Below, piece after piece: positions 1 through 35,433 of a DNA stretch of 35,433 bases (position 1 is the first letter of the stretch; the number at the start of each line of letters is the position of its first letter). Source of the stretch: an uncultured Selenomonadales bacterium (GTDB lineage Bacteria > Bacillota > Negativicutes > Selenomonadales > Selenomonadaceae). The notes under the pieces are model-generated. The model worked only from the letters and a program-made list of their open reading frames with translations, had not been told where the DNA came from and searched no databases. The stretch lies in contig CAMUZU010000023.1 in the NCBI GenBank assembly GCA_947165295.1, forward strand, positions 1-35,433, given 5' to 3'. The position numbers and the translations under genes are program-made.

Positions 1-2
1 TG

Positions 3-98
3 CGCGACATGATTAAAAATTCGCCGCTGATGGACGCGTCAGCTTACGTGCTCAACGTGGAAAAAGTTTTCGCGCAAATTTTGCTTGCGGCTCAGTGA
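3..98 (+). CDS. C-terminal end of a GT41/SPINDLY-like glycosyltransferase (5' part outside window)
   Basis: An open frame runs in from the left edge and stops at TGA 96-98. Its 31 visible residues (RDMIKNSPLMDASAYVLNVE followed by KVFAQILLAAQ) match in layout the C-terminal helix of the large GT41-like protein at the right end of the window, where the ends read RAMFVNSAELDPIKYARQLE and RRKFEESPVMNDAIYMGEVE. Family knowledge: such TPR/O-GlcNAc-transferase-like proteins glycosylate proteins or build surface glycans. Only the tail is visible, so the activity of this copy cannot be judged. Its last 80 bases are repeated almost exactly 183 bases downstream. Confidence 0.55.
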   Translation, partial: RDMIKNSPLMDASAYVLNVEKVFAQILLAAQ

Positions 99-293
99 CA
101 AGTCGGAGCTGTCGACGAATACATTTCGCGTGCCGTCATGTTGGCCAACGATTGGGAGTTGTTGACGTTGCTTCGACGGAACTTGCGCGACATGATTAAA
201 AATTCGCCGCTGATGGACGCGTCGGCTTACGTGCTCAACGTGGAAAAAGTTTTCGCGCAAATCCTTGTTGACGTGCGCCCGCGTGTTGTATAA
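99..293 (+). pseudogene. Duplicated 3' tail of the preceding GT41-like gene (remnant)
   Basis: The frame continues in register after the TGA at 96-98 and encodes VDEYISRAVMLANDWELLTL and onward to a TAA at 291-293. It has no start codon, ribosome binding site or catalytic domain. Bases 184-263 repeat bases 1-80 with a single mismatch, so this is a tandem duplication of a gene end. VDEYISRAV corresponds to ADDYIARAV and PDEYVQKAV in the GT41 protein at 33279-35433, which fixes its identity as the family's C-terminal helices. The last residues (VDVRPRVV) differ from the first copy. It is probably untranslated. Confidence 0.6.
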
Positions 294-294
294 T
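265..294 (+). promoter_or_regulatory. Probable sigma-A promoter of the secreted protein gene
   Basis: A perfect TATAAT lies at 289-294, overlapping the stop codon of the duplicated tail. A TTGTTG lies 18 bases upstream at 265-270. The expected transcript starts about 20-25 bases before the ATG at 323. An AT-rich inverted repeat (CCCAAAA/TTTTGGG, 298-312) partly covers the ribosome binding site. Confidence 0.45.
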
Positions 295-322
295 TTCCCC
301 AAAAATTTTGGGAGGCGAAGTC

Positions 323-1168
323 ATGACGAAAAAATTTTTCCTGCTGTGCGTTGCGTTGATTGTCGCGATTCACGGCGCGGCGGCCGCCAAAGACAAAGGC
401 TTGCCCGAAGCCGAACGAATCCAAATTGCGGTTGAAGTTATCGACGGTTCGCGGCACAAAGATTTCAACACGGCGACTCTGCTTGAATATTATCTGGACA
501 GCCGGCTCGTCGACAAAAATCTCGTCAACGTCGTCAACGCCAAACCTTGGGACGAAATGTCCGCCAAAGCCGAAGGTATCGCTGCGGAGAACGTGGGCGC
601 ACTTTTGGTTTTCGACGCGGTTGAAATTCCGCCGCCCGGTGACGTGCCCGCAGACTTCGACGCGCAACATTACCGTGACATCGGAGCAAATTACGTCGTG
701 CGTTGCGAAATTCTTGCGCTCGGTTTGACAAAAGTTGACGACCCGACACTTGCGACAATAACAAGTCTTGTCGGCGGCGGACTTTCTTTCAGTGCTGCCA
801 ACTCCGATTCACGGGACAAAAATATTCGTCGAATTGCCGCGGGCATAAGTCTTATCGGCGGCGCGATAGACATGAAACGTACCGCGCTTAACACCGTCGT
901 TGTCATGCAGTTCGTTGACGTGAACGCGGGCAAAGTTCTTTGGCAACAAAATTTCGTCGGGCGAGGTTTCAAGCACAAAAGTTCCGGCAAGGAATTCGAC
1001 GACATCTGGACGCGTGCGCTTCACGAATCAGTTGAGGACAGCGCGAAGAGAATTTCCAAACGCGTCAACAAATACGTCGACAGAGTCATCATCAAAGGCA
1101 AGAGCGACGACGCTTTCTTGCCGAAAGATTTTTCGTTCAACGGGCTGAGCGCGACAAAATTTTTCTGA
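323..1168 (+). CDS. Secreted CsgG/TolB-like protein of unknown function
   Basis: The 281-residue product starts MTKKFFLLCVALIVAIHGAA, a clear signal peptide with an Ala-rich cleavage region near residue 20. ATG 323 is preferred over the upstream TTG because GGGAGG at 310-315 is well spaced from it. The central part resembles the CsgG/TolB-like fold: a strand reading GANYVVRCEILAL, a glycine-rich loop, then a strand reading NTVVVMQFVDVNAGKVLWQQ. CsgG-like proteins are envelope or secreted proteins that often bind partner assembly factors. The resemblance is from motif layout only. The N-terminal cysteine at residue 8 is too early for a convincing lipobox. The gene has its own promoter and terminator. 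Confidence 0.6.
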   Translation: MTKKFFLLCVALIVAIHGAAAAKDKGLPEAERIQIAVEVIDGSRHKDFNTATLLEYYLDSRLVDKNLVNVVNAKPWDEMSAKAEGIAAENVGALLVFDAVEIPPPGDVPADFDAQHYRDIGANYVVRCEILALGLTKVDDPTLATITSLVGGGLSFSAANSDSRDKNIRRIAAGISLIGGAIDMKRTALNTVVVMQFVDVNAGKVLWQQNFVGRGFKHKSSGKEFDDIWTRALHESVEDSAKRISKRVNKYVDRVIIKGKSDDAFLPKDFSFNGLSATKFF

Positions 1169-1221
1169 ACGAAGTCCGAAGTATTCAACTTGACAAATCT
1201 TCCGACTAATCGGGAGACTTC

Positions 1222-1244
1222 TTCCGACTGTCGGAAATTTTTTT
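1222..1244 (+). terminator. Rho-independent terminator
   Basis: TTCCGA (1222-1227) pairs with TCGGAA (1231-1236) across a 3-base loop and is followed by ATTTTTTT. A weaker CCGA/TCGG hairpin lies just upstream. It separates the secreted-protein gene from the next operon. Confidence 0.65.
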
Positions 1245-1259
1245 GCGGAGGTGATTGAC

Positions 1260-1619
1260 ATGCCGGACGAAAAAGTTTTCGAGTCGACGCGGATAATTTC
1301 CGAGGACGAAGTTCCGCCCGACATTCGCGAAAAGATTCGTCAAATGGAGGCGCGGCATCCAAAATCAATTGCAAACGTCGTCGGCACGATTGACAAGCAA
1401 AACGTCGGCGCGGCAATGTCGGCGTTGCGTCCCAACGTCCTTGAACAGCCCGAAGTCAAGCTCAGCGAACGCGGCTCGGCTCTTGCGGCTCAACTTGTCA
1501 ACGCGGCGAAAGTCGGCGAAGAGAAACGCGCCGAACGAATCCGTTCCAAAGCGAAATCGATTGTCGACAGCGTCAACCGCAACATCAAGCGCGAGGCGGA
1601 CGAAAATGTTCCCGTGTGA
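1260..1619 (+). CDS. Small hydrophilic protein of unknown function
   Basis: The 119-residue product is highly charged, with no signal peptide or membrane segment. The ATG at 1260 sits 7 bases after GGAGG (1247-1251), which is why the upstream GTG at 1251 was not chosen. The C-terminal half (RGSALAAQLVNAAKVGEEKR and onward) looks helical. I do not recognise the family. Its last 14 bases overlap the start of the YkgJ-type gene, so the two are probably translationally coupled. It is the first gene of the run that continues through recT to argF. Confidence 0.6.
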   Translation: MPDEKVFESTRIISEDEVPPDIREKIRQMEARHPKSIANVVGTIDKQNVGAAMSALRPNVLEQPEVKLSERGSALAAQLVNAAKVGEEKRAERIRSKAKSIVDSVNRNIKREADENVPV

Positions 1620-1863
1620 ACGTTGCGGGCAATGCTGTCGACGCGTCGGCGAAACAATCTTCGCACGGCACCTGGCGCGTCCCGACGGCGTTTGCAAACA
1701 TCTGGACGAGTCAACGAACTTGTGCACGATTTACGATTCGCGCCCGTCAATTTGCCGCGTGGACGAGTTTTACGAAAAAAATTTGTCGCACGAAATGAGC
1801 CGCGAAGAATTCTACCGACGCAACAAACAACTGTGCGAAAAGTTTCGTGCCGAACCGCGCTGA
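1606..1863 (+). CDS. YkgJ-family Cys-cluster protein (putative Zn/Fe binding)
   Basis: The 85-residue product starts MFPCERCGQCCRRVGE. It has the CxxCxxCC pattern at residues 4-11 and further cysteines in DGVCKHLDESTNLCTIYDSR and PSICRV, the spacing typical of the YkgJ/UPF0153 metal-binding domain. The start overlaps the previous gene. Substrate and partners are unknown for most of the family. The final codons (LCEKFRAEPR) lie in a stretch that is imperfectly duplicated just downstream. Confidence 0.75.
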   Translation: MFPCERCGQCCRRVGETIFARHLARPDGVCKHLDESTNLCTIYDSRPSICRVDEFYEKNLSHEMSREEFYRRNKQLCEKFRAEPR

Positions 1864-1868
1864 ACTCA

Positions 1869-1942
1869 ACGAACGCTAATCGACGCGCCTTCAAACGACG
1901 TGCAAAAAGTTTCGCGCCGAGCCGCGCTGAAGTCAACAACAT
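1869..1942 (+). repeat. Diverged tandem duplication of the ykgJ-like gene tail
   Basis: The segment around 1900-1940 (GTGCAAAAAGTTTCGCGCCG and onward) repeats 1833-1873 (GTGCGAAAAGTTTCGTGCCG and onward, with the stop codon) at an offset of about 67 bases, with scattered substitutions and a few small indels before it. It lies in the gap before recT and has no start codon of its own. Confidence 0.55.
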
Positions 1943-1962
1943 TTTTTCGGAGGTAACCATTA

Positions 1963-2814
1963 ATGAAAACCACTCAAGACGAACCGACACTGCAAGACAT
2001 TTTGAACCGAGCGAAGGTCAAGCAACGTTTCGAGGAACTGCTTGACCGTTCCGCGCCGTCGTTCATTTCGTCGATTTTGACGATTGTTCGCGGGAACCCG
2101 AAATTGCAGGCGTGTTCGCCGAATTCGATTTTGGCGGCCGCAGGAATCGCCGCCGCGCTGAAACTGCCGATCAATCCGAGTTTGGGCTTCGCGTTCCTTG
2201 TGCCGTACAAAGGTCAAGCTACGTTCCAAATCGGCGCGAAAGGTTTCATTCAGCTGGCAATGCGCAGCGGGCAATATCGCACGCTCAATTCCGGTGCCGT
2301 TCGCGAAGGTCAAATTGCCGACATCGACTTTGAAACGGGCGAAGTCATTCGCGGCGAAAAAATTTCCGACGAGATTGTCGGTTACATTGCGTACATGGAA
2401 TTGCTTAACGGCTTCAAGAAGTCGCTGTACATGACGGTTGATGAACTGCTTGCCCACGCCGAAAAATATTCGCAGAGTTACGCTTACGACCTTAAATCGG
2501 GCAGAAAGTCTTCCGTCTGGTCAACGAACTTCGACGCAATGGCGAAAAAGACCGTGCTTAAACGTCTGCTGAATAACTTCGGCATAATTTCAATCGACCA
2601 GCAGAGCGCGGACTTGGCGACGGCTTTGCAGGCGGATCAGGCGGTCATAACCGACGACGGCTATCGCTACATCGACAACGAACGCGGCGAAGAAAAAATC
2701 GTTCCGTTCAACGACGTGCTCGGTTTGCCCAACCCCGACGACGACAGCGACGACGACGACAAGCCCGACAGCCCCGACGACGACATCGACAACACGGAGG
2801 ACAAACATGATTGA
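1963..2814 (+). CDS. recT: RecT family single-strand annealing recombinase
   Basis: The 283-residue product matches RecT in length and core motifs: ACSPNSILAAAGIAAALKLP (about residues 47-66), LGFAFLVPYKGQATFQIGAK (about 70-90) and MAKKTVLKRLLNNFG near residue 200. RecT anneals complementary single strands during phage-type recombination, usually beside a RecE or other exonuclease gene. The C-terminal 35 residues are a strongly acidic Asp-rich tail. The ATG follows GGAGG at 1949-1953. No exonuclease, SSB or other phage gene is visible nearby, so this is an isolated copy. Its stop overlaps the argB start by 8 bases, coupling the two. Confidence 0.9.
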   Translation: MKTTQDEPTLQDILNRAKVKQRFEELLDRSAPSFISSILTIVRGNPKLQACSPNSILAAAGIAAALKLPINPSLGFAFLVPYKGQATFQIGAKGFIQLAMRSGQYRTLNSGAVREGQIADIDFETGEVIRGEKISDEIVGYIAYMELLNGFKKSLYMTVDELLAHAEKYSQSYAYDLKSGRKSSVWSTNFDAMAKKTVLKRLLNNFGIISIDQQSADLATALQADQAVITDDGYRYIDNERGEEKIVPFNDVLGLPNPDDDSDDDDKPDSPDDDIDNTEDKHD

Positions 2815-3946
2815 CCAAACCATTCAACGCGAACTTGCGGCTTCGTTGCTGAAAAATTTTTTGCCCGCCGAAATGCACGCGGAAGTTTTAAAGTCGCTCG
2901 ACGTGTCCGACAAAGAAATTCCCGCCGACATACAACGCGCCTTCGCAACGGAACTGCTCAAGAAAATTTTGCCCGCCGACATGCACGACGAAGTTTTAAA
3001 GTCATTCGACGCCGAAACTTACAAGCCCGAAACTTCAGCCGACGAAACTTCCGCGACGAAAAATTTCACCGTTTCCGACAGAGCTTCCGTGCTCGTTGAG
3101 GCACTGCCTTACATTCAGGAATTCCACGGCAAGACGATTGTCATCAAATACGGCGGCAACGCAATGGTCAACGACGCGCTGAAAGCTTCCGTCATGCAGG
3201 ACGTCGCGCTCATGAAGTTTGTCGGCATTAACGTCGTCATTGTCCACGGCGGCGGCCCCGAAATTACGGGCTTCCTTAAAAAGCTCGGCAAGGAAACTTC
3301 CTTCGTCAGCGGACTGCGCGTCACCGACGAAGAAACCGTTGAAATTGCGGAGATGGTTCTCGACGGCAAGATCAATTCCGAAATTGTCACGCTGTTGAAT
3401 CGTCGCGGACTTCGTGCCGTCGGTTTGAGCGGCAAGGACGCCGACTTGATTCAGGCGGAAAAGAAGTTGGCGACGGTGTACGACGGCGGCGAGAAAACCA
3501 AAGTCGATATCGGCTACGTCGGCAAGGCGAAGCGCGTCAACATCCAAATCGTCAACGACTTGCTCGGTCAAGGTTATGTGCCCGTCATTGCACCTATCGG
3601 CGTCGGCGAAGACGGCGAAAGCTACAACATCAATGCCGATTACGTCGCGGCGGACATTGCGGGCGCACTTCACGCGGAAAAACTTTTGCTCTTGACCGAC
3701 ACCGAAGGCGTCTACAAAAATTTCGCGGACAAGCAAAGTTTCATTTCGACGCTTAAAGCGGACGAAGCGCGCACGTTCATAAAAGACGGCACAATCAGCG
3801 GCGGCATGATTCCGAAAGTCGAAGCGTGTTTGCGGGCGATTGACGCGGGCACGAACAAAGCTTACATCATCGACGGGCGACTTGAGCACTCGATTATCTT
3901 GGAGCTGTTCACTGCGGCGGGGCTCGGCACGGAAGTTTGTCCTTAA
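2807..3946 (+). CDS. argB: N-acetylglutamate kinase with duplicated N-terminal extension
   Basis: The enzyme phosphorylates N-acetyl-L-glutamate, the second step of ornithine/arginine synthesis. The kinase part (about residues 87-379, the usual family length) shows IKYGGNAM (113-120), VHGGGPEI (146-153) and GTISGGMIPKVEA near the C-terminus. The first 86 residues are not part of normal ArgB. They contain a unit (QRELAASLLKNFLPAEMHAE and onward, residues 7-32) repeated 36 residues later (QRAFATELLKKILPADMHDE and onward, 43-68), with high nucleotide identity too. No ATG, GTG or TTG with a ribosome binding site exists at the canonical start, so the extension appears to be translated as part of the enzyme. 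The start overlaps the recT stop. Confidence 0.93.
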   Translation: MIDQTIQRELAASLLKNFLPAEMHAEVLKSLDVSDKEIPADIQRAFATELLKKILPADMHDEVLKSFDAETYKPETSADETSATKNFTVSDRASVLVEALPYIQEFHGKTIVIKYGGNAMVNDALKASVMQDVALMKFVGINVVIVHGGGPEITGFLKKLGKETSFVSGLRVTDEETVEIAEMVLDGKINSEIVTLLNRRGLRAVGLSGKDADLIQAEKKLATVYDGGEKTKVDIGYVGKAKRVNIQIVNDLLGQGYVPVIAPIGVGEDGESYNINADYVAADIAGALHAEKLLLLTDTEGVYKNFADKQSFISTLKADEARTFIKDGTISGGMIPKVEACLRAIDAGTNKAYIIDGRLEHSIILELFTAAGLGTEVCP

Positions 3947-3961
3947 ACGGAGGCGATTGCT

Positions 3962-4825
3962 TTGATTCTCGAAGAGAACGTTTTAATTGCGGATTTCGTC
4001 AAGGAAATTTTTCGTGCGACTTACGGCGTTGAAGACGACGAACTTTATCGCAGTGACGAACTGCGCGAGACGATTCGCGGCGCGGTTAAATCGTTGCGGA
4101 CGTCTTATCAAAACAATGTCTACGTCACGGATTACGGCGCGGAAGAAAATCGCAAGGCGTACATGATTGCCTACTACCCGTACTATATTGAGCCTGCCCG
4201 CTACGTCGTGGAAAATTTCGTTGCGCCGCAAATTTCGCCGCGTGAGATTATCAAAGCAAATTTTTTCGCAAGCGGTCCGTGTCCCGAACTGTTGGGCACC
4301 GTCGCTGCCCTGAAGAAAATGGAGCGTTGCATTCAAGTAGACGTTCAAACTTACGACCCTCAGCCGGGCTGGTTTCCGTATCAACAGATGACTTTCAAGC
4401 TTGCCGAAAAGTTATTGAAAGTTTCCGCGCCCGCCGTTATTCTTGCTCATGCGGAAGGGCGTATCGAGACGGATATTTTTTTCATGCAAAATTACTTGAG
4501 CCACATGCCGTGTCAAAATGCCGATAAGTTTATTGAAGATTTTTCTGCCGTCGCGGCGCGAACGAATTCCAAAACTTTTTTCGTGTTCGTCGACTTGAAT
4601 TACGGCTCGACGGCAATGGTCTTTCGCAGGCTCGTTGACGAAAATTTTTTACGGGCAAACGGCTTGGAAAAAATTGCGGCGCACATTCCCGACTACGGCG
4701 AACCGTTTATGATTCGCTACGGCGACACGACGCAAGCTCTGCGTGACAACATCTTCACGGACGACGACGGCTTGATTCAAAAGAAATGCACAAAGTTTTA
4801 TTTCGTTGCCCTGAAGAAAATTTGA
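3962..4825 (+). CDS. Putative SAM-dependent methyltransferase-like protein
   Basis: The 287-residue protein starts with TTG at 3962, 8 bases after GGAGG (3949-3953) and 15 bases after argB. KANFFASGPCPELLGTVAAL (about residues 99-118) is placed like a glycine-containing SAM-binding motif after a helical N-terminal region, and a following IQVDVQTYDPQP resembles the acidic second strand. FFVFVDLNYGSTAMVF is a later strand/helix pair. The motifs are weak, so the methyltransferase call is tentative and the substrate unknown. It has no signal peptide or membrane segment. It lies within the argB-argD-argF run but has no obvious role in arginine synthesis. Confidence 0.5.
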   Translation: MILEENVLIADFVKEIFRATYGVEDDELYRSDELRETIRGAVKSLRTSYQNNVYVTDYGAEENRKAYMIAYYPYYIEPARYVVENFVAPQISPREIIKANFFASGPCPELLGTVAALKKMERCIQVDVQTYDPQPGWFPYQQMTFKLAEKLLKVSAPAVILAHAEGRIETDIFFMQNYLSHMPCQNADKFIEDFSAVAARTNSKTFFVFVDLNYGSTAMVFRRLVDENFLRANGLEKIAAHIPDYGEPFMIRYGDTTQALRDNIFTDDDGLIQKKCTKFYFVALKKI

Positions 4826-4837
4826 CGGAGTGATTCG

Positions 4838-5779
4838 ATGATTATCAGCGCAAGCCGCCGCACGGACATTCCCGCGCTTTACGGCGAGTGGTTTTTCAAT
4901 CGGATTCGCGCAGGTTTTGTCGACGTGGTCAACCCGTTCAACCTTAAGCAAGTCAGCCGCGTGTCGCTCAGCCCCAAAGTTGTCGACTGCATTGTTTTTT
5001 GGACGAAGAACGCCGCGCCGATTATTGACCGCCTCGACGAACTCAAGGCGTACAAGTTTTACTTCCAGTTCACGGTGACGCCTTACGAAGCCGACGTTGA
5101 GCCGGGACTTTTGCGCAATCAAAGCAAGTCGGACATAATCCGCACGTTTCGGCGGCTGTCGGAGAAAATCGGGCGCGACAAAGTTGTATGGCGTTACGAC
5201 CCGATTCTGTTGAGCCGCAAGCACTCGATTGATTGGCACTTCGACCAATTCGCCTACCTTGCCGACAAGCTCGCGCCGTATACGAACCGTTGCGTCATAA
5301 GTTTTCTCGACCTGTACGCAAAGACGAAGCACAACACTCAGCCGCTTGGAATTCGCGACATTTCCGTCGACGAAATGAAACTTTTGGCGCAAGGCATTTC
5401 GCAAATTGCGGCGGGCAAGATCGAAGTTCAAAGCTGTTCGGAGCAAATTGACCTTGACGAATTCGGCATAAGTCACGGCGCGTGCATTGACCGCGAAATT
5501 GTCGAACACGTTATCGGCGCGAAAATCGACGTCGCCAAAGATAAAACTCAGCGGCTCGAATGCGGTTGCATGTCAAGCGTCGACATCGGGCAATATGACA
5601 CGTGTACGCACCTTTGCGCTTACTGTTACGCGAACTTTCGCCCGCAACTTGCCGCCGCGAATTTCAACCGCCACAATCCCGAAGCGACGTCGCTGTTCGG
5701 CGAAATTCGTCCCGACGCCAAAGTCACCGAACGCAAGATGATGCCGCTTAAAATTGTCACGCAACCAACTTTGTTTTAA
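4838..5779 (+). CDS. DUF1848 family protein with C-terminal cysteine cluster
   Basis: The 313-residue protein starts MIISASRRTDIPALYGEWFF, the hallmark of DUF1848, and contains VVWRYDPILLS and a C-terminal cluster CGCMSSVDIGQYDTCTHLCA YCYAN (about residues 264-290). The CxxxCxYCYAN part resembles an iron-sulfur or radical-SAM-like cluster, though here it lies at the C-terminus. The biochemical function of the family is not established as far as I know. Start and spacing are clear (GGAG, 12 bases after the previous gene). It is in the middle of the arg operon. Confidence 0.85.
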   Translation: MIISASRRTDIPALYGEWFFNRIRAGFVDVVNPFNLKQVSRVSLSPKVVDCIVFWTKNAAPIIDRLDELKAYKFYFQFTVTPYEADVEPGLLRNQSKSDIIRTFRRLSEKIGRDKVVWRYDPILLSRKHSIDWHFDQFAYLADKLAPYTNRCVISFLDLYAKTKHNTQPLGIRDISVDEMKLLAQGISQIAAGKIEVQSCSEQIDLDEFGISHGACIDREIVEHVIGAKIDVAKDKTQRLECGCMSSVDIGQYDTCTHLCAYCYANFRPQLAAANFNRHNPEATSLFGEIRPDAKVTERKMMPLKIVTQPTLF

Positions 5780-5791
5780 GGAGTGATTCTG

Positions 5792-6988
5792 TTGACCGAA
5801 GAAAAAATTTTTGAACGCGACGACAACAATTATCTGCCTGTGTTCAAGCGTTACAAAATCGTTTTGGAGCGCGGCGACGGCGTTTATCTTTACGACGTGA
5901 ACGGCAAGCGTTACCTGGACTTTCTGTCGGGCATTGCCGTCAACGTCCTGGGGCACAATTATCAGCCGCTCGTCGAAGCCATTGCGAATCAGGCGCGCAA
6001 AGTCATTCACGTGAGCAACCTTTATTACACGCAACCGCAGGCGACGGCAGCCGAAAAACTCGTGCGCTTGAGCGGGCTTGACCGTGCGTTTTTCGCAAAC
6101 TCCGGCGCGGAGGCCAACGAAGGCGCAATTAAAATCGCCCGCAAGTTCGCAAAAAAGTTTTCGCCCGACAAGACGCAAATTATCAGCGCGTGGGACAGCT
6201 TTCACGGTCGGACGCTCGCGACGTTGACTGCGACGGGGCAGCCGAAATATCACAAAGGTTTTGAGCCGTTGCCCGCCGATTTCGATTACGTGCACTTCAA
6301 CGACATCGACGAACTTGCCGAAAAAATCTCCGACAAAACTTGCGCGGTCATGCTCGAAACGATTCAAGGCGAAGGCGGCGTTTATCCTCCGCGTGAAGGT
6401 TACCTGCAAAAAGTTCGTGAGCTGTGCGACAAACATCACGCGCTGTTGATTCTCGACGAAATTCAGTCGGGCATCGGTCGCAGCGGAAAATTTTTCGCGT
6501 ATGAGAAATACGGCGTCAAACCCGACATCGTCACGCTTGCCAAAGGTCTTGCGGGCGGCGTGCCGATTGGCGCGTTTTGCGTCACCGAGGAAGTCGCGCA
6601 GGCTTTCCACGCGGGCGATCACGGAACGACTTTCGGCGGCAACCCGTTGGCTTGTGCGGCGGCGAACGTCGTACTTGACACCGTGCCCGACGAAAAATTT
6701 TTGTCGCACGTCGAAGAGGTCGGCAATTACTTCAAGTCGCGGCTGATTGAGTTGCAGAAGAAATATCCCGAACAAATTTCCGAAGTTCGCGGCGAAGGTC
6801 TGATTCTTGGCGCACAACTCGACAAGCCGAAGCGTTCGGGCGTCGAAATTGTCAACGAATGCATGAAGCGCGGCGCGATTATCAATTGCACGGTCGGCAC
6901 GGTTTTAAGATTTATTCCGCCGCTGATTATCACGAATGAACACGTCGACGAACTGATTCAAATTCTGGACGGCGTGCTTGGAGGCTGA
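5792..6988 (+). CDS. argD: Acetylornithine aminotransferase
   Basis: This class III PLP aminotransferase converts N-acetylglutamate semialdehyde to N-acetylornithine using glutamate. The 398-residue length is typical. Visible motifs are YLDFLSGIAVNVLGH near the N-terminus, FFANSGAEANEGAIKIARKF, SFHGRT, ILDEIQSGIGR, and LAKGLAGGVPIGAF with the PLP lysine at about residue 251, followed by HGTTFGGNPLACAAA. TTG at 5792 was chosen because AAGGAG (5778-5783) sits 8 bases before it. It is 12 bases after the DUF1848 gene and 2 bases before the glycosyltransferase gene. Confidence 0.93.
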   Translation: MTEEKIFERDDNNYLPVFKRYKIVLERGDGVYLYDVNGKRYLDFLSGIAVNVLGHNYQPLVEAIANQARKVIHVSNLYYTQPQATAAEKLVRLSGLDRAFFANSGAEANEGAIKIARKFAKKFSPDKTQIISAWDSFHGRTLATLTATGQPKYHKGFEPLPADFDYVHFNDIDELAEKISDKTCAVMLETIQGEGGVYPPREGYLQKVRELCDKHHALLILDEIQSGIGRSGKFFAYEKYGVKPDIVTLAKGLAGGVPIGAFCVTEEVAQAFHAGDHGTTFGGNPLACAAANVVLDTVPDEKFLSHVEEVGNYFKSRLIELQKKYPEQISEVRGEGLILGAQLDKPKRSGVEIVNECMKRGAIINCTVGTVLRFIPPLIITNEHVDELIQILDGVLGG

Positions 6989-6990
6989 AC

Positions 6991-8244
6991 ATGGTCGACC
7001 GAAATTTGTTCCTGCATGACTTGGCGGTTGTCGCGATTCTCAAGAACGAGGCGCCTTACCTGAAAGAGTGGATTGATTATCATCTGCTCGCGGGCGTTGA
7101 CCACTTTTACCTGTACGACAACGAAAGCCCCGACAATCAGCGTGAAGTCGCCGCGCCTTACGTCAAAGCCGGTCTTGTTGATTATATCAACGCACCCGGC
7201 AAAGTCATGCAATGCGCTGCTTACAATGACGCCATCAAGCGATTCAAGTTTCACTGCCGCTACATGGCGTTCATTGACGGCGACGAATTCATCTTTCCTC
7301 GAACGGGGGGGGGTATTGTCAAAACCGTCGATGAAATTTTTTCGCACGACAAACACGCGGCGGGTCTTGCGATTAACTGGCAATGTTTCGGCTCCAACGG
7401 CCACGAAAATGCCGATTACTCAAAAGGCGTGCTCGAACGTTTCACCCGTCGTGCGCCTTCCGATTGGAAGATAAACGAGCAAGGAGGCAATGCTCTAGTA
7501 AAAAGCATTTCAAATCCTCGGAAGATAAATTTCATGGGCAGTCCTCATGTCTCATTCTACTTTATGGATGCTCATTTGCTTAACGAAACTTCTTCCGTCA
7601 TAGGACAAACAGGTTATAATTTCAACGGATCTGTCGACAAAATCGCTGTCAATCATTACCACACAAAATCTCGCGAAGAACACAAAGCAAAGACAAATCG
7701 CGGCAGAGCAGATGTTTTGACGAAAAAAAGTTTGACGGAATTTGAAGTTTATGACCGCAACGAAGTTTTCGACGACGGGATTTTACGTTACCGCGACGAA
7801 CGGGCAAAAACTTTCACACCGCCCGACAAAGCCCGCGTCGCCGAAAGATTGTTGAACGCGCTGATAAAAAATTTGTCGCCGACACTGCTTCCGACCACGC
7901 CGCCGAATTTTTACGCGGGAAAAATGGAAACGTTTTTGACGTGCCGCGAAGTCGCCGCACTGCTGAAGACAAAACTTGTCGAAGACACGGTTGCAAAATT
8001 TTTCGAGGAAGCCGCGCTCAGAGCAATTTTGTATTCAATCAACGGAATGTCTTTCGCGGACGCACGGCTTTTCCTGCGCGAGTTGCCGAAACTTTTGGCG
8101 TTGCCGTATCCCGCCGCCAAAGAAATTCGCGCCGCCGCATTGCAAATCATCCCGCAACTGATGAGCACTTTGCGCTTGAACATCATGTGGTATGATTACG
8201 TCGAAATGGATTATCTCAACGACATTTTGAAACTTGGAGGTTGA
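6991..8244 (+). CDS. GT92/Glyco_tranf_2_4-like glycosyltransferase with a G9 tract
   Basis: The 417-residue protein begins FLHDLAVVAILKNEAPYLKE, followed by WIDYHLLAGVDHFYLYDNES and YMAFIDGDEFIFP. This is the pattern of GT92/Glyco_tranf_2_4 proteins, with DGDE as the metal-binding DxD. A later VNHYHTKSREE is also typical. Members transfer sugars to surface glycans or proteins, and the acceptor here is unknown. A run of nine G (7305-7313) directly follows the catalytic motif. Bases 7483-7700 use codons unlike the rest of the gene (CTA, GTA, CCT, TCT, ATA). The C-terminal 150 residues are helical and unrecognised. It sits 2 bases after argD and 5 before argF. Confidence 0.8.
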   Translation: MVDRNLFLHDLAVVAILKNEAPYLKEWIDYHLLAGVDHFYLYDNESPDNQREVAAPYVKAGLVDYINAPGKVMQCAAYNDAIKRFKFHCRYMAFIDGDEFIFPRTGGGIVKTVDEIFSHDKHAAGLAINWQCFGSNGHENADYSKGVLERFTRRAPSDWKINEQGGNALVKSISNPRKINFMGSPHVSFYFMDAHLLNETSSVIGQTGYNFNGSVDKIAVNHYHTKSREEHKAKTNRGRADVLTKKSLTEFEVYDRNEVFDDGILRYRDERAKTFTPPDKARVAERLLNALIKNLSPTLLPTTPPNFYAGKMETFLTCREVAALLKTKLVEDTVAKFFEEAALRAILYSINGMSFADARLFLRELPKLLALPYPAAKEIRAAALQIIPQLMSTLRLNIMWYDYVEMDYLNDILKLGG

Positions 8245-8249
8245 TAATT

Positions 8250-9179
8250 TTGTTGCAAGGCAAAGACTTACTTTCGATTCACGATTTAAGCACCGACGAA
8301 GTCGCCGAAATTCTGGACTTCGCCGCCGAACTCAAAGCAATGCAAAAAGCGGGCGTCGAACACAAACTGCTTGCGGGCAAGACGCTTGGCATGATTTTTG
8401 AAAAATCGTCGACGCGCACGCGGGTTTCGTTCGAGGTCGGCATCTTTCAACTCGGCGGCACGGGTCTGTTCCTGTCGAGCAAAGATCTGCAACTCGGTCG
8501 CGGCGAACCGATTAAAGACACCGCGAGAGTTTTGTCGCGCTACCTGAACGGCATAATGATTCGCACGTTTGAACAAGCCAAAGTCGAAGAGCTTGCCAAA
8601 TTCGCGTCAATCCCCGTCATCAACGGCTTGACGGACTTGCTTCACCCGTGCCAGGTTTTGACGGACTTGTTGACCATTCGCGAACACAAGGGCAAAAACT
8701 TCCGTGCGTTGAAGATGGCTTACGTCGGCGACGGAAATAACATGACGAATTCTTACCTGTACGGCGCGGCGAAAGTCGGCATGACGCTCAGCGTTGCCAC
8801 GCCCGAAGGTTACAAGCCGAATCAAACCGTCTTCGACAACGCGCTTGCCGACGCGGAAGAAACCGGCGCAAAACTTTCGTGGACGGTTGACCCCGCTGAA
8901 GCCGTCGCGGACGCCGACATTATCGCAACCGACACGTGGGCAAGCATGGGGCAGGAGGCCGAACACGACGCCCGCAAGAAAATTTTCGCGCCGTATCAAG
9001 TCAACAAAAATCTGCTGTCGCACGCGAGCAAAAATGCAATTGTCCTGCATTGCCTGCCCGCATATCGCGGCGAAGAAATCACCGACGACGTCTTCGAGAA
9101 CAACGCGCAAGTCATCTTCGACGAGGCGGAAAATCGTCTGCACACTCAAAAGGCAATCATGGCGTTGACAATGTGCTGA
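8250..9179 (+). CDS. argF: Ornithine carbamoyltransferase
   Basis: The enzyme makes citrulline from ornithine and carbamoyl phosphate in the cytoplasm. The 309-residue length is normal. Motifs seen are SSTRTR (about residues 53-58, carbamoyl-phosphate binding), HPCQ (132-135), DTWASMGQE and HCLPA (267-271, the ornithine-side cysteine loop). TTG at 8250 is chosen over TTG 8241 and 8253 because GGAGG at 8236-8240 is 9 bases upstream and the protein then starts MLQGKDLLS, as in homologues. It is the last gene of the operon. The catabolic enzyme has the same motifs, but argB and argD upstream favour biosynthesis. Confidence 0.93.
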   Translation: MLQGKDLLSIHDLSTDEVAEILDFAAELKAMQKAGVEHKLLAGKTLGMIFEKSSTRTRVSFEVGIFQLGGTGLFLSSKDLQLGRGEPIKDTARVLSRYLNGIMIRTFEQAKVEELAKFASIPVINGLTDLLHPCQVLTDLLTIREHKGKNFRALKMAYVGDGNNMTNSYLYGAAKVGMTLSVATPEGYKPNQTVFDNALADAEETGAKLSWTVDPAEAVADADIIATDTWASMGQEAEHDARKKIFAPYQVNKNLLSHASKNAIVLHCLPAYRGEEITDDVFENNAQVIFDEAENRLHTQKAIMALTMC

Positions 9180-9200
9180 ACGTCTTCGCTAAAAAAATTG

Positions 9201-9230
9201 ACTCCCCGTCATGTGGCGAGGAGTTTTTTG
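9201..9230. terminator. Bidirectional terminator after argF
   Basis: ACTCC..CG (from 9201) pairs with CG..GGAGT (to 9224), followed by TTTTTT on + and preceded by AAAAAAA (9191-9197) that gives a T-tract on minus. It lies between the convergent argF and the secreted repeat protein. Confidence 0.75.
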
Positions 9231-9243
9231 TTTGTGCAAGTGT

Positions 9244-9711
9244 TTAACGTCTGCGCGTCGGTGGAGGCGGCGGCAAACCCGGACGTGCGGGCTGCGGCAC
9301 ACCGTAACCCGGACGAGGCGGCGGCGGCATTCCGTAACCCGGACGTGGCGCGGGCGGCACGTAAACCGGCGGCGGCGGCATTTGACGCTGACGACGTTCA
9401 CGCTCATAACGTTCCCGTTCACGCTCATAACGTTCGCGCTCACGTTGACGGCGTTCCCAATCACGTTCGCGGTCACGCTCATAACGTTCGCGGTCACGCT
9501 CATAACGGTCACGTTCGCGCTCATAACGTTTGCGTTCGCGGCGCTCTCTGTCGCTCTCACGACCCAAAATGACTTCGTCGCGGAAATCAGCCCAATGCCC
9601 GACTTCCTGCGACTCAACGGCCTGAACGTTCAAATCGTCGACCGTCGAGGCTTCCGCTTGCGAGCCGACAAGCAACAAACTTGCGGCGGCGGCGACAAAA
9701 AATTTCTTCAC
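9244..9711 (-). CDS. Secreted Arg/Glu/Tyr-repeat protein with Pro-rich tail
   Basis: The 155-residue product begins MKKFFVAAAASLLLVGSQAE, a signal peptide cut near AEA. GTG at 9711 is used because AAAGGAG lies about 10 bases upstream, whereas the GTG at 9720 is too close to it. After a short linker the middle (about residues 50-105) is built of 7-residue units of the type YERERER/YERDRER, which would form a single highly charged helix. The last 45 residues are Pro/Gly-rich (PPPPRPGYG repeats). Function is unknown, and the composition suggests a structural or envelope-associated protein. The repeats are also near-repeats in DNA. Confidence 0.65.
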   Translation of the reverse strand: MKKFFVAAAASLLLVGSQAEASTVDDLNVQAVESQEVGHWADFRDEVILGRESDRERRERKRYERERDRYERDRERYERDRERDWERRQRERERYERERERYERERRQRQMPPPPVYVPPAPRPGYGMPPPPRPGYGVPQPARPGLPPPPPTRRR

Positions 9712-9798
9712 GGGTATCACGCTCCTTTCGAGATGTTTTGCAAGCTAATTTGACGCGCATAAAAAATTTCCTGCGTTCAACACCAACCGCAACGAAGA

Positions 9799-9902
9799 CC
9801 CGGCCGTCATGGATGACGGCCGCGCCGCTTGCGCGTGATACAGGATGTATCACAGCAAGCGCAGTTTCTTTGGTTACTTTCTTTGCTGCCAAAGAAAGTA
9901 AC
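9799..9902 (+). repeat. Dispersed three-hairpin element, copy A
   Basis: The order is palindrome CGGCCGTCATGGATGACGGC with CG (9801-9822), then a variable stem (GCTTGC 9827-9832, GTGATAC 9835-9841, GTATCAC 9847-9853, GCAAGC 9855-9860), then a 13-bp stem GTTACTTTCTTTG (9873-9885) with loop CTGC and CAAAGAAAGTAAC (9890-9902). The same order recurs at 22608, 31791 and, inverted, 33175. It lies just past the stop codon of the ClC gene. Confidence 0.85.
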
Positions 9903-9909
9903 AAACCCG

Positions 9910-11259
9910 TCAACGTTTCGACTGCGACCGTTCCAACAACGCGGAAAAAATCGGTTCGCCGCCGCACAAGTCCGCGACGATAAACGCCGTGCCCGCAATG
10001 ATTATCAGCCAGAACAGGTGCGCGAATTGTCCCGTCAGCTCAAGAATCAAAACCGCGCCCGTGACGGGTGACTTGACGACCGCCGCGAAAAACGCCGTCA
10101 TGCCGAAGATGATAAACAGCGTCGTCCAGTCCGCCGTAAAAATGTCCAGCGCGTTGCCGACGCGTGCGAAAATGTTGCCAATCAGCGCGCCGATAACCAG
10201 CACGGGCAGGAACAATCCGCCGGGTGCGTTCGTCCCGAAACAAATCAGCGTGAACAAAATTTTTCCGACGATCAGAATCGCAAGCAGGCTCAACGTCAAA
10301 TGCGACACCAAAATTTCGTCGACCAGCACGTTGCCGCAACCCAAGACCTGCGGAAGCTCCACGCCCAGCGGCACAATCAGCAGGAACGGTATCAAAAATC
10401 TGCGCGTGCCGAAAAGTTTCAGCCCGTCGAAGGCGTCCTGCGCGAAAATCAACGCTTGCATGAACAGTGCGCCCGTGACTCCGCAGACGACGCCGAACAA
10501 CATAAACAACGCGACGAACTTCAGCGGCGCGGCGAACATGACGTGCGCCATTTCGTCCGTCGGCAACGTCGCAACCGTCGGGATGTTCAAAGGTGTACGC
10601 GTGATTGTCTCGAAGACCGGCCGCACGCCGAAGACGATTTTCACGACGAATGACGCGGTGACCGCCGCAGTGACCGCCGAAATCAACAGTTCAGGCGAGA
10701 ACTTTTTGCGCAGTTCTTCAATGCAGAAAATCACGCCCGCCAACGGTGCGTTGAAAATCGCCGCAAGACCCGCGCCCGCGCCCGCAGTTAACAGGAAGTC
10801 GCCTTCAACGGATTGATGTCGGGGACTGTCGCCGTAAAATTTTTTCGTGAAGAAGTTGCCGACCGCCGCGCCGAATTGCACGCTGACTCCCGCACGACCG
10901 AGCGACATGCCCGCGCCGATTGTCATGACCGTCGCGAAGAACTTCACCGCAAGCAAACGAAGCGGCCTGAACATTTCGGAACGCTCCTGCAAGATGCCTT
11001 TGACTTGCGGGACGCCGCTGCCTTTGACTTGCGAATCGAACTTGACCGCCCGCGACAAAATCACCGCGAACAAAATCATCACGCCGCACGCCAATAAAAA
11101 TTTCCCGACGCTGTCGACTTGCGCGAAGATTATCGGACGCCAAATGTCCGCCGTGTCAAGCAAGAATCGAAGTGCCGCGACGACCACGCCCGTCACCGCG
11201 CCGACTAAAATTCCTTCGCCGAACAAACGCACGCGCAGGAGTCGCCTCTTCGTCAGCAA
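9910..11259 (-). CDS. ClC family chloride channel/transporter lacking the gating glutamate
   Basis: The 449-residue, multi-membrane-spanning protein has the ClC signatures KGSGVPQVKG (selectivity serine), a GRxGxxVQ motif, an inner-side CIEELRKKF (the internal proton-path glutamate) and APGGLFLP. In this copy the second motif reads GRAGVSVQ (alanine at about residue 123; codons GGT CGT GCG GGA), where ClC transporters normally have GREGP. The external gating glutamate is therefore replaced, predicting an open or uncoupled anion pathway. TTG 11259 is preferred because GGAGG is 8 bases upstream; a longer N-terminus would cover the promoter. TATAAT lies at 11284-11279 on the minus strand. Confidence 0.88.
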   Translation of the reverse strand: MLTKRRLLRVRLFGEGILVGAVTGVVVAALRFLLDTADIWRPIIFAQVDSVGKFLLACGVMILFAVILSRAVKFDSQVKGSGVPQVKGILQERSEMFRPLRLLAVKFFATVMTIGAGMSLGRAGVSVQFGAAVGNFFTKKFYGDSPRHQSVEGDFLLTAGAGAGLAAIFNAPLAGVIFCIEELRKKFSPELLISAVTAAVTASFVVKIVFGVRPVFETITRTPLNIPTVATLPTDEMAHVMFAAPLKFVALFMLFGVVCGVTGALFMQALIFAQDAFDGLKLFGTRRFLIPFLLIVPLGVELPQVLGCGNVLVDEILVSHLTLSLLAILIVGKILFTLICFGTNAPGGLFLPVLVIGALIGNIFARVGNALDIFTADWTTLFIIFGMTAFFAAVVKSPVTGAVLILELTGQFAHLFWLIIIAGTAFIVADLCGGEPIFSALLERSQSKR

Positions 11260-11312
11260 CGAACTCACCTCCGCGAACATTATACGTCGCGGAAAAGTTT
11301 TTGCCACGCGCC

Positions 11313-11341
11313 TTGACAAAAATTTTTCCGACAAATAAAAT
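11313..11341 (+). promoter_or_regulatory. Strong sigma-A promoter for the YbjN gene
   Basis: TTGACA (11313-11318), a 17-base spacer and TAAAAT (11336-11341), about 27 bases before the ATG at 11369. It is divergent from the ClC gene, whose probable TATAAT lies at 11279-11284 on the other strand. Confidence 0.75.
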
Positions 11342-11368
11342 CGTCGCGACGGAAGGAGAGCGATTTTT

Positions 11369-11869
11369 ATGGACGAAGCTTTGGAAAAAACCACCGACAC
11401 GACCGCTTTGATTCGTGCGGCCGTCGAAGATTTCTTCGCACGCGACAACGTGAAGTATCAGCCGTTCAACGAACGCGACGTTGCCAAGGCGACTTACTCC
11501 ATCGATACCAGATTTCGGCACGTCGACGTTTTCTTCAACGCGTACAAGGACAAGCTCATCCTGCATTTGATTTTGCCGTTGAGTGCCGAAGAGGACGAAC
11601 GCGCCAAAGTCGGCGAATTCATCTTGCGCGCCAATTACGGCTTGAAGGTCGGCGGATTCGATTTCGACTTCAACGACGGCGAAATTTCTTACCGCACGTC
11701 AATTTACTGCGGCGACGAAGAATTTTCTGCCCCGACGTATGAACAGATCGATTTCGCGCTGGTTATCGGTTTGATTATGATTGAGAAATACGGCAACGCG
11801 CTGGTCAAAGTCATGTTCGGCGTGCTTGAGCCCGACGACGCGATTGAGTCCGTCGAAGGCGACGACTAA
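11369..11869 (+). CDS. YbjN domain-containing protein
   Basis: The 166-residue acidic, soluble protein has an alpha/beta arrangement with DTRFRHVDVFFNAYKDKLIL, NYGLKVGGFDFDFNDGEISY and a C-terminal AIESVEGDD tail. The order resembles the YbjN fold, related to type III secretion chaperones (an N-terminal helix, then a sheet seen as short alternating strands). The precise role is unknown in most species. The ATG follows GGAGAG. It is a single-gene unit with its own promoter and terminator, divergent from the ClC gene. Confidence 0.6.
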   Translation: MDEALEKTTDTTALIRAAVEDFFARDNVKYQPFNERDVAKATYSIDTRFRHVDVFFNAYKDKLILHLILPLSAEEDERAKVGEFILRANYGLKVGGFDFDFNDGEISYRTSIYCGDEEFSAPTYEQIDFALVIGLIMIEKYGNALVKVMFGVLEPDDAIESVEGDD

Positions 11870-11890
11870 CTGCAACTTTCGCAAACAAAA

Positions 11891-11927
11891 ATCCCCCGAC
11901 ATTAATTGATGTCGAGGGATTTTTTTG
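11891..11927. terminator. Bidirectional terminator between ybjN-like gene and purD
   Basis: ATCCCCCGACAT (11891-11902) pairs with ATGTCGAGGGAT (11909-11920; one C/A mismatch) and is followed by TTTTTTT. An A-run upstream (11886-11891) serves purD on the other strand. Confidence 0.8.
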
Positions 11928-11940
11928 TTGTCCGCGTGAA

Positions 11941-13200
11941 TCAGTTCAAAGCTCGTGCGGCAATGTCGCGGCGAAAATGCATGTCGGCGAAGTGAATCAC
12001 GTCCACGCAACGATACGCCTTGTCGACGGCTTCGCGCAGATTTTGAGCCGTGACCGTGACGCCCAAAACTCGCCCGCCGCTTGTGACAAGTTCGCCGTTG
12101 GCAAGTTTCGTGCCCGCGTGGAAAATCAGCGCGCCGAGACTTTTTGCCTTCGTGACGCCGTCAATCGGCAAGTTCTTTCGATACGACTTCGGGTAACCGC
12201 CGCTTGCCAAAATGACGCAAACCGCGCTTTGTTCGCTCCACGAAAGTTTTTTCGCGTTCAACGTGCCTGTCGCGCAGGCGTCCATCAAGTCAAGCAAATC
12301 GCTTTCCAAAAGCGGCAGGACAACTTGAGTTTCGGGGTCGCCGAATCTGCAGTTGAATTCGACGACTTTCGGTTGACCGTCGCGAATCATCAAGCCCGCG
12401 TACAGGCAACCGCGATAAGTGACGCCTTCGGCTTTGAGCGCGGCAATCGTCGGGCGAAGAATTTTTTCCGTGACCAGTGCGGCAACTTTTTCGTCGACAA
12501 TCGGTGCGGGCGCGTAAGCTCCCATGCCGCCGGTGTTAAGACCTTTGTCGCCGTCGAGGGCGCGTTTGTGATCTTGCGCGGCTTTGAGCGGCAGAATCGT
12601 TTCGCCGTCCGTCAACGCAAGCACGGAGGCTTCTTCGCCGTCCATGAATTCTTCAACGACGATGCGACTGCCCGCCGTGCCGAAAGTTTTCATCTCGTCG
12701 ACGGCCGACAACGCTTCGTCCAAAGTTTGCGCGACGATAACGCCTTTGCCCGCGGCAAGTCCGTCAGCTTTGACGACAACGGGCGCGCCTTTCGTGCGGA
12801 TGTAATTTTTCGCGGCGTCGATGTCGTCGAAAACTTCAAAGTCGGCGGTCGGGATGTTGTACTTCTTCATGAGGCGTTTGGCGAAAATTTTCGAGCCTTC
12901 AATCCGGGCGGCGTCCTTCGTGCAACCGAAAGCTTTAATGCCCGCGACGTTGAGCGCGTCGACAAGCCCGTTGACCAGCGGGGCTTCGGGGCCGACGACA
13001 ACCAAGTCAATCGCGTGCGCTTTGGCGAAGTCAACCACCGCCGCGTTGTCGTCGATTGAAATGTTCGCGACGCATTCGGCGAAGTTCGCGATACCGGGGC
13101 TGCCGGGAATTGCAAACATTTTCGTCAGGCGCGGGCTTTGCGAAAGTTTCCAAGCAAGCGCGTGTTCGCGACCGCCGCCGCCGATTAGCAAAACATTCAT
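11941..13200 (-). CDS. purD: Phosphoribosylamine-glycine ligase (GAR synthetase)
   Basis: This purine pathway enzyme joins glycine to 5-phosphoribosylamine with ATP. The 419-residue protein starts [20 protein letters not shown], the PurD signature. ATP-grasp elements follow ([16 protein letters not shown], about residues 139-154; [34 protein letters not shown]). The ATG at 13200 has GGAGG upstream. It lies 15 bases after greA, as the last gene of an MBL hydrolase-greA-purD unit. No other pur gene is in the window. Confidence 0.95.
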
Positions 13201-13215
13201 GAGCGTTCCTCCGCG

Positions 13216-13686
13216 TCACTTAATCTCCAAAATCTCAAAGTCAAAGATGCCTGCGGGCGCATGAACTTGCACGGTTTGCCCTGCGGTCTTGCCGATAATC
13301 GCGGCGCCGACGGGCGACTCGTCCGAAATTTTGTTGTCTTCGGGGTCAGCTTCGGTCGAGCCGACAATCATGTACGTTTCAGTCGTGTTAAGTTCAACGT
13401 CGCGCACGGTGACGGTGCTACCGATTGCAACTTTGTCCGTGCTTGTCGTCGAGTGGATAATTTCGCTGTTGCGCAGTTTGGCTTCCAGTTCGATGATTTC
13501 GGATTCGAGGCGCGCCTGTTCGTTTTTGGCGTCGTCGTATTCGGAGTTCTCGCTCAAGTCACCGAGTGCAATGGCGGCCTTCAAGCGTTCGGAAATTTCA
13601 ATGCGGCGCACGCTCTTAAGCAGGTCGAGCTTTTCGACAAGCTTGTCGTAGCCGTCCTGCGTGAGCATGATTTTCTTTTCAGCCAT
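13216..13686 (-). CDS. greA: Transcription elongation factor GreA
   Basis: The 156-residue protein has the GreA architecture: an N-terminal coiled coil with the acidic tip (ALGDLSENSEYDDAKNEQAR, about residues 39-60, carrying D and E residues that stimulate RNA polymerase cleavage), then a C-terminal FKBP-like domain (VGSTEADPEDNKISDESPVG, about 108-127). It rescues backtracked RNA polymerase. The ATG follows AAGGAG, 26 bases after the MBL hydrolase gene. Confidence 0.95.
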   Translation of the reverse strand: MAEKKIMLTQDGYDKLVEKLDLLKSVRRIEISERLKAAIALGDLSENSEYDDAKNEQARLESEIIELEAKLRNSEIIHSTTSTDKVAIGSTVTVRDVELNTTETYMIVGSTEADPEDNKISDESPVGAAIIGKTAGQTVQVHAPAGIFDFEILEIK

Positions 13687-13712
13687 GAATCAAGTCTCCT
13701 TGAAAGTTTCGG

Positions 13713-14420
13713 TCAGATGATTAACTGTTCGCCGGGCGTGACGGGTGCCCACGTCGGCACGTCTTTGGACAGCTTGACGAACGCGGGCGACGGCTCCCAC
13801 AGCGGATAATCGACGCGGTGCATTGCGACGAAATTTTTGATGTTGACGCGCTGAACGAATTCGATTGCGCCCATTTCTTCCGACACGCCGAGCCGCCCGT
13901 CAATCGGGAAAAACGCCACGTCCGCTTCAAGACCATCCATGCGTTTGAGTTGACGCTTGAAGATTTTTTCGGCCAGCTCCAAATTCTCGCGGGTGTCGTC
14001 CGTCCAATGCCACCAGTTGAAGTCGCCCGCGTGGAAAATCTTTTTGCCCGACGGAAATTCAATCAGGAACGAAATGCCCACGTCCGTCGAGTCGAAGGTC
14101 GTCACCTTGAGCACGTCGTCCGTCCATTGGCTGTAGCGTTTGATGTACGTGATTTTGTTCGACGGGAAGACTTTGACGCGCTTGGTGTGCTTGATATCGC
14201 TGGAAAAGATGTAGCGCGTGACCTTCGGCGCATAAGCCCGGATGTGCGTGCCGAAGTGATCGAAGTGCGCGTGCGTGACGAAGACGTAAAAGTTGTCGTA
14301 GTCGTCGCGGTCGTAAGCGGCGTCGGCGGCGCCCGACGGGTCGTCGTAGTCGTCAATCACGAGCAGAATGTTTTCGTCGCGAATCATGAATCCGCTGTTG
14401 AGCAAGTAAGTAATTTCCAT
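13713..14420 (-). CDS. MBL-fold metallohydrolase
   Basis: The 235-residue protein contains THAHFDHFGTH near residues 53-63 (HxHxDH zinc motif) and later IFHAGDFNWWHW and AMHRVDYPLW, consistent with the metallo-beta-lactamase fold of the UlaG-like type. The substrate is unknown. ATG 14420 has AGAGAGGAC just upstream, and starts further out give a basic, unlikely N-terminus. It is the first gene of a unit with greA and purD. Confidence 0.8.
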   Translation of the reverse strand: MEITYLLNSGFMIRDENILLVIDDYDDPSGAADAAYDRDDYDNFYVFVTHAHFDHFGTHIRAYAPKVTRYIFSSDIKHTKRVKVFPSNKITYIKRYSQWTDDVLKVTTFDSTDVGISFLIEFPSGKKIFHAGDFNWWHWTDDTRENLELAEKIFKRQLKRMDGLEADVAFFPIDGRLGVSEEMGAIEFVQRVNIKNFVAMHRVDYPLWEPSPAFVKLSKDVPTWAPVTPGEQLII

Positions 14421-14620
14421 AAAAATTTGTCCTCTCTCGGCCGATGTTGATTTTTTGTGCGAGGGCGGCCGTACCCCGATTGTTGCAGTCGCGTAAAAGT
14501 TTGGTAATCGCCTCCTTGCGGATAATTTATATGTGTCGTCGTTGCGGCTAATTGGTGCGTTGCTTGATTGAATTTGAACTGCCTTGCCGCGTTGACGATA
14601 AAATTTCAATCGTTGCGCTT
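14421..14620 (-). promoter_or_regulatory. Leader/promoter region of the MBL-greA-purD unit; orphan ribosome binding site
   Basis: The gap between the MBL gene and yitT is 425 bases. The half nearest the MBL gene has a TATAAA-like box near 14526-14531 and an AAGGAGG at 14510-14516 (both minus strand). No ATG, GTG or TTG follows the AAGGAGG at a suitable distance, so it looks like the remnant of a lost small gene or leader peptide. The rest of the gap is the tandem repeat array. Confidence 0.3.
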
Positions 14621-14860
14621 GTCGACGTGAAGCGTGACGTTGTCGGCGTTGAATCAATCGCCGTGATTGTCGACGTGAAGCGTGACGTTGCCGACGTCGA
14701 ATCAGTCACCGCGCTTGTCGACTTGAAGCTTAACGTTGTCGCCGTCGAATCAGTCACCGCGCTTGTCGACTTGAAGCTTAACGTTGTCGCCGTTGAGTCA
14801 ATCGCCGTGATTGTCGACGTGAAGCTTAACGTTGCCGGCGTTGAATCAATCGCCGCGCTT
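14621..14860. repeat. Five tandem 48-bp repeats at the 3' end of yitT
   Basis: Units begin with GTCGAC at 14621, 14669, 14717, 14765 and 14813, exactly 48 bases apart, and differ by a few substitutions. The last unit overlaps the final 15 bases of yitT including its stop, and every unit keeps a TGA in the yitT frame. Both strands stay open in one frame over the array (16-residue units beginning VDVK on +, Ser/Thr-rich units on minus), but neither frame has a convincing start or ribosome binding site. No spacers occur, so it is not CRISPR. Confidence 0.85.
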
Positions 14861-15796
14861 GTTTGCAAGAGCGTCTTGAATGCGCTGTTCGACTTCGGGG
14901 TCAATCTTCTGGTCTGTGCGGAACTTGACGTTGTGTCGCGTGGGGCGACTGAAGCCGCGTCCCATGACTTCACTTGCCGACAAAATCAGCATGAAGGCGT
15001 TCCTGTCGACGGTGTTGACGATGATTTTTATCTTGGCTATCTGCGTCATGCTCACCACAACCATGACGATTTTTTTCGGGTCGCCGGTGTACGCGCCTTC
15101 GCCGTTGAGAAAGGTGACTCCGCGCCCGATGTCGGCGATAATACCGTCGGCAATGTCGACAGCCTTGTTCGAGACAATCAGAATCGCCTTGCGTTGATTG
15201 AAGCCGTCGATAACCTTGTTGGTCACCTGCGACGTGACGTACATGCAAATCAGCGTAAACATTGCGCCTTGAATGCTGAACAGCGCGCCCGCGATTGCCA
15301 CGATTAAGCAGTTGAAGCCGAAGATAACCGAGCCGATTTCCATTGAGTAATACTTTTTGAAAATCGCGCCGAGGATGTCGAAGCCGCCCGTCGAGCCGTT
15401 CATGCGAAAGACAATGCCGTAACCGATGCCGTTGAATATCCCGCCGTAAATCGACGCAAGCATCAAGTCATCAACGGGCAACATGCCGTTAAGAAACTTC
15501 GTGGCGTCGAGCGCGAACGAAAACATTACCGTCCCGATAACAACGTCGATCGTGTATTTTTTGCCCAGCAACTTGTACGATGCGATTAAAAGCGGCACGT
15601 TGTAAGCAAGTGTCTGCAAACCGATTGGCAAGCCCGCCAGAAAGTAAAAGATTATTGCAATGCCTGTGACGCCGCCGGTCAACAAACTGCTTGGCACGAC
15701 GAACAGGTTGATTGAACTTGCCGCGACGAGACAACCGAGCAGAATCCCGACGTAACGCAACGGGTTCCACTTGACCAGGACTGAAGTCAATCGCAC
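14846..15796 (-). CDS. YitT family membrane protein (DUF161/DUF2179)
   Basis: The 316-residue protein has about five to six hydrophobic segments in the first 200 residues (for example LRYVGILLGCLVAASSINLF and SLLTGGVTGIAIIFYFLAGL) and the family motif NGSTGGFDILG. A soluble C-terminal DUF2179 domain follows (GRGVTFLNGEGAYTGDPKKI). Function in the family is not settled, and a transport role has been suggested. GTG 15796 is chosen because AAAGGAGG lies 7 bases upstream. The 3' end merges into the tandem repeat array. Confidence 0.85.
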   Translation of the reverse strand: MRLTSVLVKWNPLRYVGILLGCLVAASSINLFVVPSSLLTGGVTGIAIIFYFLAGLPIGLQTLAYNVPLLIASYKLLGKKYTIDVVIGTVMFSFALDATKFLNGMLPVDDLMLASIYGGIFNGIGYGIVFRMNGSTGGFDILGAIFKKYYSMEIGSVIFGFNCLIVAIAGALFSIQGAMFTLICMYVTSQVTNKVIDGFNQRKAILIVSNKAVDIADGIIADIGRGVTFLNGEGAYTGDPKKIVMVVVSMTQIAKIKIIVNTVDRNAFMLILSASEVMGRGFSRPTRHNVKFRTDQKIDPEVEQRIQDALANKRGD

Positions 15797-15810
15797 GAGA
15801 ACACCTCCTT

Positions 15811-16395
15811 TCACACGCGTAAAGAATTATAACACAAAATCTGCTTTACGCGAAAAAATATTTTTGCGACGTACAACCGACGTTGCCTTAACGAGCCGTG
15901 GTGCCGCCACCGCCGGTCGTTGGAAGTTTTGGCGACGAGCTTAAAGAAAACGTCCAACTCCTTCGCGCACAGCCGCCGACAAAAAATTTCGCGGGACTTC
16001 GCTTCGACGGTATCCCAACGAAAACGCTTGTGCCCGAAACGCGGATCGTCGAGCCGTTGCAACATTTCAATCTGCGCGGGCAGTTCGACGTTCGCACGGA
16101 AGAAATGTTTCAGCGCGGCGTGAACGAATTGCAACGTCAACGAATTGCCCGCCGTGTTCGACGGAATGAAGTTCACTTGCCGCAGAATGTTCTTCGCGCC
16201 GTCGAAGGTGACTTCGGGCTTGTAAATTATGAACGGCAGGCTCCGCAGTTCACGCCGCGTGAAGTCGTCGTCCCCGCGCAGAAATTTCGCAAGCAGTCGG
16301 TTCAAGAGATTGAGCGTCGCGGCGGAAGTTTCCGTTTGTTTGGCGTGAGCGTCGAGAGCTTTAATCAACTTTTCGTCGATTATTCCTAATTCCAC
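15811..16395 (-). CDS. Protein of unknown function, probably frameshifted near its end
   Basis: I do not recognise the family. The body (GIIDEKLIKALDAHAKQTET, FIIYKPEVTFDGAKNILRQV and onward) has coherent helices and codon use typical of neighbouring genes. It overlaps the end of a small membrane protein gene and probably starts at GTG 16395, with no good ribosome binding site, so translational coupling is likely. After FKLVAK near 15925 the frame runs into a basic, cysteine-containing tail across the yitT promoter. The adjacent frame instead gives KLPTTGGGGTTAR and a stop at 15888-15890, a more natural end. This suggests a one-base frameshift. Confidence 0.45.
   Translation of the reverse strand: MELGIIDEKLIKALDAHAKQTETSAATLNLLNRLLAKFLRGDDDFTRRELRSLPFIIYKPEVTFDGAKNILRQVNFIPSNTAGNSLTLQFVHAALKHFFRANVELPAQIEMLQRLDDPRFGHKRFRWDTVEAKSREIFCRRLCAKELDVFFKLVAKTSNDRRWRHHGSLRQRRLYVAKIFFRVKQILCYNSLRV
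15816..15852 (-). promoter_or_regulatory. yitT promoter flanked by a 9-bp inverted repeat
   Basis: The minus strand has TATAAT at 15831-15826. It lies between perfect arms CGCGTAAAG (15816-15824 on +) and CTTTACGCG (15844-15852), 19 bases apart. The dyad brackets the -10 element, a typical position for a repressor operator, though it could also form a leader hairpin. Confidence 0.45.
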
Positions 16396-16519
16396 ATTGA
16401 AGTTCAAGCGCGCCGTCGATTTCTTTTGTGACGTTGCGAAGTGTCCGTGCACAGAAAATGTACCACGCCGCGAACAATCCAATCGCAACTGCAAGCGACC
16501 CAATCAGCCAATTAATCAC
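16361..16519 (-). CDS. Small single-pass membrane protein (52 residues)
   Basis: GTG at 16519 lies 7 bases after GGGAGG. The product starts MINWLIGSLAVAIGLFAAWY, one membrane helix, followed by a cytoplasmic segment IFCARTLRNVTKEIDGALEL with Arg/Lys-rich end. It overlaps the start of the following gene by about 35 bases, so the two form a pair. I do not recognise it. Confidence 0.5.
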   Translation of the reverse strand: MINWLIGSLAVAIGLFAAWYIFCARTLRNVTKEIDGALELQCGIRNNRRKVD

Positions 16520-16578
16520 GTGAATTCCTCCCGAAAAGTTTTGAGACAATTGTACGGCGGCGAAGTTTTTTGCGCAAG

Positions 16579-16606
16579 TTGACAGCGGCAAAGCGTTTGT
16601 TATATC
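16579..16606 (+). promoter_or_regulatory. Probable promoter of the ABC-F-like gene
   Basis: TTGACA (16579-16584) and TATATC (16601-16606) with a 16-base spacer, about 25 bases before the TTG start at 16632. Confidence 0.5.
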
Positions 16607-16631
16607 CTTCGGCAAAAGGAGTGAAGCTACT

Positions 16632-17702
16632 TTGATTCGGATAAATAATTTGGAACTCAAGCTCGGTCGGCGCGAAATTTTTTCAAAGCTCAACGTCGAA
16701 ATTTCCGACGGCGAAAAAGTCGGCATAATCGGCGGCGAAGGCGCGGGCAAGTCGACGCTTTTGGACATCATGGCGGGCAGAGTTTTGCCGACGGCGGGCG
16801 ACGTGAACATTTCGGGCGAAGTGCTCACGGTCAACGGCAGTGTTTACGCGGACTTTTCGGACTTGCGCAAAGCCGAAATGTCGGCGGTCGACAAACTCAA
16901 ACGAAAACTGCGCGGCCTTAACGACGACGAAATAATTTTGTTGCTTGACGAACCGACGAAAAATCTTGAACCCGACGGCATCGAGTGGCTGATAAATTTC
17001 CTGCGCGAACACACGAACTTGACCGCGATTATCGCAAGCAACGACAGATATTTTCTGCGGCAAACCTGTTCGCGAACAATTCAACTCGGCAGCGGACAAG
17101 TCGAACCCGTGCGAATCGATTGCGCCGAACTTTTGCCGAAAACTCCTTCGGGCGCGGTGCCGATTGTGCTTGAAGCCGAAGACCTGTTCAAGACCCGCGA
17201 CGGCGAACCGCTGTTCAAGGACGTCAGCTTTACTCTTCGGCAAGGACAGAAAGTTGCCTTCGTCGGGCGCAACGAACTCGGCAAGTCGAAACTGCTTAAA
17301 GCGTTGGCGGTTGCCTTCGACGGCGACGAAACGGGCGGCTGTCTTCGCGGACAAATTCATTTTGCCGACGGCGTGAAAGTTTTCTACATGCCGCGAGTTT
17401 ATTCGGGCGCGGCGGTCAAAGCCGAACTCGACAAGCTTGCTTTCGGCACGGCGAACTTTTTGCTTTTGGACAACCCGACCGCTTGCCTGGATTTGCCGAC
17501 GATTGAGGCTCTGGAAAAAAGTTTGGTGGACTTCCCCGGCACGATTGTTTTCGTCGACGAAGACCGCGCATTTGTCGAAGCCATTGCCAATCGAATCATG
17601 GACATTACCACGCAAGGCACCGTTGACCGAATCGCCACGTACGAAGAGTTCTTGGCAAACGAAACCGTCCGCCTGCAAATCAAAGAGAAGTACAAGCTTT
17701 GA
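16632..17702 (+). CDS. Shortened ABC-F-like duplicated ATPase lacking signature motifs
   Basis: The 356-residue cytoplasmic protein has two ABC-type ATPase halves like ABC-F factors, which act on ribosomes, but is far shorter than their usual 500-650 residues. Half 1 has Walker A GGEGAGKST (34-42) and Walker B IILLLDEPT (101-109), only about 60 residues apart. Half 2 has GRNELGKSK and FLLLDNPTACLD. The LSGGQ signature region is absent from both halves. The H-loops read SNDRYFL and DEDRAFV instead of SHDR. The second Walker B has Asn in place of Glu. ATP hydrolysis is doubtful. TTG 16632 follows AGGAG. Confidence 0.75.
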   Translation: MIRINNLELKLGRREIFSKLNVEISDGEKVGIIGGEGAGKSTLLDIMAGRVLPTAGDVNISGEVLTVNGSVYADFSDLRKAEMSAVDKLKRKLRGLNDDEIILLLDEPTKNLEPDGIEWLINFLREHTNLTAIIASNDRYFLRQTCSRTIQLGSGQVEPVRIDCAELLPKTPSGAVPIVLEAEDLFKTRDGEPLFKDVSFTLRQGQKVAFVGRNELGKSKLLKALAVAFDGDETGGCLRGQIHFADGVKVFYMPRVYSGAAVKAELDKLAFGTANFLLLDNPTACLDLPTIEALEKSLVDFPGTIVFVDEDRAFVEAIANRIMDITTQGTVDRIATYEEFLANETVRLQIKEKYKL

Positions 17703-17723
17703 CACACTAAGGAGTTGATTCAA

Positions 17724-18092
17724 ATGTCCTTGCGAGGAATTCGCGGCGCGATTACGGTCGACGAAAATTCCCGCGAACAAATTTGGCAGGCGGCTCGTCA
17801 ACTGGTCACCAAAATCATGTCGGCGAACGGACTGCGCACCGAAGACGTAAGCGCGATAATCTTTTCGACGACGCAGGACTTGACGGCGGCTTTCCCGTCG
17901 ACGGGCGTGCGGCAACTGTCGGGCTTAAAATTCGTGCCGCTATTCGACACGCTTGAGCCGGCGATTGAAAATTCGTTGCCGCTTTGCATTCGGGTTTTAA
18001 TTCTGGCGGACATCGACAAGAAACAAAACGAAGTCTGCCACGTGTATTTGGAAGGCGCGAAAAATCTTCGTCCCGACCTTGACCGCGACTGA
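17724..18092 (+). CDS. aroH: Chorismate mutase, AroH type
   Basis: The 122-residue protein starts MSLRGIRGAITVDENSREQI and contains STTQDLTAAFPSTGVRQL and SLPLCIRVLILA with HVYLEGAKNLRPDL at the end, matching the monofunctional AroH (Bacillus-type) fold. It converts chorismate to prephenate for Phe/Tyr synthesis. Arg residues in RGIRGA and SLPLCIRVL correspond to active-site positions of the family. ATG 17724 follows AAGGAG by 9 bases. It is 21 bases after the ABC-F-like gene, likely in the same transcript. Confidence 0.92.
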   Translation: MSLRGIRGAITVDENSREQIWQAARQLVTKIMSANGLRTEDVSAIIFSTTQDLTAAFPSTGVRQLSGLKFVPLFDTLEPAIENSLPLCIRVLILADIDKKQNEVCHVYLEGAKNLRPDLDRD

Positions 18093-18148
18093 ACTTCAGC
18101 CGTTACAATCTTCAAGCGTATGTAAATTTTTCGGAGGAGGTTTTAACT

Positions 18149-19276
18149 GTGGCTTATCTCGGCGAACACTTCAAAAAGCTCGGTTTCGGCCTGATGCGCC
18201 TGCCGCGGCTCGACGACGAAACCATTGACCTTGAGCAAGTCAAACAAATGGTTGACCTGTTCCTGTCGAAGGGCTTCACGTACTTTGACACGGCGTGGGC
18301 TTATCCCGGTTCGGAAGACGCGATTCGTCAAGCTTTGGTCGAACGTTACCCGCGTGACAAGTTCACCATTGCGACGAAAAATGCCGCGTGGATTAACTGC
18401 AAGACCCGCGACGACGCCATTGCGCAATTTGAAACGTCGCTCAAACAAACGGGCGCGGGTTACTTCGATTTCTACCTGTTGCACAATTTGGGCGAAATGC
18501 GCACGCACTTTTTCGACGATTTCAAAATGTGGGATTTCGTCGCGGATAAAAAACGCGAAGGTTTGATTAAGCATTACGGCTTTTCGTTCCACTCCACGCC
18601 CGAAGAACTCGACGAAATTTTGACGGCGCACCCCGACGCGGAATTCGTTCAACTGCAAATCAACTGGGCGGACTGGGAAAATCCCGCGATTCAGTCACGC
18701 GGCTGTTACGAAGTCGCACGCAAGCACGGCAAGCCGATTGTCATCATGGAGCCGATTAAAGGCGGCACGTTGACAAACCTGCCCGACGAAGTCGCCAAAG
18801 TCTTCACCGACGCAAACCCCGACGCGTCAACTGCTTCGTGGGCAATTCGGTTCGCGGCGAGTCTCGACGGGATTATCGCCGTGCTGTCGGGCATGTCGAC
18901 GCTTGATCAAATGAAAGACAACGTCAGCTACATGGAGAATTTCCAACGCCTCACCGCCGACGAACAAGCGACGGTCGAACGTGCGCGTGCGGAGCTGGAC
19001 AAAGTGCCCGTTATCCCTTGCTCGAGCTGCCGCTACTGCGAGCACGACGCATGTAAACACAACATCGGCATTTCGGGTTCGTTCACGGCAATGAACATCT
19101 TGACGCGCTACAAGAACAAAGCTTTCGCCGACGGGCAATATACTTGGCTTGTCGAACGCCACGGCAAAAATTACGCGGGCAAATGCGTCAAATGCGGTCG
19201 TTGTACGACAATTTGCCCACAGCATATCAACATCCCTGCCGAACTTGCCAAAGTCGCGGCGGCCTTCGGAAGATAA
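18149..19276 (+). CDS. Aldo/keto reductase with C-terminal 4Fe-4S domain
   Basis: The 375-residue protein has an AKR barrel (FGLMRLPRLDDETIDLEQVK; FTYFDTAWAYPGSE with catalytic Asp and Tyr; TIATKNA with Lys; FYLLHNLG with His) followed by a cysteine-rich C-terminus. The cysteines lie in IPCSSCRYCEHDACKHNI and KCVKCGRCTTICPQHINIP, a ferredoxin-like arrangement common in anaerobic Firmicutes reductases. The substrate is unknown. GTG 18149 follows a strong GGAGGAGG. Confidence 0.88.
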   Translation: MAYLGEHFKKLGFGLMRLPRLDDETIDLEQVKQMVDLFLSKGFTYFDTAWAYPGSEDAIRQALVERYPRDKFTIATKNAAWINCKTRDDAIAQFETSLKQTGAGYFDFYLLHNLGEMRTHFFDDFKMWDFVADKKREGLIKHYGFSFHSTPEELDEILTAHPDAEFVQLQINWADWENPAIQSRGCYEVARKHGKPIVIMEPIKGGTLTNLPDEVAKVFTDANPDASTASWAIRFAASLDGIIAVLSGMSTLDQMKDNVSYMENFQRLTADEQATVERARAELDKVPVIPCSSCRYCEHDACKHNIGISGSFTAMNILTRYKNKAFADGQYTWLVERHGKNYAGKCVKCGRCTTICPQHINIPAELAKVAAAFGR

Positions 19277-19280
19277 CGCT

Positions 19281-20126
19281 TCACTGACGACGAAACAGTT
19301 CCTCGACGCTCATATCGACGCCGAGGAATTTTTTTATTGCCGCTTGCTGTTCGGGCGTGAATTCGGGCGAACCTTGCATTCGTTTTGAAATCGTCGCATG
19401 TGAATATCCCAAAAGTTCGCCGAGTTTGGCGTAAGAAACTTTTTGCCGAATCAGCTCTGCCGAAAGCACCGGATATACGGTCGGTCGTCTTTTCGGGCGA
19501 CCTTTTTGGGCGATAGAAATTTTTCTGCGAGTTTCGGGCGACAACTTGCGACCTTTAAGAGCCTTCGACATTTTTTCGCAAAATTCGTGCGAACGTATGC
19601 GACCTTTGAGTTTGGCGCGAGTTTCGGGCGAAAGTTTTTTGCCTTTTTGTGCCTCGGAAATTTTTTTGCGAGTTTCGGGCGAAACTTCATGTCCGCGACC
19701 TGCTTCGGAAAGTTTGGCGCGATGTTCGAGCGAAAGTACTTTGCCTTTTTGCGATTCGGACATTCTGGCGACGGTTTCGGGCGAACGTTTAACACCTGTG
19801 TGTGCGTCGGACATTTTTTTGCGACTCTCAGCTGACGGCGAAGCTCCCTGTTGTCCGCCGTCGGTGAAATTGTAGCCGTGCGGGTGCTGGGTGTTGAGTT
19901 CGGCAATCCAGAATTTTTCGCGCTCGTTGAGCTGGTCAAGAGTTTCGCACTCCTCGATGACTTCGACGGTGAAATTTTCAACGCCGTAATGACGAATCGC
20001 GTTGCCCAGATGAGTTTTTGCCTTCATGTGTTCGCCGAAACGTTCTTTGAGCGAGCGCGTCGTCTGCCCGACATATTTCATGCCGGTGAGCAGGTTTGTG
20101 ATGACGTAAATCACGCCGTACACCAT
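19281..20126 (-). CDS. GIY-YIG nuclease with NUMOD3 repeats and HTH domain
   Basis: The 281-residue protein opens with MVYGVIYVITNLLTGMKYVG and QTTRSL (the GIY-YIG catalytic motif; here GVIY and KYVGQT), then IRHYGVENFTVEVIEECE. About six NUMOD3-type units follow (SPETRKKISEAQKGKKLSPE style, roughly residues 95-210). It ends in a Cro-type helix-turn-helix (AKLGELLGYSHATISKRMQG). NUMOD3 repeats bind DNA in homing endonucleases. The HTH end resembles phage-type DNA-binding tails. It is a free-standing gene with no intron visible, convergent to the reductase and divergent from ssrA. ATG 20126 has only a weak ribosome binding site. Confidence 0.85.
   Translation of the reverse strand: MVYGVIYVITNLLTGMKYVGQTTRSLKERFGEHMKAKTHLGNAIRHYGVENFTVEVIEECETLDQLNEREKFWIAELNTQHPHGYNFTDGGQQGASPSAESRKKMSDAHTGVKRSPETVARMSESQKGKVLSLEHRAKLSEAGRGHEVSPETRKKISEAQKGKKLSPETRAKLKGRIRSHEFCEKMSKALKGRKLSPETRRKISIAQKGRPKRRPTVYPVLSAELIRQKVSYAKLGELLGYSHATISKRMQGSPEFTPEQQAAIKKFLGVDMSVEELFRRQ
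19299..19336 (+). terminator. Terminator of the aldo/keto reductase gene
   Basis: TTCCTCG (19299-19305) pairs with CGAGGAA (19322-19328), followed by TTTTTTT. It lies inside the last codons of the convergent GIY-YIG gene, so the two transcripts overlap. Confidence 0.6.
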
Positions 20127-20260
20127 AATATCAAGTCGCCTTTCTTGACAGCGCGGCGCAGGCGTTGTAGAATCAAAAAATCGAAAATGCCTTGCTGTGC
20201 TGTGTTTTGGTTTAAGCGACACAATCTTAGCACCGCGAGGTTTTTTCGTCAACAAAACGT

Positions 20261-20289
20261 TTGACAAGAAATTTTCGACGTGATACAAT
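20261..20289 (+). promoter_or_regulatory. ssrA promoter
   Basis: TTGACA (20261-20266), a 17-base spacer and TACAAT (20284-20289), about 18 bases before the tmRNA 5' end. Confidence 0.8.
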
Positions 20290-20306
20290 TTGGCAAAATT
20301 TTTCAC

Positions 20307-20654
20307 GGGGATGCAATGGTTTCGACGGGGATGGATGAAGTTCGATAAGCGAGCATCGGTTCCGCCACCGATTGACAAGCGGAAACTTTAAAATATCTGC
20401 GGACTACGACGAAGTAGCCCTGGCGGCTTAACGCCACCCCTGCTTGACTGATTCCGCCTGTCAGGTCAAGGTCGGGGGTCAATAACAGGCTACCGCGTTT
20501 GAGAGCACTGTAAGACGCGGGAACTTCCAAAGTGCTCGGTTGCGTCAAGTTTGTTGTCGAGTTTGGCGAAACTTAAATCTTTCGGCAACTGCGCTCGGAG
20601 AAAGTTGAGCGGCGACATTTTCGGACAGGAGTTCGATTCTCCTCATCTCCACCA
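20307..20654 (+). ncRNA. ssrA: tmRNA (ssrA), tag peptide ADYDEVALAA
   Basis: The transcript rescues stalled ribosomes and tags their products. The 5' end GGGGATGCAATGGTTTCGAC is the tmRNA signature, pairing with CATCTCC near the 3' end, which closes with encoded ACCA (to 20654). The T-arm GAGTTCGATTCTC is visible at 20629-20641. The coding part runs GCG GAC TAC GAC GAA GTA GCC CTG GCG GCT TAA (20399-20431), giving ADYDEVALAA. The LAA end is the usual ClpXP signal. Its length of about 348 bases is normal. Confidence 0.95.
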
Positions 20655-20665
20655 ACGACAAAAAC

Positions 20666-20697
20666 AAGCCCGAAGGTTAAATCCTCCGGGCTTTTTC
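20666..20697 (+). terminator. ssrA terminator
   Basis: AGCCCGAAGG (20667-20676) pairs with CCTCCGGGCT (20683-20692; one mismatch) before TTTTT. On the other strand it is followed by a broken T-run and may also serve the PaaK-like gene. Confidence 0.75.
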
Positions 20698-20707
20698 GAT
20701 TGCGTAT

Positions 20708-21685
20708 TTAAGTGACGGTGTACGGTGTGGCGATTCGTGCGAAAGTTCGTCCGCAACGACAAGGTTCGCTCATGCGTCGCACGGCTTGCCCCGTTCGATA
20801 GCGAATCAGCGGGATTGCCTGCGCGGTCAACGTCGTAATGACAAGTTCGCCCATAACGTCATCTTCGTCAATGACTTCGTCGCTGTCGAATTTGAGCAAC
20901 TCGAACAAGTAATGATCTTCCTGCACGTGTTGCCCGCTACCTTCGGCGCATTGGAACAGCATTGCGGCGTTGCCAATCTCCGGCGGCGCGAACAGGTTGA
21001 AAAACTTCGTGTCCGTGCGCTCTTCAAGAATTCGTTGCATCGGGTTTTGAATGTTGGTCGTGTTGACGCAAATAACTTTCGACAGCGAGTAGTCGGTAAT
21101 GTTGCGCTCCTCCGTCTGCATTTGAATAATCAGTTGCATGACAAGTTGCGGCGTGCTGACAAGTACGTCAATGCTGAACGAGTCCATGAAGTCCATCCAG
21201 CGGCGAAAGTTCGCGCCAAACGGAATGACGGTTACGCCGAGTGATTCAAGCGCGTAAAGCACGTCCAGAAATCGGCTGTCGGTCAAGTCGCTTTGAATGC
21301 CCGCCGTCGACCCGCGCATTACGTCCGCCGCCGCAAGACAGCGCACCATCATTGCGACGTTGTTTTGTATGTCGCCGCGAGTGTACAAGCTTGTTATCTT
21401 GCCGAAAAGTTCGTCGTGGTGATTTATTCGCAAGATGCTCGACAGCGGCAACGTTAAAAACTCCGTCGCGTCCAGGCGTCGAAGTTGTGTCGCCGTCAAG
21501 AACGGCAACCTGCGCACGTCCGACAGCGTTTGAATGTCCGCAGGTGTGACGCCGTTGTCTTTGAACGAACGCTGATAAAACGCGCTCTTTTCGACCGCCC
21601 ACGCGACTTGTCGCTTCAATCGGTCGAGTTGCAGAATTTCCAATTCTTCGCGACGGATTGTCTCCATTTGCGCATCTGCAAACAT
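20708..21685 (-). CDS. PaaK-like (phenylacetate-CoA ligase family) protein lacking its ATP loop
   Basis: The 325-residue protein aligns by eye with phenylacetate-CoA ligases: METIRREELEILQLDRLKRQ at the start, LPFLTATQLRR, GVTVIPFGANFRRWMDFMDS, VLVSTPQL and VMGELVITTLTAQAIPLIRY with RTG. The SSGTTGxP phosphate loop that should follow SILRI is replaced by NHHDELFGKITS. The C-terminal domain after CRCGRTFARI is missing (usual length about 430). It therefore probably does not make acyl-adenylate, or works on something else. It is 13 bases after cheR and starts at ATG 21685 with GAAGG upstream. Confidence 0.7.
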   Translation of the reverse strand: MFADAQMETIRREELEILQLDRLKRQVAWAVEKSAFYQRSFKDNGVTPADIQTLSDVRRLPFLTATQLRRLDATEFLTLPLSSILRINHHDELFGKITSLYTRGDIQNNVAMMVRCLAAADVMRGSTAGIQSDLTDSRFLDVLYALESLGVTVIPFGANFRRWMDFMDSFSIDVLVSTPQLVMQLIIQMQTEERNITDYSLSKVICVNTTNIQNPMQRILEERTDTKFFNLFAPPEIGNAAMLFQCAEGSGQHVQEDHYLFELLKFDSDEVIDEDDVMGELVITTLTAQAIPLIRYRTGQAVRRMSEPCRCGRTFARIATPYTVT

Positions 21686-21698
21686 AAATCAAACCTTC

Positions 21699-22484
21699 TT
21701 AAGCTTCGGGTCTCTGGTAGAAAAACGGTTGAAACGTCGTGTAGCCGATTTGTCGTGCGTTCAAGATTGACTCCGTGCCGCCGACGAAAAGAATGCCGCC
21801 GGGTTTGAGCGCCTTGAAAAAATTCGTGTACAGGACGGACTTGGCTTCCTCGGTGAAGTAGATGACGACGTTGCGGCACAAAATCAGGTCGAAGTTGTTC
21901 TCGAAACGATCTTTCAGCAGATTGTGGCGACGGAATTCGACGACGGATTTAATTTCGGGCTTGATTGCGAACTTGCCGTCGGGCGTCTTGGTGAAGTACT
22001 TCGTCTTGCGGTCGGGACGCATTGCGCGCAATTCGTCGGCGGTGTAAATGCCCTGCTTCGCCTTGCCGATGATTTCGATGTCCAGGTCGGTCGCCAAAAT
22101 GCGGTGACGTTTGCCGGGCGTCATTTCCTTCATGATTATCGACAGCGAATAAGGTTCCGCGCCGATTGAACAGCCCGCGCTCCAGATGTTAAGCGAATTG
22201 GTTTTCTTGAGCAGGTACGGAATAACGTCCGTTTCAAGCTTGTTGAACTTGTCGGGCGTGCGGAAAAACTCCGACACGTTGATTGTCAGATACTCGATAA
22301 AGTCGGCGAACTTCTGCTTGTCTTTGACCACGTCGTTGAAATAAGTCGTGTAGGACTTGAACTCCGTCTTGCCGATGAGGTTGTTGATTCGGCGGCGCAT
22401 TTGCTGTTCCTTGTACAGCTGCAGGTCAATTCCGGTCTTGCGGTTGAGCTTGTCCTTAAACAGTTCCCAATCCTTGTCGTCCAT
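21699..22484 (-). CDS. cheR: CheR-type protein-glutamate methyltransferase
   Basis: The 261-residue protein has the CheR N-terminal helical domain (DWELFKDKLNRKTGIDLQLY; MRRRINNLIGKTEF) and the SAM domain: TINVSEFFRTPDKFNKLETD, IWSAGCSIGAEPYSLSIIMK (SAM loop), ILATDLDIEIIGKAKQGIY, FDLILCRNVVIYF and GGILFVGGTESI. It methylates glutamates of chemoreceptors. No C-terminal extra domain is visible. ATG 22484 follows GGAGGAG. No other chemotaxis gene is in the window, but many Firmicutes carry cheR apart from the main cluster. Confidence 0.92.
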   Translation of the reverse strand: MDDKDWELFKDKLNRKTGIDLQLYKEQQMRRRINNLIGKTEFKSYTTYFNDVVKDKQKFADFIEYLTINVSEFFRTPDKFNKLETDVIPYLLKKTNSLNIWSAGCSIGAEPYSLSIIMKEMTPGKRHRILATDLDIEIIGKAKQGIYTADELRAMRPDRKTKYFTKTPDGKFAIKPEIKSVVEFRRHNLLKDRFENNFDLILCRNVVIYFTEEAKSVLYTNFFKALKPGGILFVGGTESILNARQIGYTTFQPFFYQRPEA

Positions 22485-22526
22485 AAAATCTCCTCCTCGA
22501 TTAAATTGTCGCTGAAACTTGTTTGC

Positions 22527-22555
22527 ATTGTAACAGAGCCACAGAATATTTTCAA
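22527..22555 (-). promoter_or_regulatory. cheR promoter
   Basis: On the minus strand, TTGAAA (22555-22550), a 17-base spacer and TACAAT (22532-22527), about 40 bases before the ATG. Confidence 0.6.
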
Positions 22556-22567
22556 CGCCCGCCGCGA

Positions 22568-22587
22568 CGTAAATCCGGCCGTCATGG
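22568..22587 (+). repeat. Partial copy (B') of the dispersed element
   Basis: CGTAAATCCGGCCGTCATGG here recurs exactly 40 bases downstream at 22608-22627 as the start of copy B. The downstream hairpins are absent, so this is a truncated or internally duplicated end. Confidence 0.7.
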
Positions 22588-22607
22588 GCGGCACGTGGTA
22601 CCTGCAA

Positions 22608-22722
22608 CGTAAATCCGGCCGTCATGGATGACGGCCGCTTTCGCCCGCGTTGAAACCCGGAAGGTTTCACTGCGGGCGCAGTTTCTTTTGGTTACTTTTC
22701 TTTGCTGTCAAAGAAAAGTAAC
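22608..22722 (+). repeat. Dispersed three-hairpin element, copy B
   Basis: The order is the same as copy A: the CCGGCCGTCATGGATGACGG palindrome, then a variable stem (CGCCCGC..TGAAACC..GGTTTCA..GCGGGCG), then GTTACTTTTCTTTG (22691-22704), loop CTGT, and CAAAGAAAAGTAAC (22709-22722). The final stem has one extra T/A pair relative to copy A. It ends 2 bases before the DUF554 stop codon. Confidence 0.85.
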
Positions 22723-22724
22723 GT

Positions 22725-23417
22725 TCACCGCCACAAGCACGCAATGATTAACGCGGGCAACAGGTTCGCCACGGGAATTTTTCTGTCGGGCAACAGCAGG
22801 TTGACGCCGACCGCGAAGATTAACACGTTGCCGACAGCCGACAAATTCGCAAGCGCAACTTCGGTCATGAACGGTTCGACGAAACCCGCCGCCAAAGTTA
22901 TCGCGCCTTGAAACAGCCCGACGCTCACGCACGAAAAAATTACGCCTTTACCGAGGCTCGCCGTCATGACCAAAATAATTATCGCGTCAAGTGCCGACTT
23001 CGCGACAAGAATCGTGATGTCGTGCAACAGTCTGTCGTTAATCGCGCCGATAACCGCCATTGCGCCGATACAAACCGTCAGCGACGCCGTAACAAACGCG
23101 TCAACAAATTTCGTGTCGCCGCCGTTGCCCGAACGTTCGCGAAGAAAAATTCCCAGCCGCTCGAATTTGCCGTCAATGTCGATGATTTCGCCGACAAGTC
23201 CGCCGCCAATCAAGCTTGCGATAAAAAGCATTGCGTCAAGATTTTTCAGCGCGCCGTCCGCTCCGAGAAAAATTACCGCCAAAGCGCAGGCGTCCCGCAA
23301 CGTCCGCTGAATTTTTTCGGTGAGTAATTTGCCGCCAAACAAACCGATTAATCCGCCGACGACAATTGCCGCAACGTTAATCAGCGTGCCCAGTCCCGCG
23401 AAGTGAAATTCCGTCAA
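22725..23417 (-). CDS. DUF554 family membrane protein
   Basis: The 230-residue protein begins MTEFHFAGLGTLINVAAIVV and GGLIGLFGG, the DUF554 signature, with several further hydrophobic segments (for example ASLTVCIGAMAVIGAINDRL and ALDAIIILVMTASLG) and a C-terminal IFAVGVNLLLPDRKIPVANL. It is probably an integral membrane protein of unknown role. The TTG start at 23417 overlaps the stop of the upstream PLP-enzyme gene, implying coupling, and gives the normal family length. Confidence 0.85.
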   Translation of the reverse strand: MTEFHFAGLGTLINVAAIVVGGLIGLFGGKLLTEKIQRTLRDACALAVIFLGADGALKNLDAMLFIASLIGGGLVGEIIDIDGKFERLGIFLRERSGNGGDTKFVDAFVTASLTVCIGAMAVIGAINDRLLHDITILVAKSALDAIIILVMTASLGKGVIFSCVSVGLFQGAITLAAGFVEPFMTEVALANLSAVGNVLIFAVGVNLLLPDRKIPVANLLPALIIACLWR

Positions 23418-24640
23418 AGTTCCGTCAACTCCCGTGCCGCGCCGAGAATTCCGATTGCCGCGTGCTCGAATGTCAAGCCGCCCTGCAAAAACACGGTGAA
23501 CGGTTCGCGTAACGGTGCGTCCGCCGACAACTCGATTGACGCGCCCTGAACGAAGGTGCCCGCCGCCATGATGACTTTGTCCGCGTAACCTGGCATGTCC
23601 CACGGTTCGGGCGTCGCGAACGAGTCAACGGGCGAAAATTTTTGTATCGCTTGACAGAATTTTATCAGCCGCTCAGCCGACTTGAGTTCGATTGCTTGAA
23701 TGATGTCGCCGCGAACGTCTTCGGGCAACGGATGTGTTTTATAACCGAGGCGCGTGAAAATTCCCGCCGCGAAGATTGCCGCCTTAAGTGCCTGCGCGGT
23801 GACGTGCGGTGCGACGAAAAGTCCCTGATACAAAAGTCGCGGTGTGCCGAGAGATGCGCCCAATTCGTCGCCCATGCCGGGTGCCGTCAATCGATACGAC
23901 GCAAGTTCGACGAGGTCTTTTCGCCCGACAATGTAGCCGCCCGTGGGAGCAAGTCCGCCGCCGATGTTTTTAATCAAGCTGCCCGCCGCAATGTCCGCGC
24001 CGACTTCGACGGGTTCACGCGTCTCGACGAATTCGCCGTAGCAGTTATCAATCAGCGTCGCACAATTCGGGTTCGCAGACTTGACCGCCGCGCAGATTTT
24101 TTCGATGTCGGAAGTCGTCAACGGTTCACGCAGTGAATAACCGCGGCTCCGTTGAATCAGCGCAAGTTTCGTTTTCGCCGTGACGAAATTTTTTATCGCG
24201 GACACGTCGACTTTACCGTTGACAAGCGGCAGTTCGCGATAAGTCACGCCGAATTCTTTCAGTGACCCGCGTGCTTCGTGCGCGTGACCGATGACCGTCT
24301 GCAACGTGTCGTAAGGCGCGCCCGTGAGCGAAACAAGTTCGTCGCCGGGGCGCAACACGCCGAAAAGTGCCGTCGCCAAAGCGTGCGTGCCCGAAACAAA
24401 TTGCGTGCGGACAAGTGCGGCTTCTGCACAAAAAATTAGCGCGAACAGCTCGTCAAGCTTCTCGCGCCCGATGTCGCCGTACGCGTAACCCGTCGACGTT
24501 TTGAAGTGCGCGTCGGAAATTTTCAGCCGCCGCATTGACTCCAGAACTTTGAGCGTGTTGCGTTCGGAAATTTCGTCGACGCGGGCAAAACTCTCGACTG
24601 CCTCGCGCAGGACGTTTCGTTTGAGTTCGTGTAAGTTCAT
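23414..24640 (-). CDS. Methionine gamma-lyase family PLP protein (YnbB-like)
   Basis: The 408-residue protein matches the Firmicutes YnbB/aluminium-resistance family, a PLP fold related to cystathionine-type enzymes: TSTGYAYGDIGREKLDELFA, RTQFVSGTHALATALFGVLR, CATLIDNCYGEFVETREP, and AAGSLIKNIGGGLAPTGGYI with the PLP lysine. It ends with GGLTFEHAAIGIL. The physiological substrate is not established. ATG 24640 overlaps the preceding stop (ATGA), and the DUF554 gene overlaps its end. Confidence 0.88.
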   Translation of the reverse strand: MNLHELKRNVLREAVESFARVDEISERNTLKVLESMRRLKISDAHFKTSTGYAYGDIGREKLDELFALIFCAEAALVRTQFVSGTHALATALFGVLRPGDELVSLTGAPYDTLQTVIGHAHEARGSLKEFGVTYRELPLVNGKVDVSAIKNFVTAKTKLALIQRSRGYSLREPLTTSDIEKICAAVKSANPNCATLIDNCYGEFVETREPVEVGADIAAGSLIKNIGGGLAPTGGYIVGRKDLVELASYRLTAPGMGDELGASLGTPRLLYQGLFVAPHVTAQALKAAIFAAGIFTRLGYKTHPLPEDVRGDIIQAIELKSAERLIKFCQAIQKFSPVDSFATPEPWDMPGYADKVIMAAGTFVQGASIELSADAPLREPFTVFLQGGLTFEHAAIGILGAARELTEL

Positions 24641-25341
24641 GCCCTGATGAATTCTCCGTTCGGTGAAAGTCGCCAAGTCTCGTCGGCTTTGGCGGAATTG
24701 TTCAGCACGCGTTCAATGTTTCGTGAGTCGCTGAACTCGAAGAAATTTTCCGCCGCCTCGCGTGACAAACCGCCTTCGACTTTGCGATTGATGAGCCGTT
24801 CGCGCAGGATGTCACGCGGCACGTCCAGGAAAACCGAATAATCCGCAAGCGTGCGCACGTTCGTCCAGCCCGAATCTTTGAGCAGCAGGTAATTGCCTTC
24901 GATTAACAAGATGTCGTCCTCGACGCTCCAATAATCGGGCAGCACGTCATGAATCTTGCGGTCGTAAATGTTCCAGTCGGTGCCTTCCTGCCGAACTTCG
25001 CGAATCTTGTCAACCAACAAGTCAACGTCGAAAGTTTCGGGCGCGCCTTTGATGTCACGCATTAAAACTTGTTCGCCGTCGCGTTCGACGGTGGTGATGT
25101 CCATGTATGCCGCGCTGAAGTGGTAACCGTCCATCGGCAACGCACGAATCACGTCGACTTCGCTTTGACGTTCGCGGCTGAGCTGTTCCAAAAACGTCGC
25201 CAACGTCGACTTGCCTGAGCCGGGTGCGCCGACAAGGTACGCGATAACTTTGCGGTCAAGCGTCATGCGCAAGGCAGTCAACTCGTGCAGGAACGGCATG
25301 AAAATTTCTTCGACCGCCGCGCCGTAAATGTTGTTGTCCAT
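24637..25341 (-). CDS. P-loop nucleoside/nucleotide kinase-like protein
   Basis: The 234-residue protein has the Walker A loop VGAPGSGKST (about residues 37-46), ALPMDGYHFSAAYMD, GAPETFDVDLLVDKIREVRQ, IYDRKIHDV and ILLIEGNYLLL. This is the pattern of the uridine kinase/phosphoribulokinase-like group. The exact substrate cannot be read from the sequence. It has a good ribosome binding site (GAGGAGG) before ATG 25341. Its end overlaps the start of the PLP protein by ATGA. Confidence 0.8.
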   Translation of the reverse strand: MDNNIYGAAVEEIFMPFLHELTALRMTLDRKVIAYLVGAPGSGKSTLATFLEQLSRERQSEVDVIRALPMDGYHFSAAYMDITTVERDGEQVLMRDIKGAPETFDVDLLVDKIREVRQEGTDWNIYDRKIHDVLPDYWSVEDDILLIEGNYLLLKDSGWTNVRTLADYSVFLDVPRDILRERLINRKVEGGLSREAAENFFEFSDSRNIERVLNNSAKADETWRLSPNGEFIRA

Positions 25342-25379
25342 AAAGCCTCCTCAAGAAATCGTGAATTTTTTGCAACGGC

Positions 25380-25408
25380 AGTATAAACCGAAGGCGTTCA
25401 AAAGTCCA
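25380..25408 (-). promoter_or_regulatory. Promoter of the kinase-YnbB-DUF554 unit
   Basis: On the minus strand, TGGACT (25408-25403), a 17-base spacer and TATACT (25385-25380). Confidence 0.5.
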
Positions 25409-25433
25409 CGCGGGCGACGAAAATTTTACGCAC

Positions 25434-25462
25434 GAAAAAAAGCCCCGACCGTTCGTCGAGGC
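25434..25462 (-). terminator. Terminator after the OPT transporter gene
   Basis: On the minus strand, GCCTCGAC pairs with GTCGGGGC (25462-25455 and 25449-25442; one mismatch) and is followed by a run of at least seven T. Confidence 0.75.
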
Positions 25463-25485
25463 AGAAAGGTTTTCGATTTACACGT

Positions 25486-27471
25486 TCAAGTTTTGCCGCG
25501 AATGATTTTGTTGAAGAGCGCAATCGTCGCGACGAAGACAAGCAAGCCCAAAATCTCCGCCGTGTCGGTGAATTCGTCGCCGACCAAAGCAAGCGGCGAA
25601 TCACTTCCGCCGCTCGACACGGACACGGCAATTATCGCCGCAATCAGCACGCCGATTAAACTTTCGCCGACGATTAAGCCCGACGCGAACAAAGTCCCGC
25701 GATGTTTGCCGGCTTCGACTTCAGCTTTACCGCGACTTTGCATTGACCGTTCGATTAAGTAACCCATGACCGCGCCGACGACCAAAGGCGTTTGCAGCGA
25801 CGGCGGCAGGTAAATCCCGATACCGACTGCCAAAGGCGGCAAGCAAAGATTTTTCGTGTGACTTTTCAACAGCTCGTCGACAATGACAATCACGACGCCC
25901 AGCGCAATTCCGAAGTAAATGTATTCCCACGCAAGGTTTGCGGAAAAAATTCCCTGCGCAATCATCGTCATTAAAGTTGCTTGCGGTGCCGCCAAAGCGT
26001 TATCGGGATTCATGTCCGCCCGCGGCAAAGCTCCCGTGAAGCCGTAAGCTTGATACAGCATGTTGAGCACGGGCGCGATAACCACTGCTCCGACAACGCA
26101 ACCGAGTAACAGCGCAACCTGCTGATGTCGCGGCGTCGCGCCGACAAGAAAGCCCGTCTTTAAGTCCTGCATGTTGTCGTTTGAGATACACGCAATCGCC
26201 AAAATTATGCTTGTCGTGAAAATCGCCGTCGCCGTCGCAAACTTCGTGCCGCCTTCCAACTCGAAAATCCCGAATGCGTCGCAAAGAGCCATCATCACCA
26301 GCGACGAAATTATTATCGCCAAAATGCCGATACCCGAAATCGGGCTTGACGACGTGCCGACAAGTCCCGCCATGTACGCGCACGCCGCCGCGACAAGAAA
26401 GCCCGTAACGACCGCCAATAACACGCCGCTCAATGCGAACGTCAAAGTCTGCGCGACGGGAAGTCCTTCGACGCTTACGAACGCAAAAAAAATTCCGAGC
26501 AAGCCCGCGAACATCACCGCGAATGTCATTGCGATTGAACGAATTGACATGTCGGTATCCGTGCGGTGACGCGCTTGAACTTCGGCAGGCTCCCGCGCAG
26601 ATTGAATCGCTTCTTTCACGCCGTCGATAACCGGTCGCGCCAACTTTATCAGCGTCCAAATTGCCGCGACGCCCATGACGCCCGCGCCGATTAAACGAAC
26701 TTTGCCCGTGTAACACGCCTGCGCGAACTGTTGCAAGCTTTGACCGTCGGCAGGTGCGCCCGTTGCCGTGAAGTATGGAATCATGACGACCCACGCCAAA
26801 ATTATTCCGACGAGCAGAGCCAGCCCGCTTGCAAGGCCGATTAAATATCCCGCGCCGACAAGAGCCGACGAATAGCCCAGCGACAGTTGCGTCAAGCCGT
26901 GACCGACCGAAAACCACACGCTCAGCCCGTCCGCCAAGACGTGAAAACCGTTGGTGCACAGCGAAACCAGTCCCGCAAATGTGCCGCCCGTCAAAAGTTC
27001 ACGCAAGCCGCCTTGAGAGTGAGAGTCGCCGACTTTCAAAATCTCCGCCGCCGCCACGCCTTCGGGGTACGGTAAATCGCTGTGCACGACCATTGCACGC
27101 CGCAGGGGTATCGTGAACAGCACGCCGAGACAGCCGCCGCACGCCGCAATTAACATCGTCTGCCACAGCTCGAAGTCTTGCCAGTAACCGATCATCAACA
27201 TGCCGGGGACGATAAAAATTATCGCCGACAGCGTGCCCGCCGCCGACGCCTGCGTTTGAACCATGTTGTTTTCCAAAATGTTGGAGTTGCCCGCCATTCG
27301 CAGGACAGCCATCGAAATGACCGCCGCGGGTATCGCCGACGAAAAAGTCAGCCCGACTTTCAAGCCGAGGTAGACATTCGACGCCGTGAAAACGACCGTG
27401 AGCAATGCGCCCAAAATCATCCCGCGCAAAGTCAGTTCGGGTAACTCAGTTTCAGTATGTAAAGTTTTCAT
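25486..27471 (-). CDS. OPT family oligopeptide/metal-chelate transporter
   Basis: The 661-residue integral membrane protein begins MKTLHTETELPELTLRGMIL and GALLTVVFTASNVYLGLKVG LTFSSAIPAA, typical of bacterial OPT transporters. More than a dozen hydrophobic segments follow, and the family motifs NNMVQTQASAAGTL and GGCLGVLFTIPLRRAMVVHS are visible. OPT proteins import oligopeptides or metal chelates. The start ATG at 27471 has only a weak GGAA upstream. It follows the PNPOx-GLUG gene by about 55 bases and ends at a strong terminator. Confidence 0.9.
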   Translation of the reverse strand: MKTLHTETELPELTLRGMILGALLTVVFTASNVYLGLKVGLTFSSAIPAAVISMAVLRMAGNSNILENNMVQTQASAAGTLSAIIFIVPGMLMIGYWQDFELWQTMLIAACGGCLGVLFTIPLRRAMVVHSDLPYPEGVAAAEILKVGDSHSQGGLRELLTGGTFAGLVSLCTNGFHVLADGLSVWFSVGHGLTQLSLGYSSALVGAGYLIGLASGLALLVGIILAWVVMIPYFTATGAPADGQSLQQFAQACYTGKVRLIGAGVMGVAAIWTLIKLARPVIDGVKEAIQSAREPAEVQARHRTDTDMSIRSIAMTFAVMFAGLLGIFFAFVSVEGLPVAQTLTFALSGVLLAVVTGFLVAAACAYMAGLVGTSSSPISGIGILAIIISSLVMMALCDAFGIFELEGGTKFATATAIFTTSIILAIACISNDNMQDLKTGFLVGATPRHQQVALLLGCVVGAVVIAPVLNMLYQAYGFTGALPRADMNPDNALAAPQATLMTMIAQGIFSANLAWEYIYFGIALGVVIVIVDELLKSHTKNLCLPPLAVGIGIYLPPSLQTPLVVGAVMGYLIERSMQSRGKAEVEAGKHRGTLFASGLIVGESLIGVLIAAIIAVSVSSGGSDSPLALVGDEFTDTAEILGLLVFVATIALFNKIIRGKT

Positions 27472-27526
27472 GTCAAGTTGTTCCAATCAAATTAATCGCA
27501 TTCAAGAAATTCCGCGCAGAAACAGT

Positions 27527-29008
27527 TCAGCTCGTGAATTGAAGTTTCGGCATAACCGACGAAGTCAAGTCGTCGTCAAAAACAATTTTGCCGCCCGTGA
27601 AGTTGCCGACGGTGAGCGTCGCGCCGCCTGTGAAAAAAGTTTTGCCGCCGATTTCGATTGCGCCGTCGACCGTCACGCCTTCGGGAAATTTAATCGAGTA
27701 AACCCGCGTCACGGTGCCTGCAATTTCGCCTTCATTGCGTCCGACAGTTTCGGTTTGGTTGCCGTGATAATAGTTGGTGCCGTTGATTACACCGTCGTTG
27801 TTGTTGTAGCTGTTGGAGCCGACAAACCCGCCGACATCTTCCTTGCCGCTGATAGTCGCGTTGCTGACGGTGCAATTCTCAACTGTAGTACCGACGCCGC
27901 CGTTGGAGCCGACAAGCCCGCCGACACCCTGATTGCCGCTGACAGTCGCGTTGTTGACCGAGCAGTTATTGACTGTGCCTCGGTTGTGGCCGACAAGCCC
28001 GCCGACAAGCCCGCCGACATCTTCGTTGCCGCTGACAGTCGCGTTGTTGACCGAGCAGTTATTGACTGTGCCTCGGTTGTGGCCGACAAGCCCGCCGACA
28101 AGCCCGCCGACATCTTCGTTGCCGCTGACAGTCGCGCCGCTGACGGTGCAATCCGTGACGGTGCCCCAGTTTAAGCCGACAAGCCCGCCGACATCTTCGT
28201 TGCCGCTGATTTTGACGTTCGTCAAGTTGAGATTTTTAATCGTGCCGCCTTCGCCGACGCAACCGAACAGCCCTTGACAGTTGACCGACGGATTGTCGAT
28301 GGTGAGGTTGTTGATTGTGTGGTCTTGCCCGTCGAACGTGCCGTTGAACGGTCTTGTATCGTCGTCGTTGATGCAGCAACCGATTGGCGTCCATTCTTCG
28401 CTGAGTTCAATGTCGGCGGTGAGCACGAAGAATTTGCCCGCGAAGTCATTGCCCGCGTTCACGTCTTCGGCAAGCTGTTTGAGATCTTCGGCGGAATTGA
28501 TTTCGTAAGGCTTCTCTGCGGAGCCGTCGCGTTTGACAAGTTCGCGAGCCGCCTTGCCCGTCAAGTGTTCGACTTCCAAAACGAGTACCGACAGCGCGTC
28601 AACACGTGTAAGTTCACGTTCGCGACGTTCGGGGCTTGCCGTCGACGAAAATTTGTCCGCCAACAGTTCAAGCCCGTGAAGTTTTTCGGCGCGGTCTTCG
28701 ACGACTTTAATCCGCCCGAAAGCAATCGCGCTTGAAAAGTACGACGTGAACTCTTCGGCAACGACATCGTGCTTGTCGACGACGCAGAACGAAACTTTTT
28801 CGTTGCGGGCAATGGCGTCAATCTTGTGCCCGACCTTCGCGCTGTGGAAATAAATTTTGTTGCCGTCGACGGCGTAATTAATCGGCACGGCGTAACCGTA
28901 ACCGTCATCGCCCGACAAGGCAAGCACGCCGTAATCGCCTTCGCGCAGAATTTTTTCGGCGACCTCGTTCGGCAAAAGTTGTTTAATGCGGCGCATTTCG
29001 CGGAACAT
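27527..29008 (-). CDS. PNPOx-like flavin domain fused to GLUG-repeat region
   Basis: The 493-residue protein has a NimA/pyridoxamine-5'-phosphate-oxidase-like domain at residues 1-160: MRRIKQLLPNEVAEKILREG, YAVPINYAVDGNKIYFHSAK, VGHKIDAI and LEVEHLTGKAARE. It then continues with the opening of an IgA-peptidase/GLUG type region, GSAEKPYEINSAEDLKQLAE and LTADIELSEEWTPIG, and about five GLUG units (GNEDVGGLVG and related, roughly residues 280-420). The first part normally binds FMN in the cytoplasm. The second is typical of surface adhesins. There is no signal peptide or membrane anchor. ATG 29008 follows GAGGTGATTGAC. Two 93-bp units are identical. Confidence 0.8.
   Translation of the reverse strand: MFREMRRIKQLLPNEVAEKILREGDYGVLALSGDDGYGYAVPINYAVDGNKIYFHSAKVGHKIDAIARNEKVSFCVVDKHDVVAEEFTSYFSSAIAFGRIKVVEDRAEKLHGLELLADKFSSTASPERRERELTRVDALSVLVLEVEHLTGKAARELVKRDGSAEKPYEINSAEDLKQLAEDVNAGNDFAGKFFVLTADIELSEEWTPIGCCINDDDTRPFNGTFDGQDHTINNLTIDNPSVNCQGLFGCVGEGGTIKNLNLTNVKISGNEDVGGLVGLNWGTVTDCTVSGATVSGNEDVGGLVGGLVGHNRGTVNNCSVNNATVSGNEDVGGLVGGLVGHNRGTVNNCSVNNATVSGNQGVGGLVGSNGGVGTTVENCTVSNATISGKEDVGGFVGSNSYNNNDGVINGTNYYHGNQTETVGRNEGEIAGTVTRVYSIKFPEGVTVDGAIEIGGKTFFTGGATLTVGNFTGGKIVFDDDLTSSVMPKLQFTS
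27935..28120. repeat. Two identical 93-bp units within the GLUG region
   Basis: 27935-28027 and 28028-28120 are identical and encode the 31-residue unit with GHNRGTVNNCSVNNATVSGN. Flanking units are diverged, so this pair is a recent in-frame duplication. Confidence 0.9.
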
Positions 29009-29018
29009 GTCAATCACC

Positions 29019-29399
29019 TCAACGACCGGCGGAAACACCGTCGCGAATGAACTTGGCAAGCTTGTCGCTCTCCTTGGACGCGGTGTCGAGCTTGACAATT
29101 TCGTTGCGGCACTCGGTCAACATTTTAATCGCGGCTTCGAGTTGCTTAAGCGTGAGTTCGGCTTCGTCTTCGCCGAATTTCTTCATGGTCTGTCGACAGT
29201 TGCGCAAAAGTTTTTCGCGAAGTTCGGCACGATATTTCTTGTGCGAGGCAATTTCGGACGCAAGATTTTCGATCTGCTCCATGGTGTGAATCGCGGCGAG
29301 ATAATCGTACTTCAACTGCGCGGAAAGCGGAACGTCAACGTCGCCCGCAGAAATTTTTCCGCTGTTAATTACGTCTTTGAATCTGTCAATGGTTGCCAA
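29019..29399 (-). CDS. Helical protein of unknown function
   Basis: The 126-residue, charged protein is probably largely alpha-helical: IENLASEIASHKKYRAELRE, AELTLKQLEAAIKMLTECRN and SKESDKLAKFIRDG. It has no signal peptide or membrane segment. The second TTG at 29399 is preferred because GGGAG lies 8 bases before it. It sits between pnp and the PNPOx-GLUG gene, 10 bases from the latter. I do not recognise the family. Confidence 0.6.
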   Translation of the reverse strand: MATIDRFKDVINSGKISAGDVDVPLSAQLKYDYLAAIHTMEQIENLASEIASHKKYRAELREKLLRNCRQTMKKFGEDEAELTLKQLEAAIKMLTECRNEIVKLDTASKESDKLAKFIRDGVSAGR

Positions 29400-29430
29400 A
29401 GTCAACGCTCCCTTTCCGCTGAAGATGAGT

Positions 29431-31686
29431 TTAACGGTCTCTGCGACGACGCGGGTCGCGGTTTTTCAAGTCACGCAAATCCTTGACCGTGCGCGAACCG
29501 TCGGAACGCGGTCTGTCGTCACGACGCGGCGGACGATTGTCGTCACGGCGAGGCGGACGATTGTCACTGCGCGGCGGACGAGGCGGACGCGGTGAATCGC
29601 CTTCCAACAACGCACGGTGACTGCCGTTGATTCGGCCTTTGTCGTCGACTTCGGTGATTTTGATTTTGAGCTTGTCGCCGACCTTGACGACTTCTTCGAC
29701 GGTTTCAATTCTGCGCGTCGCAAGTTGCGAAATGTGACACAGGGCTTCCTTGCCGAAAGAAATTTCCACGAAAGCGCCAATCGGCATGATTCGCGTAACG
29801 GTGCCTTCGTAAACTTCGCCGGGCGTGACGTCGTGAACAATCTGTTCGATAATCTCAATCGCACGGTCAATGCCTTCAACGCTCTTGGACGTGACGAAAA
29901 TTTGTCCGTCTTCGTGAATGTCGATTTCAACGCCGGTTTCTTCGATGATTTTGTTGACGACCTTGCCGCCCGTGCCGATAACTTCGCGAATTTTGTCAAC
30001 GTCGATTTTAATCGTGCGGACACGCGGCGCATACGGCGACAAATCGGGCGCGGGTTCGCTGATAACTTCAAGCATCTTGCCGAGAATGAACGCACGACCG
30101 CGTTTCGCCTGAGCAAGCGCGTCGGACAAAATTTCACGCGAAATGCCCGCGACTTTGATGTCCATTTGAATCGCGGTGACGCCTTCGGTTGTGCCCGCAA
30201 CTTTAAAGTCCATGTCGCCGAGCGCGTCCTCCATGCCTTGAATGTCGGTCAAAATCGTGTGCGCGTCGCCGTCTTTGACGAGACCCATTGCCACGCCGCT
30301 GACGGGACGTTTAATCGGAACGCCCGCTTGCATCAAACTTAAAGTACTGCCGCAAACGCTGCCCATTGAACTTGAGCCGTTGCTTTCGAGAACTTCCGAC
30401 ACAAGGCGAATCGTGTACGGGAATTCTTCAATCGACGGAATGACGGGCACAAGCGCACGTTCCGCCAAAGCACCGTGACCGATTTCGCGACGACCGGGCG
30501 CACGAGCAGGCCGCGCTTCGCCGACACTGTAGCCGGGGAAGTTGTAGTGATGAATGTAATGTTTCGTGTATTCGGGTTCAAGCCCGTCGATAATTTGTTC
30601 GTCGCCGACCGAGCCCAAAGTTGTGATTGTCAAAACCTGCGTTTGTCCGCGTGTGAAAAGTCCTGAACCGTGCGTGCGTGCGAAAAGTCCGACTTCGCAA
30701 CTTATCGGGCGAACTTCTTCAAGGCCGCGACCGTCGGGACGAATTTTTTCGTGCGTTATCATCTTGCGGACAACTTCTTTTTCGACCTTGTAAAAAATCG
30801 CGCCGATTTCTTTTTCGAGCGTCGGATATTCGTCGGCGGGGAATTTTTCAGTCAACGCCGCGACAACTTCGGCTTTGACCGCGTTGAGTGCCGCTTCACG
30901 TTCGAGCTTGTCGGGATTGCGGACGACCGTGTCAATTTTTTCGGTTGCAAGTTCGCGAACAGCCGCGTCAATGTCTTCGTTCGGGCGGAAAAGTTTGACT
31001 TCGCGCTTCTCCTTGCCGACTGCCGCCGCGATTTCGTTTTGGAAGGCGACAATTTTTTTAATCGCTTCGTGCCCGAAAAGAATCGCTTCAAGCACGACGT
31101 CTTCGGGCAACTCTTTGACGCCCGCCTCAACCATCATGACCGCATCCGCCGAGCCCGCGACGATTAAATCCATTTCGGACACGTCGAGCTGTTCCTTCGT
31201 CGGGTTGATGATAAATTCGCCGTCAATTCTGCCGACATGCACGCCGGCTATCGGGCCGTTAAAAGGAATGTCCGACACGCACAGCGCACACGACGCACCA
31301 ATCATGCCCGCGATTTCGGGCGCGTTGTCTTCGTCGAAACAAATTACCGTCGCGATAATCTGCACGTCGTTGCGGAAGCCGTCGGGGAACAGCGGACGAA
31401 TCGGGCGGTCAATCAGTCGGCTTTTGAGTATGCCGCTGGTTTGCGGACGACCTTCGCGCTTGATGAATCCGCCGGGGATTTTGCCTGCGGAATACATTTT
31501 TTCTTCGAAGTCGACGGTCAGCGGAAAGAAGTCGACGCCTTCGCGAGGTTCGGCGGACATTGTCGCCGCGACGAGTACCGCCGTGTCGCCGTAACGAACG
31601 AGTACCGCGCCGTTGGCCTGTTTGGCCATTTTGCCGTGTTCGACGACCAGTTTGCGGTCGCCGAGCTCCATTTCAAATGTGTTCAA
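29431..31686 (-). CDS. pnp: Polynucleotide phosphorylase
   Basis: The 751-residue 3'-5' exoribonuclease is complete: RNase PH domain 1 ([40 protein letters not shown]), a helical linker, RNase PH domain 2 ([40 protein letters not shown]), a KH domain with [15 protein letters not shown] and an S1 domain ([20 protein letters not shown]). The last 50 residues are an Arg/Asp/Pro-rich tail (RPPRRDD repeats), a probable flexible RNA- or protein-binding extension. It starts at TTG 31686 after AGGAGG. Confidence 0.96.
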
Positions 31687-31790
31687 AATAATTTCCTCCT
31701 AGATGTTTGTACGCATGAAACTTTCGACATAAAAATTCAACTTCCTTTAGCGCAACAAACTTTTGTGCGACACATTAACAGCAACGATAA

Positions 31791-31917
31791 CCGGCCGTCA
31801 TGGATGACGGCGCGAAAGCTTGCCAGCGCGCTTCCGCCCGCCCGTCGCACGATACAGGATGTATCGTAGCGGGCGCGGCTTTCTTTGCTACTTTCTTTCG
31901 CCGCCGAAAGAAAGTAG
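31791..31917 (+). repeat. Dispersed three-hairpin element, copy C
   Basis: It begins CCGGCCGTCATGGATGACGG, has an extra GCGC stem near 31811-31832 and a variable stem with CGATACAGGATGTATCG as its tip. It closes with CTACTTTCTTTCG (31888-31900), loop CCGC, and CGAAAGAAAGTAG (to 31917). It lies between fba and pnp. Confidence 0.85.
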
Positions 31918-31971
31918 ACGACAAACAAGAATTCAGTCGAAGTCGACGAGCCGCAACCGTCACGTTGACTG

Positions 31972-32008
31972 CAAATCAAAACCGCCCGTCGAAGTGACGA
32001 GCGGCTGT
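31972..32008 (-). terminator. Terminator after fba
   Basis: On the minus strand, CCGCTCGTC pairs with GACGGGCGG (one mismatch; arms 32004-31996 and 31990-31982), followed by TTTTGATTT. Confidence 0.65.
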
Positions 32009-32031
32009 TTTGTTTTTGTGTTGCCGAAAGA

Positions 32032-33030
32032 TTATTTCGCGTTGGCAAGTTCCATGATAGCGGCAGCGGTGCCTTCGGAGCCGAGAACTTCTTTAATCTT
32101 GTGCGCGACAAGTTCCTTGATGTATGCGCGGCCGGGTGCGAGATATTGACGCGGGTCGAAGTGATCGGGATGCGCAACGAAATGTTCGCGAATGCCCGCC
32201 GTCAACGCAAGGCGAAGGTCGGAGTCGATGTTGATTTTGCAGACCGCCGATTTCGCGGCTTTGCGCAATTGAGCTTCGGGAATGCCGACAGCGTCTTTCA
32301 GGTTGCCGCCGTTGTCGTTGATGATTTTGACGTATTTCGGAATAACCGAGGACGCGCCGTGAAGGACAATCGGGAAGCCCGGGATTTTCTTTTCGATTTC
32401 TTCGAGGATGTCGAAACGCAGTTCGGGCGGTTCAAGAACGCCGGTTTCGGGATTGCGCGTGCACTGTTCGGGCGTGAATTTGAATGCGCCGTGGCTGGTG
32501 CCGATAGCGATAGCCAAAGAGTCGCAGCCGGTTTTTTCGACGAACTCGAAGACTTCTTCGGGTTTCGTGTAGTGAGCTTTGTCCGCGTCAACGCTGACGT
32601 CATCTTCAACGCCCGCGAGCTGTCCGAGTTCAGCCTCGACAACAACGCCGTGTGCGTGTGCGTATTCAACAACTTCTTTGGTCTTTTCGATGTTTTCGGC
32701 GAAGGAATAATGCGAGCCGTCGAACATAACGGAAGTGAAGCCGCCGTCGATGCAGGATTTGCAGGTTGCGAAGTCCGGGCCGTGGTCAAGGTGAAGCGCA
32801 ATCGGAATGTCGCTGACTTCCAAAGCCGCACGAACGAGATGGACGAGATATTGATGGTTCGCGTACTTTCTTGCGCCGGCGGAGCATTGGAGAATGACGG
32901 GCGATTGGAGTTCGGCCGCGGCACCCGTGATGCCCTGGACAATTTCCATGTTGTTGACGTTGAACGCGCCGATAGCGAAGCCGCCTTCGTGAGCTTTCTG
33001 GAACATAGCTTTGGTCGTAATCAATGGCAT
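32032..33030 (-). CDS. fba: Fructose-bisphosphate aldolase class II
   Basis: The 332-residue zinc aldolase splits fructose 1,6-bisphosphate in glycolysis. Motifs are AIGAFNVNNMEIVQGI, LHLDHGPDF with zinc His at residue 83 and Asp 82, VEAELGQLAGVEDD, IGTSHGAFKF, VLHGASSV and KINIDSDLRLA. ATG 33030 follows AGGAGG. It is a single-gene unit with a terminator. Confidence 0.95.
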   Translation of the reverse strand: MPLITTKAMFQKAHEGGFAIGAFNVNNMEIVQGITGAAAELQSPVILQCSAGARKYANHQYLVHLVRAALEVSDIPIALHLDHGPDFATCKSCIDGGFTSVMFDGSHYSFAENIEKTKEVVEYAHAHGVVVEAELGQLAGVEDDVSVDADKAHYTKPEEVFEFVEKTGCDSLAIAIGTSHGAFKFTPEQCTRNPETGVLEPPELRFDILEEIEKKIPGFPIVLHGASSVIPKYVKIINDNGGNLKDAVGIPEAQLRKAAKSAVCKINIDSDLRLALTAGIREHFVAHPDHFDPRQYLAPGRAYIKELVAHKIKEVLGSEGTAAAIMELANAK

Positions 33031-33096
33031 TTGGCATTACCTCCTAAAAAATATCAAACGATTCGCGGGGCTTGTGACCCCCTTAACAACGCGGAC

Positions 33097-33126
33097 ATTT
33101 TAACACACTTGACGCCGAAGTTGCAA
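33097..33126 (-). promoter_or_regulatory. Probable fba promoter
   Basis: On the minus strand, TTGCAA (33126-33121), an 18-base spacer and TAAAAT (33102-33097), about 67 bases before the ATG. Confidence 0.45.
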
Positions 33127-33174
33127 CCTGCAGTTGAAAAAAATATTTCGACAATTCAACGTGTGACGTGTCGT

Positions 33175-33289
33175 GTTACTTTCTTTCGGCGCGAAAGAAA
33201 GTAACCAAAGAAAGCAGCCCGACGGAGTTTGCATCACGCAAACACGTCGGGCGCGGCCGTCATCCATGACGGCCGGATTTACGTCGCGG
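33175..33289 (-). repeat. Dispersed three-hairpin element, copy D (inverted)
   Basis: Read on the minus strand it has CGCGACGTAAATCCGGCCGT and the ATGACGGCCG half of the palindrome. A variable stem follows (GCCCGACG with CGTCGGGC, tip GTTTGC/GCAAAC). The final 14-bp stem is GTTACTTTCTTTCG, loop CGC, CGAAAGAAAGTAAC (33188-33175). Its first bases overlap the end and stop codon of the GT41 gene. Confidence 0.85.
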
Positions 33290-35433
33290 ACAGAAGTTCT
33301 TCATATTTGCGCTCAAGTTGTCGGGCATATTTTATCGGGTCAAGTTCAGCGGAATTCACGAACATTGCGCGCAGGTTTTTGTGCAACAGGTCAAGCGTTT
33401 CGGTGTCGCGGGCAAGTCCGACGGCGCGGGCAATGTAATCATCCGCCGAATCAACCGACAGGTCGCCAATCCCGATACTTGTCAAAATGCTCAAGCCGAA
33501 GCGCGTACTGCGACGTTCGCCGTGAAAGTTTATGACGGGCACGCCCATATACAACGCGTCCAAAGTCGTCGCGCCGCCGACGTAAGGATAAGCGTCCAAG
33601 ATTATGTCGAGCTTGCCAATCGCGTTGAAGTAGTCGCTCACTGCGGGACGGAAAATCACGCGCTCCATGTCGAAGCCGATTGACTTCATGCGCCCGTAAA
33701 GTTCGTCGACGGTTCGGTTGCAGATGTATTCCTGCGCACGCATCAAAAGTTTGGCGTCGGGCACGCGGGCAAGAATTTCGCGCCACACGGTCAACATGTC
33801 GTCGTTAATCTTCGAGTAGCGGCAAATCGTCCCGAACGTCACATAACCGTTCTTGACGCACGGCGCGCCGTCGCTTGCAGGTAAATCTTCGCGGCGGGCA
33901 CACGAAAACTGCGCGGGCATGTAAATCAATTTTTCGCTGAAGAATTTTTCGTTGCCGGGCGGGTCGACAATCTTGTCCGTGACGAAATAATCAATCGCGT
34001 TTAAGCCCGTCGTCGACATGTAACCGAGCCCCGAAATTTGCACGGGCGCGGGTTTGTACGCCAACGCCTGCAACGCGTTTTCGCTGCTGTGACCTGACAA
34101 GTCGAAAGCAATGTCGATACCGTCGTCGTGAATTCTTTTCGCCAAGGCTTGAGCGTCAAGCTTGCTCACGTCAACGAAATGTTCCACGCCGCGCCGATAA
34201 AGTTCCGTGTATTGGTCGTTGACTTTGTTGCGGCTGTAGCAAAAAATCTCGAACTTGTTGCGGTCGTGGCAGGTGACGAAGCCGAACGTCACGGCGAACA
34301 TTGCGTGTTGACGGAAGTCGCCCGAAACGTAACCGACTTTGATTCGTCCGCCGCGCTTGCGATAAGTCGTGAACGGTTTGATGTCGTCAAGAAGTTTTTG
34401 ATAATCGAAGTGAAAGGCCGCCAGCTCCTCAGACGAAATGTCCGTGAAGTGCAAGTTCATCAGAATCGCGTCGTACAACTTCAGCTGCTTGTCCAACGTG
34501 TCCGCCAACTCGAACGCCCGACGATAATTTTCAAGCGCCTCATTCACGCGCCCGTTGTTGAGTGCGTATTGTGCCAACTTCGAGTGATATTCGGCACGAA
34601 GCGACGGCGACAAATTTTCGGCAAGCGCGACGGCCTTTTTCATGAACTCGTAAGCCCCGACGCCGTCATCGGTCATGAAGCGGCGGTCGGCAATCGTCAA
34701 GTACAACTGCGCGTCACGAATTGATTCACACTGCGCGGCAAGCTCGGCGAAGTACAGCGTGCGTTTGAAGTCGAAGCGGCTCGGAAATTTGCTGCCCGCA
34801 GGTGTCTCCAACTTGATGTACTCCAAAGCTCGACGATAAAATTCACGCGCTTGACTTTCGGTGACGGGCGGCTCATCTTGCGGAAAATTCGGCAACGGTT
34901 GACCTTTCGTCCACGCGGCGAAGATTTTTTCGTACGCAAGCTCAACTTCGCCCATGTAAATCGCATCGTTCATGACGGGCGACTCCTCAAACTTGCGGCG
35001 AATCGTCAAATGATATTCGCGCAACCTCGGCAAATCGCGTGCAAGTTCAACTGCCTTTTGAACGTATTCGTCGGGAGTGGAAGCGCAAAGTTCACCAAGT
35101 CCCGCGTTGACAAGCAGCGAATAACCGAAGCGCGAATTGTGTCGCTCGCCGACCAAAGTTATTACGGGAACGCCCATATACAACGCGTCGCAAGTCGTGC
35201 CGCCGCCGGGGTATGGGAACGTGTCAAGCGCAATGTCGACGCGTTCATAACTGCGGATGTATTCAATTTCGTCCGGCTCGAAGTCCACGCGCTCGACGTC
35301 AAGCCCCGCGTCAATCATGCGTCGGCGAACAAGTTCAAGTCCGCAATTCGGGCGAAACGTGCGACCTTTGACCAGCAAGCGCGAATTCGGCACGGCGTCC
35401 AAAATCTTCGCCCAAAGCTTGAGCATGTCGTCG
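33279..35433 (-). CDS. GT41/SPINDLY-like TPR glycosyltransferase with two catalytic regions (5' truncated by window)
   Basis: The frame runs off the right edge. The visible part starts inside a GT-B half (DDMLKLWAKILDAVPNSRLL; VDIALDTFPYPGGGTTCDAL; GVPVITLVGERHNSRFGYSL) and its tail. A TPR-like helical stretch (about 200 residues) follows. A second region begins at GGRIKVGYVSGDFRQHAMFA, with DLSGHSSENALQALAYKPAP VQISGLGYMSTTG, and its GT-B half holds LDIILDAYPYVGGATTLDAL. These are GT41/O-GlcNAc-transferase-like motifs, but for both halves the acceptor is unknown. The stop codon TAA at 33281-33279 is supplied by repeat copy D. Confidence 0.85.
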   Translation of the reverse strand, partial: DDMLKLWAKILDAVPNSRLLVKGRTFRPNCGLELVRRRMIDAGLDVERVDFEPDEIEYIRSYERVDIALDTFPYPGGGTTCDALYMGVPVITLVGERHNSRFGYSLLVNAGLGELCASTPDEYVQKAVELARDLPRLREYHLTIRRKFEESPVMNDAIYMGEVELAYEKIFAAWTKGQPLPNFPQDEPPVTESQAREFYRRALEYIKLETPAGSKFPSRFDFKRTLYFAELAAQCESIRDAQLYLTIADRRFMTDDGVGAYEFMKKAVALAENLSPSLRAEYHSKLAQYALNNGRVNEALENYRRAFELADTLDKQLKLYDAILMNLHFTDISSEELAAFHFDYQKLLDDIKPFTTYRKRGGRIKVGYVSGDFRQHAMFAVTFGFVTCHDRNKFEIFCYSRNKVNDQYTELYRRGVEHFVDVSKLDAQALAKRIHDDGIDIAFDLSGHSSENALQALAYKPAPVQISGLGYMSTTGLNAIDYFVTDKIVDPPGNEKFFSEKLIYMPAQFSCARREDLPASDGAPCVKNGYVTFGTICRYSKINDDMLTVWREILARVPDAKLLMRAQEYICNRTVDELYGRMKSIGFDMERVIFRPAVSDYFNAIGKLDIILDAYPYVGGATTLDALYMGVPVINFHGERRSTRFGLSILTSIGIGDLSVDSADDYIARAVGLARDTETLDLLHKNLRAMFVNSAELDPIKYARQLERKYEELLSAT

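Follow-up and report, generated by a model that had tools for sequence, protein, structure and literature searches.

The window analysed here, a stretch of 35,433 nt from an uncultured Selenomonadales bacterium, holds several similar intergenic elements whose letters differ from copy to copy, which raises the question of what is conserved in such a repeat.

Copies in the window

The earlier note had described four full copies, each built of three hairpins. All four are present, and RNA folding of copies A, B, C and D gave each of the named hairpins (z-scores of -6.5, -7.9, -4.4 and -6.3, respectively, with 0/200 shuffles as good for each). The stem changes between copies quoted in that note are correct. 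The core CCGGCCGTCATGG was found five times exactly and six times at up to two mismatches, compared to 0.8 expected occurrences; the fifth exact one, at 22575, belongs to a truncated repeat directly before copy B. The features are listed below with their basis in brackets.

9800-9902 (+): copy A, whole element (covariance-model match of 111.4 bits, RNA folding)
9801-9822 (+): copy A, hairpin 1 with apical loop TGGA (RNA folding; NGGA loop constant in relatives, stem variable)
9826-9861 (+): copy A, hairpin 2, the variable stem (RNA folding, consensus-pair comparison)
9861-9864 (+): copy A, putative pseudoknot strand GCAG, pairable with the hairpin-3 loop CTGC at 9886-9889 (haplotype co-variation)
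9865-9871 (+): copy A, putative third-strand tract TTTCTTT, parallel match to the purines at 9891-9897 (mirror rule)
9873-9902 (+): copy A, hairpin 3 with arm 9873-9885, loop 9886-9889 and purine arm 9890-9902 (sequence, RNA folding)
22566-22587 (+): truncated tandem repeat before copy B, consisting of 5' flank and first half of hairpin 1
22615-22722 (+): copy B, whole element, with hairpin 1 at 22616-22637 and hairpin 2 at 22642-22678 (RNA folding)
22678-22722 (+): copy B, predicted triplex module with GCAG 22678-22681, tract TTTCTTTT 22682-22689, G linker 22690, arm 22691-22704 (asymmetric TTTTCTTT), loop CTGT 22705-22708 and purine arm 22709-22722 (asymmetric arm; tract mirrored, not direct)
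31791-31917 (+): copy C, whole element, with hairpin 1 at 31794-31811 and hairpin 2 at 31839-31875 (RNA folding; element-free site in relatives)
about 31812-31830 (+): copy C, extra small hairpin
31875-31917 (+): copy C, predicted triplex module with GCGG 31875-31878, tract CTTTCTTT 31879-31886, G linker 31887, arm 31888-31900, loop CCGC 31901-31904 and purine arm 31905-31917
33175-33276 (-): copy D, whole element, with hairpin 1 at 33254-33275 and hairpin 2 at 33217-33252 (RNA folding)
33175-33216 (-): copy D, predicted triplex module with purine arm 33175-33188, loop 33189-33191, arm 33192-33205, G linker 33206 and tract 33207-33214; 3-nt loop type with weak loop pairing (mirror rule)

The loop pairing of copy B includes one G.T. 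Features beyond those of the earlier note are the mirrored tract, the pairing of the loop and the constant NGGA loop of hairpin 1.

Mirrored tract, loop pairing and hairpin loops

We assembled 170 copies, 99 from the own genome and 71 from relatives. The own copies and a first set of relatives were picked by the exact hairpin-1 core; for a later set of relatives, a model trained on the own copies was used. The terminal hairpin could be parsed exactly in 136 copies, 135 of them with a tract, while in the remaining 34 it was cut by the locus end, carried an insertion or deletion, or had arms other than TAC. The pyrimidine tract before the terminal hairpin mirrors the 5' arm. In all 135 parsed copies with a tract, its run lengths agree with those of a strand bound in parallel Hoogsteen fashion, and a single G follows it. 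With the tract parsed by the last flanked C, the second run in copies with asymmetric arms matches the mirror in 45/45 cases and a direct copy in 0/45; a first parse misread TCTTT starts and left 7 of these 45 off the exact mirror. The haplotype mirror test, based on this first parse, gave 48/51 against a permuted mean of 22 (0/10000 as high), and the control comparison 29 against 25 (1110/10000 as high). Watson-Crick slippage of the tract against the arm is ruled out by the asymmetric copies. From these letters we infer that the tract can serve as a third strand, matching the purine arm in parallel Hoogsteen orientation, with a predicted triple helix of 7-10 layers within an H-type pseudoknot. 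The mirror symmetry is compatible with either strand: for the complement, a DNA triplex of the purine motif is conceivable.

In most copies, the hairpin loop can also pair with the nucleotides that precede the tract, and the two co-vary. Across 40 haplotypes, the summed pairing score was 147.5, compared to a permuted mean of 116 and a maximum of 129.5; 0/2000 permutations were as good, likewise within loop-length classes. Among haplotypes with a loop of at least 4 nt, 31/33 pair at least three bases from the first loop base; the 3-nt loop types (7/40 haplotypes, 30/135 copies) score 1.5-3, often away from the tract. Non-standard combinations in this pairing amount to three G.T, seven C-C and one G-A, with no A.C. 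The 20 copies found by the model in ten other genomes were mirrored in 19 cases by script (7/7 of the truly asymmetric ones) and had at least three anchored loop pairs in only 9/20, a tenth (L319) being a mis-parse. In viral contigs, mirror patterns matched nine stretches (5+4) and direct patterns none (0+0), which is the only comparison there that is unbiased for the mirror, as the other patterns select mirrored or symmetric tracts; loci L265 and L270 are without an exact mirror. The 22 viral loop pairs scored 78 against a mean of 55 and a maximum of 68, with one spurious reverse-strand pair (L159) included and L275 and L278 unparsed; L261, L263 and L269 are unpaired, and L274, L279, L280 and L281 are paired off position. 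An H-type pseudoknot is predicted in most types, and the loop pairing is not universal. Overall, the covariation statistics proposed in the earlier note returned strong co-variation in the stems, the third strand and the loop.

CsrA/RsmA proteins bind ANGGA in an apical hairpin loop. The loop of hairpin 1, (T/C/A)GGA in the reading CA-NGGA-YG, matches this motif in 21/24 model matches by script and in one more (L307) by eye, on a stem that varies; in two weaker matches (L182, L184), hairpin 1 is without this reading. Hairpin 2 has loops that are mostly NGGAN or GTGAN, and others occur; GTGAN and these others differ from CsrA/RsmA hairpins. A csrA motif scan found none in 1.49 Mb, which is only part of the genomes. 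Comparison of the stems revealed that 11/26 consensus pairs had changed on both sides. Non-standard pairs account for 32/312 in hairpin 2, five G.T and two A.C among them, and the closing pair of hairpin 1 is A.C in two stems. Stem-2 pairs go from T-A to C-G with G.T intermediates almost absent, which is odd for slow RNA evolution, and the wobble evidence favouring the element strand is thin. Stem types are combined variously between copies.

Spread, placement and search for a mover

The earlier note had allowed for an absence of further genomic copies; there are many. The first palindrome, the exact 16-mer CCGTCATGGATGACGG, has 176 copies (96+80) in the own genome, compared to 0 for a reversed-pattern control. 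The suggested covariance-model search gave matches in 47/60 genomes of the genus, the own one included; the exact core occurs in 18/60. A generic mirror detector run over 270 kb gave 74 matches at elements, three elsewhere, which are element-like, and 0 in one Markov shuffle. Elements are about 100-130 nt long, with some copies longer. The named carriers belong to the Selenomonadaceae/Selenomonadales. The genomes over which the repeat is dispersed are those of rumen bacteria; its letters differ from copy to copy, and the pattern that predicts the fold is kept.

A phylum-level scan for the symmetric hairpin pattern found it in 1/199 genomes, the own one only, and in none of three other genera of the family; this exact symmetric form is rare at phylum level. 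The doubt about novelty raised earlier, that the CTTTC hairpin resembles repeats in other bacteria, was fair, and the hairpin does occur in other bacteria. In Ilyobacter, one type has GCC:GGC and another CTTGAT:ATCAAG; the latter is asymmetric and mirrored. The Caballeronia version forms inverted pairs about 450-474 bp apart, and a Paraburkholderia PGU19 locus (L327) keeps GCC:GGC with an irregular tract; the Burkholderiales copies have symmetric arms and hence are uninformative on the mirror. On reading, the motif was absent from weak BLAST matches in a Lak phage (L324) and Granulicella (L326). Matches to about half of the query in 317 Enterococcus records, the listed ones within an annotated gene, are probably due to chance. 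Subdoligranulum (L164) may carry a shorter variant, and so may a clone of a faecal phage (L325).

The described placement, between genes, near 3' ends and in no single orientation, extends to the 99 own copies when genes are called by a simple program: 91 have a called gene on either side, six overlap the edge of a called gene and two are without a neighbour. Gene 3' ends lie at a median distance of 17 bp, gene 5' ends at 86 bp. Orientation is with co-directional neighbours in 35 cases and against them in 32, and 43:28 relative to abutting gene 3' ends (p 0.10). Convergent gaps hold 20 copies and divergent gaps four; the gap baseline (28 convergent, 22 divergent) was drawn from these very loci and is no independent control. 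Presence is patchy among relatives, and element-free sites were seen: the site of copy C lacks the element in three genomes (G214, G221, G210), one further intact copy is absent in G221 and G215 and another in G215, and a degenerate copy is absent in G214. The junctions at these sites are too diverged to fix the element ends. Across 91 own copies, the longest matches in a search for target-site duplications equalled those of shuffles, and no longer version with an internal gene was found in the roughly 260-330 nt after hairpin 1 of the 99 own copies. REP repeats with a RAYT have a fixed tetranucleotide foot of the GTAG type next to the hairpin. In these 99, no base upstream of hairpin 1 is invariant; the 3' ends of 91 carry GTAG in 28, inside the stem, and GTAAC in the rest.

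REP hairpins are recognised by RAYT proteins. The TnpA-REP transposase suggested in the earlier note did not turn up: there was no Y1 (PF01797) match in the own genome, which is 80% complete, and none at E 1e-3 in 18/20 genomes with at least 15 model matches, many of them incomplete. Among the 18 is G204, 99% complete and with 53 element matches; G200 and G226 have partial Y1 matches. REP/RAYT as the present mover is unsupported, with no Y1 match in most genomes searched.

Known systems and competing readings

We lean towards a non-autonomous REP/MITE-like dispersed repeat, the conserved unit of which would be a predicted single-stranded fold with a terminal triplex, mostly pseudoknotted. We infer that this fold is adopted and under selection, and that the element spreads as, or through, the folded strand. 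Selection on a folded RNA or DNA form, as argued in the earlier note, is supported by the two-sided pair changes and by the third-strand and loop co-variation, which simple hairpin correction would not create. RNA is somewhat likelier than ssDNA as the folded strand. Hairpin 1 with its NGGA loop and hairpin 2 with its mostly NGGAN or GTGAN loop would be followed by a 3'-terminal hairpin that, in most types, would close into an H-type pseudoknot. The tract would lie in the stem major groove as a parallel pyrimidine third strand, forming T.A-T and C+.G-C triples. The loop would pair with the nucleotides that precede the tract, and the single G would bridge the lower stem. As RNA, the terminal triple helix might stop 3' exonucleases and keep the element RNA intact, and the GGA loops might serve as a protein-binding site.

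At gathering score, Rfam recognised only tmRNA in the whole window. Up to E 1, six loci gave no relevant family, only a chance-level RefA5 match (L020 1594-1662, 24.3 bits compared to a gathering score of 91, E 0.75). In the open-access literature, only papers on triplex repeats come close. An exact match to a described repeat family, an outcome considered in the earlier note, was found neither in Rfam nor in the literature searched, which also appears to hold no earlier report of a three-stranded, often knotted hairpin in a bacterial repeat. Intrastrand triplex repeats include the BoxC/PIT elements and TMECO (Holder et al. 2015, PMC4666352, and Hoyne and Maher 2000 cited therein), with which the element shares dispersal in bacteria and a single strand foldable back twice into a triple helix. 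Its order, 5' Hoogsteen - pyrimidine - purine 3' with a parallel match, corresponds to class IV of PMC4666352 in 135/135 parsed copies with a tract. The repeat studied there belongs to class II, with a G/C-rich purine motif and a length of ~35 nt, whereas the element is an A/T-rich pyrimidine motif, often loop-paired, that ends a three-hairpin unit; identity with BoxC/PIT (class II) was rejected, as its letters do not fit the G/C-rich purine consensus CCCTCNCCC... (PMC4666352). The words pseudoknot and Xanthomonas are absent from the main text of that paper.

Like REP/BIME elements with their RAYT (TnpA-REP), the element is short, intergenic, palindromic, multi-copy and non-autonomous; unlike them, it has three hairpins and a triplex tract, and no Y1 transposase was found in its own genome or in 18/20 repeat-rich ones searched. 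With MITEs it shares dispersal, lack of coding capacity, a length mostly below 200 bp and element-free sites in relatives, but not target-site duplications above shuffle or a gene-bearing longer version near the 99 own copies. Mobile-element RNAs that end 3' in a major-groove triple helix of the ENE/MALAT1 type are a possible working analogue; the ENE of the Evade transposon clamps a poly(A) tail in a plant (PMC12501189). Here, by contrast, all three strands would be internal and the system is bacterial, and we claim no homology. If the fold is real, bacteria hold many natural, sequence-diverse triple helices, often pseudoknot-locked, with a rich co-variation set for Hoogsteen triples, which lie outside standard secondary-structure models. 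It would link REP-like repeats, intrastrand triplex repeats and RNA-protecting triple helices, and would raise the question of what copies elements where no REP transposase is found. Speculative, and in our view unlikely, is a wider reading as a cross-phylum class of bacterial mobile RNAs that end with a pseudoknotted triple helix in which 7-10 pyrimidine triples follow one another. This would be the bacterial counterpart of 3'-protecting triplexes of eukaryotic transposons and lncRNAs, with GGA-loop hairpins bound by a CsrA-like protein; the element would spread via its RNA or single strand, with a mover other than Y1 transposases.

In RNA pseudoknots, a single nucleotide can cross the A-form deep groove over a short stem, and the single-G bridge over a lower stem of 4-5 bp would suit such a crossing. 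This speaks against the fold acting as ssDNA, with a DNA triplex and a hairpin end for an ssDNA-acting transposase or integrase during replication, much like REP hairpins for RAYT proteins. The lack of Y1 matches in 18/20 repeat-rich genomes, G204 included, points the same way, although many others are incomplete. We nevertheless take this possibility seriously, if as a doubtful one: orientation to genes shows no clear bias (35:32), the element is patchy and dispersed, G.T intermediates are few, and intrastrand DNA triplexes are already established as a class of repeats, proven in vitro for a different sequence (PMC4666352).

The preferred reading, a selected single-stranded fold, also has to be set against explanations that we consider improbable to varying degrees. 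A structural or topological duplex-DNA element (cruciform or H-DNA), serving as an insulator or gyrase-type site like BIMEs, would fit the orientation-free position at a median of 17 bp from gene 3' ends and the 20 convergent versus four divergent gaps, the latter read against a baseline from the same loci (28 and 22) that is no independent control; we judge it improbable, since pairing of the loop with upstream bases has no evident role in a duplex and patchiness within one genus speaks against a needed host function. Palindromes perfected by template-switch correction, with passive copying and an unselected fold, are a still weaker candidate and very improbable: correction copies antiparallel and yields inverted repeats, not a mirror tract, and the same rules recur in unrelated sequences of other phyla, even if paired changes with few one-sided intermediates, variously combined stem types and the partial duplication before copy B are what such a process might leave. 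That the hairpins lie near gene 3' ends could suggest intrinsic terminators or attenuators, the least credible of these options. The 3' flanks of 91 own copies have no T run after the terminal hairpin, and a scan near copies C and D gave 0 sites in both elements and, outside the element, one site resembling a terminator at 31980-32006, which belongs to the aldolase gene.

Copies, distribution and genomic context

All four copies of the dispersed repeat of about 100-130 nt that the earlier note had described are present in the window. Each folds into the three hairpins claimed for it, namely the palindromic hairpin 1, hairpin 2 with a variable stem and the terminal, CTTTC-rich hairpin 3:

9800-9902, plus strand, copy A
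22615-22722, plus strand, copy B
31791-31917, plus strand, copy C
33175-33276, minus strand, copy D

In the source genome (2.49 Mb, 80% complete), of which the window is contig 23, the hairpin-1 core occurs 96+80 times without mismatch, compared to 0 times for the reversed control. We trained a covariance model on 69 of its copies and searched 60 genomes of the genus at E values up to 1e-4. As the note had anticipated, this search recovered further copies: the element was found in 47 of the 60 genomes, the source genome included, with at least 65 model matches in the latter and 0 to 65 in the others. The exact hairpin-1 core has a patchy presence (18/60). A 20-mer around hairpin 1 occurs in at least 68 stretches of named genomes, whose listed titles are all Selenomonadaceae or Selenomonadales; among the matches listed, titles that give a sampling site name sheep, goat or roe deer gut, so the source organism very likely is a Selenomonadaceae from the ruminant gut. 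We conclude that the element is real and widespread. It was not seen in the accessible parts of a survey of structure-related patterns (PMC4060949) and of a survey of stem-loop families (PMC2267715), in a comparison that lay mostly within freely available literature. In genome G000 (contig C46, 3916-4449), three consecutive model matches with 213 bp spacing (3916, 4129, 4342) form a tandem array of the element.

Using genes called with a simple, window-trained codon-based caller, we found that 91 of 99 copies in the source genome lie between genes, as proposed, while in 6 cases the copy extends over the edge of a called gene and 2 copies are without a neighbour. The lack of a single orientation was likewise borne out, with 35 copies running with and 32 against transcription in co-directional gaps; a further 20 sites are convergent and 4 divergent. 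Relative to genes with their 3' end within 60 bp, 43 copies have the same and 28 the opposite orientation (p 0.10). The terminal hairpin is present in 92 of the 99 copies; of the remaining seven, five have a second repeat inserted in it and two, L033 among them, are deletion forms. The window also carries a tmRNA gene (20307-20654; tag peptide ADYDEVALAA).

Mirror tract and loop pairing at hairpin 3

Hairpin 3 is preceded by a pyrimidine tract, for example TTTCTTTT, and then a single G, which stands directly 3' of the tract in 135/135 copies. An asymmetric 5' arm such as TTTTCTTT goes with the mirrored tract TTTCTTTT, and this mirror rule is obeyed by every parsed copy that has a tract (135/135); one more parsed copy has none. 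A tract that copied the arm or substituted for it in Watson-Crick pairing would give a direct repeat, which was found in 0 of 45 copies with asymmetric arms compared to a mirror in 45 of 45. Such an arrangement fits a parallel pyrimidine third strand that reads the purine arm by placing T on A and C on G. Ten further genomes of the genus supplied 20 model-found copies. In 19 of these the script scored a mirror, the twentieth (L319) being a mis-parsed symmetric arm; the truly asymmetric arms among them are mirrored in 7/7, for instance in L318 with arm runs of 3,6 and tract runs of 6,3. A generic mirror detector, run over 270 kb including some overlapping sequence, returned 74 motifs at elements and 3 elsewhere that resemble element copies, and 0 on one order-1 Markov shuffle per sequence. 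Overall, support for the mirror tract is very strong.

The bases 5' of the tract complement the loop of their own hairpin 3, with the combinations GCAG/CTGC, GCGG/CCGC and GCGT/ACGC as well as GTC with GAC(AAG), GCC with GGC(AAG) and CGAG with CTCG(GT). Over 40 distinct haplotypes this pairing was better than all 2000 permutations, also when loop exchange was restricted to the same length class. With loops of at least 4 nt, 31 of 33 haplotypes pair three or more bases starting at the first loop base; in 3-nt loops (7 haplotypes, 30/135 copies) the pairing is nearly absent. At least three anchored pairs were found in 9 of the 20 copies from other genomes (L307-L311, L320-L323) and two or fewer in the remainder. 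Loop pairing is strongly supported, but not in every type.

Taken together, mirror tract and loop pairing describe an H-type pseudoknot, in which the loop pairing would form one stem and hairpin 3 the other, and the tract would link the two along the groove of the long stem. A single base spanning a lower stem of 4-5 pairs would suit the classic A-form deep-groove crossing. In the accessible part of Holder et al. 2015 (PMC4666352), class IV triplexes account for 4% of potential motifs, the repeat studied is a G/C-rich one of class II, and the pseudoknot is absent from the main text.

In viral contigs, two mirror patterns fixed beforehand matched 5 and 4 stretches, compared to 0 and 0 for two direct patterns. 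Of 23 parsed element-strand copies, a set without L275 and L278, 21 were mirrored (exceptions L265 and L270), a count partly forced by the search patterns. The loops, which the patterns left unconstrained, form pairs unlike those of the window (GGAG:CTCC, CTTGAA:TTCAAG, AAGG:CCTT, AGGCT:AGCCT, GTGGC:GCCAC), and the 22 distinct pairs scored above all 2000 permutations; L261, L263 and L269 are unpaired and L274, L279, L280 and L281 off position.

The suspected resemblance of the CTTTC hairpin to repeats elsewhere proved correct, since the triplex module (pairing bases, tract and hairpin 3) was seen in plasmid records of other bacteria. Caballeronia, Paraburkholderia phymatum and Variovorax carry the loop pairs GCTG:CAGC, GCGG:CCGC and TCGC:GCGA; their arms are symmetric, so these copies test loop pairing only. 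Plasmid records of Ilyobacter (Fusobacteriota) hold two types; in one of them the arm is asymmetric, the tract mirrored and the loop matched over six bases. In Paraburkholderia PGU19 the loop pairing is kept and the tract irregular. On plasmid pNK81 of Caballeronia sp. NK8, most of 19 sites combine into inverted module pairs ~450-474 bp apart. Such a pair (L236, L242, L246, L248, L252) makes up a ~500-bp unit that recurs several times, and beyond the unit ends stands a GC hairpin, which in several cases is GCCCCTGTGCGGGGC. A similar-looking shorter hairpin, TCTTTGGTTACTTTCTT...AAGAAAGTAAC and similar, occurs in Subdoligranulum and a faecal phage clone (L164, L325).

Stem changes and the likely folded form

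The compensatory stem changes noticed earlier recur on a larger scale, with 11 of 26 RNAalifold consensus pairs (69 sequences) changed on both sides. In copies from other genomes, letters differ in hairpin 1, in hairpin 2, and in the lower stem of hairpin 3 (TTAC/GTAA to CAAC/GTTG or CATAC/GTATG). By script, the hairpin-1 loop is [TCA]GGA in 21 of 24 model matches, to which inspection by eye adds L307, while stem pairs 3-5 counted from the loop are altered on both sides; the loop of hairpin 2 is mostly NGGAN or GTGAN. CA-NGGA-YG is the consensus of CsrA/RsmA sites, and its match to the hairpin-1 loop may offer a lead. A motif scan over part of the genomes' sequence revealed no csrA.

Mirror symmetry permits a triplex on either strand; the pyrimidine motif on the element strand could be RNA or DNA, and the purine motif on the opposite strand DNA only (accessible part of PMC4666352). 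T is depleted on the element strand over ~10-15 bases at both flanks of the source-genome copies, as expected either for unpaired element-strand linkers or from a target preference. Folding of the element strand is favoured because G.T exceeds A.C in loop pairing (3 vs 0) and hairpin 2 (5 vs 2) and because of these T-poor flanks, whereas an A.C closing pair in two hairpin-1 stems and two-sided changes nearly without wobble intermediates count against it. On these sequence patterns, we lean slightly towards RNA rather than DNA as the folded form. The triple helix might then guard the 3' end of the element RNA, a role proposed by analogy because triple helices occur in eukaryotic RNAs, including a transposon (accessible part of PMC12501189).

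Mobility and candidate movers

The element is missing from the pnp-fba gap, the site of copy C, in the relatives G214, G221 and G210, and a different sequence occupies this place in G208. Two more intact source-genome copies are absent at the matching place, one in G221 and G215, the other in G215, as is a degenerate copy in G214. In G214 the place of copy D is taken by a related element (L173) whose stems have changed in a compensatory way and whose triplex type is a different one; it is either a re-lettered ortholog or an independent hot-spot insertion. The empty-site junctions are too diverged for fixing the element ends, and no target-site duplication was found beyond shuffle level. A TnpA-REP transposase, suggested as mover, gained no support, as no Y1 transposase (PF01797) was found in the source genome (80% complete). 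None was found in 18 of the 20 searched genomes with at least 15 model matches, a set that includes the source genome and several incomplete ones; G200 and G226 gave partial Y1 matches.

The second repeat inside hairpin 3 (~110 bp; L006, L024, L026, L048, L071) carries GCAACGTGGACGTTGC close to one of its ends and CCCGCTTTTAAAGCGGG close to the opposite one, and replaces TTACTTT(T) of the 5' arm. It may be a mobile element targeting hairpin 3. Just upstream of copy B, at 22566-22587, lies a truncated tandem copy consisting of 5' flank and the first half of hairpin 1. It includes ACGTAAAT, so the 5' flank may belong to the element.
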